Source: Comamonadaceae bacterium
Lineage (GTDB): Bacteria > Pseudomonadota > Gammaproteobacteria > Burkholderiales > Burkholderiaceae_C
Direction: 5' to 3'
Assembly (NCBI GenBank): GCA_009996515.1
Contig: JAACZV010000014.1
Span: 67,529-131,528 of the forward strand
Length of the DNA: 64,000 nucleotides
The notes under the pieces were generated by a model, which was not told where the DNA came from, ran no database searches, and saw only the letters and a list, made by a program, of their open reading frames with translations. How positions within the stretch are numbered: the stretch's first letter is position 1; each line of letters begins with the position of its first letter. The position numbers and the translations under genes were made by a program. Positions 1-64,000 of this stretch are shown piece by piece.

Positions 1-103
1 GCAGGCGGGCCTGCCAGCGCGGGTTGGCGTCACCATCGGCCCAGGCCGACGCAGCCACCAGGGCAGAGAGGCTCAGAACTGCAGCGCTGGCAAGGCGGGT
101 CAT
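1..103 (-). CDS. Secreted protein, N-terminal fragment
   Basis: Only about 34 codons are present; the gene runs off the left edge of the window. The start ATG (complement of 101-103) is preceded by a good AGGAGA ribosome-binding site. The visible peptide begins MTRLASAAVLSLSALV and continues to an AWA-D junction, a typical Sec signal peptide cleaved near residue 22. The mature part visible (DGDANPRWQARL) is too short to name a family. The protein is therefore exported, but its function is unknown. Confidence 0.7.
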   Translation of the reverse strand, partial: MTRLASAAVLSLSALVAASAWADGDANPRWQARL

Positions 104-239
104 GATTGTCTCCTGCGCGGTGCAACCCGTGGCACCGGAATTCGATCCTACGCCCGCCGACCCCGCGGTGTGGCAAGAACTCGGGGCAAAAGGTCACACT
201 ATTGCGGCGCCGGGCCTTGGCCGGGCGGCCGGCCCGCTG

Positions 240-1043
240 TCAGCCCGGCCAGCGTCCGCCACTGGCGCGGGCGCGGCCGGCGAGGTCGCGGCGCAGACCG
301 GTCTCGGCGAAGCCGCGCCGCACCAACTGTTGTGCCACAGCATCGGCCTGGTCCCAGCCATGTTCCAGCAGCAGCCAGCCGCCGGGCGTCAGATGCTGCG
401 GCGCAGCATCGATCAGGCTTGTCAGGTCGGCCAGGCCGTCGCCGCCGGGCGTCAGCGCGGTCAGGGGCTCGTGGCGCAGCGCGGGCAGGTGGGGGTCGTC
501 GCCAGCGATATAGGGCGGGTTGCTGACGATCAGGTCGAAACGCCGGCCGGCCAGCGGCTGGAACCAGCTGCCGTGCCGCCAGTCCACGGCCAGGCCCAGG
601 CGTTCGCCATTGGCACGGGCGACGTCTAGGGCCGCGGCGCTGACGTCCACGGCCGAGAGCCGGGCCCGCGGGCAGGCCGCCTTGATGGCCAGCGCGATGG
701 CGCCGCTGCCGGTACCCAGGTCGACCACCGCGGGTTCGCCGGGCAGGGCGCCCAGGCGCTCCAGCGCCCAGTCGACCAGGGTCTCGGTGTCGGGGCGGGG
801 GATCAGCGTGTCCGGCGTGACCTGCAGCAGCAGGCCGTGGAAGGGCTGCCAGCCGGTCAGATGGGCCAGCGGCTCGCCGCCGGCCAGCCGGCGCAGCAGG
901 CTTTCAGCGCCGGGCGCCGGCGCGTCGCCGTGGGTGACGAGCCAGGCCCGGCTCTGGCCCGTCAGGTGGGCCAGCAGCGTCTGCGCATCGCCGCGCTCCA
1001 CGCCGAGCTGGCGGGCCAGGGCCAGCGCTTCGTCGACGGTCAC
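240..1043 (-). CDS. prmC: Peptide chain release factor N5-glutamine methyltransferase PrmC (HemK)
   Basis: Methylates the glutamine of the GGQ motif in release factors, using S-adenosylmethionine, in the cytoplasm. The 267-residue length is normal for the family. An N-terminal helical domain (1-80) is followed by IPRPDTE (81-87), the SAM-binding [12 protein letters not shown] segment (107-118) and the catalytic NPPY motif (175-178). I place the start at a GTG that overlaps the prfA stop in a GTGA junction; reading further upstream would only run through prfA. It lies immediately downstream of its own substrate gene prfA, so the two are probably translationally coupled. Confidence 0.95.
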
Positions 1044-2125
1044 GACCGGCCTTCTTCCAGCTGGGCCAGCTGCTCGGCGGCCTGCGCGGCGAGCAGGCCC
1101 TGGATGACGTCGCCCAGGTCGCCGTCCATGATCTGGCCCAGCTTGTAGAGCGTCAGGTTGATGCGGTGGTCGGTGAGCCGCCCCTGCGGGAAGTTGTAGG
1201 TGCGGATGCGGTCGCTGCGGTCGCCCGTGCCGATCAGGCCTTTGCGGGTGGCGGCTTCCTTGGCGGCGCGCTCGCTGCGCTCCTTCTCCTGGATGCGCGC
1301 CTGCAGCACCTGCAGCGCCTTGGCCTTGTTGCTGTGCTGGCTGCGGCCATCCTGGCATTCGGCCACGATGCCGGTCGGCAGGTGGACGACGCGCACGGCG
1401 GAGTCGGTCTTGTTGATGTGCTGGCCACCGGCGCCGCTGGCGCGGAAGGTGTCGATGCGCAGGTCGGCCGGGTTCAGCGTGATGGCCTCGGCCTCGTCGG
1501 GCTCGGGCATCACCGCCACCGTGCAGGCGCTGGTGTGGATGCGGCCTTGCGTTTCGGTCGCCGGCACGCGCTGCACGCGGTGGCCGCCGCTCTCGAACTT
1601 CAGCCGGCCATAGACGCCGTCGCCCTCCACGCGCACCACCAGCTCCTTGTAGCCGCCCAGGTCCGACACGTTCTCCGACAGGATCTCGGTGCGCCAGCCC
1701 TGGCTCTCGGCGAAGCGCAGATACATGCGGGCCAGGTCGCCGGCGAACAGCGCCGATTCGTCGCCGCCGGTGCCGGCGCGGATCTCGAGGAAGGCGTTGC
1801 GCTCGTCGTCCGGGTCCTTGGGGATGAGCGCGAGCTGCAGCTCCTGGTCCAGCGCGGCCAGCGCCGCCTCGTTGGTGGCGATCTCCTCGCGGGCCATCTC
1901 GGCCATCTCGGGATCGGCCAGCATGTCGCGCGCGGCGGCCAGGTCGGCCTCATGCTGTTGATAGCGGCGGTAGCGCTCGACCAGGCCGGCCACCTCGGCC
2001 TGTTCGCGGGTCAGCGCGCGATAGCGCTTCATGTCGGCGGCGATGCTGCCGTCGGCGAGCAGCGCGTCGAGTTCGGCGAGGCGGAAACCGAGGCGGTCGA
2101 ACTGCTGGCGCAGGGTGTCTTTCAT
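1040..2125 (-). CDS. prfA: Peptide chain release factor 1 (RF1)
   Basis: Recognises UAA and UAG stop codons and triggers peptide release on the ribosome. The 361-residue protein has the RF1 tripeptide PAT (188-190), which reads the stop codon, and the GGQ motif (233-235) that enters the peptidyl-transferase centre; these separate it from RF2, which carries SPF. The start MKDTLRQQF gives the normal family length; an in-frame extension upstream is non-homologous. It is the second gene of hemA-prfA-prmC, 67 bp after hemA, an order common in proteobacteria. Confidence 0.97.
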
Positions 2126-2192
2126 GATGGCAAACGGAGGGGCAGTCGGGGGGCGGCGCGGTCGCTGCGCCGGGCGGCGGCGGTGAGCGCCG

Positions 2193-3455
2193 CTAAGACT
2201 GCTTGCCGCGCAGGAACAGGCGCGACACGGTCTGCGCCAGCTGCAGGCGCTGCTCGCCGTCGCTGGCATGCAGCTCGGCCAGCGCACCGTGCAGCAGCTT
2301 TTGCGTCAGCCCCCGCGACAGCGCATCCAGCACCTCGTCCACGTCCGCGCCCTTGGCCAGCAGCTTGCGGGCGCGGGCGATCTCCATGGCGCGCCAGTCG
2401 TCGGTCTGCGCATGCAGGGCCTGGATCAGCGGCACCGTGTGGCGCTGGTCCAGCCAGTGCATGAAGCTCTGCACGCCGGTCTCGACGATGGCCTCGGCCT
2501 GCTCGACGGCGGCCTGGCGCTTCTCGCCGGCGGTCTGCACCTGCTGGGCCAGCTCGTCCACGGTGTAGAGGTAGACGTCGTCCAGCTGGGCCACCTCGGG
2601 CTCGATGTCGCGCGGCACGGCCAGGTCCACCATGAACATGGGGCGGTGCTTGCGTTTCTTCAGCGCGCGCTCGACGGCGCCCAGGCCGATCAGCGGCAGG
2701 CTGGAGGCGGTGCAGGAGACGACGATGTCGAACTCGTGCAGGCGCTCGGGCAGGTCCGACAGGCGCACGGCCTCGGCGCCGAAGCGGGTGGCCAGTTTCT
2801 CGCCGCGCTCCAGCGTGCGGTTGGCCACGGCCATGTGGCGCGGCGTGCGGGCGGCGAAGTGGGTGGCCGTCAGCTCGATCATCTCGCCCGCGCCGACGAA
2901 CAGCACGCGGGTCTGGGCCAGGTCCTCGAACAGCTGGCCGGCCAGGCGCACGGCCGCGGCGGCCATGCTGATGGAATGGGCGCCGATCTCGGTGGAGCTG
3001 CGCACCTCCTTGGCGACCGAGAAGCTGCGCTGGAACAGCTGGTGCAGCGTGGTGCCCAAGGCACCGGCGGCCTCGGCCTCCTTCACGGCCTGCTTCATCT
3101 GGCCGAGGATCTGCGGCTCGCCCAGCACCATGGAGTCGAGCCCGCTGGCGACGCGGAAGGCGTGGCGGGCGGCGGCGCTGCCTTGCATCACATAGGCATG
3201 TTCGCGCAGCGCGCCGGCCTCGACGCCGCCGGCCTGGGCCAGCCAGGCGATGGCCGGCTGCACCTGGGCCGTGGGTGCGGCGACGTAGACCTCGGTGCGG
3301 TTGCAGGTGGACAGGATGGCCGCCTCCGGCGTGCCGGGCAGCTTCTGGCGCAGCCCGGTCAGCGAAGGCGCGAGCTGCTCCAGCGTGAACGCGAACCGCC
3401 CACGCAGGTCCAGCGGGGCGGTGTTGTGATTCAGGCCGAGAGCAAAGACCGACAT
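2193..3455 (-). CDS. hemA: Glutamyl-tRNA reductase
   Basis: First committed enzyme of the C5 route to tetrapyrroles; reduces glutamyl-tRNA(Glu) to glutamate-1-semialdehyde with NADPH. The 420-residue protein starts [15 protein letters not shown] and carries the catalytic cysteine at position 51 in STCNRTEVY. The conserved [16 protein letters not shown] segment and a central Rossmann NADPH domain follow, with a helical dimerisation domain at the C-terminus. I chose the internal ATG because it gives the canonical N-terminus; longer forms add unrelated residues. It leads the hemA-prfA-prmC set and is divergent from a small membrane protein gene. Confidence 0.97.
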
Positions 3456-3510
3456 GGGGGTGAATTGTAGGATTCGCCGCTTTTCCGCCACTGACACCGA
3501 TCAAGTCCGC

Positions 3511-3786
3511 ATGAGCCCGCTCGACGCCTTCTGGCACATCGCCAACCTGTTTGCACCGGCCTGGGGGCTGGCGGCCTTGCTGGCGCTGGCGATCAAGGGC
3601 TTGTGGCGGCGGGAGGCGAAATCGCTGGCGTGGCGGCGGCTGTGGGGCTGGGGTGCGGCGGGCGGCTGTGCCGCCGTGGCCCTCTCGCTGCTGCTGCTGG
3701 GCCGCGACGGCAAGATGGCCGGCTACGCCTTGCTGGTGCTCGGCGTGGCCCTGCCGCAGTGGTGGCTGCTGAGTGTGAAGCGCTGA
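3511..3786 (+). CDS. Small hydrophobic inner-membrane protein, unknown function
   Basis: A 91-residue protein starting MSPLDAFWH, with three likely membrane segments: about residues 5-28, 37-60 and 65-85. There is no recognisable catalytic motif. The gene is divergent from hemA (55 bp between starts) and its TGA abuts the miaB stop on the other strand, so the two converge with no room between them. An upstream in-frame ATG near 3454 exists but would overlap the hemA start region and adds a polar, non-conserved stretch. I do not recognise a named family. Confidence 0.6.
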   Translation: MSPLDAFWHIANLFAPAWGLAALLALAIKGLWRREAKSLAWRRLWGWGAAGGCAAVALSLLLLGRDGKMAGYALLVLGVALPQWWLLSVKR

Positions 3787-5145
3787 TCAGGCGCTGAGCA
3801 CTTCTTCCGTCGTGACGACCTCGCCGCGCAGCGAATGCGCGAAGGCGGTCGTGATGCGCACGTCCACCAGCTGGTTCAGCAGCCGGGATGAGCCCGGGAA
3901 GTTGACGATGCGGTTGCACTCGGTGCGGCCCATCAGCTCGGAGGCATCCTTGCGTGCATTGCCGGTGACCAGCACCTTCTCCACCTTGCCGACCATGCCT
4001 TGCGAGATGGTCAGCGCATGGGCCTCGATCGCGGCCTGCAGCTCCTGCAGGCGCTTGACCTTGGTCTCGTAGGGCGTCGTGTCTTCCAGCGCCGCGGCCG
4101 GCGTGCCGGGGCGGGGGCTGAAGATGAAGCTGAACGACGCGTCGAAGCCGACGTCGTGCACCAGCTTCATCAGCTTGGCGTGGTCGTCGTCGGTCTCGCC
4201 GGGGAAGCCGACGATGAAGTCGCTGGCCAGGCGCAGGTCCGGGCGGATGGCGCGCAGCTTGCGGACGATGCTCTTGAACTCCAGCGCCGTGTAGCCGCGC
4301 TTCATCGCCATCAGGATGCGGTCGCTGCCATGCTGCACCGGCAGGTGCAGGTGGTTCACCAACTGCGGGATCTTGCCGTAGGCCTCGATGAGGCGGGGGC
4401 TGAACTCGTTGGGATGGCTGGTGGTGAAGCGCAGGCGGCGGATGCCGGGGATCTCGGCCGCGTACTCCAGCAGCAGCGCCAGGTCGGCATGCTCGCTGGT
4501 GTCGCCCATCCTGCCGCGGTAGGCATTGACGTTCTGGCCCAGCAGGTTGATCTCCATGACGCCCTGGTCGGCCAGGCCGGCGATCTCGGTCAGCACGTCG
4601 TCGAAGGGCCGCGAGACCTCCTCGCCGCGGGTGTAGGGCACCACGCAGTAGCTGCAGTACTTGGAGCAGCCTTCCATGATGGACACGAAGGCCGAGGCGC
4701 CCTCGACCTTGGCCGGCGGCAGGTGGTCGAACTTCTCGATCTCGGGGAAGGAGATGTCCACCTGCGGGCGGCGCTGTTCGCGGCGGGCCTCCAGCATCTG
4801 CGGCAGGCGGTGCAGGGTCTGCGGGCCGAACACCACGTCCACATAGGGCGCGCGCTCGATGATGGCCGCGCCTTCCTGCGAGGCCACGCAGCCGCCGACG
4901 CCGATCATCACGCCCTTGGCCTTGAGGTGCTTGACGCGGCCGAGGTCGCTGAAGACCTTCTCCTGCGCCTTCTCGCGCACCGAGCAGGTGTTGAACAGGA
5001 TGAGGTCGGCCTGCTCGGGGTCGTCGGTGGGGGTGTAGCCCTTGGCGGCCTCCAGCACGTCGGCCATCTTGTCCGAGTCGTACTCGTTCATCTGGCAGCC
5101 GAAGGTCTTGATATAGACCTTCTTCGAGGTCGTCGTGTCGCTCAT
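3787..5145 (-). CDS. miaB: tRNA-2-methylthio-N6-dimethylallyladenosine synthase MiaB
   Basis: Radical-SAM enzyme that adds the 2-methylthio group to i6A37 of tRNAs reading UNN codons. The 452-residue protein shows the N-terminal methylthiotransferase domain with Cys17, Cys54 and Cys86 holding one Fe-S cluster. The radical-SAM CxxxCxxC motif is at Cys160, Cys164 and Cys167, and a C-terminal TRAM domain follows. Its start overlaps the stop of the upstream secreted-protein gene in an ATGA junction, so the two are probably co-translated. Confidence 0.97.
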
Positions 5146-5519
5146 CGCTTGATCCAGGTCTGGTTGCCGGGGTTGAACTGCCAACTGGCGGCTTCGGCGG
5201 GGGTGGTGGGCCAGGGCTTGTTGGCCAGCTCGGCGGGGTTCAGCACCCAGACGTCCATGATCAGGCCGCTGTTCTCCACCGTGTAGTGCACGGTGAGCTT
5301 CTGGCCGGTGACGCCGGCCGGCTGCAGCAGCAGGTTGTTGTCGCCCTTGAAGCGGCTGCCGGGCGCGAGACGCGCCGGCTTGCCGTTCAGCAGCACATCG
5401 GGGTGCTGGGTGACGACCAGTTCGCCACGCAAGGTGTTGGGGGTGAAGAAGCGGTGCGTCTGGGCCTGGGCGGCCAGGCAGCTGGCGGCCAGCGCCAGCG
5501 GGAGAACACAGCGGTACAT
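5142..5519 (-). CDS. Small secreted protein upstream of miaB, unknown function
   Basis: A 125-residue protein with a clear Sec signal peptide ([20 protein letters not shown], cleavage after about residue 20). The mature part contains [21 protein letters not shown] and ends [10 protein letters not shown]. It looks like a small periplasmic beta-rich protein, but I recognise no catalytic motif. It overlaps miaB by ATGA, a constant coupling that says nothing about function. Likely a conserved hypothetical protein of Burkholderiales. Confidence 0.75.
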
Positions 5520-5584
5520 GGTATTTGTCCAGTGGCTGCGGAAGGGGCCGCCCCGGAAGGCGGCTGCGGAGCTGCAAAGAAAAA

Positions 5585-5607
5585 CGGCCCGAGACCTGCT
5601 CGGGCCG
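5585..5607 (-). terminator. Intrinsic terminator with no gene upstream of it
   Basis: A perfect 9-bp stem (CGGCCCGAG / CTCGGGCCG) with a 5-nt loop. On the minus strand it is followed directly by TTTTTCTTTG, so it should terminate minus-strand transcription. It lies only about 66 bp upstream of the small secreted-protein gene and there is no minus-strand coding gene feeding into it, so it may close a small RNA or act as an attenuator. Confidence 0.7.
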
Positions 5608-5894
5608 TCGAGATTCCGGTGTGCATCAAGGCGGCCGTGCCCCGAATGCGGTCAACAAAATCAACGGCTTGGGCCCGAACCGGCGCCGCGCAGGGCGAGG
5701 TTGGATCGGGCAATGGATTTTGCCAGCATTCGCTTTTCAGGGGGGCTGCCGCGGATCGCCTGCCGCGAGGGCTCTGTCCAGGGGCAGGTCCTCCAGGGCC
5801 GGTCTTGATCTGGAGCAAAAAGGCATCGCAAGACCGCCGCCTATAGTGATCCGATGCCGCACTGCCGCGGCCAGGCCAACCATCGACGAGGGCT
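5608..5894. other. Intergenic region, possible small-RNA locus
   Basis: No credible coding gene on either strand. It holds an 8-bp inverted repeat (CGGTCTTG at 5800-5807, CAAGACCG at 5829-5836) and a TATAGT hexamer at 5842-5847 that could be a -10 element for the plus-strand gene that follows. Together with the orphan terminator at 5585-5607 it could encode a minus-strand RNA of up to about 250 nt. I could not match it to 6S RNA, 4.5S RNA, tmRNA or RNase P RNA by eye. Confidence 0.35.
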
Positions 5895-6692
5895 ATGAGG
5901 AGAATGCTGCGGGGCTGGCGGGTGCTGGCCCATCTGGCCATCGCGCTGCCGCTGGGGGCCCGTGCGGCCGAGATCGAGGTCGATGCCTTCAACACCTACG
6001 GCGTGCCGCCGTTCGTCACCCACGCCGGGCGGGGGCTGGACAGGGAGGTGGTGGACTATCTGAACCGCAAGCTGCACGGCGCCTATCGTCTGAAGCTGTC
6101 GGTGCTGCCGCGGGAGCGGCTGCTCAAGCACCATCTGAATCCGCCGCAGCGCTTTGCCGGCATCGCGCTGTTCGTGGCGCCGCCGTTCGTCGACGACATG
6201 GCCCAGCAGCGCTTTCTGTGGAGCCCGCCGCTGTTCGAAGACCAGAACCTGCTGATCTTCGCGACGGCGCGACCCACCAGGCTGCAGGGGCTGGAGGACT
6301 TGAAGGGGCTGCGTTTCGGCGGCGTGCTGGGCCATCGCTACCAGGGCTTCGACGAGATGGTCGCGACCGGGCTGCTGCTCAAGGAGAACGCCGGCAGTGC
6401 GCAGGCCTCGCTGCGTCAGCTCTGCCTGGGCCGGGTGGACTTCACGCAGATGAGCCGCGCGATGTTCGACGCGCTGGCGCCCGAGTCGGGCTGCGCCGAG
6501 CGGCTGGTGCACCAGCCGGTGCCCAACAGCACTCCCTTCGGCCGGCGCATCATGACGGGCCGGGCGGCCCATCCCGAATTGGCCGTCCGTATCCACGAGG
6601 CCGTCGAGCAGATGCCCTGCGACCGCCAGTGGCGCAGCGTCGTCGCGAGTTATCGCATCACGCTGCCGGCCTGCCGGGGCGGCAAGCGCTGA
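5895..6692 (+). CDS. Periplasmic solute-binding-like protein (SBP_bac_3 type)
   Basis: A 265-residue protein with an arginine-rich N-terminus, hydrophobic core and ARAA-E cleavage site, so periplasmic. The mature part has the feel of a family 3 extracellular solute-binding protein: EIEVDAFNTYGVPPFV at the start, GLDREVVDYLNRKL, and a LEDLKGLRFGGVLGHRY segment typical of the second lobe. Length fits. No transporter genes are adjacent, as is common for orphan sensors of this type in Burkholderiales. A second in-frame ATG at 5904 is possible; I kept 5895 because GAGG lies better spaced from it. Confidence 0.7.
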   Translation: MRRMLRGWRVLAHLAIALPLGARAAEIEVDAFNTYGVPPFVTHAGRGLDREVVDYLNRKLHGAYRLKLSVLPRERLLKHHLNPPQRFAGIALFVAPPFVDDMAQQRFLWSPPLFEDQNLLIFATARPTRLQGLEDLKGLRFGGVLGHRYQGFDEMVATGLLLKENAGSAQASLRQLCLGRVDFTQMSRAMFDALAPESGCAERLVHQPVPNSTPFGRRIMTGRAAHPELAVRIHEAVEQMPCDRQWRSVVASYRITLPACRGGKR

Positions 6693-6729
6693 GCCGGCGA
6701 GCCCTCGCCGGCGCTTCGGAAAAAGGAAA

Positions 6730-6762
6730 AGCCCCAGGTGGATCGCTGGTCTACCTGGGGCT
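6730..6762 (-). terminator. Terminator of the tRNA gene, possibly bidirectional
   Basis: A perfect 10-bp stem (AGCCCCAGGT / ACCTGGGGCT) with a 13-nt loop. On the minus strand it is followed by TTTCCTTTTT and sits 6 bp past the tRNA 3' end. On the plus strand it also follows the solute-binding-like gene, with a weaker T-tract. Confidence 0.8.
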
Positions 6763-6768
6763 TCTGTC

Positions 6769-6845
6769 TGGTGGCGCTTCAGGGATTCGAACCCCGGACC
6801 TGTGGATTATGATTCCATCGCTCTAACCGACTGAGCTAAAGCGCC
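6769..6845 (-). tRNA. tRNA with CAT anticodon (tRNA-Met, elongator)
   Basis: Folds as a 77-nt cloverleaf including an encoded CCA end. The acceptor is GGCGCTT / AAGCGCC, the D-stem GCTC / GAGC, the anticodon loop ATCATAA with CAT at 34-36, and the T-stem CGGGG / CCCTG with loop TTCGAAT. The first anticodon-stem pair (27-43) is an A-C mismatch. A CAT anticodon can also mark tRNA-Ile2, where C34 becomes lysidine; I favour elongator Met but cannot exclude Ile2. It is not initiator tRNA, because a pair is formed at 1-72. Confidence 0.9.
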
Positions 6846-6899
6846 TGAGCCCGCTATTCTAAGCGAAGTTTTTTGGGCTTGGCAAGCGAGTCCGAAAAA

Positions 6900-8567
6900 T
6901 TATTGAGAAACAGGGCGCAGAAAGGCCTGCAGCGGCCGGCCCGGCAGGCGCTTCAAGCCCTCCACCACCTGGGCGGCGTTGAAGACGGCGCCGGCGTCGT
7001 TGGTGTGCGTGCGGGCGTCGGAGAAGAAGCCGTCGACGCGCTCGGCGCCGGCAGCGCGGTAGGCGTCGGTGATCAGCATCGTCAGGTCGATGAACTGGGC
7101 GCCGCGGGCTTGCGCCACCTGCCGGCCCCAGGCGGCGTAGTTCTCGAAGTCGCGCGGCTGCTCGGGCTTCCAGCGGTCCTTGTGCGGGATGGGCGACAGC
7201 ACGACGACCTGGGCGCCCCTGGCCTTGGCGTCGTCGATGTAGCGGGCCAGGTACCAGCCGAAGCTCTGCACCATCTCCTTCGTGCCGTCGGGCCGCGTGT
7301 CTTCCACGGCCTCGGGGCCTGTGCCGGGCACGGAGCCGCGGTTCTTGCCGGCGGGGTCGCCGATGCGGGCGCCGTCGTTGTGGCCGAACTGGATCAGCAG
7401 CCAGTCGCCGGCCTTCAGCTGCTCCAGCACCGCGGCCCAGCGGCCTTCGGTGAAGAAGGTGCGGCTGCTGCGCCCGCCGATGGCGTTGTTGACGACGTTG
7501 ATGCGCTGCGTGTCGAAGAAGGGCGCCAGGCGCTCGCCCCAGCCGTAGGCGCCGTTCTGGCCGCCGCTGCGCACGGTGGAGTCGCCGATCAGCACCAGGC
7601 TGGGCAGCCTGGGGTCGCGCGGCGCCTCGACCCTGACCTTGCGGGCGTCCACCACGGGGCGGTCGTCCGAGCCGTCGGGCAGGAAGCGCTGCTTGTAGAC
7701 GTCGTCGGGCAGCACCTTGTTCTGGATCAGCCCGGCGATGACGAGTTGCGCATTGACCGCCGCACCCAGCCAGTTGGTGTGCACGGTCTCCTGCGGCGTG
7801 TCGGCCGGGAAGAGCGTCTCGACCGTCGCCTTGCCCAGCGCTTCGTAGCGCAGCGCGCCCCATTCGTTGAGGTCGATGAAGGCGACGTTCTCCTGCCTGG
7901 CGACCTCGGCGGCCCAGGCGGCGAAGTTGCCGCCGGCGCGCGTGACCGTCACGCCATCGGCCTCCCAGCGCTTGCGGATCACCGGCGACGCGACGACGGG
8001 CGTGGCGCCGGCCGCGCGGATCTCGGCGATGTAGCCGCGCAGATAGGCGCCGTAGGTAAAGACCGTCTCGCGCTTGCCGGTCAGCAGGTTGTCGATCTCC
8101 TGCTGCTCCGGGCCGGTGCCGCGCAGCACGCCGCGGGCGCGGCTGTTGTCGTTGACGGGGCTGGCGTCGTTGTGGCCGAACTGCATGACCACCCAGTCGC
8201 CGCGCTTGATGAAGGGCTTGGTGCGCTCCCAGTGGCCGCTGGTGCGGTAGGTGCGGCTGGACAGGCCGCCCACGGCACGGTTGACGACGTTGATCTTGTT
8301 CAGGTCGAGGTAGGCGGCAATGGGGTTGCCCCAGCCCCACTGGCCCTCGGCGCCCTTGCCCTGGCCGTCGTCGCGGCCGTTGCGCACGGTGGAGTCGCCG
8401 ATGAGGATCAGCGACGGCAGCCCGGGCTTCGCCGGCTCGGGCAGCGTGACCTGCGCGCGCGCCGGGTCGGTGGTGGCGGTGAACTCCTGCGCCAGGGCCG
8501 GGGCCAGGGGCAGGGCGAGCAGCAGCGCCGCGAGCGCGCGGCGGGCGAGAAGGGGCGGTGCAGTCAT
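6900..8567 (-). CDS. Tandem two-domain SGNH hydrolase, rhamnogalacturonan acetylesterase type (CE12)
   Basis: A 555-residue secreted protein with two consecutive SGNH/GDSL domains, where the family usually has one. Domain 1 (about 45-285) has GDST with Ser59, GG at 100-101, GHND with Asn133 and His263. Domain 2 (about 320-550) has Ser330, GG at 364-365, GHND with Asn397 and His521. The acidic partner differs: domain 2 has Asp517 four residues before the histidine, domain 1 has Glu260 three residues before it. The family removes acetyl groups from the RG-I backbone so lyases can act. A signal peptide ends near residue 27 (ALAQ). The start is either 8567 or 8576. It is divergent from a PL22-like lyase with a shared operator-like site between them. 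Confidence 0.85.
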   Translation of the reverse strand: MTAPPLLARRALAALLLALPLAPALAQEFTATTDPARAQVTLPEPAKPGLPSLILIGDSTVRNGRDDGQGKGAEGQWGWGNPIAAYLDLNKINVVNRAVGGLSSRTYRTSGHWERTKPFIKRGDWVVMQFGHNDASPVNDNSRARGVLRGTGPEQQEIDNLLTGKRETVFTYGAYLRGYIAEIRAAGATPVVASPVIRKRWEADGVTVTRAGGNFAAWAAEVARQENVAFIDLNEWGALRYEALGKATVETLFPADTPQETVHTNWLGAAVNAQLVIAGLIQNKVLPDDVYKQRFLPDGSDDRPVVDARKVRVEAPRDPRLPSLVLIGDSTVRSGGQNGAYGWGERLAPFFDTQRINVVNNAIGGRSSRTFFTEGRWAAVLEQLKAGDWLLIQFGHNDGARIGDPAGKNRGSVPGTGPEAVEDTRPDGTKEMVQSFGWYLARYIDDAKARGAQVVVLSPIPHKDRWKPEQPRDFENYAAWGRQVAQARGAQFIDLTMLITDAYRAAGAERVDGFFSDARTHTNDAGAVFNAAQVVEGLKRLPGRPLQAFLRPVSQ

Positions 8568-8611
8568 GGCGCGCATGCTAGGAGCGGTGCACGCGGTCGC
8601 AGCGGTGCGAA

Positions 8612-8629
8612 GGCGCAAGTTCTTGAGCG
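8612..8629. promoter_or_regulatory. Candidate RG-I operator S1 between the esterase and PL22-like genes
   Basis: GGCGCA-AGTTCT-TGAGCG: the right half of the shared dyad CGCTCA-N6-TGAGCG is exact and the left half matches 4 of 6. The flanking CTTGAGCGATTGG is identical to the minus-strand reading at the GH43-GH35 operon (51705-51722). The 133-bp gap serves two divergent genes. Confidence 0.45.
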
Positions 8630-8700
8630 ATTGGCGCCCAGCAACATCGCGCAACAGAGCCCGTCCTAGAGTCCCGGCCATCTTGATACGGGCCTCCACC

Positions 8701-10047
8701 ATGTCGATTCGCAAGACCTCCCTGCTGCTGACCCTGCTCGTCGCGCTGGCGCCGGCCTGGGCCCAGATCGGCCAGCGCTTCCCGTCGGAGAAGCGCGTCG
8801 TGCCCGACCCCGTCACCGGCACGCCGCTGACCTTTCTGACGACGCAGCCGCGCGGCGACTCCAAGATCTACCCCAGCCATCCGCAGTGGACGGCCGACGG
8901 CCAATGGCTGGTGTTCCGCTCGGCGCGCGTGAAGGGCGAGGCCATCGCCGTCCACGAGGCCAGCGGCGAGATGGTGCAGGTCACCGAGGGCGGCTACGAC
9001 GGCATGCTCAACCTCGCGCAGTCGGGCGGCAACAAGCTCTACTTCCTGCGCAAGGGCGATGCGCCCAAGGTCATGCAGGCCATCGAGGTGGACCTGGATC
9101 GCGTGTTCGCCGACAGCAAGGCCGGCGCGATGAAGCCGGCCGGCAGCTACCAGCGCGTCATCGGCACGCTGCCGGCCGAGCTGGAGGCGGTGGGCGACAA
9201 CGCGCTGGACGCCGACGGTCAGTGGTTCTACTTCCGCATCCAGGGCAAGGCCTATGCGGGTGCCCGGCTGCCGGCCGGCACCAAGATCGAGCCGCCCTTC
9301 GGCCCGCGCGGCATGGGCGCCGGCCCGCATGCCATCGGCAAGATCCACGTGAAGACGGGCGAGATCCGGCATGTGGTCTCCGTGCCCTTCCAGATCGGCC
9401 ACATCCAGAGCAACAGCTGGAACCCGGGCGAGCTGGTGTTCAGCTGGGAGACGGGCGGCAAGTCGCCGCAGCGCACCTGGACGGTCAAGGGCGACGGCAC
9501 GGGCCTGCGCCCGCTGTATCCCGAGGCGCCCTATGAGTGGGTCACGCATGAGGCCTTCATCGGCAAGGATGAGGTGGCCATGGCCATCATGGGCCACCGC
9601 GCCATCCCGGGTGTCGTCGACCCGAGCCGCGCGCCGGGCACCGACGTGGGCGGTGCCAACCCGGGCCAGGACGCCGCCTGGGGCGACGCCGGCACGCGCG
9701 AGAAACCCACCGGCCTGGCCATCGTCAACCTGCGCACGCGGGAAATGACCATCGCCGGCCAGACGCCCTCGGGCAGCGGCTTGTGGCATGTGCACGGCTC
9801 GCCGGACGGGCGCTTCGCGGTGGGCGACGACTTCAGCCGCAGCCTCTACCTGATCGACCGCAAGACGCGCGAGATGGTCATGCTGACCACCGGCCACAAG
9901 ACGACCGCCCGCGACCATCCGCACCCGACCTTCAGCCCCGACGGCCGCAAGATCCAGATCCAGTCGGCCATGCTGTCGGCCGATGGCCGCGAGATGAATA
10001 TCTGCATCGTGCCGGTGCCGCAGGCCTGGCTGGAGCGCCGGCCCTGA
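8701..10047 (+). CDS. Secreted oligogalacturonate lyase-like beta-propeller protein (PL22-like)
   Basis: A 448-residue protein with a signal peptide (MSIRKTSLLL... APAWA, about 21 residues). The body is built of propeller repeats such as PSHPQWTADGQWLVFRS, SPDGRFAVGDD and HPTFSPDGRKIQI. The HPH pair at 406-408 and WHVHGSPDGR upstream resemble metal-binding histidines of oligogalacturonate lyases (PL22), which cleave short pectic oligomers by beta-elimination with Mn2+. Known PL22 enzymes are mostly cytoplasmic, so export is unusual. TolB-like propellers without lyase activity look similar, so catalysis is inferred. It sits between the CE12-type esterase and the TonB-dependent receptor. Confidence 0.65.
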   Translation: MSIRKTSLLLTLLVALAPAWAQIGQRFPSEKRVVPDPVTGTPLTFLTTQPRGDSKIYPSHPQWTADGQWLVFRSARVKGEAIAVHEASGEMVQVTEGGYDGMLNLAQSGGNKLYFLRKGDAPKVMQAIEVDLDRVFADSKAGAMKPAGSYQRVIGTLPAELEAVGDNALDADGQWFYFRIQGKAYAGARLPAGTKIEPPFGPRGMGAGPHAIGKIHVKTGEIRHVVSVPFQIGHIQSNSWNPGELVFSWETGGKSPQRTWTVKGDGTGLRPLYPEAPYEWVTHEAFIGKDEVAMAIMGHRAIPGVVDPSRAPGTDVGGANPGQDAAWGDAGTREKPTGLAIVNLRTREMTIAGQTPSGSGLWHVHGSPDGRFAVGDDFSRSLYLIDRKTREMVMLTTGHKTTARDHPHPTFSPDGRKIQIQSAMLSADGREMNICIVPVPQAWLERRP

Positions 10048-10292
10048 TATTCGCGGATGGGCGACGGGCGGCGAATATATTGAGTATCCTGAAACCCGGG
10101 TTCAGATGAATTCCGGCATGGGGCCAAACTCTTTCAAAGGGGTTTGGCCCAATCTATTTCCGGCCGCGCTCCGGCGGCCCGGCCCGCTCTCTGGCAATGG
10201 TCCCCACGAGCTGCAGCGCGCGGTGCAGATTGCTGGATAATCAAGGACTTGATCGAATCCCCTCCGAATCAAGGGTTTTCACCGAGGAGAAG

Positions 10293-10310
10293 CGCTCACG
10301 GTCATGATTC
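10293..10310 (+). promoter_or_regulatory. Candidate RG-I operator S2 upstream of the TonB-dependent receptor
   Basis: CGCTCA-CGGTCA-TGATTC: the left half is exact and the right half keeps only TGA. A further exact TGAGCG lies at 10323-10328. It is weaker than the sites at 31747 and 37090. Confidence 0.35.
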
Positions 10311-10350
10311 TTTGCTGGCATGTGAGCGTGGCGTAAACCCGCGCCCTAGA

Positions 10351-10416
10351 CTGTCTCCAGGGGCGAATAAAGAGGGCTGGTATCTGGCCCCGATCTGCTT
10401 GATATTCTGGAGACAG
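10351..10416 (+). promoter_or_regulatory. Inverted repeat masking the ribosome-binding site of the receptor gene
   Basis: CTGTCTCCAG (10351-10360) is a perfect complement of CTGGAGACAG (10407-10416). The right arm contains the GGAGA Shine-Dalgarno at 10409-10413, 8 bases before the ATG. In RNA this would be a 10-bp helix hiding the ribosome-binding site, with a 46-nt loop. If the CCTAGACT box just upstream is a -10 element, the transcript would start inside the left arm and the helix could not form fully. Confidence 0.4.
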
Positions 10417-10421
10417 ACAAA

Positions 10422-13400
10422 ATGCTGAAAAATATTCATGGCGGTCTGCCGGTTTTGCGTTGGACGCCGCTGGCCCTGGCCATTTCGGCCGCACTGGCCG
10501 GCCAGGCTCACGCCCAGCAGGCTCCGGCGGCTCCGGCAGCCGCCGAGAAGCCCGCCGATGACAAGGCCAAGGCCGCCGACAAGAGCGCGCAGCAGCTCGA
10601 GACCGTCACCGTCACCGGCATCCGCCGCTCCATCCAGAGCGCTATCGACCGCAAGCGCAACGCGTCCACGGTGACGGACAGCATCGTCGCCGAGGACATC
10701 GACCAGTTCCCGGACAAGAACGTCGGCGAGGCGCTGTCGCGCATCACCGGCGTGCAGCTGACCCGCGAGTTCGGCGAGGGCTCGCAGGTGGCCATCCGCG
10801 GCGTCGAGCCCGACCTGAACCGCGTCGAGATCAACGGCATGTCGGTGCTGGGCACCAGCGGCGGCGCCGGCCGCGGCGCCGAGCTGCGCGAGCTGGCTTC
10901 CGAGCTGATCGCCTCCATCGACGTCGTCAAGGGCTCCACGGCCGACCTGACCGAAGGCGGCGTGGGCGGCACCGTGCGCATCAACACGCGCAAGCCGCTG
11001 GACTTCACCAAGCGCACCATCGCCGGCACGCTGGCGGCCGAGCAGGGCAGCCTGCGCGGCGGCACGCAGCCGCGCGCCACGCTGCTGCTGGCCGACAAGT
11101 TCCTGGACGGCAAGCTGGGCGTCATGGCCAACCTGGTCTACGACAACATCCACACGCGCGGCGACTTCGCCCGCAACACCTCGTGGACCTTCCTGCGCGA
11201 CTGGGACTTCTCGCCCGAGAAGACCGTCACCAGCCTGAACCCCGCCGCCGCCGCCGTGACGACCTCGGCCGGCTGCACCGCGCTGGCCAACAGCAACGAC
11301 CGCAATGCCTGCCTGTCGCAGTGGTTCGATTACGCGCCGCGCATCTCGCGCTACGGCATCTGGGAACGTGACCACAAGCGCAGCTCCGCCGAGGTGACGG
11401 CGCAGTACAAGTTCAGCAAGGACTTCGACGCCTACGTCAGCCACCAGGTCAACACCCAGGCGCAGAAGCTCAACGACATGAACTTCGGCACCGACTTCAC
11501 GGCGATCAACCGGCTGGCCGTGAGCGGCAATGCGCCGGTCTACCGTGCGGACGGCACGGTGCAGACGGCGGGCACCTGCACGGACGTCAGCGCCAGCGCG
11601 ACGCCGGCCGGCATGGTGGTGGAGAACCACCATGTCACGCAGTACACGGTGGGCAACTGCCTGAACGTGGCCGGCCGGGGCGGCCAGGGCGCTTTCAGCA
11701 CCTCGGCGCGCGACTTCGCGCTGGACATCAAGTCCAAGTACAGCACCGCCGGCTTCAAGTTCAAGAACAACAACTGGCGCGTCGAAGGCCTGCTGGGCGA
11801 CTCCCGCTCCGACTACAAGAGCGAGAGCAACAACGTCGTGCTGACGCAGAACGCGCCGGGCCTGGTTGTCAAGCTCGACGGCTCGCGCCTGCCGCAGTTC
11901 ACGTTCCCGGCCGGCTACAGCCCCGATGACGCCGGCTCCTATGTGCAGGCCCAGCTGCAGTACCGCCCGTCGGCGACGCAGAACAAGGAGCGCCAGGGCA
12001 AGCTGGACTTCCAGTACAACTTCGACCACGACTTCTTCCACAGCCTGTGGTTCGGCGGCCAGGCGCGCCAGTCCAGCTCGCGCCAGTACAACGGCGGCGG
12101 CTACCTGGTGCAGAACAACGGCAGCCTGTCCAACACCGAAGAGGCGGTGGACATCAATGCCCGCACGGCCAACGTGAACCAGACCATCGTCTGGGATCCG
12201 CTCTACACCGGCACGGCGCAGCGCCCCAACGACACGCAGAGCTTCATCAACACGGGCTTCAAGACCTCGTACGTGACCGGCTCGCGCATGCAGGAGATCG
12301 TCAACGCGATCCGCACCAAGTCGCCCGGCACCTTCATGGGTGGCTATGGCGACGTCTCCGGCCTGCCCGTCAACTGGACGGCGCCCAGCTACGCGGCCGC
12401 CGCGGCCTCGGGCATCTTTGACACCAGCGACTTCAGCCACAAATACCTGTACGCGACGCCCGGCAGCGACGGCAAGACCTATCCGCAGATCCCGGCCTTC
12501 GACATCACCGAGAAGATCAAGGCCGGCTATGTGCGCCTGGACTGGGGCACGGAGATCCTGGGCATGCCGCTGGACGGCAACGTGGGCGTGCGCTACACGC
12601 GCACCAATGTGCAGTCCACCGGCGTGTTCACGAAGCGTCTGCGCGTCGAAACCTCGCCGGGCAGCACCACCTACAACGACCGCGTCGTCAGCAACACCAT
12701 CGTCTCCATCGACAACACCTACGCGGACACGCTGCCCAGCCTGAACGGCACGCTGCAGCTGCTGCGTGGCAAGCTGCTGCTGCGCGGCGGCTGGGCCAAG
12801 GTGATGGCCCGCCCGGCGCTGAACCTGCTGGCGCCCAACGTCAACTGCATCGAGGGCAGCGGCAGCACGCAGTTCGGCGGCGACGGCACCGACGACTGCT
12901 CGGCCGGCAACCCCGACCTCAAGCCCTACCGTGCCACCAAGTACGACCTGAGCCTGGAGTACTACCCCAGCCGCGACACGCAGGTCAGCCTGGCCACCTT
13001 CCGCACCAACATCGACACCTATGTCCGCACCGGCATCTACCAGCCCGGCGTGAACTTTTTCGGTGACGGCAAGCTGTACGACGTGACCCAGGCCATCAAT
13101 GGCCAGGGCGCGCGCACCCAGGGCATCGAGCTGGCGGGCCGCACGGCGCTGTCCTTCCTGCCCGGCTGGCTGAGCGGCTTCGGCGTGGACGCCAACTACA
13201 CCCGCATGGCCTTCAGCTATGCCAAGGGCAACGAGCTGATCAGCCCGCTGGACAACTCCATGCTGCCCTACCCGGGCCTGTCGAAGAACTCGTACAACCT
13301 GGGCCTGTGGTACGACGACCAGACCTTCAACGCCCGCCTGGCCTATGCCTACCGCGACAAGTACTACACGGGCGGCAACGACGTGTCGGGCAACCCGAAC

Positions 13401-13589
13401 TTCCGCGACAAGACCGGCTACCTGGACGCCAAGTTCCAGTGGAAGGCGACGAAGAACCTGACGTTCTCGGTCGAGGCCAAGAACCTGACCAACCAGGCGG
13501 AGCTGACGTACGCGGGCGACCTGAGCCGCCCCAACGAGCTGGCCTGGTCGGGCCGCCGCTACTACCTGACGCTGGGCTACAAGCTCTGA
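10422..13589 (+). CDS. TonB-dependent outer-membrane receptor, probably for RG-I oligosaccharides
   Basis: A 1055-residue protein with a signal peptide (cleavage after AGQAHA, about residue 31) and an Ala/Pro/Lys-rich linker. The TonB box is ETVTVTG (60-66). A plug domain follows, with DQFPDKNVGEALSRITGVQL, the AIRGVEPDLNRVEINGM segment and a VKGSTADLTEGGVGGTV turn. The remaining ~800 residues form the 22-stranded barrel, ending in YYLTLGYKL. The plug wording matches the Caulobacter/Xanthomonas subfamily used for sugar oligomers. Its ligand is inferred from its place among RG-I lyases. A good GGAGA ribosome-binding site lies inside an inverted repeat. Confidence 0.9.
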   Translation: MLKNIHGGLPVLRWTPLALAISAALAGQAHAQQAPAAPAAAEKPADDKAKAADKSAQQLETVTVTGIRRSIQSAIDRKRNASTVTDSIVAEDIDQFPDKNVGEALSRITGVQLTREFGEGSQVAIRGVEPDLNRVEINGMSVLGTSGGAGRGAELRELASELIASIDVVKGSTADLTEGGVGGTVRINTRKPLDFTKRTIAGTLAAEQGSLRGGTQPRATLLLADKFLDGKLGVMANLVYDNIHTRGDFARNTSWTFLRDWDFSPEKTVTSLNPAAAAVTTSAGCTALANSNDRNACLSQWFDYAPRISRYGIWERDHKRSSAEVTAQYKFSKDFDAYVSHQVNTQAQKLNDMNFGTDFTAINRLAVSGNAPVYRADGTVQTAGTCTDVSASATPAGMVVENHHVTQYTVGNCLNVAGRGGQGAFSTSARDFALDIKSKYSTAGFKFKNNNWRVEGLLGDSRSDYKSESNNVVLTQNAPGLVVKLDGSRLPQFTFPAGYSPDDAGSYVQAQLQYRPSATQNKERQGKLDFQYNFDHDFFHSLWFGGQARQSSSRQYNGGGYLVQNNGSLSNTEEAVDINARTANVNQTIVWDPLYTGTAQRPNDTQSFINTGFKTSYVTGSRMQEIVNAIRTKSPGTFMGGYGDVSGLPVNWTAPSYAAAAASGIFDTSDFSHKYLYATPGSDGKTYPQIPAFDITEKIKAGYVRLDWGTEILGMPLDGNVGVRYTRTNVQSTGVFTKRLRVETSPGSTTYNDRVVSNTIVSIDNTYADTLPSLNGTLQLLRGKLLLRGGWAKVMARPALNLLAPNVNCIEGSGSTQFGGDGTDDCSAGNPDLKPYRATKYDLSLEYYPSRDTQVSLATFRTNIDTYVRTGIYQPGVNFFGDGKLYDVTQAINGQGARTQGIELAGRTALSFLPGWLSGFGVDANYTRMAFSYAKGNELISPLDNSMLPYPGLSKNSYNLGLWYDDQTFNARLAYAYRDKYYTGGNDVSGNPNFRDKTGYLDAKFQWKATKNLTFSVEAKNLTNQAELTYAGDLSRPNELAWSGRRYYLTLGYKL

Positions 13590-13602
13590 CCGCGCCAGCG
13601 CC

Positions 13603-13680
13603 GCCGGCCCTGCGGGCCGGCCTGGCTCCTGTGTTGCGCTGACAGCGCGTCGGCCCCTGCTCACGCGGGGGCTTTTTTTT
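13603..13680 (+). terminator. Three-hairpin terminator cassette between the receptor and PL11 genes
   Basis: Three consecutive hairpins lie in the 104-bp gap: GCCGGCCC-TGC-GGGCCGGC (13603-13621), GCGCT-GAC-AGCGC (13636-13648) and GCCCC / GGGGC (13653-13672). The last is followed by eight T residues (13673-13680). The T-tract ends only 13 bp before the PL11 start codon. No promoter is visible after it, so PL11 may depend on read-through or antitermination. Confidence 0.85.
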
Positions 13681-13693
13681 GGGCGATCACCTC

Positions 13694-15541
13694 ATGAATC
13701 TTCTGCGTCGTTTCGTTGTCTGCCTGGCGCTGGCCGGGGCCGGCCTGGCCGGGGCCCAGCCGCTGGCGCCCAAGCAGATGGAGCGCCTGGACCGCGGCGT
13801 CGTCGCGCTGGCGACGCCGTCCGGCGTCTTCGTCGGCTGGCGGCTGCTGGGCACCGAGCCGGCCGGCGTGCGCTTCAATGTCTACCGCGATGGCCGGCGC
13901 ATCAACCGCGAGCCGCAGGCGCTGACCAGCCTCGTCGATGGTCAGGGGCGTGCGGACAGCCTTTACACCGTGCGGGCCGTCATCGGCGGCAAGGAGCAGG
14001 CCGCGTCCAGCGCCGTGGCACCGTGGAGCCAGCCCTATCTGCGCCTGCCGCTGCAAAAGCCCGAGGGCGGCGTGTCGCCCGACGGCGTGGCCTACACCTA
14101 CCAGGCCAACGACGGCGCGGCCGCCGACCTGGACGGCGACGGCCAGTACGAGCTCATCGTCAAGTGGCAGCCCACCAACGCGCACGACAACGCGCACAAG
14201 GGCTACACGGGCCACACGCTGCTGGACGCCTACAGGCTGGACGGCACGCGGCTGTGGCGCATCGACCTGGGGCCCAACATCCGCGCCGGTGCCCACTACA
14301 CCAGCTTCCTGGCCTATGACTTCGACGGCGACGGCCGGGCCGAGCTGATGCTGAAGACGGCCGACGGCACGGTGGACGGTGCCGGCCGGGTCATCGGCGA
14401 TGCCCGCGCCGACCACCGCAACGCCGCCGGCTTCGTGCTGGCCGGCCCGGAGTTCCTGACCGTCTTCAACGGCCTGACCGGCGCGGCCATGGCCACCGTG
14501 CCCTACACGCCGGCGCGCGGTGGCCAGGGCGAGGCCTGGGGCGATGCCTACGGCAACCGCGTGGACCGCTTCCTGGCCGGCGTGGCCTACTTGGACGGCC
14601 GGCGCCCCAGCGCCGTGTTCGCGCGCGGCTACTACACCCGCGCGGTGCTGGCGGCCTGGGACTGGCGCGATGGCAGGCTGACGCAGCGCTGGGTCTTCGA
14701 CAGCGACAGCGATGCCGCCAGCAAGCCCGCCGCGGGGCAGGGCGCGCACTGGTTCTCGGTGGCCGACGTGGACGGCGACGGCCGCGACGACATCGTCTAC
14801 GGCGCCGCGACCATCGCGAGCTCCGGCCGCCTGCTCTACAGCACCGGCCTGTGCCATGGCGACGCGCTGCACGTCAGCAGCTTCGACCCGGCGCGCGAAG
14901 GCCAGCAGATCTTCATGGTGCACGAGAGCCCGCGCTGCTACGGCGAGCATGGCCTGGAGATGCACGACGCCGCCACCGGCAAGATCCTGTGGAGCATGCC
15001 GGGCAACCACAGCGACGTGGGCCGCGGCGTCTGCTTCGACATCGACCCGGCCCACCCCGGCGCCGAATGCTGGGGCAACGTGGGCGGCCTGATGAACGCG
15101 AGCGGCCAGCGCATCAGCGACAAGCATCCCAACCGCTACAACTTCGCCGTCTGGTGGGACGGCGACCTGCTGCGCGAGTCGCTGGACCATGTGTCCATCG
15201 ACAAATGGAACCCCGCTGTCTTCAAATTCGAGAACCTGCTCAACGGCAAGGCCTTCGGCGCCGCCTCCAACAACGGCACCAAGGGCAACCCGGTGCTGTC
15301 GGCTGACCTGTTCGGCGACTGGCGCGAGGAAGTGGTCTGGCGCAACGAGGACAGCAACGCGCTGCTGATCTTCTCGACGACGGCGCCGACCCAGCACCGG
15401 CTGGTGACGCTGATGCACGACCCGCAATACCGCGTGCAGGTCGCCAACCAGAACGCCGGCTACAACCAGCCGCCGCACACCAGCTACCACCTCGGAGCCG
15501 CGATGAAGCCGCCGCGCTACCTGCCCATCATCACGCCATGA
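13694..15541 (+). CDS. Rhamnogalacturonan lyase, polysaccharide lyase family 11
   Basis: A 615-residue secreted enzyme (signal peptide ending LAGA, about residue 23). It resembles B. subtilis YesW/YesX: an N-terminal fibronectin-like part (GVFVGWRLLG... FNVYRDG) and an eight-bladed propeller. It carries calcium sites such as DLDGDGQYE, DFDGDGRAE and DVDGDGRDD, the HKGYTGHTLLDAY segment, and a C-terminal ADLFGDWREEVVWR motif typical of PL11. It cleaves the Rha-GalA backbone of RG-I by beta-elimination. The ribosome-binding site is poor. Its stop overlaps the next gene in ATGA, so the two form a coupled pair. Confidence 0.93.
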   Translation: MNLLRRFVVCLALAGAGLAGAQPLAPKQMERLDRGVVALATPSGVFVGWRLLGTEPAGVRFNVYRDGRRINREPQALTSLVDGQGRADSLYTVRAVIGGKEQAASSAVAPWSQPYLRLPLQKPEGGVSPDGVAYTYQANDGAAADLDGDGQYELIVKWQPTNAHDNAHKGYTGHTLLDAYRLDGTRLWRIDLGPNIRAGAHYTSFLAYDFDGDGRAELMLKTADGTVDGAGRVIGDARADHRNAAGFVLAGPEFLTVFNGLTGAAMATVPYTPARGGQGEAWGDAYGNRVDRFLAGVAYLDGRRPSAVFARGYYTRAVLAAWDWRDGRLTQRWVFDSDSDAASKPAAGQGAHWFSVADVDGDGRDDIVYGAATIASSGRLLYSTGLCHGDALHVSSFDPAREGQQIFMVHESPRCYGEHGLEMHDAATGKILWSMPGNHSDVGRGVCFDIDPAHPGAECWGNVGGLMNASGQRISDKHPNRYNFAVWWDGDLLRESLDHVSIDKWNPAVFKFENLLNGKAFGAASNNGTKGNPVLSADLFGDWREEVVWRNEDSNALLIFSTTAPTQHRLVTLMHDPQYRVQVANQNAGYNQPPHTSYHLGAAMKPPRYLPIITP

Positions 15542-16530
15542 AGCCGCTTGCGCTGATCGCGCTGCTGACCGCCCTCGCGGGCTGTGCCACGCCCGAGCCC
15601 GCGCCGCGGCCGCTATACCGCGACCCGGTGCTGGACGGCGCGGCCGACGTGTCGCTGGTCTTCAACCGGGGGCTGAAGCGCTGGGAGATGTTCTACACCA
15701 ACCGCCGCGCGACACTGCGGCTCCCCGACCCCAAGGACGTGAGCTGGGTGCATGCCACGCCCATAGGCATCGCGACGACGGACGACGGCAACCACTGGCG
15801 TGCCGCGGGCGAGGCGAAGTTCCCGGCCGAATGCACCGGCCCCACGCTGTGGGCGCCCGAGATTCAGGACTTCGACGGCGTCTACCACCTGTGGCTGACC
15901 ATCGTCCCCGGCGTGCACAAGAGCTGGACCGGCGAGCGCCGCATCGAGCACCTGACCAGCACCGACCTGCGCCACTGGACCTGCGCCGGCCGCGTGGAGC
16001 TGGGCTCGCCCCGGGTCATCGACGCGGCCGTCATCCGCGCGCCGCAGGGCGGCTGGCGGATGTGGTTCAAGGACGAGCAGGGCGGCAGCCGGCTCAAGGT
16101 GGCGGACAGCGCCGACCTGAAGTCCTGGACCGTGCGCGGCCCGGTCAGCCAACTGCCCGGCGAAGGCCCCACGGTGTTCCAGTTCGCCGGCCAATGGTGG
16201 CTGGTGGCCGACCTGTGGAAGGGCCTGCTGGTGCTGCGCTCCGACGATGCGCTGACCTGGCAGGAGCAGCCCACGCGGCTGCTGGCCGACCGGGGCCACC
16301 ACCCCACCGACCGCGCCAAGGGCCAGCATCCGGGCGTCACCGTCGTGGACGGCCGGGCCTACCTCTTCTACTTCGTGCACCAGGGCGGCGAGCCCGAGGC
16401 GAAGGCGGACGACCGCTGGCACCAGCGCACGGTCATCCAGGTGGCGGAGCTGCAGGTGAAGGACGGCTGGCTGACGGTGGACCGCAACGCACCGCCACCG
16501 GATCTGCGGCCGGCCTTCAAGGCCCGGTGA
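15538..16530 (+). CDS. GH43-like five-bladed propeller lipoprotein
   Basis: A 330-residue protein with a lipobox LAGC (Cys at 16), so anchored to the outer or inner membrane. The body has propeller motifs found in GH43/GH117-type folds: DPVLDGAADVSLVFN, GPTLWAPEIQDFDGVYHLWLT, VIDAAVIRAPQGGWRMWFKDE and HPGVTVVDGRAYLFYF. Candidate acids are Asp and Glu in these blades, but I cannot assign all three catalytic residues. It overlaps PL11 by ATGA and probably acts on RG-I side chains or released oligomers at the cell surface. The substrate is unknown. Confidence 0.7.
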   Translation: MKPLALIALLTALAGCATPEPAPRPLYRDPVLDGAADVSLVFNRGLKRWEMFYTNRRATLRLPDPKDVSWVHATPIGIATTDDGNHWRAAGEAKFPAECTGPTLWAPEIQDFDGVYHLWLTIVPGVHKSWTGERRIEHLTSTDLRHWTCAGRVELGSPRVIDAAVIRAPQGGWRMWFKDEQGGSRLKVADSADLKSWTVRGPVSQLPGEGPTVFQFAGQWWLVADLWKGLLVLRSDDALTWQEQPTRLLADRGHHPTDRAKGQHPGVTVVDGRAYLFYFVHQGGEPEAKADDRWHQRTVIQVAELQVKDGWLTVDRNAPPPDLRPAFKAR

Positions 16531-16555
16531 CGGGCGCGCGTGGCTGGGGGCCCCG

Positions 16556-17581
16556 TCAGTCGGCAGCGGCGGGCTCGTGCTCCGTGTGCCGGTCGGGCTC
16601 GGTGGTGTGCAGGATCTCGTTCAGCACGGCGGTGGCGTAATTGCCGGCCGGCAAGCAGAACGTGAGCACCAGTTGCTGGTCTTGCGGCCATTCCCATGAC
16701 AGCTCCGCGGGGCTCGCCACCAGGGCGCGGCGCTCCTGATCCAGGCCGGCGTGCTCCATGCCGTTGCACAAGATGGCGTGGCGCTCGGCCACGCCGTTCT
16801 CCAGGGCCTGCGCCTGATCGGTGGTGCTCACCCGGCCCCGGCCCCAGAGCGGCCCGGTGGGCCGGCCCGCCTCGTCCGTCACGTCGCCGGGCAGGGTCTG
16901 GCCCCACAGCCCCTGCCGGATGCGCAGCGCCAGCACCTCGTTGAAGACGAAGGAGCGCACCGCCGACAGGTAGATGCCCTTCTTCTTCGGGTTGCGCACG
17001 CGGATCTCGCGCGCCAGCATGGCGCGGCCCTGCTCGACGTTGCCGCCGTCATGGCCGAAACGCTGGGCGCCGAAGTAGTTGGGCACGCCCTGCGACGCGA
17101 TGGCCCGAAGATTGGCCTCGATGGCGTCGCGGTCGCCGCTCACGTCGCGCAGCACGATGCGGAAGCGGTTGCCCTGCAGGTCGCCGGGGCGCAGCTTCTT
17201 CACGTGGCGGCTCTGGCTCAGCACCTTGAACTCCGGGTGCTGGAGCTGGGTCAGGTCGGGCGTCTCGCCTTTCCCTTTGCCAATCGGCAGATAGATGCTG
17301 AACCACTGGCGCGTGATGGCGTAGCGGTCCTTGAGGCCGGCATAGCCCACGTCCCATTCCTGCACGCCGGCGGCCGCGGCCAGCTGCTGGGCGACGAAGG
17401 CGGTGTTGGCGCCGTTCTTCTCGACGTCCAGCCAGAGGTGCTCGCCCGCGCCGGAGGGCAGCTGCAGCGGCAGCTCGGTCACGAGGAAATCCTCGTTGAG
17501 GCTTTTCAGCGTGGCGCTGGCGCCGCTGGCGGGATAGGCACGGGGCCAGGTCGGCAAGGTGGTGTAGTGAGCGTCGGTCAT
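16556..17581 (-). CDS. truD: tRNA pseudouridine(13) synthase TruD
   Basis: Converts U13 in the D-arm of tRNA-Glu to pseudouridine. The 341-residue protein has the catalytic aspartate in AGLKDRYAIT, the NEDFLVTELPL opening typical of TruD, and the PNYFGAQRFGHDGGN segment. It has the usual family length and order. The gene converges with the GH43-like lipoprotein gene (25-bp gap). It is a housekeeping gene enclosed between two parts of the pectin locus. Confidence 0.95.
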   Translation of the reverse strand: MTDAHYTTLPTWPRAYPASGASATLKSLNEDFLVTELPLQLPSGAGEHLWLDVEKNGANTAFVAQQLAAAAGVQEWDVGYAGLKDRYAITRQWFSIYLPIGKGKGETPDLTQLQHPEFKVLSQSRHVKKLRPGDLQGNRFRIVLRDVSGDRDAIEANLRAIASQGVPNYFGAQRFGHDGGNVEQGRAMLAREIRVRNPKKKGIYLSAVRSFVFNEVLALRIRQGLWGQTLPGDVTDEAGRPTGPLWGRGRVSTTDQAQALENGVAERHAILCNGMEHAGLDQERRALVASPAELSWEWPQDQQLVLTFCLPAGNYATAVLNEILHTTEPDRHTEHEPAAAD

Positions 17582-17950
17582 GAGGGGGCTGAAGGCACCC
17601 GCCGCAGAGCGGGGCGGGCGGTCTGGCCAGGGGGCAGTCCAGCCGGTGATTGTCTCGCTGCGCGCATGGCTGGATGCGTGGCAGCGGCTGCGGCTTGCAC
17701 GGGAAGCGCTGCGCGCCTCGGCAGGGGGCCTTCAGGCGCTGACGTCGGCTCAGCGGAGCGGCCAGGAGTGGCAGTGCGTCGGGCGGGGGGCAATGGCCGT
17801 GCAACGCTGATTGCTGTCGGTCGCGTCAGGCCTGACCGCGAACAGCTATCGACCCAGAGCGAGCTTCGAGTCATCCAACGTCGACCCCACAAAGCGGTCG
17901 ACGGGGTAGGTCGGGGTGAACGCAGTGAATCCAACAGACCAACTTGCCCG
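17582..17950. other. Intergenic scar left of the IS110 fragment
   Basis: No supported gene. It contains an 8-bp inverted repeat (CGTCGACC at 17879-17886, GGTCGACG at 17896-17903). A GTAGGTCGGGGTGAACGCAG stretch follows, resembling the dispersed short repeats seen between betaproteobacterial genes. A plus-strand open frame at 17580-17810 has no recognisable family and is probably not a gene. Confidence 0.4.
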
Positions 17951-18206
17951 TCAGGCAGCGGGGCGGGCGACTTTCGGGGCGATGAGGCATTCGGTGTTGC
18001 CTGAGTGCCTGGAACAGCCGCGCCCAGTGGTGGACACTGGAGCAGGCCTCCACGCTGATCACACACGGCGGCGGGCCGGCGATGAATTCATGCAGCTTGT
18101 CGCGCGGCACCGCCGGACGGATCAGTTCGGCCTTGTCGCCCTCGTTGACCCCATGCAGGGCAAACACGTTCTTGGCGAGATCGAGACCCACGCACAGAAT
18201 GGTCAT
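17951..18206 (-). pseudogene. IS110-family transposase, 5' fragment with a frameshift
   Basis: The start ATG is preceded by GAGGAGG and opens with MTILCVGLDLAKNVFALHGV, the N-terminus of the DEDD transposase of IS110-type elements, including the first catalytic Asp. Homology continues through PRDKLHEFIAG, VISVEACSS and HHWARLFQA. Just after that the frame shifts by one base and resumes as LIAPKV before a TGA at 17951-17953. About 85 of the usual ~340 residues remain and the C-terminal Tnp_20 domain is absent. A dead insertion-sequence remnant. Confidence 0.85.
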
Positions 18207-18353
18207 GACCTCCTCATTCCGAATGAGTTGATGAGACACCGCACTTCTCATCGTGGCACCTGGTTGCCGTTTGCCGCGTCGCGGCTGGTTCGGGACGGGG
18301 AAGTCCCTTTCATTCGCTGGGCCCAATCTCAACGTTTCCCGCAAATATTCCAA

Positions 18354-18842
18354 ATGATCAAGCCTGCATTCGCGCTCGCAGTCCTAGTTCTGCTCTCAGC
18401 CTGCGCTGCAATGCAGCCGCCAGTCCCTGAGTCCTACAGCGGCCCCGTCGCCAAGGTCACCGATTCCATGGCCAATGTCACTTCGAAGCAAGGCGATTTC
18501 TGCGTTCTTCGAAGTGTTGATGGTCGGCAGATCAGCAATTCAATCAATGAGACGCTCGAGCGTGGCCGTGGCAAGGGCTTCACGCTGTACGCATGGATCA
18601 CAGACCGACGCATTCCCGCTGTGCCAACCCAAGCTGGCATCAAGTGCCAAACCGTGCATGCAGCGCCTATCCTTGCCCTGACGGGCACTGTCTATTCCGT
18701 GGAGGGCACGGTCGACTTTCGGCCGGTTCCTGATGGGAGGTACGTTGTCAAGGGCGTACTGGCACCCACCGGTTCTTCCGTTTGGATCGAAGACGCCGTG
18801 TCCGGGGAGGCCGTGACTGCCAAGGTCACAGCCTCGAAGTAG
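18354..18842 (+). CDS. Small lipoprotein of atypical base composition, unknown function
   Basis: A 162-residue protein with signal sequence and lipobox LLSACAAM (Cys near residue 18). The mature part contains VTSKQGDFCVLRSVDGRQI, a second Cys in IKCQTVHAAP, and a C-terminal beta-rich GRYVVKGVLAPTGSSVWIED segment. I recognise no family. Base composition stands out: the 60 bases from 18481 have 29 G/C, against roughly 70% around it. With the IS110 fragment directly upstream, this suggests acquisition by transfer. The ribosome-binding site is weak. Confidence 0.7.
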   Translation: MIKPAFALAVLVLLSACAAMQPPVPESYSGPVAKVTDSMANVTSKQGDFCVLRSVDGRQISNSINETLERGRGKGFTLYAWITDRRIPAVPTQAGIKCQTVHAAPILALTGTVYSVEGTVDFRPVPDGRYVVKGVLAPTGSSVWIEDAVSGEAVTAKVTASK

Positions 18843-18863
18843 GTCTAGCCCTTTTCGGGGACT

Positions 18864-18918
18864 TGCCGGTTAAGACAGCTCCGGCGGCATCCGGCGGAGC
18901 TGGTCGCGTGAACCGGCA
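18864..18918. repeat. Nested inverted repeat after the acquired lipoprotein gene
   Basis: Outer arms are TGCCGGTT (18864-18871) and AACCGGCA (18911-18918); inner arms are CAGCTCCG (18876-18883) and CGGAGCTG (18895-18902). Both pairs are perfect. It could be a terminator without a T-tract or the end of a mobile cassette; the integron attC core sequences are not present. Confidence 0.5.
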
Positions 18919-19036
18919 GCCGGTCGAGCTGCTCATGCCCCACCGAGGCCAGGCCCGCCGAGGTCTGGCCGCTCGTGGCGGTCATGCAGACCCGTGGCCG
19001 ACCTTGCTCAGCGCTGCGGGCCGGGCCTCAGCGGTG

Positions 19037-19825
19037 TTACTTGCCGCTCGCGCCGCCCAGCCGAGCCGCCATCCAGCGTGCCGCCAGCGCCGGCCACTGG
19101 TCCTGCGTGCCGGCCAGCCCGCGCAGCGCGAAGCCGTGCTCCGCCTGCGGGAAGACGTGAGCCTCCACGTCCAGCCCGTGCTGCTGCGCTGCGACGACGA
19201 GGTTGAGCGCATGCTGCACCGGCACTACTGCGTCGTGCAGCGCATAGGCCAGGAACACCGGGCAGCGCGGCAGGCCGTGCGGCTCGGTCGCGATGCCTAT
19301 GGGCCAGGCGTCGTAGAAGGCCTGTTTCTCGGGCGGTGGGAAGTCGGGCTTGCCCGCGGGGAACTTGTGGTTGCGGTGGTTGGCGTTGAGGGGCGCGTAG
19401 GCGATGACGGCGCCGGCGCTTTGCAGAACATGGCGCTGGCAGGCCATCACGCCGGCCAGGTGGCCGCCGGAGGACAAGCCCACGTGCAGCAGCGGCAGCG
19501 GCGCCAGCGTGGCGAGGTGGTCGAGCGCCAGCAGCCCGTCCTGCAGCGCGATGTCGGCCGCATGGCCGTCCTGGCCCGGCAGGCGGTGTACCAGCACATA
19601 GGCGTCCAGCCCTAGCGTGTTCAGCCACTGCGCGATCTCCACGCCTTCCTTGTCGTGCATCAGCTGCAGATAGCCGCCGCCGGCATAGACCAGGGCCCGG
19701 CCGCGGGCCGGCGTGGGCGACAGATAGGCGTGCAGCTCCGCGCGCGTGGGGTGGCGGCAGATGCGGTCGGGCGGGGCGCCGTCGAAGGCGTTGGGTTCTC
19801 CGGGGGACAGGGCAATGACGTTCAT
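19037..19825 (-). CDS. Alpha/beta-hydrolase fold esterase of the rhamnogalacturonan operon
   Basis: A 262-residue protein of the Aes/BD-FAE-like esterase group: oxyanion-forming VYAGGGYLQL, the nucleophile elbow GLSSGG with Ser118, LHDAVVP with the probable Asp, and AEHGF with the His. There is no signal peptide, so it probably acts in the cytoplasm on acylated oligosaccharides that have been imported. It is the last gene of the nine-gene operon and overlaps the GH43 stop by ATGA. The acyl group (acetyl or feruloyl) cannot be told from sequence. Confidence 0.8.
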   Translation of the reverse strand: MNVIALSPGEPNAFDGAPPDRICRHPTRAELHAYLSPTPARGRALVYAGGGYLQLMHDKEGVEIAQWLNTLGLDAYVLVHRLPGQDGHAADIALQDGLLALDHLATLAPLPLLHVGLSSGGHLAGVMACQRHVLQSAGAVIAYAPLNANHRNHKFPAGKPDFPPPEKQAFYDAWPIGIATEPHGLPRCPVFLAYALHDAVVPVQHALNLVVAAQQHGLDVEAHVFPQAEHGFALRGLAGTQDQWPALAARWMAARLGGASGK

Positions 19826-20859
19826 CGCGTCTCGGGCAGCGGGGGGCCGAAGTCGGGCATGCCGTCGGCCGTGAAGCGCAGCGGCTGCACGCGCGTGGCG
19901 CGGCCCGTGTCCTTCAGCGGGTCGCCGGCGATGTCGCGGTAGTTGCGGGCGTGGAAGACGTTGAGCACCGTGCCGTCCGGCTCCACCAGGAAGCTGTTGT
20001 GGCCGGGGCCGTACTGGCTGTTCTCGGGGCTGGAGCTGAACACCGGGCCGGGCGACTTGTGCCAGCTCTTCGGGTCCAGCAGGTCGGCGTTCTCGTCGGC
20101 CCACAGCAGGCCCAGGCCGTACTCGGCGCCGGTGCCGGCGGCCGAGTAGCTCATGAAGACGCGCCCGCCATGGACGAGCACGGCGGGTGCCTCGTTGACC
20201 TGATGGCGCACCTTCTCCCAGGCGTACTCGGGCCGGCTCAGCCGCACCTGCGGGCCTTCGAGTTCCGTCGGGCTCTTCATGCGCGACAGGTAGAGGTTGG
20301 TGCTGTGGTTCCTGCTCGCCGGGTCGTTCTGCGCCCAGGCCATGTAGCGCTTGCCGCGGTGCTCGAAGACGGTGGCGTCCAGCGTGAAGCTCTCCCACTG
20401 CGTCTTGACCTGGCCGCGCTCCACCCACTCGCCCTGCATGGGGTCGGCGGCGGCGTTCTCCAGCACCCACAGGCGGATCTTCCACGGCTCCTTGGCCTCG
20501 CCGGCGCTGAAGTGGATGTACCAGCGGCCGTCCAGCAAGGCCAGCTCGGGCGCCCAGATGTGGCGGCTCATGGGGCCGCTGTCATGCTTGCGCCACACCA
20601 CCTTGGCCTCGGCCGTGGCCAGGCCCGCGATGCTGCGCGCGCGGCGCAGCTCCAGCCGGTCGTATTCGGGCACGGTGGCCATCAGGTAGTACCAGCCGCC
20701 GTGGCGCAGGATCTGCGGGTCGGCGCGTTGCGGGATCAACGGGTTGGGCCAGGGCAGCGGTGCGGGCGCGGCGGCGGGCGTCTGCGCCAGCGCGGGCAGC
20801 GCGGCGGCCAGCAGGCCTGCGGCCAGCAGGCCGCGGCGCGAGGTGGTGAGGGTGCTCAA
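19822..20859 (-). CDS. GH43 glycoside hydrolase, Tat-exported (arabinofuranosidase-like)
   Basis: A 345-residue five-bladed propeller. The predicted catalytic triad is visible: Asp47 in RADPQI (base), Asp161 in FTLDATVFEHRG (pKa modulator) and Glu223 in VNEAPAVL (acid). The N-terminus has a twin-arginine signal TSRRGLLAAGLL with an ALAQ cleavage site. The start codon is TTG, supported by AGGAGA 8 bases upstream; there is no ATG at the right place. GH43 enzymes usually release arabinose or xylose, here probably arabinose from RG-I side chains. It is translationally coupled to the downstream esterase. Confidence 0.88.
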   Translation of the reverse strand: MSTLTTSRRGLLAAGLLAAALPALAQTPAAAPAPLPWPNPLIPQRADPQILRHGGWYYLMATVPEYDRLELRRARSIAGLATAEAKVVWRKHDSGPMSRHIWAPELALLDGRWYIHFSAGEAKEPWKIRLWVLENAAADPMQGEWVERGQVKTQWESFTLDATVFEHRGKRYMAWAQNDPASRNHSTNLYLSRMKSPTELEGPQVRLSRPEYAWEKVRHQVNEAPAVLVHGGRVFMSYSAAGTGAEYGLGLLWADENADLLDPKSWHKSPGPVFSSSPENSQYGPGHNSFLVEPDGTVLNVFHARNYRDIAGDPLKDTGRATRVQPLRFTADGMPDFGPPLPETR

Positions 20860-20914
20860 GCGGAAGTCTCCTGGTGTTGTGTGGGTGGCGTGGGCTGCGC
20901 GGCGGGCCGTGGCC

Positions 20915-23644
20915 TCAGGGCCGCGTGAGGCCCGCCGCCCGGGCCGCCTCGTCCAGCGTGTCGCCGATCAGCGCCAGGTTCTGGATGGCGGCCAGCCCCC
21001 ATTGCGCGGAGTCATTGGTGCTGATGGCGGGCTGCTCGACCAGCGGCCGGATCGCGTCCACGCCGCCGATCTGCCGGGTCGCGCCGCCGCCGCGCAGTGC
21101 CCGCGATGCGAAGAACTCGCGCCAGGCGCGCAGCGCCAGCGCGCGGTCGCGCTCCTGGAAGGCGGCATAGGCCGTCATGCGCGAGCCGGTGTCGCCCAGG
21201 CCGCGGCCGCCGGGGTCGCGGCCCAGCAGCGCAGCGATCTCGGCCCTGGGCGCGTTGTAGTAGCGGCAGTACTCCAGCCAGGCGCGGCGGTAGGCCGGCA
21301 CGTCCAGCAGCGTCAGCAGCTCGGAGCTCATCTCGATGACGCCGAACACGCCGTTCAGGTGCGAGATGGACACGCCGTCGCCGGGGCCGGCGAACCGGCC
21401 GGTGCGGGCGTCGTAGGGCGCCCCGCCGGCGAACCAGCGTCGCTTGAGCTCGCCGATGCTCTGCATGCCCATGACCAGCTTGTCGCGCCAGCGCCTGTCG
21501 CCGGTGCGCTCCCATTCGGTCAGCCAGGCGGCGATCCACGAGCCCCAGGTGGTGCCGAAGCCCACACCGGGCAGGCCCGAGGCTTCCGGCGGTGCCGCGT
21601 TGCGGGCCAGCTTGCGCGAGATGTCCACCTTGGCGATGTCGGCGTCCGACTCCAGCAGCTCGCGGATCAGGTCGCCGCAGCGCTCGTCGGCGGTCAGGTA
21701 GAAGTAGAAGCGCCGGTAGGCGGCGTTGGAGATGCGCGGCTGCTTGGACGAGTCCGACCAGTGCTGCACGCCGTGGCGGGTGCCGAAGCCCTTGAAGCGG
21801 CCCAGGTGGTAGACGTCCACCTCGCCGGTGTGGCGGGTCATGGCCTCGGCGAGGCGGAACACGTCGGCGCGGCCGGTGCGCAGAAAGCTGTACCAGAGCC
21901 ACATGTCGGTGGACAGCTCCGAGTTGTCCCAGGCATAGCCGCCGATGTCGTAGCGCCACATGTGGCGGTCCACGTCGTAGGCATGCATCACGTCGCCGTA
22001 GTTCCAGAAGCCGTACCAGCGGTGCTGCTCCACCTCCCTCAGGTACTGGTCCAGCTGCAGCGTCAGCCGCTCCTCGATGAGCTGGCGGGCCGGCGAGCCG
22101 GTGCTGGCCGGATCCCAGTCGCCGAACACGCCGGCGGCGTGCAGGCGCTGCGGCGACAGCACCAGCCGCGCCGGCTGGGCCACCTGCCGGGCCATGTCCG
22201 AGAACGCCTGGTGGGTGGGCGTGGCGCCCAGCACCCACAGCTGCAGCTCCGACGTGCGGGCCACGCCCACCGAGCTGTCCCAGCCCGGCTCGTAGTCCTC
22301 GTAGGTGATGTTGAGGCCTTCGATCTGCTTCTCGTGCGTGTCCATGCCCGCGGGCGAGCGGTAGGAGCGCATGTCCATGGCCGGCGCCGAGGGCGAGTAC
22401 AGCCAGGCCGTCACCTCGGCCAGCTCGCCGGCCGCGCCGCGCACGTCCAGCCGCACCGGGGCGCGTTGCCAGAAGTCCTTCAGCCCCAGCGCCACGCCGC
22501 CCGCGGCGCCGCCGGCATAGACCAGGCCTTTGCAGCGGCTGCCGCCGTTGGCGGCGATCCAGGCCTGGCCGGCCTGGGTGCGCTTGGTGAGGGTGAAGCC
22601 GTCCGCATTGGCCTGCGACAGCGAGAAGTCGTTCCACTCGGGGATCAGCGCCAGCCGGTCCGACACGCGCTTGTCCATGCCCGACAGCGGCGGCAGCGCC
22701 TGGCCGGCGACCTGGGCGTCCTTGTAGGCCTGGCCGGGGTCGCGGCGCAGGCCGGTGACGGGCCGCACGGCCTCGCCCCACACGCCCACGCCCTCGCCGG
22801 AGAAGCGCACATGGCGGTCGTGAGAGGCATTGGTCATAGGCACCTGGGCCGTCACGCCCAGGCCGGCGATGAAGTCCTTGGCCGGGTCGCCGTCCCAGAC
22901 GAAGCTGTGCACGATGCGCACGCTCTCGGAGCCGGCATAGAAGTACAGGCGCACGGAGAACGGCAGCCAGTCGCGACCGTTGCCCGAGTGCGTGCCGTCC
23001 AGCTTGAGCACGGCGCGCACGGGGCCTTGCTGCTCGACGGTGACGGTGTTGACCTTGCTGGTGAAGGCCTGGCGGGCCACCTGGCCGTCCAGCTCGGGGT
23101 CGGCGCCGTCCTGGCGCAGCGCGACCAGCTTCAGGTTCTTCAGCGTGACGCGGCCGGCCCGCGTGGCCTCGGCGATCAGCGCCTCGCCGCGCGTCGGCAC
23201 GGTCCACGTGAGGTCGCCGGCGCTGACGACGATCCGCGTGGCCGTTTGCCTGACCGTCACGCCGCCCGGCGCCGGCTGGCCCTGCTCCAGCTTGAGCTCG
23301 CCCGCGGGCAGGCCGCCGGCGACCGCATGCGCCGTCCACTTCAGCGAGCCGTCGGGCCAGTAGGCCAGCGGCCAGGACTGCACCGGCTGCTTGGCGAGGC
23401 GGAACGCCGGCGCCTGGCCGGCCGGCAGCCTGAGCTGGCCGCGCGGCCAGGGCACGCCCAGCGTGCAGCCCTCGAAGCGCGCGGGTGCCTGGCCGTCGAG
23501 CCAGCGCAGCACGGTGTCGCCGACCGGAGTCGGCGTCCCCGGCAGGTTGGCCGTGGCCGCCTGCGCGGCGGGCAGGGACGAGGCGAGCGAAGCCAGTGCC
23601 GTGGTCTGCAGAAAGCCGCGGCGGGAGAACGGGGACGATGTCAT
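20915..23644 (-). CDS. Exo-rhamnogalacturonan lyase-like protein, PL26 / YetA family (copy 1)
   Basis: A 909-residue protein with a Tat signal (SRRGFLQ at 7-13). It has the three-part architecture I associate with Penicillium PcRGLX (PL26): an N-terminal RIFT-barrel-like part with WPLAYWPDGSLKWTAHAV, a central beta domain, and a C-terminal alpha/alpha toroid with HRWYGFWNYGDVMHAYD and GGYAWDNSELSTDMWLWY. PL26 removes unsaturated Rha-GalA ends from RG-I. A GGAGG ribosome-binding site precedes the ATG. It lies between GH2 and GH43 in the rhamnose operon. A close paralogue (39746-42472) lies in the second operon. Confidence 0.87.
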   Translation of the reverse strand: MTSSPFSRRGFLQTTALASLASSLPAAQAATANLPGTPTPVGDTVLRWLDGQAPARFEGCTLGVPWPRGQLRLPAGQAPAFRLAKQPVQSWPLAYWPDGSLKWTAHAVAGGLPAGELKLEQGQPAPGGVTVRQTATRIVVSAGDLTWTVPTRGEALIAEATRAGRVTLKNLKLVALRQDGADPELDGQVARQAFTSKVNTVTVEQQGPVRAVLKLDGTHSGNGRDWLPFSVRLYFYAGSESVRIVHSFVWDGDPAKDFIAGLGVTAQVPMTNASHDRHVRFSGEGVGVWGEAVRPVTGLRRDPGQAYKDAQVAGQALPPLSGMDKRVSDRLALIPEWNDFSLSQANADGFTLTKRTQAGQAWIAANGGSRCKGLVYAGGAAGGVALGLKDFWQRAPVRLDVRGAAGELAEVTAWLYSPSAPAMDMRSYRSPAGMDTHEKQIEGLNITYEDYEPGWDSSVGVARTSELQLWVLGATPTHQAFSDMARQVAQPARLVLSPQRLHAAGVFGDWDPASTGSPARQLIEERLTLQLDQYLREVEQHRWYGFWNYGDVMHAYDVDRHMWRYDIGGYAWDNSELSTDMWLWYSFLRTGRADVFRLAEAMTRHTGEVDVYHLGRFKGFGTRHGVQHWSDSSKQPRISNAAYRRFYFYLTADERCGDLIRELLESDADIAKVDISRKLARNAAPPEASGLPGVGFGTTWGSWIAAWLTEWERTGDRRWRDKLVMGMQSIGELKRRWFAGGAPYDARTGRFAGPGDGVSISHLNGVFGVIEMSSELLTLLDVPAYRRAWLEYCRYYNAPRAEIAALLGRDPGGRGLGDTGSRMTAYAAFQERDRALALRAWREFFASRALRGGGATRQIGGVDAIRPLVEQPAISTNDSAQWGLAAIQNLALIGDTLDEAARAAGLTRP

Positions 23645-23673
23645 GAAGACCTCCGGGGTGAGCGGTGCGCGCG

Positions 23674-25581
23674 TCAACGCGGCAGGCCGCGGTAGTGGTC
23701 GGCGAGCAGTTGGAAGGCCAGCTTGCGTTGGCCGGTCTCGGAGATCAGCCCCTTGCGGTTCCAGCCGTTCTGGAAGACGGGGTGCTCGCGGCGTGGCGAG
23801 CGGAAGTCCTTCAGCACCCAGGGCGAGAGGCCGCGCAGGTTGGGGATGCGCTCCAGCATCTGCAGCGTGGCGCGGTAGTAGGCGGCCTGGAACTCCTCGC
23901 TCCATTTCCGCGGCGGCTCGCCCAGATCGTGGTGGCCGGCCAGCGCGTCGGCGCCGAACTCCGAAACGATCAGCGGTTTGTCGGTGGGCAGCGCCCAGCG
24001 CAGCCGAGCCAGGTCGTCCAGCCTGTCGTCGCCGTACCAGCCCGCGTAGGTGTTGACGGCCATCACGTCCAGGTGCGGCAGCAGCGGGTCGGCGATCCGG
24101 ATCGTGTCGCCCTCGCGCTCCACCAGCAGCGCGGCGCTGACGAGGCGGCCGGGGTCCAGCGCGCGCACGGTGGCGGCCAGCGCGGCGTGGAAGCGGGTGC
24201 GGTTGTCGGCCACCGGCGTCTCGTTGCCCACGCTCCACAGCGCCAGCGCGGCGCGGTTGCGGTCGCGGTAGATGGTCTCGGCCTGCATGCGGCGGGCCTT
24301 CAGCAGCACGGCGGGGTTGTCCCAGTCCACGGTCCAGTAGACCGGGATCTCGCTCCACACCAGCAGGCCCAGCTCATCGGCCGCGCGCAGCAGGGTCTCG
24401 CTGTGCGGGTAGTGGGACAGCCGCACATAGTTGCCGTGCAGGCCCTGCTTGACCTCGGTCAGCAGCGCGCGCGCGGCCGGCTCGTTGAGGCGGCGTGCCG
24501 GGTTGGCGCCCAGCTCTTCCTCGTGGAGGGACACGCCGCGCAGCGTGATGGGCTGGCCGTTCAGCAGGATGTCGGCACCCTTCACGGCCAGCGTGCGAAA
24601 GCCCATGCGGTCGGTCACCGCGTCGCTGCCCGCCGCAAAGCGCACCGCATAGAGCTGCGGCGACTCGGGCGACCAGCGCTTCAGCGTGGCCGGCGCTGGG
24701 ATGTCGAAGCGGGCCTCGCCGCGGGCATCGGTCGTGGCCTGGGCCTTCAACCCCAGCGCGGCTATCTGCACGCTGACCGGTGCATTCGCGGCCTGCGCAC
24801 CATTGAGCTGCAGGCTGCCCACCAGGCGGCCGGCATCGGTCAGGCGCAGCGTCGCGTCGTCGATGAAGGTGGCCGGCGTGCGGATCAGCGTCACCGGCCG
24901 CGTGATGCCGCCGTAGAGGTCCCAGTCGGTGATCTCGCCGGGGATGCTCTGCGCGTCGTGGCGCGAGTCCACGCCGACGACCAGCCGGTTGCCGTTGGCG
25001 CGCAGTGCGTCCGTCACCTCCAGCACGAAGGGCGTGAAGCCGCCCTCGTGGCGGCCCACTTCCTTGCCGTTCAGGTAGACATGGGCGCGGTAGTTGACGG
25101 CCTCGAAGCGCAGAAAGCTGCGCTCGCCGGCCCGGGGGGCGGCGACGTCGAAGCGGCGCTGGAACCAGATCAGGCCGTCGTACCAGCGCAGCTCGGGCTC
25201 GGCGGCGTTCCAGGCGCCGGGAATCTGCATGGCTGGGCCGCGGTCCAGGTCGAACTCAAAGAAGCCCGTGCCGGGCTTGCTCTCCTCGGCGGCCACGTCC
25301 ACGTCGCGGTGGCGCTGCATGCGCGACTTGGCGACCCAGCCGTTGATGTCGGTCAGGCCGGTGCGGTAGTAGTCCTTGGAATAGGTCCAGCGGCCGGACA
25401 GGTCTTGCACGTCGGCGCGCTGGCCGGTCAGCAGCAGCGGTGGGCGCAGCGCGTCGGCGGCGTGGGCCACCGGGGCGGGCGGGCCGGCCTGCATGTCCAT
25501 CCCGACCGGCTCCGCCGCCCGGGCAGCGAACGACATCATGAAGGCGACGGCGAGGCTGAGGGCGGGGAGCAGGTGTTTCAT
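23674..25581 (-). CDS. GH2 glycoside hydrolase, beta-glucuronidase/galactosidase type
   Basis: A 635-residue secreted enzyme (signal peptide ending ARA, about residue 22). A jelly-roll domain with VNYRAHVYLNGKEVGRHEGGFTPF and an immunoglobulin-like domain precede the TIM barrel. Glu454 in WSVGNE is the acid/base and Glu541 in IVSEFGAD the nucleophile. HYPHSETLLRAADELGLLV is the pattern usual in beta-glucuronidases. The start at 25581 makes an ATGA overlap with the DUF6250 gene; another ATG lies 6 bases upstream. The substrate is probably a beta-linked Gal, GlcA or GalA on RG-I side chains. Confidence 0.88.
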   Translation of the reverse strand: MKHLLPALSLAVAFMMSFAARAAEPVGMDMQAGPPAPVAHAADALRPPLLLTGQRADVQDLSGRWTYSKDYYRTGLTDINGWVAKSRMQRHRDVDVAAEESKPGTGFFEFDLDRGPAMQIPGAWNAAEPELRWYDGLIWFQRRFDVAAPRAGERSFLRFEAVNYRAHVYLNGKEVGRHEGGFTPFVLEVTDALRANGNRLVVGVDSRHDAQSIPGEITDWDLYGGITRPVTLIRTPATFIDDATLRLTDAGRLVGSLQLNGAQAANAPVSVQIAALGLKAQATTDARGEARFDIPAPATLKRWSPESPQLYAVRFAAGSDAVTDRMGFRTLAVKGADILLNGQPITLRGVSLHEEELGANPARRLNEPAARALLTEVKQGLHGNYVRLSHYPHSETLLRAADELGLLVWSEIPVYWTVDWDNPAVLLKARRMQAETIYRDRNRAALALWSVGNETPVADNRTRFHAALAATVRALDPGRLVSAALLVEREGDTIRIADPLLPHLDVMAVNTYAGWYGDDRLDDLARLRWALPTDKPLIVSEFGADALAGHHDLGEPPRKWSEEFQAAYYRATLQMLERIPNLRGLSPWVLKDFRSPRREHPVFQNGWNRKGLISETGQRKLAFQLLADHYRGLPR

Positions 25582-26345
25582 CGGCATCGAAGGATCTGGA
25601 ACTCTCGGATCTGCAGCCGGCTGGCCGTCGTGCGCAGCGCGAAGTAGCCCTGCAGGCGCGGATTGGCGTCGGCGCGCGTAAAGACTTCGTTGCTGTCGGC
25701 GCGCCAGCGCAGGTGAATCGGGTCTGCGGCCGTGGGTTGGCGCGAAACAATCTCGACGCTGATCGGTTTGCCGGTTAGCAGACGGGTTTGCGGCGTCATC
25801 GGCAGCTCGCCCGGCTCGGCGATCTCGCCATCGGCAAAGCCGGCCAGCAGCCGGCGCTGGCTGCCGTCGTACAGGCGCAGCCGCGTCGTCGTGTTGGCGT
25901 TGGCGCCGAAGCCCACGTAATAGGTGGGCAGGTCGTCGTAGCCGGCAAACCTGCCGCTGCGGGGGCGGGGCTCGCTGCCGTCGGCTTCCAGCGCGTTCCA
26001 GAACATGTTCAGGTCCGAGATGCGGCCGGCATGCGGCCCGGCGCTGGCCGGGGCGGGCAGGGCCAGGGCGCTGAAGCGGATGACGTAGTCGCCCGACAGC
26101 GGCTCGCGCCACCACAGGCTCAGGCCCGCGGGCGTGGCGATGTCCAGCACGCCGTTCGCGGCCGTGACGACGGCGCGCGCATCTTCGGCCTCCAGCCGCC
26201 AGCGGGCCAGGCCGGCGTGGAAGTCGTCGGTGGCGACCGGCTCCAGCCGGCGCGGTGCTTCACACCAGTCGGCGGCCGCGAGCAGCGGCAGCGCCAGCGC
26301 CAGCCCGATCAGCCCGCGAAGTGGAAGACGGACGGCAGCGGCCAT
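25578..26345 (-). CDS. DUF6250-like secreted beta-sandwich protein
   Basis: A 255-residue protein with a signal peptide (LIGLALALPLLAAA). The mature part looks like a lectin/LamG-type beta-sandwich: DFHAGLARWRLEAE, SDLNMFWNALEAD, and the motif YYVGFGANANTTTRLRLYDG, which I associate with DUF6250 proteins of pectin loci. It carries no obvious catalytic signature. It overlaps rhaM by 37 bp and GH2 by ATGA, so it is firmly in the operon. It may bind RG-I or assist a lyase; both are inference. Confidence 0.65.
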   Translation of the reverse strand: MAAAVRLPLRGLIGLALALPLLAAADWCEAPRRLEPVATDDFHAGLARWRLEAEDARAVVTAANGVLDIATPAGLSLWWREPLSGDYVIRFSALALPAPASAGPHAGRISDLNMFWNALEADGSEPRPRSGRFAGYDDLPTYYVGFGANANTTTRLRLYDGSQRRLLAGFADGEIAEPGELPMTPQTRLLTGKPISVEIVSRQPTAADPIHLRWRADSNEVFTRADANPRLQGYFALRTTASRLQIREFQILRCR

Positions 26346-26632
26346 TGGCGGGGCTTGTTGTCGGCTTCGACTTCCATCAGCGGGGCCATGTAGTCCCACC
26401 AGCGGCGCATGACGGGCTGCAGCGGCAGCGCGTCGAAGGCCGGGCCCGGCCGGCGCTTGAGCACGGCGAACAGGCTCAGCGTGGCCTCGTCCAGGAAGAT
26501 GGAGTAGTCATGGATGCCGGCGCCGCGCAGCGCCTCGGCCAGCTCCGGCCACAGCTCGTCGTGGCGCTTCTTGTACTCCGGCACCACGCCGGGTTTGAGC
26601 TGCATCTTGAAGGCGAGGATCTCGTCGCTCAT
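26309..26632 (-). CDS. rhaM: L-rhamnose mutarotase
   Basis: Interconverts alpha and beta anomers of L-rhamnose so that the isomerase gets its preferred form. The 107-residue protein has the expected length, the RHDELWPEL segment with the catalytic histidine, IHDYSIFLDEATLSLFAVL, and the MRRWWDYMAPLM signature. The ATG is preceded by AGGAG at good spacing. It is cytoplasmic. Its position between GH28 and DUF6250 ties polymer breakdown directly to rhamnose use. Confidence 0.93.
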   Translation of the reverse strand: MSDEILAFKMQLKPGVVPEYKKRHDELWPELAEALRGAGIHDYSIFLDEATLSLFAVLKRRPGPAFDALPLQPVMRRWWDYMAPLMEVEADNKPRQWPLPSVFHFAG

Positions 26633-26661
26633 CGTCGGGTCTCCTGTGGATGTTGGTGGGT

Positions 26662-28044
26662 TCAGAGCACGTCCTGCTCGGCCAGGCTCAGCGCCGACAC
26701 GTCGCGGCGGCGCAGCCCCGGGTCTTCATGCCAGAGCCGGGTGTCCAGGCCGGCCAGCGCGACGCCCGCGCCCACGGCGACGGGCGTGCCGGTCTGCAGC
26801 CGGCAGTCGGCGTCGAAGCGCCAGCCCTGCACGTCCTGCACATGGCCGCCGTGGCGGGCCTGCAGGTCCAGCCCGCTGAAGTGGAAGTCGCGCAGCGGCG
26901 CCTGGGCATGGGCGTCCACCTCGAAGGCGACCTGGGCGCCGGTGGCGCGCAGGGTCTCGATGCGAACGCCGTGCACCTGGGTGCGGCCCAGTTCGGGCGG
27001 CACCGGCGCGGCCAGCGCCCGCCAGTGGCGTGGCGCGGCGGGCCGCTCGGCCTCGGGGATGTGGGCGCGGCTGTAGCCGGGGTTCCAGTTCATCGTCACG
27101 CGCAGCGCGGTGGGCACGTCGCGCAGCGTGATGCGGCTGAGCTGCAAGTCCTCGATGTACCCGCCGCGCGTGGGCGCCGACTTGAACAGCAGCCCCACCG
27201 GCACGGCGCCCAGCACCTCGATGCGCCGGGCGCGGATGCGGCGCAGGCCGCCCGAGGTCTCGCTGCCGAAGGTGAGGCCGGCGGCGCCCTCGCGGACGAT
27301 GCAGTCGCTGATGTCGATGTCCTCGCTGGGCCGTGCGACGCGCAGCCCGTCGGCGTCGCGGCCGGCCTTCAGGCACAGCGCGTCGTCGTTGACGGCGATG
27401 TCGGCGTGGCGGATCTGCACGCGGCGCGAGGAGTCGATGTCGATGCCGTCGGTGGACGGGCCGCGCGCCTCGTCGTTGTTGCGGATGGTGACGCCGTCGA
27501 CGGTCACGTCCTCCGAGTAGCACAGGTGCAGCGTCCAGAAGCCCGAGCGGCGCAGCAGCAGGCCCTCGCCGATGCGCACGCGGGCCGACTCGAAGACCTG
27601 CACCAGGCGGGGGCGCTGGGCGTCGTAGTCCGAGGCCCAGCGCAGGCCGCGCGGCTCGTAGGCGGCGCGCAGGGCCCAGTAGCTGTCCCAGAACACCTGG
27701 CCGTCGCCGTCTATGCAGCCCTCGCCGACCAGGCCCACGTCGTGCTCGCCGTAGATGTTGACGAGGGCCGCCGGCCAGCGCATCTCGATGCCGGCCACGC
27801 GCGTGGGCAGCAGCGGGTAGTGGGCCAGGTCGCGCGAGCCCAGCAGCGTGGCGCCGCGGTCCAGCCGCAGCGTCATGCCGCTCTTCAGGAAGAGGGCGCC
27901 TGTCAGATAGACGCCGGGGCCCAGGCGCAACTCCGCGCCTGCCAGAGCCGCCGCGTCGATGGCGGCCTGCAGGGCGCGGGTGTCGAGCGAGCACCCGTCA
28001 CCACGGGCGCCGAAGGCCTGCGCTTGCACGCAAGCCCGCGTCAT
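26662..28044 (-). CDS. GH28 glycoside hydrolase, probably cytoplasmic
   Basis: A 460-residue right-handed beta-helix enzyme of the polygalacturonase family. Catalytic aspartates are in STDGID (Asp199) and NDDALCLK (Asp220, Asp221). The usual GHG is replaced by GSE (260-262), as in exo-acting and rhamnogalacturonan-active members. There is no signal peptide, unlike most GH28 enzymes, so it should work on imported oligomers, perhaps releasing GalA from Rha-GalA units. The start makes a TGATG overlap with rhaI. The exact linkage cut is unknown. Confidence 0.85.
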   Translation of the reverse strand: MTRACVQAQAFGARGDGCSLDTRALQAAIDAAALAGAELRLGPGVYLTGALFLKSGMTLRLDRGATLLGSRDLAHYPLLPTRVAGIEMRWPAALVNIYGEHDVGLVGEGCIDGDGQVFWDSYWALRAAYEPRGLRWASDYDAQRPRLVQVFESARVRIGEGLLLRRSGFWTLHLCYSEDVTVDGVTIRNNDEARGPSTDGIDIDSSRRVQIRHADIAVNDDALCLKAGRDADGLRVARPSEDIDISDCIVREGAAGLTFGSETSGGLRRIRARRIEVLGAVPVGLLFKSAPTRGGYIEDLQLSRITLRDVPTALRVTMNWNPGYSRAHIPEAERPAAPRHWRALAAPVPPELGRTQVHGVRIETLRATGAQVAFEVDAHAQAPLRDFHFSGLDLQARHGGHVQDVQGWRFDADCRLQTGTPVAVGAGVALAGLDTRLWHEDPGLRRRDVSALSLAEQDVL

Positions 28045-29339
28045 CAGACGATGCCGGAGCCGGAGGCGCCGGCCTTGGGCGGGCGCTTCACCGCCACCTG
28101 ATCGCGATAGCCGCTGGCGCGGTAGGCGGCGACCGGGTCGATCGCGCCGCCCGAGCGCAGGCGGGCCATCGCGAGGATGGGGCTGACGTCGGTGCGGAAG
28201 GCCTTCTTCAGCGTCTGCGCGGCCTGCAGCGCGTCGTTGGCTTCCTGGAAGCCGGCGAGTGCGGCGCGGTCCACCAGCGCGGCCTGCACGAAGGCGCGCT
28301 GCACCTCGACGGCGCTGCTCATCAGGCTCTCGATGGGGTCGGTCACGTTGTGCGACTGGTCCAGCATGTAGGCGGGCTGGAAGGCCGCGCCGTCACGGGC
28401 CTGCGCATCGGCCAGCTCGTTGAAGACCAGGAAGAGCTGGAAGGGGTCGATGGAGCCCGAGTCCAGGTCGTCGTCGCCGTACTTGCTGTCGTTGAAGTGG
28501 AAGCCGCCCAGCTTGCCGAACTGCGCCAGGCGCGCCACGATCATCTCGATGTTGGTGTTGGGCGCGTGGTGGCCCAGGTCCACCAGGCACTTGGCCTTGT
28601 CGCCCAGCGTCTGCGCGACGGCGAAGCTGGTGCCCCAGTCCGCGATGACGCTGCAGTAGAACGCCGGCTCGAACAGCTTGTGCTCGATGTACATCAGCCA
28701 GTCGTCGGGCAGGGCGGCGTAGATGCCCTTGGCGCTGTCGATGTAGCGCTCCAGCGCACCGCGCAGATTGCTCTGGCCGGGGAAGTTGGCGCCGTCGCCC
28801 ACCCACACCGTCAGGCCCTTGGAGCCCAGCGTCTTGCCCAGTGCTATGCAGTCGATGTTGTGTGCAACGGCCTGCTCGCGGGCCGCCTTGTCCGTCGAGG
28901 TCAGGCTGCCGAACTTGTAGGTGTGGGCCTGGCCGGCCTGGTCCTGGAAGGTGTTGGAGTTGACGGCGTCGAAGCCCAGGCCCAGCGAGTCGGCCTGCTC
29001 GCGCAGCGCCAGCGAGTCGCTCGGCTTGTCCCAGGGGAAGTGCAGCGACACGGCCGGGGTGGCGCGCGTGAGCTGGTTGATGACGGCGCAGTCTTCCAGC
29101 TTCTCGGTCACGTCACGCGGCTCGCCCTTGCCGGGGAAGCGCGCGAAGCGCGTGCCACCGGTGCCGGCGCCCCAGGAGGGCACGGCCACGCCAAAGGTCT
29201 GGGCCTTGGCGGTCAGGGCTTCGATGTCCACGCCGCGGCGCGACAGCATGCCGCCCAGCGCGTCGTAGTCGGCCTGCAGCTCGGCCTTGAGCTTGGCGTT
29301 GTGCTGCTCGACCTGGCCTGCGTCGATGATGGTCTTCAT
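28044..29339 (-). CDS. rhaI: L-rhamnose isomerase, RhaI type
   Basis: Converts L-rhamnose to L-rhamnulose. The 431-residue length matches the Pseudomonas stutzeri-type enzyme and not E. coli RhaA. Metal-binding segments are visible: MYIEHKLFEPAFY (Glu), LVDLGHHAPNTNIEM (Asp, His) and FHFNDSKYGDDDLDSG (Asp residues). The start MKTIIDAG is preceded by GGAGA. The gap to rhaEW upstream is filled by a structured repeat. It is cytoplasmic. Confidence 0.95.
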   Translation of the reverse strand: MKTIIDAGQVEQHNAKLKAELQADYDALGGMLSRRGVDIEALTAKAQTFGVAVPSWGAGTGGTRFARFPGKGEPRDVTEKLEDCAVINQLTRATPAVSLHFPWDKPSDSLALREQADSLGLGFDAVNSNTFQDQAGQAHTYKFGSLTSTDKAAREQAVAHNIDCIALGKTLGSKGLTVWVGDGANFPGQSNLRGALERYIDSAKGIYAALPDDWLMYIEHKLFEPAFYCSVIADWGTSFAVAQTLGDKAKCLVDLGHHAPNTNIEMIVARLAQFGKLGGFHFNDSKYGDDDLDSGSIDPFQLFLVFNELADAQARDGAAFQPAYMLDQSHNVTDPIESLMSSAVEVQRAFVQAALVDRAALAGFQEANDALQAAQTLKKAFRTDVSPILAMARLRSGGAIDPVAAYRASGYRDQVAVKRPPKAGASGSGIV

Positions 29340-29359
29340 GTGTGTCTCCGATTCAGTAG

Positions 29360-29450
29360 TTCCGGGCCGAGCGCCGGGCCGCCCCAAGCCGGCCCGCGCT
29401 GGCGATGTGCTTGCGGCTCAACGCCGCAAGCATCGCCGTCCCCTCGAGGG
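29360..29450. repeat. Structured intercistronic repeat, copy 1 (rhaEW-rhaI gap)
   Basis: About 90 bp nearly identical to 35010-35100, at a constant offset of 5650. It contains a hairpin with GGGCCG and CGGCCC arms. It also has a 15-bp stem formed by GGCGATG-(TG)-CTTGCGGC (29401-29417) and GCCGCAAGCATCGCC (29423-29437), with a TCAAC loop. It occupies most of the 120-bp gap between two operon genes. Confidence 0.9.
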
Positions 29451-29459
29451 GGCTCCATT

Positions 29460-31568
29460 TCAACGCGTGAACGCGGCGGCGTTGCCGGCGTCCACGTTCA
29501 GCACGTTGCCCGTGCTCTTGCCGGACTTGTCGCTGGCCAGGAAGTACACGGCCTCGGCGATGTCCTCGGGCAGCACGCTGAGCTTGAGCATGCTGCGCTG
29601 GCGGTAGAACTCTTCGATGTTGTCGCTGTCGATCTTGTTCGACGCGGCACGCTCTTCCTTCCACTTGCCGTCCCAGATGCGCGAGCCGCGGATGACGGCG
29701 TCCGGGTTGACGACGTTGACGCGCACGCCGACGGCCGCGCCTTCCAGCGCGATGCAGCGGGCCAGGTGGATCTCGGCCGCCTTGGCCGTGCAGTAGGCCG
29801 ACGCGCCGGCCGACGCGACCAGGCCGTTCTTGCTGGCCACGAAAACCATGCTGCCGCCGATCTTCTGCTGCTTCATCAGGCGGAAGGCGCCACGGCCCAC
29901 CAGGAAATAGCCCGTCACCAGGATGTCCTGGTTGCGCTGCCAGATCTCCAGCGTCGTGTCCTCCAGCGCCGCGGCGGAGGCGATGCCGGCGTTGGAGACG
30001 AGGATGTCCAGGCCGCCGAAGCGCAGTGCGGTGGCCGACAGCACGGCTTCCACTTCCGACTCGGACGTGATGTTGCCCTGCACCGTGGCGATGTTGTCCT
30101 TGCCGGCCACCTTCAGCAGGTTGGCCTTGGCTTCTTCGAGCGCTGCGGCGTCGATGTCGGTCAGCATCACGCAGGCACCTTCCTGCAGCAGCTGGCGGGC
30201 CACGGCCTGGCCGATGCCACCGGCACCGCCGGTGACCAGGGCCACGCGGCCGGCCAGGCTCTTGGGCTTGGGCATGCGCTGCAGCTTGGCTTCCTCGAGC
30301 AGCCAGTACTCGATGTCGAAGGCCTCCTGCTCGGGCAGGCCCACGTATTTGTCCACGCCGTTGGCGCCGCGCATCACGTTGATGGCGTTGATGTAGAACT
30401 CGCCGGCGATGCGGGCGGTGGCCTTGTCCTTGGCGAAGGACAGCATGCCGACGCCGGGGATCAGGTAGATGACGGGGTTGGCGTCACGGATGGCCGGGCT
30501 GTTGGCGCGCTTGCAGCGCTCGTAATAGGCCGTGTAGTCGGCGCGGTAGGCCTCCAGCGCCTGGTCCAGGCCGGCCAGCAGCGCGTCGACGTCGGGCTTG
30601 GCCGGGTCGAAGTCCAGCACCAGCGGGCGGATCTTGGTGCGCAGGAAGTGGTCGGGGCAGGAGGTGCCCAGCGCGGCCAGCTTGGGCAAATCGTGGCTGG
30701 CCACGAACTCCAGCACCGCGGCGCTGTCGTTGAAGTCGCCCAGCTTGCGCTCGCCGGCGCTGATGCGGCCGCGCAGCGCGGGCATCAGCTTGGCGGCCAG
30801 CGCCGCGCGTTCTTCGGCGGGCAGCGTGAGGGTCTTGACGCCGCCGAACACCGGCTGCTTGATGTTCTCGGCCAGCCACTGCTCGGCCAGGCGGATCATC
30901 TCCAGCGTGATCTCGTAGCAGCTCTTGGCCGTGTCGCCCCAGGTGAACAGGCCGTGGCCTTCCAGGATGATGCCCTTGAGCTGGGGTTGCGACGTGGCCA
31001 GCGCTTCCAGCTTCAGGCCCAGGTCGTAGCCGGGGCGCTGCCAGGGCAGCCAGCCGAGCTGGCCGCCGAAGATCACTTCGGTCAGGCGCTTGCTGTCGGC
31101 GCAGGCGGCGATGGCGATGATGGCGTCCGGGTGCATGTGGTCCACATGCGCCTTCGGGATATAGGCGTGCAACGGCGTGTCGATACTCGCCGCGCGCGGA
31201 TTCAAATTGAAGGTGCAGTGCGGCAGATAGTCCACCATCTCATCTTCATGCTCCAGGCCGCGATAACGCTTCTTCAGCGCCTGCAGCTTGTCCATATAAA
31301 GCGTGGAGAAACCATCCAGCTTGATGGAGCCCAGGTCGCCGCCCGAGCCCTTGACCCACAGCACCGCCACGTCCTCGCCGCTCAGATGGTCGCGCATCTG
31401 CACCTTGGCCGAGGTATTGCCGCCGCCGAAATTCGTCACGCGCAGATCCGAGCCCAGCAGATTGGAGCGATAGAGCAGCAGTTCGGGTTCGCTCAGCTTG
31501 GCCGCCACGTCGTCGTCCCACTTGGAGACGATCGGTGTATTCGCGGGGTTTTGGGAAATTGCAGTCAT
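29460..31568 (-). CDS. rhaEW: Bifunctional L-rhamnulose-1-phosphate aldolase / L-lactaldehyde dehydrogenase
   Basis: A 702-residue two-domain enzyme of the YuxG/RhaEW type. Residues 1-420 form a class II aldolase with the zinc-binding HVDHMH (His144, His146) and NFGGGNTSAKV, which splits rhamnulose-1-phosphate to dihydroxyacetone phosphate and L-lactaldehyde. Residues 433-702 form a short-chain dehydrogenase with TGGAGGIG (446-453) and the YCTAK active site, which would oxidise lactaldehyde to lactate. Fusion of the two is normal in this family. It is the first gene of the minus-strand rhamnose/RG-I operon and divergent from the DeoR-type regulator. Confidence 0.93.
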   Translation of the reverse strand: MTAISQNPANTPIVSKWDDDVAAKLSEPELLLYRSNLLGSDLRVTNFGGGNTSAKVQMRDHLSGEDVAVLWVKGSGGDLGSIKLDGFSTLYMDKLQALKKRYRGLEHEDEMVDYLPHCTFNLNPRAASIDTPLHAYIPKAHVDHMHPDAIIAIAACADSKRLTEVIFGGQLGWLPWQRPGYDLGLKLEALATSQPQLKGIILEGHGLFTWGDTAKSCYEITLEMIRLAEQWLAENIKQPVFGGVKTLTLPAEERAALAAKLMPALRGRISAGERKLGDFNDSAAVLEFVASHDLPKLAALGTSCPDHFLRTKIRPLVLDFDPAKPDVDALLAGLDQALEAYRADYTAYYERCKRANSPAIRDANPVIYLIPGVGMLSFAKDKATARIAGEFYINAINVMRGANGVDKYVGLPEQEAFDIEYWLLEEAKLQRMPKPKSLAGRVALVTGGAGGIGQAVARQLLQEGACVMLTDIDAAALEEAKANLLKVAGKDNIATVQGNITSESEVEAVLSATALRFGGLDILVSNAGIASAAALEDTTLEIWQRNQDILVTGYFLVGRGAFRLMKQQKIGGSMVFVASKNGLVASAGASAYCTAKAAEIHLARCIALEGAAVGVRVNVVNPDAVIRGSRIWDGKWKEERAASNKIDSDNIEEFYRQRSMLKLSVLPEDIAEAVYFLASDKSGKSTGNVLNVDAGNAAAFTR

Positions 31569-32006
31569 CAGCTTGCCTGTATTCGGTCCGTCTTGATCCC
31601 AGGGCCGCGGCCTGCGGTCTCGGGGCCCGCTTCCGGCGGGTTAGCGGGCCGCAGTGTGAGGCGAAACCCGGCGGCGCGCGCATGGGCTGCGCAGTAAATC
31701 AAAAGGATGAGCGAAAGCGCGCGCCGCGGCGCGCCTGCTCACGAAACGCTCACGGCCGTGAGCGGTCTTTGATTGACACTGTCAGAAGCCTGACGTAATC
31801 TGCACTTGGAACAGCGTTTCACCCAGCCTTTGAGCGGTTCTGAGTGAAAGCGCCTACTGCGACCGGCGCCTACGCCCGCCAGCCGCCAGCCTGGACCCGG
31901 CCCGAGCCGGGCCGCCAAGCGATGCCCGCCCTGCAGAGGCTGGGTCCGATAAATACGAGACAACGGCCACCGCCGGTTCTCCGCGGTGCCCGATAAGGTG
32001 ATCCGC
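31569..32006. promoter_or_regulatory. Divergent control region of the rhamnose operon and its regulator
   Basis: 438 bp without a gene. On the plus strand TTGACA (31773-31778), a 17-bp spacer and TAATCT (31796-31801) form a near-consensus sigma-70 promoter for the regulator. Its spacer holds the dyad GTCAG-AAGC-CTGAC (31781-31794). The operator-like site lies just upstream at 31747-31764. A perfect 16-nt palindrome GCGCGCCGCGGCGCGC (31719-31734) lies toward rhaEW, flanked by TGAGCG (31708-31713) and GCTCA (31737-31741). No clear minus-strand promoter is visible. Confidence 0.7.
31747..31764. promoter_or_regulatory. Candidate RG-I operator S3, perfect dyad
   Basis: CGCTCA-CGGCCG-TGAGCG, fully palindromic over 18 bp. 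It ends 8 bp before the -35 hexamer of the regulator promoter. It is the best match to the shared dyad and lies beside the gene for the likely regulator. Confidence 0.65.
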
Positions 32007-32885
32007 ATGATCAATCACAAGCGTCACAAGCGTCTGCTCAAACTGCTGGATGAGCGCGAGCATGTCAGCGTCCAGCAATTGATGGAGTGGTTGTCGGCCT
32101 CTGCCGCGACGGTGCGCCGGGATATTTCCTGGCTGGCCGCGAAAAACCAGCTCACGCGCACCCGGGGCGGTGCCCAAAGGCTGGAGCAGAAGAAGAAGTC
32201 TTATACGCTGTCCAGCGAGACATTCAAAAACAACGCCCAGCAGAATACTGCGGCCAAACGTGCCATCGCCCGTTATGCGACGTCGATGTGCAACGACGGC
32301 GAAACCATCATCATCAACGGCGGCACCACCACGTTCATGATGGCGGAGTTTCTCGTCGAGAAGCAGCTGAAGATTCTCACCAATTCCTTCCTGATGGCCG
32401 AGCGTCTGCTCGTCACCAGCGACAACGAAATCATCCTGCCCGGCGGCCGCGTCTACCGCGAGCAGAACGTCATCCTCAGCCCGTTCGAGAACGACGTGGC
32501 CCAGCACCACTACGCGGCCAAGATGTTCATGGGCGTCTACGGCCTGTCCATCCTGGGCCTGATGGAGGCCGACCCGCTGCTGATCCAGGCCGAGAAGCGC
32601 CTCATCGGCCAGGCCGAGGAACTGGTCGTGCTGGTGGACAGCTCCAAGTTCCAGCGCAAGGCCGGTCTGGTGCTGTGCGGGCTGAACCGTGTGTCCACCG
32701 TCATCACCGACACCGGCGCGTCCGACAGCGCGGTGCAGCTGCTGGAGCATTACGGCGTGCGCGTCATCACCGTGGAGCCCGAGGCGCCGCCGCCGCGGGC
32801 CCTGGACGCGGGCCTGGGCTCGCACGACTACGCGGGTGTGCTGGAGAGCGGCGCCTATGCGCGCCATGTGGGGCTGAACTCTTGA
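32007..32885 (+). CDS. rhaR: DeoR-family transcriptional regulator of the rhamnose/RG-I genes
   Basis: A 292-residue protein with an N-terminal DeoR winged helix (about 1-60: HKRLLKLLDEREHVSVQQLMEWLSASAATVRRDI). The C-terminal phosphosugar-sensing domain contains NGGTTTFMMAEFL, ILPGGRVYREQN and KMFMGVYGLS. The ATG at 32007 is preceded by AAGGTG; upstream GTG codons at 31986 and 31998 are less likely. It is divergent from rhaEW and in front of rhaK, the arrangement of rhizobial rhaR, a DeoR-type rhamnose regulator. The effector is probably rhamnulose or its phosphate (inference). Confidence 0.85.
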   Translation: MINHKRHKRLLKLLDEREHVSVQQLMEWLSASAATVRRDISWLAAKNQLTRTRGGAQRLEQKKKSYTLSSETFKNNAQQNTAAKRAIARYATSMCNDGETIIINGGTTTFMMAEFLVEKQLKILTNSFLMAERLLVTSDNEIILPGGRVYREQNVILSPFENDVAQHHYAAKMFMGVYGLSILGLMEADPLLIQAEKRLIGQAEELVVLVDSSKFQRKAGLVLCGLNRVSTVITDTGASDSAVQLLEHYGVRVITVEPEAPPPRALDAGLGSHDYAGVLESGAYARHVGLNS

Positions 32886-32905
32886 CCGCAGCCCCCAGCG
32901 ACCGG

Positions 32906-34276
32906 ATGCCCGGCAGCGTCGTCCTCGACATCGGCAAGACCAACGCCAAGCTCACGTTGATCGACACCGCCGGCAAGACGCTGGCGGAGGCGCGCACGCC
33001 CAACACGGTGCGGCGCGTCGGGCCCTATCCGCACCATGACACGGAGCGGCTGTGGGCCTGGATGCTGGACCAGCTGCGCGAGCTTTCGGCGCTGGCGCAG
33101 ATCCGCGCCATCGTGCCGGTCACGCATGGCGCGACGGCGGCGCTGATCGACGAGGCCGGCCTGGTGCTGCCGGTGCTGGACTACGAGCATGTGCCGGGCG
33201 ATGCCGCCGATGCGGCCCGTTATGAGTCGCTGCGGCCGGCCTTCGGCGAGAGCGGCTCGCCGCTGCTGCCGGCCGGCCTGAACCTGGGCCGCCAGCTCGA
33301 CTGGCTGCAGGCGCGCTTCCCCGCCGAGTTCGCGCGCGCCCGGCATGTGCTGATGTACCCGCAGTACTGGGCCTGGCGCTTCAGCGGCGTCGCGGCCAGC
33401 GAGGTCACGTCGCTGGGCTGCCACACCGACCTGTGGCGGCCGGACGCGGGCCGCTGGTCCAGCCTGGTCGAACGCCACGGCTGGGAGCCGCTGTTCCCGG
33501 AGCGCCGCGAGGCCTGGGCGCGGCTGGGCCGGCTGCGGCCCGAGCTGGCCGCCGACACCGGGCTGCCGGCCGATTGCGAGATCGTCTGCGGCATCCACGA
33601 CAGCAATGCCTCGCTGCTGCGCCATCTGCTGACGCTGCAACAGAGCGGCCCCTGCACGGTGCTGTCCACCGGTACCTGGGTCATCGCGGCAGCGCTGGGC
33701 TCGGCGACCAAGCCGCTGGTCGAGGCCCAGGACATGCTGGCCAACTGCAATGTCTTCGGCGAGGCCGTGCCCTGCATGCGCTTCATGGGCGGCCGCGAGT
33801 TCGGCGCCATCGCCGGCGAGCAGCCGGCCGCGTTCGCGGCCGAGGACGTCGAGCGGCTGATCGCGCGCGGCACGATGGCGCTGCCCTGCTTCGCCGAGGC
33901 GGGCGGCCCCTTCGCCGGCCGCGTCGGCCGCGTGACGGGCGCCATGCCGGAAACGGATGCCGAGCGGGCGGCGCTGGCGACGCTGTACGTCGCGCTGATG
34001 ACCGACCACTGCCTGGATGCGCTGGGCGCCGCGGGCCGCGTCGTCGTCGAGGGCGCGTTCACGGCCAACCCCTGGTTCGGCCCGCTGCTGGCTGCGCTGG
34101 CGCCGGGGCGCGACGTGACGGTGTCCGACGACAGCAGCGGCACCACCTGCGGCGCCTGGCTGCTGGATGCCTGGGGGCGCGAGCCCGAGGCCGGTGCCGC
34201 GCCGGTGCGGGCCTGGAGCCCGGCGGGCTGGCGGGCCTACCGCGAGGGCTGGCGAGCCGCCCTGCAATCGCGATGA
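32906..34276 (+). CDS. rhaK: FGGY-family carbohydrate kinase, L-rhamnulokinase
   Basis: Phosphorylates L-rhamnulose with ATP. The 456-residue protein shows the phosphate-1 loop VVLDIGKTNAKLTLID, the conserved GIHDSNASLLRH segment and the phosphate-2 loop TVLSTGTWVIAAAL. The function comes from family plus position next to rhaI, rhaM and rhaEW. A TTG at 32882 overlaps the regulator stop (TTGA) and gives 8 more residues; I chose the ATG, but the coupled TTG is a real alternative. A bidirectional terminator follows. Confidence 0.88.
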   Translation: MPGSVVLDIGKTNAKLTLIDTAGKTLAEARTPNTVRRVGPYPHHDTERLWAWMLDQLRELSALAQIRAIVPVTHGATAALIDEAGLVLPVLDYEHVPGDAADAARYESLRPAFGESGSPLLPAGLNLGRQLDWLQARFPAEFARARHVLMYPQYWAWRFSGVAASEVTSLGCHTDLWRPDAGRWSSLVERHGWEPLFPERREAWARLGRLRPELAADTGLPADCEIVCGIHDSNASLLRHLLTLQQSGPCTVLSTGTWVIAAALGSATKPLVEAQDMLANCNVFGEAVPCMRFMGGREFGAIAGEQPAAFAAEDVERLIARGTMALPCFAEAGGPFAGRVGRVTGAMPETDAERAALATLYVALMTDHCLDALGAAGRVVVEGAFTANPWFGPLLAALAPGRDVTVSDDSSGTTCGAWLLDAWGREPEAGAAPVRAWSPAGWRAYREGWRAALQSR

Positions 34277-34279
34277 AAA

Positions 34280-34301
34280 ACAGCCGGCTCGTGCCGGCTG
34301 T
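34280..34301. terminator. Bidirectional terminator between rhaK and the PEP-CTERM gene
   Basis: Stem ACAGCCGGC / GCCGGCTGT with a TCGT loop. It is followed by TTCGTTT on the plus strand and TTTTT on the minus strand, so it serves both convergent genes. Confidence 0.88.
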
Positions 34302-34321
34302 TTCGTTTCAGCGTGGCGGCC

Positions 34322-34990
34322 TCAGCCGCGGCGGCGCCGGCGCAGGCCCGCGACGCCCAGCCCCGCCAGCGAGGCCAGCGCCAGCGAGCCCGGCTCCGGC
34401 ACCGTGAAGGCGCGCACGCTGTCGATGGCCGGCGCGCTGTAGCCGCTGGTGGCGTTGGCGCTGTTGAAGGCGTAGACGCGCACCTCGTCGAAGCCGGCCA
34501 CGTCGCTCAGCCCCAGCACGGCGCCCACGCCGGCGCTGCCCAGTGAGGTGCGCCCGCTGCCGGTGAGCACGCCGTCCAGCCAGGTCTGCCACATCACGAA
34601 GATGCTGGCGTAGCCGGAGTCGACGGCGAACTCGATGCCGTTGAGCTGGGCGCCGGTGCTGCGGATGGACAGGTAGGCGTTCATGCCCGTGGTGGCGAAG
34701 TAGTTGCCGCTGAAGGACTGGCTGTAGGCCTCGCCGGCGTCCAGGTCCACGCAGAACTCGCCGGCATAGCCGCAGCCGCCGTTGTCGTTGGCCAGGCCCG
34801 TGTGGCCGAACAGCAGGCCGCCTTCGGACCAGGGGTTGGCGAGGCCGGTGTTGGCCTCGAAGTCGGCCGAATGGGTCAGGTGGCTGGTGCCGGGCGTGGC
34901 GCTGCCGGCGCCGGTGGTCTGCACGACGGCGGCGGTGGCCGGTGCGGTCAGCAGGATGGCAACTAGCGAAGGAAGAAGGCTTTTCATCAT
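34322..34990 (-). CDS. PEP-CTERM sorting-domain protein, unknown function
   Basis: A 222-residue exported protein: signal peptide MMKSLLPSLVAILLTAPATA, a Gly/Ser/Thr-rich beta-type body (GYASIFVMWQTWLDGV, FDEVRVYAFNSAN), and a C-terminal VPEPGSLALASLAGLGVAGL helix followed by RRRRRG. That tail is the PEP-CTERM signal, cleaved by exosortase and linked in other bacteria to exopolysaccharide and surface retention. No exosortase is in the window. It lies downstream of PL4 across the structured repeat, so it may be a surface protein of the RG-I system; the link is positional only. Confidence 0.85.
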   Translation of the reverse strand: MMKSLLPSLVAILLTAPATAAVVQTTGAGSATPGTSHLTHSADFEANTGLANPWSEGGLLFGHTGLANDNGGCGYAGEFCVDLDAGEAYSQSFSGNYFATTGMNAYLSIRSTGAQLNGIEFAVDSGYASIFVMWQTWLDGVLTGSGRTSLGSAGVGAVLGLSDVAGFDEVRVYAFNSANATSGYSAPAIDSVRAFTVPEPGSLALASLAGLGVAGLRRRRRG

Positions 34991-35009
34991 GGTGGTGGTC
35001 TCAGTTGTA

Positions 35010-35100
35010 TTCCGGGCCGAGCGCCGGGCCGCCCCAAGCCGGCCCGCGCTGGCGATGTGCATGCGGCTCGACGCCGCATGCATCGCCGTCCCCTCGGGGG
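35010..35100. repeat. Structured intercistronic repeat, copy 2 (PL4 to PEP-CTERM gap)
   Basis: Near-identical to 29360-29450 and in the same orientation relative to the flanking minus-strand genes. In the main stem the left arm has ATGCGGC where copy 1 has TTGCGGC, and the right arm has GCCGCAT where copy 1 has GCCGCAA, so base pairing is kept. The loop is TCGAC instead of TCAAC. Confidence 0.9.
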
Positions 35101-35148
35101 ACCGACCAGACCCGCCCGCGTTCAGCGAGGCGGGCTGGGCGAGGGGCG

Positions 35149-36975
35149 TCAGGGCACCGCGACGAGGTCGATGGCGTCGAAGGACAGGGCCGGGCTGAGG
35201 AAGCCGGCGCCTGCGGTGCCGCTGACGGTGTTGATGGTCAGCACATTGGTGCCGACCACCAGCTGGGCGGCCGGGATGTCGAAGCTGTAGACGCGGTTGA
35301 AGCCGCGGTAGGTGCCCACCGTGAGGTTGCGCGACACCTTGGGCGGCGCGGCCGGGATGGCCGAGGTCCAGCTGTTGACCGTGACCTGCGGGCGGGCGCT
35401 GTTGTAGTCGGCCGTCGTGCCGATGCGCAGCCGCAGCGGCGCCGCGTTCTGGCCGCGCTTGAGCGTGAAGCGCACCTGCAGGCCGTTGTTGACGTCCTTC
35501 CACTGGTAGGCCGGCCAGTCGGCATTGCCGGACGTGCCGACGGTGTAGGGGCCGACGTTCCACGACGCCATGCGCACGTCGCTGGGGTGCATGAAGGTCA
35601 GCTTGTCGCCGTTGATGAACTCCTGCGGCGTGCCGTCCCAGTGGCCGATGCGCCACAGCGCCGGCGTGGCCTCGGGGTCGGCCGTGATGGCGATGGGGTT
35701 GAGCGCATAGGTCGCGTTGGCGGTGACCGTCACCGTGCCCGTCTGCACGGCCAGCTCGCCCTTGTAGACGGTCATGGTGTAGACGCCCGGCAGCATGCCG
35801 GTGGCCGTGAAGTGGCCGTCCACGGGGTCGGCGTCGGCCCAGTACTGGGCCTGCGCATTGGCGAAGCCCACGGTGTAGGGCAGGCCGGCGATGCGGCCCG
35901 TCAGGCCCGCGCCGCTGACCGCGCCCCGGCCCACGGGCGGCACATAGCCCAGCATGCCGACCTGGCCGTACCAGCTGGTGTCGGGTCGCGCGGTGGGCGC
36001 CGCGCCGTCGTTGAAGATCATCGTGTAGGTGTTGAGCACGCCCATGCGGAAGGGCTCCGTCTGCGCCTCGCCGTAGTTGACGATGTAGGTCAGCTCGTTG
36101 GTCGTGTCGGTGATCTGCTGCAGCAGGCTGCGGTAGAAGGGGCCGCCGGAACCGCCCTCGTTGTTGTCGCGCCAGAACCAGATGCCCACGCCGGGGCCGC
36201 TGCCGCCGACGAACTCCCAGTCCTTCAGGCGGCGGTTGGCGTAGTGCTTGGAGCGCGACTGGCCGTAGCGCGGGTCGGTGGCGGGGAAGCCGAACACGTC
36301 GCTGGCCTCGATGGCGCCGCTGGTGCCGCGCAAGTCCTCGGCCCAGTAGCTCTGGCCGCCGTAGCTGACCAGGCCGCCGGCCGCATGGGCCGGGCCGCCG
36401 TTGGGCAGCTTGGCGATGGGGATGCGCGCGATGAAGCGCACCAGGCCGTGCACGTCGGGCTGCTCGGTGAAATGCGTGCCCATGTGGATGTTGGACTCGC
36501 CCTTCCTGACGACGTAGTAATGCGTCAGCGTGCCGCCCTTGGTGCTGTTCACGGTCAGCGTGACGCGGATATAGGCATCGCCGGTGACGACGCCGTTGTT
36601 CACGGTGGAGGCCGGCACGACCGCGCCGTTGGCATTGATCAGCTCGGCCCTCACGCCCACGGCGCTGACGCCGGTGTAGAGCCAGTCGGCGCCCGAGTTC
36701 AGCTGCGTGCCGCGCGACGGGTCGGCGTATTCCACACCCTTGTAGAGGATGCTGGAGAGGTCGCCCGACGACGTGGTGCTGGAGCCGTTGTCCCAGGCGC
36801 GCACCTTGAACACCAGGCCGGCGTCGGTGTCGATGACGTATTGCGGCCGCGCCGCGTTGCCGTTGTCGTGGACGGTGGTGATGCTGAAGGCGGCAAAAGC
36901 GGCCGGTGCCGCGGCGGCGAGCAGGCCCGCGGCCAGCCAGCGCGCCAGGGGCCGGCGCGTGCTTGTCTTGTGCAT
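35149..36975 (-). CDS. Rhamnogalacturonan lyase, polysaccharide lyase family 4
   Basis: A 608-residue secreted enzyme (signal peptide ending AAFA, about residue 28). It has the three-domain PL4 plan: a catalytic beta-sandwich with LTHYYVVRKGESNIHMGTHF, a fibronectin-like domain (GLPYTVGFANAQAQYWADAD, LPGVYTMTVYKGELAV), and a C-terminal carbohydrate-binding-like domain that starts at WRIGHWDGTPQEF. Family members cut the RG-I backbone internally. AGGAG precedes the ATG. It has two operator-like sites upstream. The C-terminus lacks a PEP-CTERM tail, in contrast to the next gene. Confidence 0.9.
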   Translation of the reverse strand: MHKTSTRRPLARWLAAGLLAAAAPAAFAAFSITTVHDNGNAARPQYVIDTDAGLVFKVRAWDNGSSTTSSGDLSSILYKGVEYADPSRGTQLNSGADWLYTGVSAVGVRAELINANGAVVPASTVNNGVVTGDAYIRVTLTVNSTKGGTLTHYYVVRKGESNIHMGTHFTEQPDVHGLVRFIARIPIAKLPNGGPAHAAGGLVSYGGQSYWAEDLRGTSGAIEASDVFGFPATDPRYGQSRSKHYANRRLKDWEFVGGSGPGVGIWFWRDNNEGGSGGPFYRSLLQQITDTTNELTYIVNYGEAQTEPFRMGVLNTYTMIFNDGAAPTARPDTSWYGQVGMLGYVPPVGRGAVSGAGLTGRIAGLPYTVGFANAQAQYWADADPVDGHFTATGMLPGVYTMTVYKGELAVQTGTVTVTANATYALNPIAITADPEATPALWRIGHWDGTPQEFINGDKLTFMHPSDVRMASWNVGPYTVGTSGNADWPAYQWKDVNNGLQVRFTLKRGQNAAPLRLRIGTTADYNSARPQVTVNSWTSAIPAAPPKVSRNLTVGTYRGFNRVYSFDIPAAQLVVGTNVLTINTVSGTAGAGFLSPALSFDAIDLVAVP

Positions 36976-37033
36976 GAAGTCTCCTGATTCGTGTCGTTGT
37001 TCACGGTTCTCGGCATGGGCCGCGACCGCGAGC

Positions 37034-37107
37034 GGACTCTAGGCAGGGGGCTTGGCGGCGTGTGGTCAAGCGCGTGAGCGTTTCGCATGCGCTCAAGCGC
37101 GTGAGCG
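37034..37107 (-). promoter_or_regulatory. Tandem candidate RG-I operators S4 and S5 upstream of PL4
   Basis: S4 (37063-37080) is TGGTCA-AGCGCG-TGAGCG and S5 (37090-37107) is CGCTCA-AGCGCG-TGAGCG, with centres 27 bp apart. Toward PL4, the minus strand carries CCTAGAGTCC (complement of 37034-37043), identical to 8665-8674 in front of the PL22-like gene. GTGAGCGTTTCG beside S4 is also found beside S3. Confidence 0.6.
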
Positions 37108-37224
37108 ATCGCCGGCCGCTGCGATAACGGCAGGGAATCGATGCGGCGATCCATCGCCGGAAAAGGCGATGGCAGCCAGCGCGGCGAGCAGGGGCCGCGC
37201 CTCCCGGCGCAGCCCGTGGGGGCC

Positions 37225-38481
37225 TTAGTGGACCAGGGCCTGGTAGGTCAGCGTGCGCACGCGCAGCGCCAGCGTGGAATTGCCCGCGGGCCGCAGCTGC
37301 GTCATCAGCAGGACGATGAGGCGCTCCTTGGGGTCCACCGTGTACTGCGGGAAATAGGCGCTGCCCCAGCCGAAGGCGCCCTCGCTGCCCAGCTCCTTGA
37401 AGCCGCCGCGCCGCACGTTGACCCAGAAGCCCAGGCCGAAGCCGTCGGCGTCGCCGCGCGACTTCTCCGCGAGGTGGTCGGCCGTCATCAGCGCCACGGT
37501 GTGGGGCGCGAGGATGCGCACGCCGTCCAGCTCGCCCTGGTTCAGCAGCATCTGCAGGAAGCGGGCGTAGTCGCCGGCGGTGCTCACCATGCCGGCGCCG
37601 CCGGACATCAGCTTGTGCGGGCCGTTGACGAAGTCGCTGCGGGCCGGCGTCTCCATCAGCTTGAGCTGGCCGCCTTCCAGGCCGTAGACATTGGCCAGCC
37701 GCGCCACCTTCTCGGGCGGCACGACGAAGCCGGTGTCGGGCATGCGCAGCGGGTCGGTGATGCGCGTCTTGATGAACCGGTCCAGCGACTGGCCGGACAC
37801 CACCTCCACCAGCCGGCCCAGCACGTCGGTCGCGTAGCCGTAGATGAACTGCTCGCCCGGCTGGCCCTGCAGCGGCAGCGCGGCGAAGCGCTCGGTCCAC
37901 TGCGCCAGCGTCTCGTCGTTGCCGACCAGATACCAGTCCTTCATGCCGGCCGCGTCATAGGCGGCCTTGGCCGGGCCGGGGCCGTAGCTCATGCCGGCGG
38001 TGTGGGTCAGCAGGTCGTGGATGGTCAGCGGCCGGCGCGGCTTCTCGGTGCCGCCGCCGGGCAGCGCCACCTGCAGGTTGGCGAAGGCGGGCAGGTAGCG
38101 CGCCACCGGATCCTTCAGCAGGAAGCGGCCTTCCTCGTACAGCATCATGGCCGCCACGGTGGTCAGCGCCTTGCTCATGGACGCGATGCGGAAGATGGTG
38201 TCCGTGCGCATGGGCTTCGCGTTCTCGACGTCCTGCTGGCCGTAGGCCTTGAAGACGACCGGCTTGCCGTCGCGCATGACCACCATGACGCCGCCGGCCA
38301 GCTGCTTCGCGGCGATTTGCTCGTCGATGGCCGCGTCCAGGCGCTGGAGCCGCTCGGGCGAGAAGCCTTGCGCCGTGACGGCCTCGGCGGCCTTGGCGAC
38401 CTTGGGCGGTGCGGCCGTCGTGACGGGGGCATGGGTCAGCGCGGCGCAGGCCAGCGCGAGGGCGAGAAGAGTGGGTTTCAT
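37225..38481 (-). CDS. Beta-lactamase-fold serine hydrolase (class C / EstB-like)
   Basis: A 418-residue exported protein (signal peptide ending TTA-A, about residue 23). The SxxK motif is Ser101-Met-Ser-Lys104. The usual YxN motif is degenerate (YGYATD), as in esterases of this fold such as EstB. TPGEQ-like QGQPGEQFIYGY and GGAGMVSTAGDYARFLQML support the family. A beta-lactam target is unlikely; it is the last gene of the second RG-I operon, 12 bp after a CE12-type esterase, so an esterase on acylated pectin fragments is a fair guess. Confidence 0.8.
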   Translation of the reverse strand: MKPTLLALALACAALTHAPVTTAAPPKVAKAAEAVTAQGFSPERLQRLDAAIDEQIAAKQLAGGVMVVMRDGKPVVFKAYGQQDVENAKPMRTDTIFRIASMSKALTTVAAMMLYEEGRFLLKDPVARYLPAFANLQVALPGGGTEKPRRPLTIHDLLTHTAGMSYGPGPAKAAYDAAGMKDWYLVGNDETLAQWTERFAALPLQGQPGEQFIYGYATDVLGRLVEVVSGQSLDRFIKTRITDPLRMPDTGFVVPPEKVARLANVYGLEGGQLKLMETPARSDFVNGPHKLMSGGAGMVSTAGDYARFLQMLLNQGELDGVRILAPHTVALMTADHLAEKSRGDADGFGLGFWVNVRRGGFKELGSEGAFGWGSAYFPQYTVDPKERLIVLLMTQLRPAGNSTLALRVRTLTYQALVH

Positions 38482-38493
38482 GCGGCTCTTGCT

Positions 38494-39744
38494 TCAGTCG
38501 CCCAAGGGGCGCTGCTGGGTGTAGCCCGGGCTCGCGGCCACCCGGAACTGCTCCGGTGCCTGCGGCCTGGCGGGGTCCAAGGGGCCGAGATCATCGCGCA
38601 GCGCCGCGGCCACCGGCACGCGGGCTTCCCTGAGGCCCAGCGCCACCAAACGCGCCAGCTGCATGGCGCCGTAGTTGTTGTGGTGGGTGTTGTCCAGCTT
38701 GCCGTTGTTGAGCGGATGCATGGCCTGCGAGCGCTCGGGGCCCAGCGCGGCATAGAGCTGCTGGCTCATGCCGTTGAGGTCGATGAAGGCCAGCTTCATG
38801 TCGGCGGCCACGGCCCGCGCCGCGTCGGCGTACTCCAGCAGACTGGGCCTGAGGCGGCCCTGGGCATCGAAGTTGCGCCGCTCCATGGACGACAGCACCA
38901 CCGGCACGCCGCCGCGCGCCAGGATGCGCTCGGCATGGATGCGCAGCTCGGCCTTGTAGCTTTCGGCGTTGCCGCTGCCGTCCTTCTGCTGCTTCTGGTC
39001 GTTGTGGCCGAACTGCAGCAGCACCGTGTCGCCGGGCTGCAGCGTGGACAGGATCTTGTCGAGGCGCCGGCGCGCCAGCGAGTCGCGGAAGGTCTCGCCC
39101 GACTCGGCCTGGTTGGACACGGCGACAGAGGACTGGAACAGCGCGGGCAGCATCTGGCCCCAGCTGGCATAGGGTTCGCCGGACTGGTCGGCCACCGTGG
39201 AGTCGCCCAGCAGATAGACCGTGGGAACCCGGACCGGTTCTATCGTCAGATGGGTCAGCGCCGGCCGGGCGCCGTTGATCTCCAGCGTCAGGCGGCGGTC
39301 CCAGGCCCAGGCCTCGCTGACGATCTCGCGCTCCTTCAGCTGCACCCGCCCGGCGTCCACGCCCGGCGCGGCGGCGATCTGGGCGGTGCGCAGGTTGACG
39401 ATGAAGCTGCGCGTCTCGGTCCGGCCGGCGGGCAGCTGGACGCCGTCCAGCATCAGCCGCCGCAGCTCGGCCTTGATCGTCGTGTCGCTGGCGTCCCGGC
39501 CGCCCAGCGTGGCGGTCACGCGGTAGTTGCCCTCGGGCAGGTCCACCGAGAAGAAGACCGGCTGGCCGGCCGCGTTGCGCGGCGCATCGGCCTCGAAGCC
39601 ATGGCCGCGCTCGCGGCTGTAGACGGTGTCGGCCGACACCGCCACCTCGCCGGCCGCGGGCTGGCCGTCGAAGGCGAAACGCAGCGTGGCGTCCGCCCAG
39701 GCAGGGGCGGCCAGCAGGCCGGCGACGAGCAGCAGATGCTTCAT
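38494..39744 (-). CDS. Rhamnogalacturonan acetylesterase, SGNH hydrolase (CE12) with N-terminal beta domain
   Basis: A 416-residue secreted protein. Residues 17-170 form a beta-sandwich (LRFAFDGQPAAGEVAVSADT, NYRVTATLGG) of the kind found in front of some bacterial CE12 enzymes. The SGNH domain follows, with GDST (Ser182), GHND (Asn248) and DNTH (Asp351, His354), all canonical. It deacetylates GalA in RG-I. It starts one base after the PL26 stop, so translation is coupled. It is the third SGNH domain of this type in the window. Confidence 0.88.
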   Translation of the reverse strand: MKHLLLVAGLLAAPAWADATLRFAFDGQPAAGEVAVSADTVYSRERGHGFEADAPRNAAGQPVFFSVDLPEGNYRVTATLGGRDASDTTIKAELRRLMLDGVQLPAGRTETRSFIVNLRTAQIAAAPGVDAGRVQLKEREIVSEAWAWDRRLTLEINGARPALTHLTIEPVRVPTVYLLGDSTVADQSGEPYASWGQMLPALFQSSVAVSNQAESGETFRDSLARRRLDKILSTLQPGDTVLLQFGHNDQKQQKDGSGNAESYKAELRIHAERILARGGVPVVLSSMERRNFDAQGRLRPSLLEYADAARAVAADMKLAFIDLNGMSQQLYAALGPERSQAMHPLNNGKLDNTHHNNYGAMQLARLVALGLREARVPVAAALRDDLGPLDPARPQAPEQFRVAASPGYTQQRPLGD

Positions 39745-39745
39745 G

Positions 39746-42472
39746 TCAGTCCTTCAGGTGTTCGCCCACCAGGGCCAGGTTCTGGATGGCGGCCAGGCCC
39801 CATTGCGCGGCGTCGTTGGTGCTGATCCAGGCGGCTTCCTCCACCGGGTTCAGAACCTGCGGACCGGCGATGCGCGTGGTCTTCAGCGGCTGGGCGCCGA
39901 AGCGCCGGTCGCCGAGGAACTCCTTCCAGGCCCTCTGGGCCAGCGCGGCGTCCTGACGCTGCGCCGCGGCGTAGGCCGTGAGGCGCGAATGGCCCACCGT
40001 CAGCACGGGGCTGCCGCCATGCGGCGCGCCCAGCGCCTTGACCTGCTGCTCGCGCGGCGCGTTGTAGAGCTCGCAGTACTGCAGCCAGGCCTGCTTGAAC
40101 GCCGGCACGTCGATCAGCTCCACCAGCTCCGTCATCATCTCCATGCCGCCGAACACGGCGCTCAGATGGCTGGCGCTGATCTTGTCGCCGCTGACGTTGT
40201 GCAGCGCGCCCTCGTTGGGCCCGGTGGGCTCGTAGCCGCCGCTGCCGGTGAAGAAGCCGTGCGGCATGGCCGCGATGCCCTGCATGCCGCGCAGCAGCTT
40301 GTTGCGCCAGCGCACGTCGCCGGTGCGCTCCCACTCGGTCATGAAGTTGGCGACCAGCGAGCCCCAGTCGGTGCCGAAGCCGATGCGGGCGGGCCAGGGG
40401 CCTTTGTCCACGCGGCCGGCGATCTTGCGCACCGGGTCCACCTCGTCGAGCTTCTGGTCGACGTCCAGCACCTCGCGCATGACGTCGCCTATGCGTTCGT
40501 CGGCGGTCAGGTAGTAGTAGAAGCGCCGGTTGGCCGACGTGGAGATGCGCGCCTGCTTGGCGCTGCAGCCCCAGTGCTGCACGTTGTGCCGCGTGCCCAG
40601 GCCTTTGAAGCGGCCGGCGTGATAGATGTCCACGTCGGCGGTGTGGCGCACCATGGCCTCGGCGAAGCGGAAGATGTCGGCGCGCCCCGATCGCAGATAG
40701 GCGTACCAGAGCCACAGGTCGGGCGACAGCTCCGAGTTGTCCCAGGCATAGCCGCCCACGTCGTAGCGCCATTCGTGGCGGTCGGCGTCGTAGGTGTGGC
40801 GGATGTCGCCGTAGTCCCAGAAGCCGTACCAGTGGCGCTGCTCCACCTCCTTCGCATAGAACGCGAACAGGAAGTCCAGCCGGTCCTCGATCTTCTGGCG
40901 CGTGGGCGTGGAGCGGTCGGGCAGGCTCCACAGCTTGCCGAAAACGCCGGCGTTCAGGTAGCGGGCCGGCGCGGCGGCCAGCTGCGGCGGCGTCTGCACG
41001 GCGGCGGCCATCTGCACCAGGCGCTCGCGCGTGGGCGTGGCGGCCAGCGCCCACAGCGTGATCTCGCTGCTGCGCGCAATGCCCACCGGCGTGCCGAAGC
41101 CCTTCTCGTAGTCCTCGTAGGTGACCTCCAGGCCCTCGAGCTCCTGCTCGTGCGTCTCCATGCCCAGACCGTCGTGATAGAAGCGCAGGTCCATGGCCGG
41201 CGCCTCGGGGGCGTGCATCCAGACGGTGACCTGGGCCGCGTCGGTGTGGGCGTTGCGGATGTCCAGCTGCGTCGGGTGGCGTTGCCAGAAGTCGCGCAGG
41301 CCGAACACCACGCCGCCGGTCGCGCCGCCGATGTAGCCCGAGCCCGGAGCGCGCTTGCCGAAGGCGGCCGGAATCCAGCCGTGGCCGGCCTTGGTGCGCT
41401 TCTTGATCTGGAAGCCGTCGGCGCTGAGCTGGCTCAGCGTGTAGTCGCCCCAGGTCGGGATGCGGTGGTGCAGCTGGCGCACCTGCGCCCCCCATTGCTC
41501 CAGTGGCGGCGTCGCGCGGCCGGCCAGCTGGGCCTCGCGCACGGCGGCACCGGGCTCGCGGCGCAGGCCGGTGAGGTTGCGCACGCCCTCGGCCCACAGG
41601 CCGCCCGCCTCGCCGGCGAAACGCACGTGGCGGTCGTAGGGCGCGTCGCGCAGCGGCACGTCGAAGCGCAGGCCGATGCCGCGCAGGAAGTCCTGCTGGT
41701 CGTCACCATCGAACACGAAGCTGTGCATCACGCGCACGGACTCGGCGCCGGCGTAGAAGTAGAAGCGCACCGTGAACGGCAGCCACTCGCGGCCGGCGGC
41801 GCTGCGGTGCAGGCCCTCGAGCTTGATGGTGGCGCGCACCGGGCCGCTCTGCTCGACGCTGAGCTTCGTCATGCGGCTCTGGAACGCCGTCTGCGTGACG
41901 GGGCCGCTTTCGGCGTCGGGCTTGTCGTCGGCCTGTGCGACCAGCGTGCAACCGCCCATCACGATGCGGCCGTCGCGCTCGATGTGCTGGATGAGCCGTT
42001 CGCCCTGGCGCGGCAGCCGGCAGCGGATGACGCCGGTGTCGACGACGACGGCGTCCGCCAGGTCCTGCACGCTGACCCTGGTGCCGGCGGTGGCCGCGCC
42101 CTGGCCGGTACGCACGCTCGGCGCGGTGCCGAGGTCCAGGCCGGCGGGGAAGGCGTGCGCCGTCCACTTCAGCGAGCCGTCGGGCCAGTAGGCCAGCGGC
42201 CAGGTCTGCAGCGGCACCGGCCTGCCTTGGGCGTCCACCGCATGGAAGGCCTGGTCCTTGCGCTGCTCGCCGCGCGGCCAGGGCAGGCCCAGCGTGGTGC
42301 CCAGCATCAGCGCGGGGGCGGCGCCATCCAGCCAGCGCAGCGACTGCGGGTCGGCCGCGCTGTGCGCCGTTGCGGCAGGCGCGGCGGCGGCCGTGGTGCC
42401 AGCCAGGCCGGCCGAGGCCGCGAGCGGCAGCGTGGCGGTCTTGAAGAAGTGGCGGCGGCTGAAGTCGGTCAT
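39746..42472 (-). CDS. Exo-rhamnogalacturonan lyase-like protein, PL26 / YetA family (copy 2)
   Basis: A 908-residue paralogue of 20915-23644 with the same three-part layout and a Tat signal (SRRHFFK at 5-11). Shared landmarks are WPLAYWPDGSLKWTAHA, YDRHVRFAGE, RHWYGFWDYGDIRHTYD, GGYAWDNSELSPDLWLWY and WISTNDAAQWGLAAIQNLAL. It differs in many surface stretches, so the pair is old or was acquired separately. Its start overlaps the symporter stop in ATGA. Predicted periplasmic trimming of RG-I chain ends. Confidence 0.87.
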   Translation of the reverse strand: MTDFSRRHFFKTATLPLAASAGLAGTTAAAAPAATAHSAADPQSLRWLDGAAPALMLGTTLGLPWPRGEQRKDQAFHAVDAQGRPVPLQTWPLAYWPDGSLKWTAHAFPAGLDLGTAPSVRTGQGAATAGTRVSVQDLADAVVVDTGVIRCRLPRQGERLIQHIERDGRIVMGGCTLVAQADDKPDAESGPVTQTAFQSRMTKLSVEQSGPVRATIKLEGLHRSAAGREWLPFTVRFYFYAGAESVRVMHSFVFDGDDQQDFLRGIGLRFDVPLRDAPYDRHVRFAGEAGGLWAEGVRNLTGLRREPGAAVREAQLAGRATPPLEQWGAQVRQLHHRIPTWGDYTLSQLSADGFQIKKRTKAGHGWIPAAFGKRAPGSGYIGGATGGVVFGLRDFWQRHPTQLDIRNAHTDAAQVTVWMHAPEAPAMDLRFYHDGLGMETHEQELEGLEVTYEDYEKGFGTPVGIARSSEITLWALAATPTRERLVQMAAAVQTPPQLAAAPARYLNAGVFGKLWSLPDRSTPTRQKIEDRLDFLFAFYAKEVEQRHWYGFWDYGDIRHTYDADRHEWRYDVGGYAWDNSELSPDLWLWYAYLRSGRADIFRFAEAMVRHTADVDIYHAGRFKGLGTRHNVQHWGCSAKQARISTSANRRFYYYLTADERIGDVMREVLDVDQKLDEVDPVRKIAGRVDKGPWPARIGFGTDWGSLVANFMTEWERTGDVRWRNKLLRGMQGIAAMPHGFFTGSGGYEPTGPNEGALHNVSGDKISASHLSAVFGGMEMMTELVELIDVPAFKQAWLQYCELYNAPREQQVKALGAPHGGSPVLTVGHSRLTAYAAAQRQDAALAQRAWKEFLGDRRFGAQPLKTTRIAGPQVLNPVEEAAWISTNDAAQWGLAAIQNLALVGEHLKD

Positions 42473-44127
42473 GTGCGCAGGCCCTGGGCGGTGGGCAGAT
42501 CGGACGAGGGGGCGGCGCCGTTGCCGCGGCCCCAGAGGCGGTCGTAGGACCAGCCGGTCAGGTCTTCGACGATGCGGCGGTTCTCGTCGCTCTCGGCCTC
42601 GGTGGCGCCGTTGCGCAGGCGCTCGACCTCGTGCACCAGCACCGCATGCGTGCTGGCGTTCAGGCGGAAGGACCAGGACGCGATGGCGCCCAGCACCAGC
42701 ATGAGCAGCGGCCCGCCCACCATCAGCGCGGTGACGGTCTGGACGGCCTCGGGGCTTTGCACGACCACCTCGCCGGGCTTGCTCTTGATGTAGCCGCCCC
42801 AGTCGATGATCCAGCCGCTGGCCATGATGGCGGCGCTCTGGGCCAGCTTGCGCACCAGCGTCATGACGCCGGCGAAGATGCCCTCGCGGCGCTGGCCGGT
42901 GACGGCCTCGTCGACGTCGGGCAGGTAGTTGTAGACCGACCAGGGCACGAAGTTCAGCGTGCCGCGGCCCAGGCCGGCCAGCACGATGGGCACGAACAGC
43001 CAGAACAGCAGGCTGGGCGAGAAGTGCTCGCCCGCCGGGTTCAGCGCGCCGAACAGGTTGGTGCCCAGCGCGGCGAAGCTCTCGGCGAAGCCCTCGGGCC
43101 GCGCCAGGTAGAAGCCCAGGTACAGCAGCAGCGCGACGCCGAACAGCGAGGCCGCCAGCCGGTAGGCCAGCACCGGGCCGGTGCGGATGACGATCTGTAT
43201 CGCCACCATCACCGAGATCAGCTGGGCCACGTACATGACCGTCATCAGCTGCGAGATGACGAGGGTGGCGCCCATCAGCACCGTGGCGACGAAGAAGGCG
43301 AAGGCGCTGTTGAAGATGTCCTGCGACAGATAGCCGCCCAGGTAGATGGACAGGTGCTGGCGGAAGGCGCGGATCTTCAGCGTGGAGAACAGGTCGCGGA
43401 ACATGTTGACCGGGATCAGCAGCGCCGCCCGCAGCCTGAAGCCACCATAGGTCTGCGACAGCACGGCCTGCTCGCGCGGGCCGTAGGGCCGCTCCCAGCT
43501 GGTCAGCACGACGATGGTGACGACCACCGAGAAGCTGACGCCGAAGATGGCCGCCATCCAGAAGAAGGTGTCGGGCGAGTCCTTGCCGCCGAACTGGTTG
43601 ATCAGCAGCGTGGGCAGGTAGGAGGCCAGGATGGCCGAGCTCTGCGCCACGATCATGCGGGCGCCGGCGAACTTGGCCTTGGCCTTGTAGTCCTTGGTCA
43701 TCTCGGCCGCCAGCGTTTCCCAGGGGATGAGAAACATCGTGTACAGCAGCTCGAAGAAGATGAACGCGAGCAGGTAGTAATAGAAGGTGTGGCCGGTGCG
43801 GAAGATCAGCGCGAAGCTGGGCAGCAGCGGGATGGTGATCAGCAGGAAGATCTTGCGCCGGCCTATCCTGCGACCCACCCAGGTGTGGCGCAGGTTGTCG
43901 GACATGTAGCCGATCAGCGGGCAGGTGATGGCCTCGATGACGCGCGGCAGGCCCAGCACCATGCCCGCCTCGGCGGCCGACAGGCCGCAGAAGGTGGTGA
44001 AGAAATAGAACAGCCAGCCGGTGATGACGGCCTGGGCGCCGGCGCCCAGCACGTCGCCCGAGCCCCAGCCCCAGTAGTTGATCCAGTTCGGCTCGCGCGC
44101 CGCGGGATGCAGGTTCTTCTGCTGCAT
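42469..44127 (-). CDS. GPH-type (MelB-like) sugar:cation symporter
   Basis: A 552-residue inner-membrane protein with about 12 membrane segments. It opens with WINYWGWGSGDVLGAGAQAVITGWLFYFF and has the DNLRHTWVGRRIGRRK loop typical of the glycoside-pentoside-hexuronide family. The family moves sugars or short glycosides together with Na+ or H+. The ribosome-binding GAGG overlaps the GH105 stop, and the gene sits between GH105 (cytoplasmic) and PL26 (periplasmic). It probably carries unsaturated RG disaccharides or short oligomers into the cell. Confidence 0.85.
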   Translation of the reverse strand: MQQKNLHPAAREPNWINYWGWGSGDVLGAGAQAVITGWLFYFFTTFCGLSAAEAGMVLGLPRVIEAITCPLIGYMSDNLRHTWVGRRIGRRKIFLLITIPLLPSFALIFRTGHTFYYYLLAFIFFELLYTMFLIPWETLAAEMTKDYKAKAKFAGARMIVAQSSAILASYLPTLLINQFGGKDSPDTFFWMAAIFGVSFSVVVTIVVLTSWERPYGPREQAVLSQTYGGFRLRAALLIPVNMFRDLFSTLKIRAFRQHLSIYLGGYLSQDIFNSAFAFFVATVLMGATLVISQLMTVMYVAQLISVMVAIQIVIRTGPVLAYRLAASLFGVALLLYLGFYLARPEGFAESFAALGTNLFGALNPAGEHFSPSLLFWLFVPIVLAGLGRGTLNFVPWSVYNYLPDVDEAVTGQRREGIFAGVMTLVRKLAQSAAIMASGWIIDWGGYIKSKPGEVVVQSPEAVQTVTALMVGGPLLMLVLGAIASWSFRLNASTHAVLVHEVERLRNGATEAESDENRRIVEDLTGWSYDRLWGRGNGAAPSSDLPTAQGLRT

Positions 44128-44134
44128 GTCGACC

Positions 44135-45298
44135 TCAGATGAAGCGGACGAGCAGCTCGCCCATGGCCAGCAGCGCCATCGCCTGCCCGAAGGGCATGGA
44201 GGTCAGCGGGATGTCCTTGTATTCCTGCAGCGTGTTGAACACCGGGGTGCCGAAGCTCACCTGCGTCAGTTCGCCGGCGTCGTTGATGTGGCGGCGCACG
44301 GCCAGCGCGGCCTTCAGGCCCAGGGCCTCGTAGTCCCTGGAGATATAGCCCTTGCGGACCGCCTTCAGGATGCCGTAGGCGAAGCCGGCCGAGGCGGCGG
44401 CCTCGTCGTAGGAGGTCGGGTCGTCTAGCAGCGTGGGCCACAGGCCGGACGGCGACTGGCATTGCGCGAGTGCCTGCACCTGCGCCTCCAGCGTCGTGAT
44501 GAGGAACTGGCGGAAGGCATCGCCCTCGGGCAGGTTCAGCAGCTCGATGAACTCCGGGATGACGATGGTGACCCAGGAGTTGCCGCGCGCCCACAAGGCG
44601 TTGGCGAAGTTGTGGCGGCCCTCGAAGGTCCAGCCGTGGAACCACAGGCCGGTCTTGCGGTCGGCCAGGTATTTGATGTGGACGAGGAACTGGCGCTTGG
44701 CCTCCTCGATGTAGTGCGGGCGGTTCAGCAGCAGGCCGAACTTGGCCAGCGGCAGCACCGACATCATCAGCGTGTCGTCCCACAGCTGCTGGTGGTTCAC
44801 GCTGTTGTAGACGATGTGCTGGAAGCCGCCTTCCTCGGTGCGCGGCAGCTCGTTATAGACCCACTCGGCCCAGCGGTCGATATAGGGCAGGAAGCGGCGC
44901 TCGCCGGTCCGCTCGAACAGATAGGCCAGCGTCAGGAAGGGCGCCACCGTGTTGATGTTGCGGCTGGGCATGCCTTCGGCGAAGCGCGCCTCGAACCAGC
45001 TCGTCATGATGTCCCAGGCCTTAGGGTCGCCGGTCAGCTCCCAGACCTTGTAGACGCCGTACAGGCCCACGCCATGGGTCCATTCGAAGCCGTTCCAGCC
45101 CTTGGTGTCCAGCACGCGGCCGTCGTCCAGGCGCAGCAGGAACTTGCCGTCCTTGTCCTCGATGTTGATCAGGTTGTGGATCAGGCGGTCGATGGCGCCG
45201 CGGATGTCGTCGCGGTCCGCGCCGAGGTGGGCCGTGTGATGGGCCAGCAGCGGGTGGATCTTGGAGGAATCGACGGGCTTGAGGATCTGCTTGGACAT
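44135..45298 (-). CDS. Unsaturated rhamnogalacturonyl hydrolase, GH105
   Basis: A 387-residue (alpha/alpha)6-barrel enzyme like B. subtilis YteR. WDDTLMM (173-179) carries the conserved aspartate that hydrates the double bond of the unsaturated GalA (Asp143 in YteR). KGWNGFEWTHGVGLYG, FHGWTFEGRHNFANALWARGNSW and DEAAASAGFAYGIL are typical of the family. No signal peptide, so cytoplasmic. It frees rhamnose from lyase products, feeding RhaM/RhaI. It lies 23 bp after GH2 and 7 bp before the symporter. Confidence 0.93.
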   Translation of the reverse strand: MSKQILKPVDSSKIHPLLAHHTAHLGADRDDIRGAIDRLIHNLINIEDKDGKFLLRLDDGRVLDTKGWNGFEWTHGVGLYGVYKVWELTGDPKAWDIMTSWFEARFAEGMPSRNINTVAPFLTLAYLFERTGERRFLPYIDRWAEWVYNELPRTEEGGFQHIVYNSVNHQQLWDDTLMMSVLPLAKFGLLLNRPHYIEEAKRQFLVHIKYLADRKTGLWFHGWTFEGRHNFANALWARGNSWVTIVIPEFIELLNLPEGDAFRQFLITTLEAQVQALAQCQSPSGLWPTLLDDPTSYDEAAASAGFAYGILKAVRKGYISRDYEALGLKAALAVRRHINDAGELTQVSFGTPVFNTLQEYKDIPLTSMPFGQAMALLAMGELLVRFI

Positions 45299-45321
45299 GG
45301 TCTTGTCTCTCTCTGTACTGC

Positions 45322-47724
45322 TTAGAGCTTGAGCTCGGCCGGCGCGAGGCCGGGGGCCGTGACGCGCAGGCGCGCGGGTGGGGCGGGGTCGGTGCGGCGC
45401 AGCACGGCCAGGCCGCGGCCCTCATGGGCGGCGTGCTCGGCGTCGCGCGGGTCGTCCACGTCGGCGAGGTTGCCGTTGCCGATGCCGAGGATCTCGACGG
45501 GCCCCTGCAGCTCGAAGCGCAGGCGCTGGGCCGCGTCGGGCACACGCCGACCTTGAGTGTCCACGACGAAGAAGGCGATCTGCTCGATGCCGTCCTGGGC
45601 CGGCGCCACGCGTTCCAGCGTGATGCGCGCGGCGGCCCCGGCGGTCTGCAGCCTGAACTCGGCGACCGGCTGGCCGTCCTTCAGGCCTACGGCCTTGAGC
45701 TCGCCGGCCTCGAAGGGCAGGGTCCAGCTCAGGATGCCCTCGACGGCGTCGGCGGCCTGCTGCGTGCCGATGAGCTTGCCGTTCAGCCACAGCTGCACCT
45801 CGGGCGTGTTGGCATAGGCGGACACGACCATGGACTCATCCGCCGGCCAGTTCCAGTGCTCGGCCACCTTGGCGCGTTTCTGCTGGTCCAGCAGCGGCGT
45901 GCCCTGGCCGGAGGCCGAGGCGACCTGCGTGGCCGACGCGGTGGCGGCGGCCAGGTACACCACCGGCTTGTCGCTCCACAGGCTGGCGCGGAAGGCGCCG
46001 CGCGGCTTCATGAATCCGGCCAGGTCGAACAGGCCGAAGTCCGCGGCGCGCAGCGGCCAGCGGCCGGCCTCGCCCAGGTAGTCGAAGCCGGTCCACAGGA
46101 ACTGCGCGCTGATGTAGGGCGTGTCGCGCACGACGGCCCAGGCCCGGTAGTCGTGGCGGTTCTCGCTGCCGTAGATGACGCGCTTCGGGAACTTCGCATG
46201 GTCGGCCGCGTAGCGGGCTTCCTGGTAGTTGTAGCCGGCGACATCAAAGAGGTCGGCAAAGCCCACCGCGTCGCTGATGTCCACCGAGGCCAGCGCCGCG
46301 GTGACGGGGCGCGTGGGGTCCAGGCGGCGCACCGCGTCCACCAGCGGCCGGCCCCAGCGCACGAGGTCGCTGGCCGGCGGCGCGGCCGGGCGGTACCTGG
46401 CGCCCAGCACGGGGTGGGAGAAGGGGTCGTTGGGGTAGTCGACCTCGTTGCCCACGCTCCACATGATGATGCTGGGATGGTTGCGGTCGCGCCGCACCAT
46501 GTCTTCCACGTCGCGCACGCCCCACTGCGCGAACTCCTCGCCATAGCCCTGGCGGCCCGGCACGCCGACGTTCCAGCCCTCTATCCACTTGTTCTTGGTG
46601 GGCGTGAATTCGTCGAAGGCCTCGGCCTGCACCAGGAAGCCCATGCGGTCGGCCAGGTCCAGCAGCTCGGGCGCCGGCGGGTTGTGGCTGGTGCGGATGG
46701 CGTTGACGCCGATGTCCTTCAACTGCTGCAGCCGGCGCTGCAGCACCGCCACCGGCACGGCCGCGCCCAGGCTGCCGGCGTCGTGGTGCAGACACACGCC
46801 CTTGAGCTTCAGGGCCTGGCCGTTCAGGAAGAAGCCCCGGTCGGCATCGAAGCGGAACGTGCGGATGCCGAAGGGCGTGTCGGTCCGGTCCACCGGCTGG
46901 CCCTGCACCAGCACGCTCTGGCGCAAGGTGTAGAGGGCGGGTGTGGCGATGGACCAGCGCTGGGGCCGCTCGACCGACAGCGACTGCGACAGCGCGCGGC
47001 GCTCGCCGGCGGCGAGCCGGGCCTGGGTTTCGCGTGTGGCGACGATGCGGCCGTCCGGCGCGACGACCTCGCTGCGCAGCGTGAAGCGGCGGGCCTCGGC
47101 CGCGGCGTTGACCAGCTCGGCCTGGGCCTTCACGTCGGCGCTGGCCGCGTCGACCTTGGGCGTCGTCACATAAGTGCCCCAGGGCGCGATGTGCAGCGCG
47201 TCGGTGAAGCTCAGCCGCGCGTCGCGGTAGATGCCCGAGCCGGTGAAGTAGCGCGAGTCCATCTGCCGGGAGTGGTCCACGCGCACGGCCAGCACGTTGG
47301 GGCTGCCGTCGAACTTGAGGTAGGGCGTCAGCTCGAACTGGAAGCTGCTGTAGCCATAGGGCCGGCCGCCCACGTACTGGCCGTTGATCCAGACCTGGGC
47401 ATGGTCGTAGACGCCGTCGAACGTGATGCGCGCGACGCGGCCTTTGTGCTCGGCGCCCACGGCGAGGCTGCGGCGGTACCAGGCGATGCCGCCGGCCGCA
47501 TAGCCGTTGCCGCTGCCGTACTCGGCGCGCAAGGGCTCGTGCTGGCTCCAGTCGTGCGGCACGCGCACGGCCTGCCAGCCGCTGTCGTCGAAGGCCGGCT
47601 GCATGGCGGCGCCGGGGTCGCTCTTGCTGAAGCGCCAGCCGCTGTCCAGCGTCTGCTCCTGGCGCTGGGCCAGGGCAGCGCCGGCAAGCGCCAGCAGGGC
47701 GATGGCGAGGCAGCTGCGGCGCAT
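45322..47724 (-). CDS. GH2 beta-galactosidase, secreted
   Basis: An 800-residue enzyme with a signal peptide (ALAQ, about residue 20). The order is a jelly-roll (VPHDWSQHEPL, YDHAQVWINGQYVGGRPYGYSSF), two Ig-like domains and a TIM barrel with Glu427 in WSVGNEV (acid/base) and Glu521 in YGSENRHD (nucleophile), then additional C-terminal Ig-like domains (VEILGIGNGNLADVD). LKGVCLHHDAG and RTSHNPP are typical of GH2 beta-galactosidases. It probably trims beta-galactan side chains. The gene starts 2 bases after the GH43-GH35 stop. Confidence 0.9.
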   Translation of the reverse strand: MRRSCLAIALLALAGAALAQRQEQTLDSGWRFSKSDPGAAMQPAFDDSGWQAVRVPHDWSQHEPLRAEYGSGNGYAAGGIAWYRRSLAVGAEHKGRVARITFDGVYDHAQVWINGQYVGGRPYGYSSFQFELTPYLKFDGSPNVLAVRVDHSRQMDSRYFTGSGIYRDARLSFTDALHIAPWGTYVTTPKVDAASADVKAQAELVNAAAEARRFTLRSEVVAPDGRIVATRETQARLAAGERRALSQSLSVERPQRWSIATPALYTLRQSVLVQGQPVDRTDTPFGIRTFRFDADRGFFLNGQALKLKGVCLHHDAGSLGAAVPVAVLQRRLQQLKDIGVNAIRTSHNPPAPELLDLADRMGFLVQAEAFDEFTPTKNKWIEGWNVGVPGRQGYGEEFAQWGVRDVEDMVRRDRNHPSIIMWSVGNEVDYPNDPFSHPVLGARYRPAAPPASDLVRWGRPLVDAVRRLDPTRPVTAALASVDISDAVGFADLFDVAGYNYQEARYAADHAKFPKRVIYGSENRHDYRAWAVVRDTPYISAQFLWTGFDYLGEAGRWPLRAADFGLFDLAGFMKPRGAFRASLWSDKPVVYLAAATASATQVASASGQGTPLLDQQKRAKVAEHWNWPADESMVVSAYANTPEVQLWLNGKLIGTQQAADAVEGILSWTLPFEAGELKAVGLKDGQPVAEFRLQTAGAAARITLERVAPAQDGIEQIAFFVVDTQGRRVPDAAQRLRFELQGPVEILGIGNGNLADVDDPRDAEHAAHEGRGLAVLRRTDPAPPARLRVTAPGLAPAELKL

Positions 47725-47726
47725 GG

Positions 47727-50700
47727 TCAGCGCTGCAGGTTGCGCGGCTGGGCCACGGCTTGCAGCGGCACGCCGCCGCGGGCCACGGCCAGCGGCACCA
47801 GCTTCACGGCTTCCAGCGCATTGGCCGCATCGCCATCGGTGGTGACGGCCAGCGTCAGCGTGTTGTCGCCGTTGGGGTTCAGGATGCCCGGCGGCAGCAC
47901 GAAGACGCGCTGCGGGCCGATGTGGGCGATGAACTGGCCCAGGTTCCAGCCGTTGACGAAGATCAGCGCGCGGTTCTCGCGCTCGGAGCGCGGCTTCGTC
48001 GTGTCGCCGAAGGCCAGGCCCAGCTGCACGTCATGGCCTTGCGGCAGGTCCAGCTTGAACTGGGTGCGCAGCCAGTAGGTGCCGGGAGCCGGTGGCGCGG
48101 CGCCGGGCGTGGTGGCCGCCCAGCCCGGCTGCGGCTTGGCCGGGTCAACGGGCAGGTGCCAGCCCATGCGCTCGCCGTGCAGGCCGCCGTTGTTCAGCGG
48201 GCCGCGCACCAGGTCGGCGATGTCCTCGCCGCCCTTGTTGCCCTGGATCTTCCAGGCGATGGGCGTGCCGAAGCGCTGGCCGCCCTTGGGGCTGAGCGAC
48301 GCGGCGATCAGGCCGCGGGCCTCCTTGTGCACGTCGTCGGCGAACAGGTCCCAGTTGTGCGAGTTGTTGCGCACGACCACGGCGATGACATGCTCGCCCG
48401 GCGACAAGTCCTTCAGCAGATGCCGGAAGGTGTCGGTGGTCTCGGGGAAGGGGCGGCCGGTGTCGTGGTCCTGCTGGCCGATGAATCGGCCGTCCACCCA
48501 GACCTGGATCATGCCGGCGCCGCCGCCGCCGAAGAACAGCTCCAGCTGCAGCGGTTTGCTGTCGGTGGTCGTGAAGCGGCCGCGGTACCAGACGTCGCCG
48601 TGATGGAAGCCGTAGTCGCTCATGGCCAGCACCGGCTGGCCGCGGTCGGGCGCCGTGTAGACGTTGGCGGCCGACACGGCGGCGTCGGCCTGGCGCCAGC
48701 CGCTGTCGTCAAATTTCGGGTCGGCTTCCAGCGAGTCGAAGCGGCGGGTCCAGGCGGTCTGCGCGAGGTCGGGCAGGCGCACGGCGTCGGGGCCGGCCAG
48801 CGTGGTGCGAGCCACCAGGCTCAGGTCCTGCGCAGCCGCGGCGACGGCCTGGCCGTTGAAGCTCACGGCGTTGACGCCCTCGGGCACCCAGGCGCGCAGC
48901 GTGCTGGGCGCGGTGGTGTCGCCGGTCAGCTGCAGCGTCTTGCCGTTGACCGCGGCGCTGCGCACCAGCGCCGGGCTGCGCACCAGCACGGCCTGCCCGC
49001 CGGCCTGCAGGCGCCAGAACTCCCAGCCGGTCTTCTCGTCGGCCAGCAGCAGCAGCAGCGGGGCGCGGCCGCCGCCGCTGATCAGCACCTCGATCAAGCC
49101 TTTGTGAGCGTAGTTCAGGCGCAGGTCGCCGCGCTGGGCGTCCCAGTTCACCTGGGCGCTGCCGCGCAGGAATTTCACGCTGGGTTTGCTGGCATAGCGC
49201 AGCACGGTCTCGCCATCGTCGCCGTCGCGGCCGTACAGCAGCGCCAGGTCGCGCGGGCCTTGCTGCAGATGGGTCTGCAGCTCGCTGGTGCTGTAGACCA
49301 GGTGCTGGCGCTCCAGCGCGTAGCTGGCCAGCAGCATCTTGGCGTCCTGGCCGGTCAGCGTCAGCCGGCCGGCCTGGGGGATGGCGTAGCTGCCGTCGCG
49401 CGTCGTCAGCTTGAAGCCGAAGGCCGCGGTGCCCGTCAGGTGGTTGTGCTGCGCCAGCAGCACATGGCTGCCCAGCGCCTTGTTGACGTTGTGATAGAGG
49501 CGGATCTTGTCGTGGCCCGGGTCCAGCACCTCGCCCTTGTCCATGGCCGCCAGCACCGGTGTGGCCGCCTGCACGAAGCTGCCCATCTGCTTGAGCACCA
49601 GCGCCTTGTCGCGCATCACGCGGGCCTCGTTGATGGGCGAACCGTAGTCGTAGCTGGTGTAGACCACCGGCCCGCCCAGCCAGCCCCAGCTGGTGCCGCC
49701 GAAGGCCATGTAGATGGAGTGGATGGTCAGCGAGTTGATCAGGCTGCTGCCGTAGAACACGCGCTGGTAGCCTGGGCCCTGGCGCTTGGCCGTGCATTCG
49801 TAGGTGCCGTTGCTGCCCCAGTAGTCGAACCAGCCCGCGCCGATCTCGGCGACGAAGCCCGGCGTGTTGGGCGAGGCGAGCGACCCGACCTTGGGGAAGT
49901 TCTTGCCATAGATGCCCCAGTCCGGCGCCGGTGCCGGCGTGCCGGGCACGCCGTGCACGTCGCAGATGCCGCCGGGGTAGCCGTCGAAGGCGTAGAGGTC
50001 CGTCGGGCCGGGGTTGGCGAAGGGGGCGGTGGAGTTCCTGGGCGTCCAGTCGGGCAGGCGCGACGCGGCGTTGTGGAACAGCGGCACGGTGATGCCGTCG
50101 GCGCGCGCCTTGTCCGCCAGGTGCTGCATGTGGCGGATGTTCTTGGGGTTCACCGCGAACAGCTCGTTTTCCAGCTGGTAGGCGATGACGTTGCCGCCGC
50201 CGTTGGTGATCTGGTGGCGGGCCAGGATGGCATTGATCTGCGTCATCCACTCGTCGGTGGCGGCCTGGTACTCGGCCGCGTCGGTGCGGGCCTCGACGCG
50301 CTGGCGCAGCAGCCAGCCGGGGAAGCCGCCGGCCGTCAGCTCGGCGTTGACGTAAGGCCCCATGCGGGCGATCACGTACAGGCCTTCCTCCTCGGCCATC
50401 TGGATGGCGCGCTCGACGTTGCGTATGCCGGTGAAGTCGTAGTGGCCCGGCTTTGCCGAGTGGTAGCCCCAGCTGAAGTAGAAGGCCACCGCATTCAGGC
50501 CCGAGGCCTTCATCTTCTGCAGCACGTCGCGCCACAGGCTGGGCGAGGGCAGGCGGAAGGGATGGAACTCGCCGCCGAAGATCATCTCGCGCTTGCCGTC
50601 GATGATCAGCGAGTGGCGGTCCCAGGCGATGGTCTTGGGCTTGTTCTTGGGCGCGGTCACGCGCTCCAGCTGCGCCGTGTCTTCGGCGATGACGGTGAAA

Positions 50701-51647
50701 TGGCGCACCGTGCCCGACACGCCGCCCAGCTCCTTCTTGGGCGTCCAGGTCTGGAAGCCGTCGAAGCTGTCGGAGTACCAGTAGCGCTTCGTCATGTAGT
50801 CGTCGAAGTAGATGCGCCAGCCGGATCTGCCGTCGGCGCCCTTCACGGGCACCAGCGCCTGGCCTTCCGACGGGCCACCCCAGCCGGCCCAGTCGCCGGT
50901 TTTCTGCAAGGTCCAGGGGCCCGCCAGCGCCGGCGCGGTGGCCAGCTCGATGAACTTGCTCGTCTCGTTCTTCGCGAACGCGACGTAGCGGCCCTCGTGG
51001 TGGACGACGAAGGTGTCGATGTAGTTGTTCTCCAGGCCCTGCATGGGCAGGGGGGCGGAGAACTTCGTGAGGCCGGCATCCAGGGCCTTCAGCACGAAGG
51101 CGCCGAACGGGCCCTGGGTGCCGGAGCTGGACAGGCTGACGATGATGTTCAGGCTGCCGTCCACGTCGCGGAACCATTCCGGCGCCCAGACGTTGCTGAC
51201 CTGGGCAGCGCCGCCCGGCAGCGCCACCGGCACGTCGGCCACATGCGTCCAGTTCTTCAGGTCGACCGATTTGGCGATGCCGAAGGTGGAGCCCGTCCAG
51301 TTGGTGGTGTAGACGATGTAGTAGAGGCCGTCCGCGGCGCGGATGATGGAGGGGTCGCGCAGCAGGTCCTTGGGCGGCTGGTAGACCTCGGAGCCCAGCG
51401 AGGTGAAGGTCACGCCGTCGCTGGAGGTGAACAGGCTCAGCTGGTTCTGCGACGTGGCCATGAAGGCCGACATCAGATAGGTGCGCTCGCTCTTGGCCAC
51501 GGGCGCGGCGGCCTGGGCCGGCGTGCTGACGGCGGTGGGCGGCAACTGGCCCGGCAGATCCTGGGCCTGGACCGACGCACAGAGCAGCAGGGTGGCGAAC
51601 CAGACGGCGCGAGGCTGGGTCAGGGCGGACGGCAGGGTGGCAGGCAT
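47727..51647 (-). CDS. Two-enzyme fusion: GH43-like domain joined to GH35 beta-galactosidase
   Basis: A 1306-residue secreted protein (signal peptide ending VQAQ, about 29). Residues 55-325 form a GH43-like propeller with candidate catalytic Asp98 (RDPSII), Asp211 (YIDTF) and Glu261 (PSEGQ). Residues 338-700 form a GH35 barrel with FGGEFHPFRLP, acid/base Glu495 (YQLENE), nucleophile Glu601 (FVAEIGAGWFDYW) and MAFGGTSWGW. The rest is the set of beta domains usual in large GH35 enzymes, ending NGWNLGQFI...RVFVLPPGIL. Normal GH35 proteins lack the front domain. The fusion could remove arabinose and galactose from the same side chain. First gene of the second operon. Confidence 0.9.
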   Translation of the reverse strand: MPATLPSALTQPRAVWFATLLLCASVQAQDLPGQLPPTAVSTPAQAAAPVAKSERTYLMSAFMATSQNQLSLFTSSDGVTFTSLGSEVYQPPKDLLRDPSIIRAADGLYYIVYTTNWTGSTFGIAKSVDLKNWTHVADVPVALPGGAAQVSNVWAPEWFRDVDGSLNIIVSLSSSGTQGPFGAFVLKALDAGLTKFSAPLPMQGLENNYIDTFVVHHEGRYVAFAKNETSKFIELATAPALAGPWTLQKTGDWAGWGGPSEGQALVPVKGADGRSGWRIYFDDYMTKRYWYSDSFDGFQTWTPKKELGGVSGTVRHFTVIAEDTAQLERVTAPKNKPKTIAWDRHSLIIDGKREMIFGGEFHPFRLPSPSLWRDVLQKMKASGLNAVAFYFSWGYHSAKPGHYDFTGIRNVERAIQMAEEEGLYVIARMGPYVNAELTAGGFPGWLLRQRVEARTDAAEYQAATDEWMTQINAILARHQITNGGGNVIAYQLENELFAVNPKNIRHMQHLADKARADGITVPLFHNAASRLPDWTPRNSTAPFANPGPTDLYAFDGYPGGICDVHGVPGTPAPAPDWGIYGKNFPKVGSLASPNTPGFVAEIGAGWFDYWGSNGTYECTAKRQGPGYQRVFYGSSLINSLTIHSIYMAFGGTSWGWLGGPVVYTSYDYGSPINEARVMRDKALVLKQMGSFVQAATPVLAAMDKGEVLDPGHDKIRLYHNVNKALGSHVLLAQHNHLTGTAAFGFKLTTRDGSYAIPQAGRLTLTGQDAKMLLASYALERQHLVYSTSELQTHLQQGPRDLALLYGRDGDDGETVLRYASKPSVKFLRGSAQVNWDAQRGDLRLNYAHKGLIEVLISGGGRAPLLLLLADEKTGWEFWRLQAGGQAVLVRSPALVRSAAVNGKTLQLTGDTTAPSTLRAWVPEGVNAVSFNGQAVAAAAQDLSLVARTTLAGPDAVRLPDLAQTAWTRRFDSLEADPKFDDSGWRQADAAVSAANVYTAPDRGQPVLAMSDYGFHHGDVWYRGRFTTTDSKPLQLELFFGGGGAGMIQVWVDGRFIGQQDHDTGRPFPETTDTFRHLLKDLSPGEHVIAVVVRNNSHNWDLFADDVHKEARGLIAASLSPKGGQRFGTPIAWKIQGNKGGEDIADLVRGPLNNGGLHGERMGWHLPVDPAKPQPGWAATTPGAAPPAPGTYWLRTQFKLDLPQGHDVQLGLAFGDTTKPRSERENRALIFVNGWNLGQFIAHIGPQRVFVLPPGILNPNGDNTLTLAVTTDGDAANALEAVKLVPLAVARGGVPLQAVAQPRNLQR

Positions 51648-51704
51648 GGCAAACCGAGAGTGCGTGGATCCTCGGCCAGTGTCCCCTCGTTTGTCGGCAC
51701 CAAT

Positions 51705-51722
51705 CGCTCAAGCGCGTGCGAG
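51705..51722 (-). promoter_or_regulatory. Candidate RG-I operator S6 in front of the GH43-GH35 operon
   Basis: CGCTCA-AGCGCG-TGCGAG: the left half and spacer are identical to S5 and the right half is altered. Read on the minus strand, CTTGAGCGATTGG matches the S1 flank exactly. It sits 58 bp upstream of the GH43-GH35 start and 84 bp upstream of ftsY on the other strand. Confidence 0.5.
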
Positions 51723-51805
51723 AAAGGCCGGTGCGGCTACGGGGCGCCGGACCGTTTTCGGGCACCGCGCGGCGGGTCGGCGCGGAGCCGGCGAAAATGC
51801 CGGCC

Positions 51806-53023
51806 ATGTTCAGTTTCTTCAAGAAGTCGGCCCCGGCTCCCGCGCCCGCCGAAGGGCCCGAGCTGCTGCCCGAGGGTTGGGTCGTCAAGAAGTCCAGCAC
51901 GCCGCCTGCGCCGCCGCCGCCCGCGGCTCCGCCCGTGGTGGCGCCAGCGCCTGCACCGGCGCTGCCGCAGGCCGCCGTCGTGACGCCGCCTGCAGCGGTG
52001 CCCGTGCCCACGCCGGGACCGGCACCGGTGGCCCCGCCAGCGGCCGCTCCGGTGATGGTGCGTGCGCCGGTGCCCGCGCCCGCGCCGGTCGCCGTCGTGC
52101 CGCCGCCTGCACCCACACCCGCACCGCGCCAGGGCTGGATGGAGAGGCTGCGCGCCGGCCTGCGCAAGACCGGCGGCAGCATCGCCAGCGTCTTCAGCGG
52201 CACCAAGATCGATGACCAGCTCTACGAGGAGCTGGAAGAGGCGCTGCTGATGGCCGATGCGGGCGTCAAGGCCACGCAGTTCCTGCTCGACGAGCTGAAG
52301 CGCCGCGTCAAGGAGACCCGCGCCACCGACCCGCAGGCCGTGCGCGCGCTGCTCGTCGATGCGCTGGCCGAGCTGCTGGCGCCGCTGGAGAAGGGCCTGG
52401 AAGTGGGCCGCCACACGCCCACCGTGATGATGGTGGTGGGCGTCAACGGCGCCGGCAAGACCACCAGCATCGGCAAGCTGACCCGCCATCTCGCCGAGGC
52501 CGACCAGCGCGTGCTGCTGGCCGCGGCCGACACCTTCCGCGCCGCCGCGCGCGAGCAGCTGGGCGTGTGGGCCGACCGCGCCAAGGTCGAGATCATCAGC
52601 CAGGAGGGCGGCGACCCGGCGGCCGTGTCCTTCGATGCGGTCAACGCCGGCCGCGCGCGCGGCGCCGATGTCGTCATCGCCGACACGGCCGGCCGCCTGC
52701 CCACGCAGATCCACCTGATGGAGGAGCTGAAGAAGATCAAGCGCGTCATCGGCAAGGCCCAGGAGGGGGCGCCGCACGAGGTGCTGCTGGTGGTGGACGG
52801 CAACACCGGCCAGAACGCGCTGAACCAGGTCAAGGCCTTCGACGAGGCGCTGGGCCTGACCGGCCTGGTCGTCACCAAGCTGGACGGCACGGCCAAGGGC
52901 GGCGTGCTGGCGGCCATCGCGCGCGAGCGGCCGGTGCCGGTGTACTTCATCGGCGTGGGCGAGAAGCTGGAAGACCTGGAGACCTTCAGCGCGCGCGAGT
53001 TCGCGCAGGCGCTGCTGGCCTGA
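51806..53023 (+). CDS. ftsY: Signal recognition particle receptor FtsY
   Basis: GTPase that docks the SRP-ribosome complex at the inner membrane. The 405-residue protein starts MFSFFKK, with an amphipathic N-terminus, a Pro/Ala-rich linker (about 9-108), the N domain (110-200) and the G domain with GVNGAGKTT (212-220), ADTFRAAAREQL, DTAGRLPTQ and TKLDGTAKGG. An ATG 9 bases upstream is possible; the chosen start is the standard one. It is divergent from the RG-I operon and marks the right border of the locus. ffh lies 2.2 kb away. Confidence 0.96.
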   Translation: MFSFFKKSAPAPAPAEGPELLPEGWVVKKSSTPPAPPPPAAPPVVAPAPAPALPQAAVVTPPAAVPVPTPGPAPVAPPAAAPVMVRAPVPAPAPVAVVPPPAPTPAPRQGWMERLRAGLRKTGGSIASVFSGTKIDDQLYEELEEALLMADAGVKATQFLLDELKRRVKETRATDPQAVRALLVDALAELLAPLEKGLEVGRHTPTVMMVVGVNGAGKTTSIGKLTRHLAEADQRVLLAAADTFRAAAREQLGVWADRAKVEIISQEGGDPAAVSFDAVNAGRARGADVVIADTAGRLPTQIHLMEELKKIKRVIGKAQEGAPHEVLLVVDGNTGQNALNQVKAFDEALGLTGLVVTKLDGTAKGGVLAAIARERPVPVYFIGVGEKLEDLETFSAREFAQALLA

Positions 53024-53111
53024 GTCTGGGGAAGATACCCAGCAGTTGAGCGGTCAGGCGGGCCGCCGGACTGCCTATGCTCTGGGTCTTTCCGATCCGA
53101 CCGAGGTTTGC

Positions 53112-55163
53112 ATGTCTCCTGCCCAGTTCCTGCTCCCGTTGACCCTGGCGCTCGCCGCCGCGCTGCCGATGAACTCGCTGGCCGCCGACGCGCGCCAGGC
53201 CGCCATCACCGTGGGCGACACGCCGCTGATCCCGCGCGCCGCGCTGTTCGGCAACCCGGTCAAGGCCGGCGCCCAGCTCAGCCCCGACGGCCAGTGGCTG
53301 TCGTGGATGGCGCCGGTGAACGGCGTGATGAACGTCTGGGTCGCGCCGGCGGCCAAGCCCGAGGCCGCCAAGGCGGTGACCGACTCCAAGGACCGCCCCA
53401 TCCCCGGCCACTTCTGGTCGGGCAACAGCGAGCAGCTGCTGTTCGTCAAGGACAACGCCGGCGACGAGAACTTCCGCCTCTACGGCGTCGACGTGAAGAG
53501 CGGCGTGCAGCGCGACTACACGCCCTTCGACAAGGTGCGCGTGCGCATGATGGGCGGCTCGCGCAAGCGCCTGGACGAGGTGCTGGTGGGCATCAACAAC
53601 CGTGACCCGCGCTGGCACGACGTGCACCTGCTGAACCTGAAGACCGGCGAGCTGAAGCTGGTCATGAAGGGCGACGGCTTCGCCGGCTTCGTGGTCGACG
53701 ACGACCTGCAGGTGCGCCTGGGTGCGCGCCCCAACGCCGCCGGCGGCGTGGACTACTACCAGGTCAAGGACGGCGCGGTCGCCGACAAGGCCTTCCTCAG
53801 CACCAGCCTGGAGGACAACGCGACCGCCCCGCTGGGCTACACCGCCGACGGCAAGACGCTGTACTGGATGGACTCGCGCGACCGCGACACCACGGCCGTG
53901 TTCGCCGAGGACACCGCCACCGGCCAGCGCAAGCTCATCGCCCAGGACGCCCGTGCCGACCTCGGCGCGACGCTGCGCAACACCGTCACCGGCGAGGTGC
54001 AGGCCTATGCGGTGGACTACCTGACCACCGAGTGGCATTTCGTCGACGCTAGCCTGAAGGCCGATTTTGACTGGCTGCAGCAGCAGCTGGGTCAGGGGGA
54101 GGTCTTCATCTCCAGCCGCACCCGCGCCGACGACAAGTGGATCGTCGGCATCGACCCGGTCTCCAAGGTCTCGGCCACCTATCTGTACGACCGCAAGGCA
54201 CGCAAGCTGGCGCCGCTGTACGTGGCCCGCCCGGAGCTGCAGGGCGCGCCGCTGGTGCCCATGCACCCGGTGGAGATCAAGGCCCGCGACGGCCTGACGC
54301 TGCCCAGCTATCTGACGCTGCCCAAGGGCGCCGACAAGAACGGCGACGGCAAGCCCGAACAGGCCGTGCCGCTGGTGCTGCTGGTGCACGGCGGCCCCTG
54401 GGCGCGCGACGGCTACGGCTACAACGGCACCCACCAATGGCTGGCCAACCGCGGCTATGCGGTGCTGTCGGTGAACTTCCGCGCCTCCACCGGCTTCGGC
54501 AAGAAGTTCCTGAACGCCGGCAACAAGCAATGGGGCCTGGCCATGCACGACGACCTGATCGACGCCGTGAACTGGGCCGTCAAGCAGGGCGTCACCAGCG
54601 CCGACAAGGTCGCCATCATGGGCGGCAGCTACGGCGGCTACGCGGCGCTGGCCGGCCTGGCCTTCACGCCCACCACCTTCGCCTGCGCGGTGGACATCGT
54701 CGGCCCGTCCAATCTGGAGACGCTGCTGGGCACCATCCCGCCCTATTGGGAGGCCGGCAAGAAGCAGATGTACAGCCGCATGGGCGACCCGACCACCGAC
54801 GAGGGCAAGGCCGTGCTGCGCGCCGCCTCGCCGCTGTACAAGGCCGACCGGATCGTGCGCCCGCTGCTGATCGGCCAGGGCGCCAACGACCCGCGCGTGA
54901 AGCAGGCGGAGAGCGACCAGATCGTGCAGGCCATGCAGGCCAAGAACATCCCGGTCACCTATGTGCTCTACCCGGACGAGGGCCATGGCTTCGCAAAGCC
55001 CAACAACCGCATCGGCTTCAACGCCATCACGGAGAGCTTCCTGGGCCGCTGCCTGGGCGGCCGCGTCGAGCCGCTGGGCGAGACGGTGCGGCAGTCCACC
55101 GCGCAGATCGCCCATGGCGCGGACTTCCTGCCCGGCCTGAAGGCGGCCGCCGAGAAGAAGTAA
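53112..55163 (+). CDS. S9-family prolyl oligopeptidase-like peptidase, exported
   Basis: A 683-residue protein with a signal peptide (LPMNSLA-A, about residue 25). A beta-propeller (about 40-390; SPDGQWLSWMAP, YTADGKTLYWMDSRDRD) is followed by an alpha/beta-hydrolase domain with VHGGPWARDGYG, nucleophile Ser506 in GGSYGGY, GANDPRV (Asp) and DEGHGF (His). The family cleaves short peptides, often after Pro, Ala or acidic residues; specificity is not readable here. GAGG lies before the ATG. It sits between ftsY and a bidirectional terminator. Confidence 0.92.
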   Translation: MSPAQFLLPLTLALAAALPMNSLAADARQAAITVGDTPLIPRAALFGNPVKAGAQLSPDGQWLSWMAPVNGVMNVWVAPAAKPEAAKAVTDSKDRPIPGHFWSGNSEQLLFVKDNAGDENFRLYGVDVKSGVQRDYTPFDKVRVRMMGGSRKRLDEVLVGINNRDPRWHDVHLLNLKTGELKLVMKGDGFAGFVVDDDLQVRLGARPNAAGGVDYYQVKDGAVADKAFLSTSLEDNATAPLGYTADGKTLYWMDSRDRDTTAVFAEDTATGQRKLIAQDARADLGATLRNTVTGEVQAYAVDYLTTEWHFVDASLKADFDWLQQQLGQGEVFISSRTRADDKWIVGIDPVSKVSATYLYDRKARKLAPLYVARPELQGAPLVPMHPVEIKARDGLTLPSYLTLPKGADKNGDGKPEQAVPLVLLVHGGPWARDGYGYNGTHQWLANRGYAVLSVNFRASTGFGKKFLNAGNKQWGLAMHDDLIDAVNWAVKQGVTSADKVAIMGGSYGGYAALAGLAFTPTTFACAVDIVGPSNLETLLGTIPPYWEAGKKQMYSRMGDPTTDEGKAVLRAASPLYKADRIVRPLLIGQGANDPRVKQAESDQIVQAMQAKNIPVTYVLYPDEGHGFAKPNNRIGFNAITESFLGRCLGGRVEPLGETVRQSTAQIAHGADFLPGLKAAAEKK

Positions 55164-55182
55164 GCCGACAGCACCCGAAGAA

Positions 55183-55202
55183 AAAGGCCCCGCGGGGCCT
55201 TT
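55183..55202. terminator. Bidirectional terminator between the S9 peptidase gene and ffh
   Basis: Stem AAAGGCCCC / GGGGCCTTT with a 2-base GC centre. T-rich tails occur on both strands (TTTTCTC on plus, TTTTTCTTC on minus). Confidence 0.88.
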
Positions 55203-55223
55203 TCTCGTTGGGGGGGCGGCGGG

Positions 55224-56612
55224 TCAGCCGCCCATCCCGGGCAGGCCGCCCTTCATGCCGCCCAGCTTCTTCATCATCTTGAACAGGCCGCCGCCCTTCA
55301 TCTTCTTCATCATCCCCTGCATCTGGTCGAACTGGTTCAGCAGGCGGTTGACGTCCTGGATCTGCACGCCGGCACCGGCGGCGATGCGGCGCTTGCGGCT
55401 GGCCTTGCTCTTGCCGTCCATCAGCAGCGCCGGCTGGGCGCGCTCCTTGGCCGTCATCGCGCGCAGGATGCCCTCCATGCGCTTCATGTCGCGCTCGGCG
55501 CGGTCCATGTCGGCCTGACCGGGCTGCTTGTTGCCCATCATGTTCTGCGGCAGCTTGTCCATCAGGCCGCCCAGGCCGCCCATCTTCTTCATCTGCGCGA
55601 TCTGCTGCAGGAAGTCGTTCAGGTCGAAGCCGCTGCCGCTCTTGAGCTTCTCGGCCATGGCCTGGGCCGAGGCCATGTCCACGTTGGCCGTGACCTGCTC
55701 CACCAGGGCCACGATGTCGCCCATGCCCAGCACGCGGCCGGCATGGCGCTCGGCGTCGAACACCTCCAGGCCGTCGATCTTCTCGGACACGCCGGCGAAC
55801 TTGATGGGCGCGCCGGTGATCTGGCGCACCGACAGCGCCGCGCCGCCGCGCGAATCGCCGTCCAGCTTGGTCAGGATGACGCCGGTCAGCGGCAGGGCCT
55901 CCTTGAAGGCCTTGGCCGTGTTGACCGCGTCCTGGCCCTGCATCGCGTCGACGACGAACAGCGTCTCCACCGGGTTCAGGACGCCGTGCAGCTCCTTGAT
56001 CTCGGCCATCAGCGCTTCGTCGATGGCCAGGCGGCCGGCCGTGTCGACCAGCAGCACGTCGATGTAGTGGCGGCGGGCATAGTCCAGCGCGGCCAGCGCG
56101 ATGTCGCGCGGCTTCTGCTCGGGCGTGGACTCGAACCACTCGGCGCCGGCCTGGCGCGTGACCGTCTTCAGCTGCTCGATGGCGGCCGGGCGGTAGACGT
56201 CGGCGGAGACCGTCAGCACCTTCTTCTTGCGCTTCTCGATCAGGTGCTTGGCCAGCTTGGCCGTGGTCGTCGTCTTGCCGGCGCCCTGCAGGCCGGCCAT
56301 CAGGATGACGGCGGGCGGCTGGGCGGCCAGGTTGATGTCGGCCACGCCCTCGCCCATGGTGGCGGCGAGCTCCTTGTGCACCACCGAGACCAGCACCTGG
56401 CCGGGGTTCAGCGAGCCGACCACCTCCTGGCCCAGCGCCTTGTCCTTGACGCGGGCGATGAAGTCGCGCACCACGGGCAGGGCCACGTCGGCCTCCAGCA
56501 GGGCCATGCGCACCTCGCGCAACATGTCCTGCACATTGCTCTCGGTGATGCGGGCCTGGCCGCGCATCGTCTTGACGAGGCGACTCAGGCGGTCGGTGAG
56601 GTTGGATGCCAT
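55224..56612 (-). CDS. ffh: Signal recognition particle protein Ffh
   Basis: Binds signal sequences and 4.5S RNA and delivers ribosomes to FtsY. The 462-residue protein has an N domain, a G domain with GLQGAGKTT (107-115), DTAGRLAIDE and TKLDGDSRGG, and a methionine-rich M domain (about 325-462) with the basic SKASRKRR RNA-binding helix and a tail of MMKKMKGGG repeats. Length and order are standard. It is divergent from the ypjD-type gene. Confidence 0.97.
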   Translation of the reverse strand: MASNLTDRLSRLVKTMRGQARITESNVQDMLREVRMALLEADVALPVVRDFIARVKDKALGQEVVGSLNPGQVLVSVVHKELAATMGEGVADINLAAQPPAVILMAGLQGAGKTTTTAKLAKHLIEKRKKKVLTVSADVYRPAAIEQLKTVTRQAGAEWFESTPEQKPRDIALAALDYARRHYIDVLLVDTAGRLAIDEALMAEIKELHGVLNPVETLFVVDAMQGQDAVNTAKAFKEALPLTGVILTKLDGDSRGGAALSVRQITGAPIKFAGVSEKIDGLEVFDAERHAGRVLGMGDIVALVEQVTANVDMASAQAMAEKLKSGSGFDLNDFLQQIAQMKKMGGLGGLMDKLPQNMMGNKQPGQADMDRAERDMKRMEGILRAMTAKERAQPALLMDGKSKASRKRRIAAGAGVQIQDVNRLLNQFDQMQGMMKKMKGGGLFKMMKKLGGMKGGLPGMGG

Positions 56613-56668
56613 GGGATGGGGAGGGGCCGGTCCCGCAGAACGGCGGGGGCCAAAAGTACACTGCAGCC

Positions 56669-57544
56669 ATGAGTTTATCGCCCGCCCTTCTCGCCGATGC
56701 CGCAGGCGCCCATGCCGCCGGGCCGGGCCCGGCGCTGGCGGTGGCCAGCGCGCTGGCGCTGCTGGGCTATGTCTGGGTGGGGCTGCTGCGCGCCAGCGCC
56801 GCGCCGGGCGACGCGGTCGTGCGGCGCCCGCTGCGCTCGGTGCCGCCCATGGCCCTGGCCTGGACCGCGCAGTTCGCCGCGCTGTTCATCGACATCAGCG
56901 GCTATGGCCTGGCGGTGCCGGGCGCGCGTTTCGGCTTCGCGCCGGCGCTGTCCATGACGATCTGGCTGGTGCTGACGGTCTATCTGATCGAGAGCCGCTT
57001 CCTGCCGCTGCACAGCGTGCGTCGCGTGCTGGCCTGGCTGGCCGCGGCCGCGGTGCTGCTGGCCTGGACGTTTCCCGGCGAGAGCCGGCCGCTGGCCGCC
57101 TCGCCCTGGGCGCCGCTGCACTGGGTGCTGGGCCTGGCGTCCTACGGGCTGTTCGGCGTGGCCGTGCTGCACGCGGCGCTGATGAACCGCGCCGAGGCGC
57201 GGCTGCGCCACAAGCAGGCCACGCCCGGCGGGCTGCCGCTGCTGCAGCTGGAGCGGCTCACCTTCCAGTTCGTGGCGGCCGGCGTGGGCATGTTGTCGCT
57301 GGCCATCCTGCTGGGCTGGTGGTTCACGCCCGCCTGGCACTGGGACCACAAGAACCTGCTGGCCGTGCTGGGCTGGCTGGTGCTGACCGGCCTGCTGGTC
57401 GGCCGCCGCGTCTACGGCTGGCGCGGCCGGCGCGCCACGCGCTGGCTCTACGCTGGCGCAGCGCTGCTGCTGCTGTCCTATGCGGGTTCGCGCTTCGTGC
57501 TGGAGGTCATCCTGCAGCGCGGCGTCAACGGGGGCGGGGCATGA
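56669..57544 (+). CDS. ypjD: YpjD-type inner-membrane protein, cytochrome c assembly (CcsA-like) domain
   Basis: A 291-residue protein with about eight membrane segments and the WAPLHWVLGLASYGLFGVAVLHA and WWFTPAWHWDHKNLLAVLGWLVL regions of the CcsA/CcmC-like superfamily, with conserved Trp and His residues that bind haem in true assembly proteins. Its own role is not settled. It is divergent from ffh, and its stop overlaps the next start by ATGA. Confidence 0.85.
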   Translation: MSLSPALLADAAGAHAAGPGPALAVASALALLGYVWVGLLRASAAPGDAVVRRPLRSVPPMALAWTAQFAALFIDISGYGLAVPGARFGFAPALSMTIWLVLTVYLIESRFLPLHSVRRVLAWLAAAAVLLAWTFPGESRPLAASPWAPLHWVLGLASYGLFGVAVLHAALMNRAEARLRHKQATPGGLPLLQLERLTFQFVAAGVGMLSLAILLGWWFTPAWHWDHKNLLAVLGWLVLTGLLVGRRVYGWRGRRATRWLYAGAALLLLSYAGSRFVLEVILQRGVNGGGA

Positions 57545-57783
57545 AGTACCTGCTGCTGCTCCTGCTGCTGGGCGGGCTGGTCTTCGTGCTGGGCGCCCGC
57601 CGCGGCCGGCCGCGCGAGCCCGAATCGCGCACGCCGCCGCCGCCACCCGCCGCGCCCCAGGCCATGCTGCGCTGCGCCGAATGCGGCATCCACCTGCCCG
57701 CTGACGAAGCGCTGCCGGGCAAGGGCGGCGTGTTCTGCAGCGCTGCGCACCGGGCCAGTTTCGAAGCCCGGGACCCGGCTTGA
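57541..57783 (+). CDS. PP0621-family small membrane-anchored zinc-finger-like protein
   Basis: An 80-residue protein: an N-terminal membrane segment (MKYLLLLLLLGGLVFVLG), a Pro-rich linker, then a CAEC...C cysteine group (LRCAECGIHLPADEALPGKGGVFCSAAH) that could hold a metal. It is the standard neighbour between ypjD and pilS in Burkholderiales. Function unknown. Overlaps both neighbours by four bases. Confidence 0.8.
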   Translation: MKYLLLLLLLGGLVFVLGARRGRPREPESRTPPPPPAAPQAMLRCAECGIHLPADEALPGKGGVFCSAAHRASFEARDPA

Positions 57784-59425
57784 GCCAGGGCGGCTGGTTC
57801 GTCGAGGCCGCGCCGGCCGAGCCGGCCGAGAGCAGCGCCAGCTTCGAGCGCCTGCATCGCGCCTTCGTCGCCGCGCGTGCGGCGCTGGGCCTGGCCTTGA
57901 TCGCGGCCCAGCTGGTCGCCGCGGCGCTGGGCTCGTCGCCGGCCGCGACGACGCTGGGCTTGAGCGCCTCCTATGCCGCCGCGGCGGTGGCGCTGTGGCT
58001 GCTGCCGCAGCTGCGCCGTGGCGCGTCGGCGCGCAGCCTGGCCCGCATCAGCAGCCCGCACTGGTGGAGCGCCATCGGTGTGGACCTGCTGCTGTTCGGT
58101 GCGCTGCATGCACTGGATTCCAGCGGCGTGAACTACGGCGTGCTGTTCGTGATGCCGGTGCTGATGGCCGCCGTGCTGTGCCCGCGCCGGCTGGCGCTGG
58201 CGACGGCCGCGATGGCGACGCTGGGCCTGCTGGGCGCGGCCGCCTGGTCGGTGCTGTCGGGCGCCGACGTGGGCCTGAAGACCACGCAGGCCGGGCTGGT
58301 GGGCAGCGGGCTGTTCGCCGTCAGCCTGCTGGCCGGCGAGCTCAGCGCCAGGCTGGCCCGCGAGGAGAAGGCGGCGCGCGGCAGCCTGGCGCTGGCGCGC
58401 CAGCAGGAGCTGCTGAACCGCCTGGTCATCGACGAGATGCACGAGGGGGTGCTGGTCGTTGACCGGCGCGGCCGCGTGCGGGCCATGAACCCGGCGTCGC
58501 GCGCGCTGCTGGGCGCGGCCAGCGGCGAGCTGAGCTGGCAGTTGCGCGGCCGCGCCGACTGGCAGCCGCTGGTGCAGGCGCTGGAGCAGGCCTATGCCGG
58601 CGGCGCGGGCGGGGCCGAGCTGGACGTGGCCTTGCTGCTGGACGGCGGCGCCAGCCGCAGCCTGCGCCTGCGGCTGCGCTTCACGCGCCAGCGCGAGGGC
58701 AGCGAGGAGCTGTGCGTGCTGTTCGTGGAAGACAACCGCGAGCTGCTGGCGCGCACCCGCCAGGAGAAGCTGGCCGCGATGGGCCGGGTGTCGGCCGGCA
58801 TCGCGCACGAGATCCGCAATCCGCTGGCCGCCATCGCGCAGGCCAATGCGCTGCTGGCCGAGGACGCCAGCGGCGCGCGCGCCGAGCAGCTGACGCGCAT
58901 GGTGGCGTCCAACGTGCAGCGGCTCAAGCGCCTGGTCGACGACGTCGGCGAGCTGGCGCCCAGCGTGCAGCCCGCCACGCTGAGCCTGGACGTCAGCGCG
59001 CTGCTGCAGGAGACCTGCGCGGACTGGGCCCAGGTCAACGGCGTGACGACCGGCGCGCAGGGGCGCTTTCAGCTGCGCATCGAGGCGCCGGGCCTGAAGG
59101 GCTTGTTCGATGCCGAACACCTGCGCCGCGTGCTCGTCAACCTGCTGGACAACGCGCACCGCCATGCCGACCCGGTGCCGGGCGCGATCCGCGTTGGGCT
59201 GCAGCGCTGCGGCGACGGGCTGGAGCTGGCCGTGGCCAGCGCGGGTGCGCCGGTGCCGCCGGAGATCGAGCGCCATCTCTTCGAGCCCTTCTTCTCGACG
59301 CGCAGCCGCGGCTCGGGCCTGGGCCTCTATATTTGCCGCGAGCTGTGCGAGCGCCATGGCGCCCGCATCGAGTACCGCCGCGCTCCCGAAGCGGCCGCCA
59401 ACGAGTTCTGCGTCCGATTGCGCAC

Positions 59426-59429
<4 letters not shown>
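57780..59429 (+). CDS. pilS: Sensor histidine kinase PilS
   Basis: Membrane sensor that controls PilR and type IV pilin expression. The 549-residue protein has about six N-terminal membrane segments (35-200), a PAS-like domain (DEMHEGVLVVDRRGRVRAMNPASR), a HisKA domain with phospho-acceptor His343 in GIAHEIRNPLAA, and an ATPase domain with NLLDNAHRHA and GSGLGLYI. The start is a TTG that overlaps the preceding stop as TTGA; no in-frame ATG fits. It overlaps pilR by ATGA. Confidence 0.9.
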
Positions 59430-60874
<1,445 letters not shown>

Positions 60875-61087
60875 AAAAAACTTCTCGGGATTTGCCCTGC
60901 TTGAATCCCGCGCGGCAGGCCTCGCCGCCGCCCCGGCAATGCCGCAGGCCCAGTATTGGCGCGGCCTCGCGCGCCGCTTTGGGCCGCCAGCCCAGTGCTG
61001 ATGCGGGTTGCCGGCATTCGGTCCCGATTTGATCGGTGCAAAGCTGTCGAAACCGCTCCTTTCGAGCGTGGTCCCATGCCCGGGTTG
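60875..61087. other. Intergenic region between pilR and the nrdA promoter
   Basis: No supported gene. The pilR stop is followed by a run of A residues and then low-complexity GC-rich sequence. TTGACA occurs at 61085-61090, adjoining the first NrdR box, and may be a -35 element. Confidence 0.4.
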
Positions 61088-61135
61088 ACACTAGGGGTGT
61101 GGGCAACCCAGGGCGTCAAGCACTAGATATAGTGT
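61088..61135 (+). promoter_or_regulatory. Tandem NrdR boxes of the ribonucleotide reductase gene
   Basis: Box 2, GCACTAGATATAGTGT (61120-61135), fits the NrdR consensus ACAC-AT-rich-GTGT well. Box 1, ACACTAGGGGTGTGGG (61088-61103), is degenerate but starts exactly 32 bp earlier, the three-turn spacing normal for paired NrdR sites. NrdR represses nrd genes when dATP is high. Confidence 0.75.
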
Positions 61136-61365
61136 CCTCTCGTGATATCCTGCTGACCCAGTCGATCCCATGACCATCCCCTCGGATTCGCTGTTTGCCG
61201 TGACCTGGCCACGGCGGCATTGCACCCGAGGTTCAGGCCGGAATGCCGGCCTGGCAACGGAGCGGCAGGGACGCAACACCCCCACAGAAACAACGCACGA
61301 TGCGTCGGCCCACGCCCGGGCCGTCGCCGCGCTTTTGTCCGTCAAATTTCGATAAAGGATCCCCC
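61136..61365 (+). other. Long 5' leader of nrdA
   Basis: About 230 bp between the NrdR boxes and nrdA. It contains a perfect hairpin CAGGCCGG-AATG-CCGGCCTG (about 61235-61254), a second CGGCCC / GGGCCG hairpin nearer the gene, and a 61-codon open frame at 61170-61355 with no recognisable product. AAAGGA (61354-61359) is the nrdA ribosome-binding site. Confidence 0.45.
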
Positions 61366-64000
61366 ATGCTGCATGAAGCCGCCACGGGCCAGGCCGCCGC
61401 CTCGCCCTCTCCGCTCGCCTCGGCATCCCCGGCCGCGTTCGGATCCGACGCGCAAACCCCCAGCGCCCCCGCGCTGACGAACTACCACGCCTACCAGATC
61501 ATTCGCCGCAACGGCGCCGTGGTCTCGTTCGAGCCCAGCAAGATCGCCGTGGCGCTGATGAAGGCCTTCCTGGCCGTGCACGGCACCAGCGGTGCCGCAT
61601 CGGCCAGCGTGCGCGAGACGGTGGAGCAGCTGACCCAGAACGTCGTGCGCGCGCTGCTGCGCTCGCGCCCCAGCGGCGGCACCTTCCACATCGAGGACGT
61701 GCAGGACCAGGTGGAACTGGGCCTGATGCGCAGCGGCCACCACGAGGTCGCCCGCGCCTACGTGCTGTACCGCGAGCGCCGCGCGCAGGAGCGCGCCGCG
61801 CAGGGCGAGGCCGCCCGCGCCGCCGAGCCGCAGCTGATGGTGGTGGATGCCGGCCAGCGCCGCCCGCTGGACCTGGGCGCGCTGAAGTCGCTGATCGCCT
61901 CGGCCTGCGAGAACCTGGGCGCCGACGTGCGGCCCGAGCCGGTGCTGGCCGAGACCCAGCGCAACCTCTACGACGGCGTGGCCATCGATGAGGTCTACAA
62001 GGCCGCCATCCTGGCCGCCCGCACGCTGATCGAGAAAGACCCCGGCTACAGCCGCGCCACCGCCCGCCTGCTGCTGCACACCATCCGCCGCGAGATCATC
62101 GGCGGCGAGGTCACGCAAGCCGAGATGCAGACGCGCTATGCCGAGTATTTCCCTGGCTACATCAAGACCGGCATCCGTGCCGAGCTGCTGGACGAGAAGC
62201 TGGCCCAGTACGACCTGGCCCGCCTGGGCGCCGCGCTGAAGGCCGACCGCGACCTGCAGTTCGACTACCTGGGCCTGCAGACGCTGTACGACCGCTACTT
62301 CCTGCACATCAACGACGAGCGCATCGAGATGCCGCAGGCCTTCTTCATGCGCGTGGCCATGGGCCTGGCGCTGAACGAGGTCGACCGCGAGGCCCGCGCG
62401 ATCGAGTTCTACGAGGTGCTGTCCAGCTTCGACTTCATGTCCAGCACGCCCACGCTGTTCAACAGCGGCACGCGCCGCTCGCAGCTGTCCTCCTGCTACC
62501 TGACCACCGTCAGCGACGACCTGGACGGCATTTATGAAGCGCTGAAGGAGAACGCGCTGCTGTCCAAGTTCGCCGGCGGCCTGGGCAATGACTGGACCCC
62601 GGTGCGCGCGCTGGGCTCGCACATCAAGGGCACCAACGGCAAGTCGCAGGGCGTCGTGCCCTTCCTGAAGGTGGTCAACGACACGGCCGTGGCCGTGAAC
62701 CAGGGCGGCAAGCGCAAGGGCGCCGTCTGCGCGTATCTCGAGACCTGGCACCTGGACATCGAAGAGTTCCTGGACCTGCGCAAGAACACCGGCGACGACC
62801 GCCGCCGCACCCACGACATGAACACGGCGAACTGGATTCCCGACCTGTTCATGAAGCGCGTCATCGAAGGCGGCGACTGGACGCTGTTCAGCCCCTCCAC
62901 CTGCCCGGACCTGCACGACCTGTTCGGCAAGGCCTTCGAGAAGGCCTATGTGGCCTACGAGGCCAAGGTGGACAGCGGCGAGATCAAGCTGTTCAAGCGC
63001 ATGCCGGCCAAGGACCTGTGGCGCAAGATGCTGTCCATGCTGTTCGAGACGGGCCATCCCTGGATCACGTTCAAGGACGCCTGCAACGTGCGCTCGCCGC
63101 AGCAGCATGTGGGCGTCGTGCACTCGTCCAATCTGTGCACCGAGATCACGCTGAACACCAACGACAACGAGATCGCCGTCTGCAACCTCGGCTCGGTCAA
63201 CCTGGCCCAGCACCTGAAGGACGGCGCTATCGACCAGGTCAAGCTGAAGCAGACCGTGCGCACGGCCATGCGCATGCTGGACAACGTCATCGACATCAAC
63301 TACTACGCCGTGAAGAAGGCGCGGGACTCCAACCTGCGCCACCGCCCGGTGGGCCTCGGGATCATGGGCTTCCAGGACGCGCTGTACGCGCTGCGCACGC
63401 CCTACGCCTCCGACGCCGCCGTCGAGTTCGCCGACCGTTCGATGGAGGCCGTCTGCTACCACGCCTATTGGGCCTCGACCGAACTGGCCGAGGAGCGCGG
63501 CCGCTATTCGTCGTACAAGGGCTCGCTGTGGGATCGCGGCATCCTGCCCATCGACTCGCTGGACCTGCTGGCCGAGGCCCGCGGCGGCTATGTCGACGTG
63601 GATCGCTCGATGTCCATGGACTGGGACGCGCTGCGCGCCCGCATCGCCACCTACGGCATGCGCAACAGCAACTGCGTGGCCATCGCGCCGACGGCCACCA
63701 TCTCCAACATCATCGGCGTGGACGCGTCCATCGAGCCCTGCTTCGGCAACCTGTCGGTCAAGTCCAACCTGTCGGGCGAGTTCACCGTCATCAACGAGTC
63801 GCTGGTGCGCGACCTGAAGGCGCTGGGCCTGTGGGACGACGTGATGGTCATGGACCTGAAGCACTTCGACGGCTCGCTGCGCCGCATCGACCGCGTGCCG
63901 GATGACATCAAGGCCTTGTACGCAACGGCCTTCGAGGTCGACACCTCCTGGCTGATCGAGGCCGGCGCGCGCCGTCAGAAGTGGATAGACCAGGCGCAGA
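61366..64000 (+). CDS. nrdA: Ribonucleoside-diphosphate reductase alpha subunit, class Ia (partial)
   Basis: Reduces ribonucleotides to deoxyribonucleotides. 878 codons are present and the gene continues past the window; the family is about 950-1000 residues here. An Ala/Pro-rich start is followed by an ATP-cone (YQIIRRNGAVVSFEPSKI, near 43-60), the regulatory domain for dATP. Active-site residues are present: Cys377 (LSSCYL), Asn589-Cys591-Glu593 (NLCTE) and Cys606 (VCNLGS). The C-terminal cysteine pair is beyond the edge. NrdR boxes and ATP-cone indicate control by dATP at two levels. Confidence 0.95.
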   Translation, partial: MLHEAATGQAAASPSPLASASPAAFGSDAQTPSAPALTNYHAYQIIRRNGAVVSFEPSKIAVALMKAFLAVHGTSGAASASVRETVEQLTQNVVRALLRSRPSGGTFHIEDVQDQVELGLMRSGHHEVARAYVLYRERRAQERAAQGEAARAAEPQLMVVDAGQRRPLDLGALKSLIASACENLGADVRPEPVLAETQRNLYDGVAIDEVYKAAILAARTLIEKDPGYSRATARLLLHTIRREIIGGEVTQAEMQTRYAEYFPGYIKTGIRAELLDEKLAQYDLARLGAALKADRDLQFDYLGLQTLYDRYFLHINDERIEMPQAFFMRVAMGLALNEVDREARAIEFYEVLSSFDFMSSTPTLFNSGTRRSQLSSCYLTTVSDDLDGIYEALKENALLSKFAGGLGNDWTPVRALGSHIKGTNGKSQGVVPFLKVVNDTAVAVNQGGKRKGAVCAYLETWHLDIEEFLDLRKNTGDDRRRTHDMNTANWIPDLFMKRVIEGGDWTLFSPSTCPDLHDLFGKAFEKAYVAYEAKVDSGEIKLFKRMPAKDLWRKMLSMLFETGHPWITFKDACNVRSPQQHVGVVHSSNLCTEITLNTNDNEIAVCNLGSVNLAQHLKDGAIDQVKLKQTVRTAMRMLDNVIDINYYAVKKARDSNLRHRPVGLGIMGFQDALYALRTPYASDAAVEFADRSMEAVCYHAYWASTELAEERGRYSSYKGSLWDRGILPIDSLDLLAEARGGYVDVDRSMSMDWDALRARIATYGMRNSNCVAIAPTATISNIIGVDASIEPCFGNLSVKSNLSGEFTVINESLVRDLKALGLWDDVMVMDLKHFDGSLRRIDRVPDDIKALYATAFEVDTSWLIEAGARRQKWIDQAQ

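Follow-up and report, generated by a model that had tools for sequence, protein, structure and literature searches.

Does this DNA, a window of 64,000 nucleotides from a Roseateles-like betaproteobacterium, hold one system for the use of RG-I or several unrelated sets of carbohydrate genes? We propose that about 45 kb of it form a CUT locus for RG-I with the L-rhamnose pathway inside, and we give this reading a probability of roughly 0.85 because family content, nearest solved relatives in the PDB, conserved order, gene overlaps and a shared candidate operator agree; these also uphold the assignment to RG-I and rhamnose made in an earlier note. The gene set looks able to support the cleavage of a branched pectin, the import of its fragments and rhamnose catabolism. 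Gene families, gene order, overlaps and the motif were seen directly, and from them we infer each activity, location and regulatory step; signal peptides, twin-arginine motifs and localisation were read by eye. Pfam and NCBIfam profile searches located every gene class named in the earlier note at or near the place where it had been put (Table 1), including “two other hydrolases”, namely the beta-lactamase-fold and the alpha/beta hydrolase.

Table 1 Features of the locus in window positions.
Feature	Position	Strand	Basis and remarks
Protein with two SGNH (GDSL) esterase domains (SGNHx2)	6900..8567	-	PF13472, 2 stretches; start by eye
PL22-like beta-propeller, probably exported	8701..10047	+	Profile and fold matches; start by eye
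TonB-dependent receptor (TBDR)	10422..13589	+	TIGR01782 type
PL11 rhamnogalacturonan lyase	13679..15541	+	PF21348, E 1.7e-234; nearest in PDB YesW/YesX
Lipoprotein (by eye) with weak GH43-type propeller	15538..16530	+	PF04616, E 9.5e-6, under Pfam cut-off
truD	16556..17581		Interrupts the locus
Alpha/beta hydrolase	19037..19825	-	PF00326; start by eye
GH43 with twin-arginine motif	19822..20859	-	PF04616, E 5.6e-64
Second PL26 copy (PL26b), twin-arginine motif	20915..23644	-	PF21346/21345/19501
GH2	23674..25581	-	PF02836, PF02837
DUF6250 protein, YesU-like lectin/glucanase fold	25578..26345	-	
rhaM, L-rhamnose mutarotase	26309..26632	-	PF05336, over cut-off
GH28, no signal peptide seen (by eye)	26662..28044	-	PF00295; nearest PDB 3jur
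rhaI, L-rhamnose isomerase	28044..29339	-	TIGR02629, 720 bits, over cut-off
rhaEW, rhamnulose-1-P aldolase / lactaldehyde dehydrogenase	29460..31568	-	NF006189 and TIGR02632, over cut-off
Candidate operator CGCTCA-N6-TGAGCG, exact	31747..31764	.	Between deoR and rhaEW
DeoR-family regulator, candidate RhaR	31986..32885	+	PF00455, PF08220
rhaK-type FGGY sugar kinase	32906..34276	+	PF21546, PF00370
Small PEP-CTERM protein adjoining PL4	34322..34990	-	PF07589; in 6/8 Roseateles-type loci
PL4 rhamnogalacturonan lyase	35149..36975	-	PF09284, PF14683, PF14686; nearest rhamnogalacturonase B
Candidate operator CGCTCA-N6-TGAGCG, exact	37090..37107	.	Upstream of PL4
Beta-lactamase-fold serine hydrolase (Bla)	37225..38481	-	PF00144
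SGNH acetylesterase, third SGNH domain of the locus	38494..39744	-	PF13472
PL26 exo-type rhamnogalacturonan lyase (PL26a), twin-arginine motif	39746..42472	-	PcRGLX 5xq3, E 2.7e-246
GPH sugar symporter	42469..44127	-	PF13347; TIGR00792 under cut-off
GH105/88 protein, no signal peptide seen (by eye)	44135..45298	-	PF07470; nearest 3pmm/3qwt/4xuv
GH2	45322..47724	-	Nearest models beta-galactosidases, under cut-off
GH43-GH35 fusion	47727..51647	-	PF04616 and PF01301 in a single frame

The RG-I PULs of Bacteroidetes share enzyme families with this locus. No SusD domain was found in any of the locus proteins scanned, which sets it apart from these PULs and their SusC/SusD pair. The description as a “PUL without SusD” holds in this respect, but the class was already known, from PMC1790865, as the CUT locus. 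Carbohydrate-degrading enzymes adjoin the TBDR, the GPH/MFS_2 protein would be the inner-membrane sugar transporter and the DeoR protein the sugar-related regulator. The Xanthomonas CUT loci described there likewise combine a TBDR beside degradative enzymes with an inner-membrane transporter and a sugar regulator, and lack SusD. They serve sucrose, xylan, PGA or maltodextrin, whereas here the substrate would be RG-I, the rhamnose pathway lies inside the locus and the host is a betaproteobacterium. Most parts of the locus are of already known kinds.

All three PcRGLX domains were found by profile search in both PL26 copies. At their starts both PL26 proteins and the GH43 show twin-arginine motifs (recognised by eye), in agreement with the predicted Tat export. 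The double-SGNH protein, a distant match to PaeY below the NCBIfam cut-off, is a probable RG-I/pectin acetylesterase; the beta-lactamase-fold hydrolase, for which NCBIfam offers methyl acetate hydrolase AcmB as the top name with all matches listed below cut-off, is probably an esterase. With its GH2, GH35 and GH43 domains the locus could also be read as mainly a galactan/arabinogalactan locus next to an independent rhamnose operon, in which the lyases do no more than make side chains accessible and the backbone does not serve for growth. Such a reading, which we consider unlikely, can draw on four side-chain enzymes, on the NCBIfam name of the GH105/88 protein (beta-galactosidase BglB, above its cut-off) and on a missing KduI, but it is at odds with four lyases for the backbone (PL4, PL11 and PL26 type), with a GPH-GH105 pair kept in 8/8 loci, and with rha and RG-I genes that overlap and have a candidate operator in common. 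In the RG-I locus that we prefer, the GH105/88 protein is a candidate unsaturated rhamnogalacturonyl hydrolase.

The protein called PL22-like in the earlier note has no match to the Pfam Pectate_lyase22 model at E <= 1e-3, and yet is related to PL22 at a distance. Aligned with the PL22 of the same genome it reached 97.4% in hhalign. A three-sequence profile was needed because a single-sequence PDB search gave weak matches only (3pe7, E 0.016); with hmmsearch this profile matched 3c5m (2.6e-8), and a structural model built on 3 sequences (mean pLDDT 70.5) matched 3pe7 in Foldseek (E 1.8e-18). H234, R258, H283, H363, H406 and H408 (window numbering), residues with catalytic roles in PL22, form a polar core common to both. 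The model indicates a PL22 fold in a distant PL22 relative outside Pfam's model, so that a PL22-like group beyond the current model becomes accessible for study.

The rhamnose genes are closely interwoven with these enzymes. Genes overlap or nearly touch in the series rhaI-GH28-rhaM-DUF6250-GH2, and the DeoR regulator adjoins the rha genes, as is characteristic of DeoR-type RhaR regulons. RhaM scored 92.4 with TIGR02625, below the cut-off of 99.6, and neither the kinase nor the DeoR protein had an NCBIfam model over cut-off, the best being L-fuculokinase and UlaR, both under. What appears to be new is an apparent operon in which rha genes overlap RG-I genes, with a candidate operator common to both. 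The link between RG-I and rhamnose genes seen by the earlier note is indeed present but also exists in another lineage: in six loci of Nonomuraea (L032-L035, L077, L083), PL26 stands immediately before rhamnose genes (rhaM-rhaI-rhaEW). Nonomuraea are Actinobacteria, and in the fetched stretches of these loci the TBDR, GPH and GH105 queries had no match at E <= 1e-10. In the Erwinia RhaS regulon with rhiTN (PMC3870299), one rhamnose regulator likewise governs a rhamnogalacturonide transporter-hydrolase pair along with the rha genes; that regulator is of AraC type, whereas the candidate here is of DeoR type and the enzyme set is larger.

CGCTCA-N6-TGAGCG occurs in 3 exact copies in the 4.58 Mb genome, two of them within the locus; a further copy near PL4, at 37063, has 2 mismatches. 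The remaining exact copy lies ahead of a TBDR gene on another contig, and no RG-I gene was seen by eye among the neighbours of that gene. In a set of 14 stretches, drawn from 9 genomes and including three pairs that share 0.5-2.4 kb, 10 exact copies (8 at rhaEW, 2 at PL4) fell in the 13.8 kb upstream of chosen operons and 0 in the other 330 kb, an enrichment that is not blind because the motif was first noticed in these same promoters. Some operons have it in weak form or not at all (TBDR 2/5, GH43GH35 1/9). It is present in 4/5 cases in the intergenic region common to SGNHx2 and the PL22-like gene; this region was tallied under SGNHx2, and the count of 0/5 for the PL22-like gene reflects that labelling. 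We did not take the 40 genome-wide places with <=1 mismatch (control pattern 24) as regulon members. Operators of DeoR-type RhaR are given as direct repeats of 10-11 bp in PMC3870299; at rhaEW, TGAGCGTTTCGTGAGCG can be seen both in the window and in several relatives, but the signal counted here is an inverted repeat.

The synteny that the earlier note had proposed to search for, in Roseateles among other genera, was found in Roseateles-type loci. The order GH43GH35-GH105-GPH-PL26a-SGNH-Bla-rhaK-DeoR-rhaEW is kept in 8/8 Roseateles-type loci (L010-L015, L017, L044) and rhaI-GH28-rhaM-DUF6250 in 5/5 fetched stretches; the PL11-TBDR part was seen in 4/4 stretches that reach it, four and not five because L136 ends before it. 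This constancy makes a chance or recent assembly of unrelated carbohydrate genes highly improbable, even though truD interrupts the locus, a match to PL26b was missing from all five fetched Roseateles-type stretches, and one of the two GH2 genes (GH2a) was matched in only 2/8 and PL4 in 6/8 of the loci. Cross-matches between paralogues (SGNHx2 at 28-31%, the other GH2, GH2b, at 26-27%, PL26b on PL26a) were left uncounted. Among the matches listed in a search of open-access literature we found no description of RG-I utilisation in Roseateles-type betaproteobacteria, for which the locus provides a near-complete, testable plan.

According to this plan, exported PL4 and PL11 lyases would cleave the RG-I backbone while SGNH and other esterases deacetylate it and GH2, GH43 and GH43-GH35 trim galactan and arabinan side chains. 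The TBDR would carry the pieces over the outer membrane, and Tat-exported PL26 together with the PL22-like protein may shorten them in the periplasm. An unsaturated GalA-Rha unit, imported by the GPH symporter, would be split by cytoplasmic GH105 (and GH28). RhaM/I/K/EW would convert rhamnose to DHAP and L-lactate, and the DeoR protein, a putative repressor relieved by a rhamnose intermediate, might coordinate rha and RG-I genes via the candidate operator. The uronate half would be left to KduD, a KdgK-like kinase and Eda, all encoded elsewhere.

The earlier note had expected the unsaturated-galacturonate enzymes outside the locus. The uronate branch does sit on other contigs, with a homogalacturonan locus (KduD, PL22, pectinesterase, pectate lyase, solute-binding protein, IclR and a PfkB kinase with KdgK as its best NCBIfam match) on one and two Eda-type aldolases on another, but without a recognisable KduI, one part of the canonical KduI-KduD pathway: PF04962 had 0 matches in this genome at E <= 0.001. 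Among 20 genomes of the genus, KduI was found in only 1 and KduD over cut-off in 17. An RpiB-family gene beside a KduD-like dehydrogenase (under the KduD cut-off) was dropped as a KduI replacement because the surrounding ORFs read, by eye, like fatty-acid genes. A second KduD over cut-off, with a GatZ/KbaZ-type protein, an amidohydrolase, LacI, MFS and TBDR genes as neighbours, was not counted as a pectin gene.

Bacillus subtilis offers a close parallel to the enzymes, with PL11 (YesW/YesX), GH105 (YteR), an acetylesterase (RhgT) and a YesU-fold protein among its RG-I genes; its genome, used as control, also matches the PL26 domain. It differs from the Gram-negative locus with TBDR uptake and rha genes inside, and Bacillales import through ABC transporters (PMC3870299) where a GPH protein is found here. 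YesU has no signal peptide (PMC6120924).

The best fold match of the DUF6250 protein, modelled on 5 sequences, is Bacillus YesU. This link is one of fold, because the 5-sequence profile gave chance-level matches only in the PDB (best E 0.84; 1OQ1, YesU, absent at E <= 10). YesU reportedly binds fucose glycans. We tentatively suggest, at rather less than an even chance, that DUF6250 and YesU are one structural family of RG-I-specific partners, lectins or enzymes, acting with PL26 exo-lyases across phyla, in which case fucose-glycan binding would be incidental to the recognition of a pectin 6-deoxy-L-sugar. Among 398 genomes, DUF6250 and PL26 have 7 carriers each, 5 with both and 2 and 2 with a single one (Fisher p 5e-9; 2e-7 without this genome); the two are fused in Duganella (one instance), the yesU gene adjoins rhgT, and in the Bacteroidetes Sunxiuqinia (L079) and Mangrovibacterium (L084) PL26 likewise has DUF6250 and the PL22-like protein in its vicinity. 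The alternative of a domain that binds carbohydrates in general and has no particular link to RG-I, which we rate only a little short of an even chance, would leave this co-occurrence, the fusion and the YesU match to be explained, but fits other observations: lectins, CBM66 and GH16 are among the fold neighbours, and in 4 of 16 DUF6250 neighbourhoods outside this genome (L118, L119, L131, L133), 10 of the 16 genomes having been chosen for carrying PL26, no match to the RG-I set lies within ~9 kb. Two of these unlinked proteins (L118, L119) are moreover closer in sequence (46%) than are the RG-I-linked proteins from outside Roseateles (33-40%).

We found no open-access paper under the name DUF6250. 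Due to the fusion and the shared fold, testing this protein could settle the role of YesU beside the Bacillus RG-I genes. Eight polar residues are invariant in the 5-sequence alignment (E52, R108, D111, N113, N149, N151, R155 and R157 of the window protein), and if the RG-I partnership is true this set would even allow a new enzyme class. One observation runs counter to the proposed locus: the L015 genome has its single DUF6250 match on a different contig.

The candidate locus for RG-I and L-rhamnose utilisation reaches from a double SGNH protein to a GH43-GH35 fusion and is bordered by a gene for an SRP-type GTPase, taken to be ftsY. It is broken by truD and by frames without Pfam match up to about position 19,000. 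Candidate open reading frames were chosen by codon-position G+C and then scanned with Pfam and NCBIfam models, and these scans bore out all the enzyme classes that the earlier note had assigned to RG-I or rhamnose; rhaM is shorter than the ORF length filter. In PMC1790865, carbohydrate utilisation (CUT) loci are defined by enzymes, inner-membrane transporters and regulators next to genes of TonB-dependent receptors (TBDR). With enzymes, an inner-membrane transporter and a regulator beside a TBDR, the locus is a further example of this already known class. Our searches of open-access papers turned up no account of a locus of this sort from Roseateles or any other betaproteobacterium.

Positions of the features discussed (window positions unless a contig or locus is named)
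Feature	Position	Remark
Double SGNH protein	6900-8567	locus limit
PL22-like protein	8701-10047
truD	16556-17581	breaks the locus
PL26b	20915-23644	second PL26 copy
DUF6250 protein	25578-26345	YesU-like fold by model
rhaM	26309-26632
91-bp element, first copy	29360-29450	rhaEW/rhaI gap
DeoR-type regulator	31986-32885	candidate RhaR
PEP-CTERM protein	34322-34990	adjoins PL4
91-bp element, second copy	35010-35100	downstream of PL4
Beta-lactamase-fold hydrolase	37225-38481
PL26a	39746-42472
GH43-GH35 fusion	to 51647	locus limit
ftsY	from 51716
KduI/KduD entry, own genome	C1:88728-89471
KduI/KduD entry, G425 (L140)	C23:321259-321870
Third exact palindrome, own genome	C4:205683	L141, ~8684
PL26-DUF6250 fusion, Duganella guangzhouensis	L134:8245-11829	single frame
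DUF6250 context, Pelomonas sp. V22	L131:5920-9886

The genome (4.58 Mb, completeness 99.85%), of whose contig C14 the window covers 64 kb, belongs to a Roseateles-like host, since its PL26 protein shares 80-86% identity with the counterparts in eight Roseateles/Pelomonas-type loci (L010-L015, L017, L044; the record title of L013 reads only Burkholderiales). When the window proteins were searched against 80 loci, all eight of these showed the same order of GH43-GH35, GH105, GPH symporter, PL26a, SGNH, beta-lactamase-like hydrolase, rhaK, deoR and rhaEW. PL4 and the PEP-CTERM protein were found in six of the eight, and a match to the GH2 protein GH2a in two. The small PEP-CTERM protein places an exosortase-type sorting signal inside a pectin locus.

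The second half was compared in stretches around DUF6250 from five of the Roseateles-type genomes. RhaI, GH28, rhaM and DUF6250 occur in all five, and the double SGNH protein, PL22-like protein, TBDR and PL11 in all four that are long enough to include that part. PL26b may be a local gain, because it has no counterpart in the five stretches. In a sixth Roseateles-type genome, from which L015 comes, DUF6250 has a single match, located on a different contig (L133) with none of the window's RG-I genes around it. Six Nonomuraea loci carry PL26 followed by rhaM, rhaI and rhaEW; thus, the linkage of RG-I and rhamnose genes is wide.

Among the minus-strand genes, rhaI overlaps GH28 by 1 base, a gap of 29 bases separates GH28 from rhaM, rhaM overlaps DUF6250 by 37 bases and DUF6250 overlaps GH2 by 4 bases; PL26b and GH43 follow. 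Given these overlaps and short gaps, a single operon probably carries the genes for both rhamnose catabolism and RG-I enzymes. We infer a second minus-strand unit of GH43-GH35, GH2, GH105, GPH symporter, PL26a, SGNH and the beta-lactamase-fold hydrolase; both units are read from gene spacing, with several gene starts set by eye. The two intergenic copies of a 91-bp element are 96% identical and contain an internal inverted repeat, as judged by eye.

A palindrome, CGCTCA-N6-TGAGCG, is conserved across the aligned upstream regions and is a candidate operator. The genome holds three exact copies: in the deoR-rhaEW gap, upstream of PL4, and about 50 bp before a gene for a 769-residue TBDR on contig C4. 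With at most one mismatch, 40 places were found in the genome versus 24 with a reversed control pattern; therefore, only exact or conserved copies carry much weight. In 14 stretches from nine genomes, the 13.8 kb upstream of chosen operons contain ten exact copies (eight at rhaEW, two at PL4) and the other 330 kb none; with up to two mismatches the counts are 28 and 52, enrichments that are no blind test because the motif was discovered in these same promoters. Per operon, sites with up to two mismatches occur at rhaEW in 9/9, PL4 in 7/7, the double SGNH gene in 4/5, TBDR in 2/5 and GH43-GH35 in 1/9 cases. According to PMC3870299, the sites of DeoR-type RhaR are imperfect 10-11-bp direct repeats; the upstream alignment at rhaEW shows an 11-bp direct repeat as well.

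The PL22-like protein does not match the Pfam PL22 model. A profile of three sequences reaches 3c5m (E 2.6e-8), and comparing profiles with the PL22 encoded in this genome gave 97.4%. Among PDB entries, the structure model matches 3pe7 best (E 1.8e-18), the first non-PL22 match following at 9.6e-11. In an alignment of 10 sequences, H234, Q236, E250, R258, W260, H283, E284, H363, H406 and H408 are among the residues that it has in common with that PL22. The PL22-like protein is paired with the double SGNH protein in L114, L130 and four stretches of Roseateles type; in Sunxiuqinia and Mangrovibacterium, relatives are found close to PL26. We read it as a candidate PL22-type lyase of the periplasm, adapted to fragments of RG-I.

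For the uronate half, the genome has two KduD matches over cut-off and two Eda-type aldolases, and no match to KduI. Near the better KduD on contig C1 are PL22, a pectinesterase, a pectate lyase, SGNH, a TBDR, an IclR regulator, a PfkB kinase whose best model, KdgK, scores 351.5 (cut-off 400) and a sugar-binding protein accompanied by frames recognised by eye as ABC permease and ATPase; judged by gene content, this is a predicted homogalacturonan locus. A search of 20 genomes of the genus, this one included, found KduD over cut-off in 17 and KduI in one (G425), directly before KduD. Most of the genus thus keeps KduD without recognisable KduI, which would require another isomerase or a spontaneous step.

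The nearest solved relatives are YesW, a PL11 protein and YesX for PL11, PcRGLX for PL26, rhamnogalacturonase B for PL4 and the exo-poly-galacturonosidase 3jur for GH28. For the GH105 protein they are 3pmm, 3qwt and 4xuv, then YteR; one curated NCBIfam model scores it above cut-off as beta-galactosidase BglB, a call that speaks against the usual GH105 reading of this candidate. DUF6250 is fused to PL26 in Duganella guangzhouensis, and in Pelomonas sp. V22 it adjoins a Reg_prop-Y_Y_Y-GGDEF sensor protein, not RG-I enzymes.
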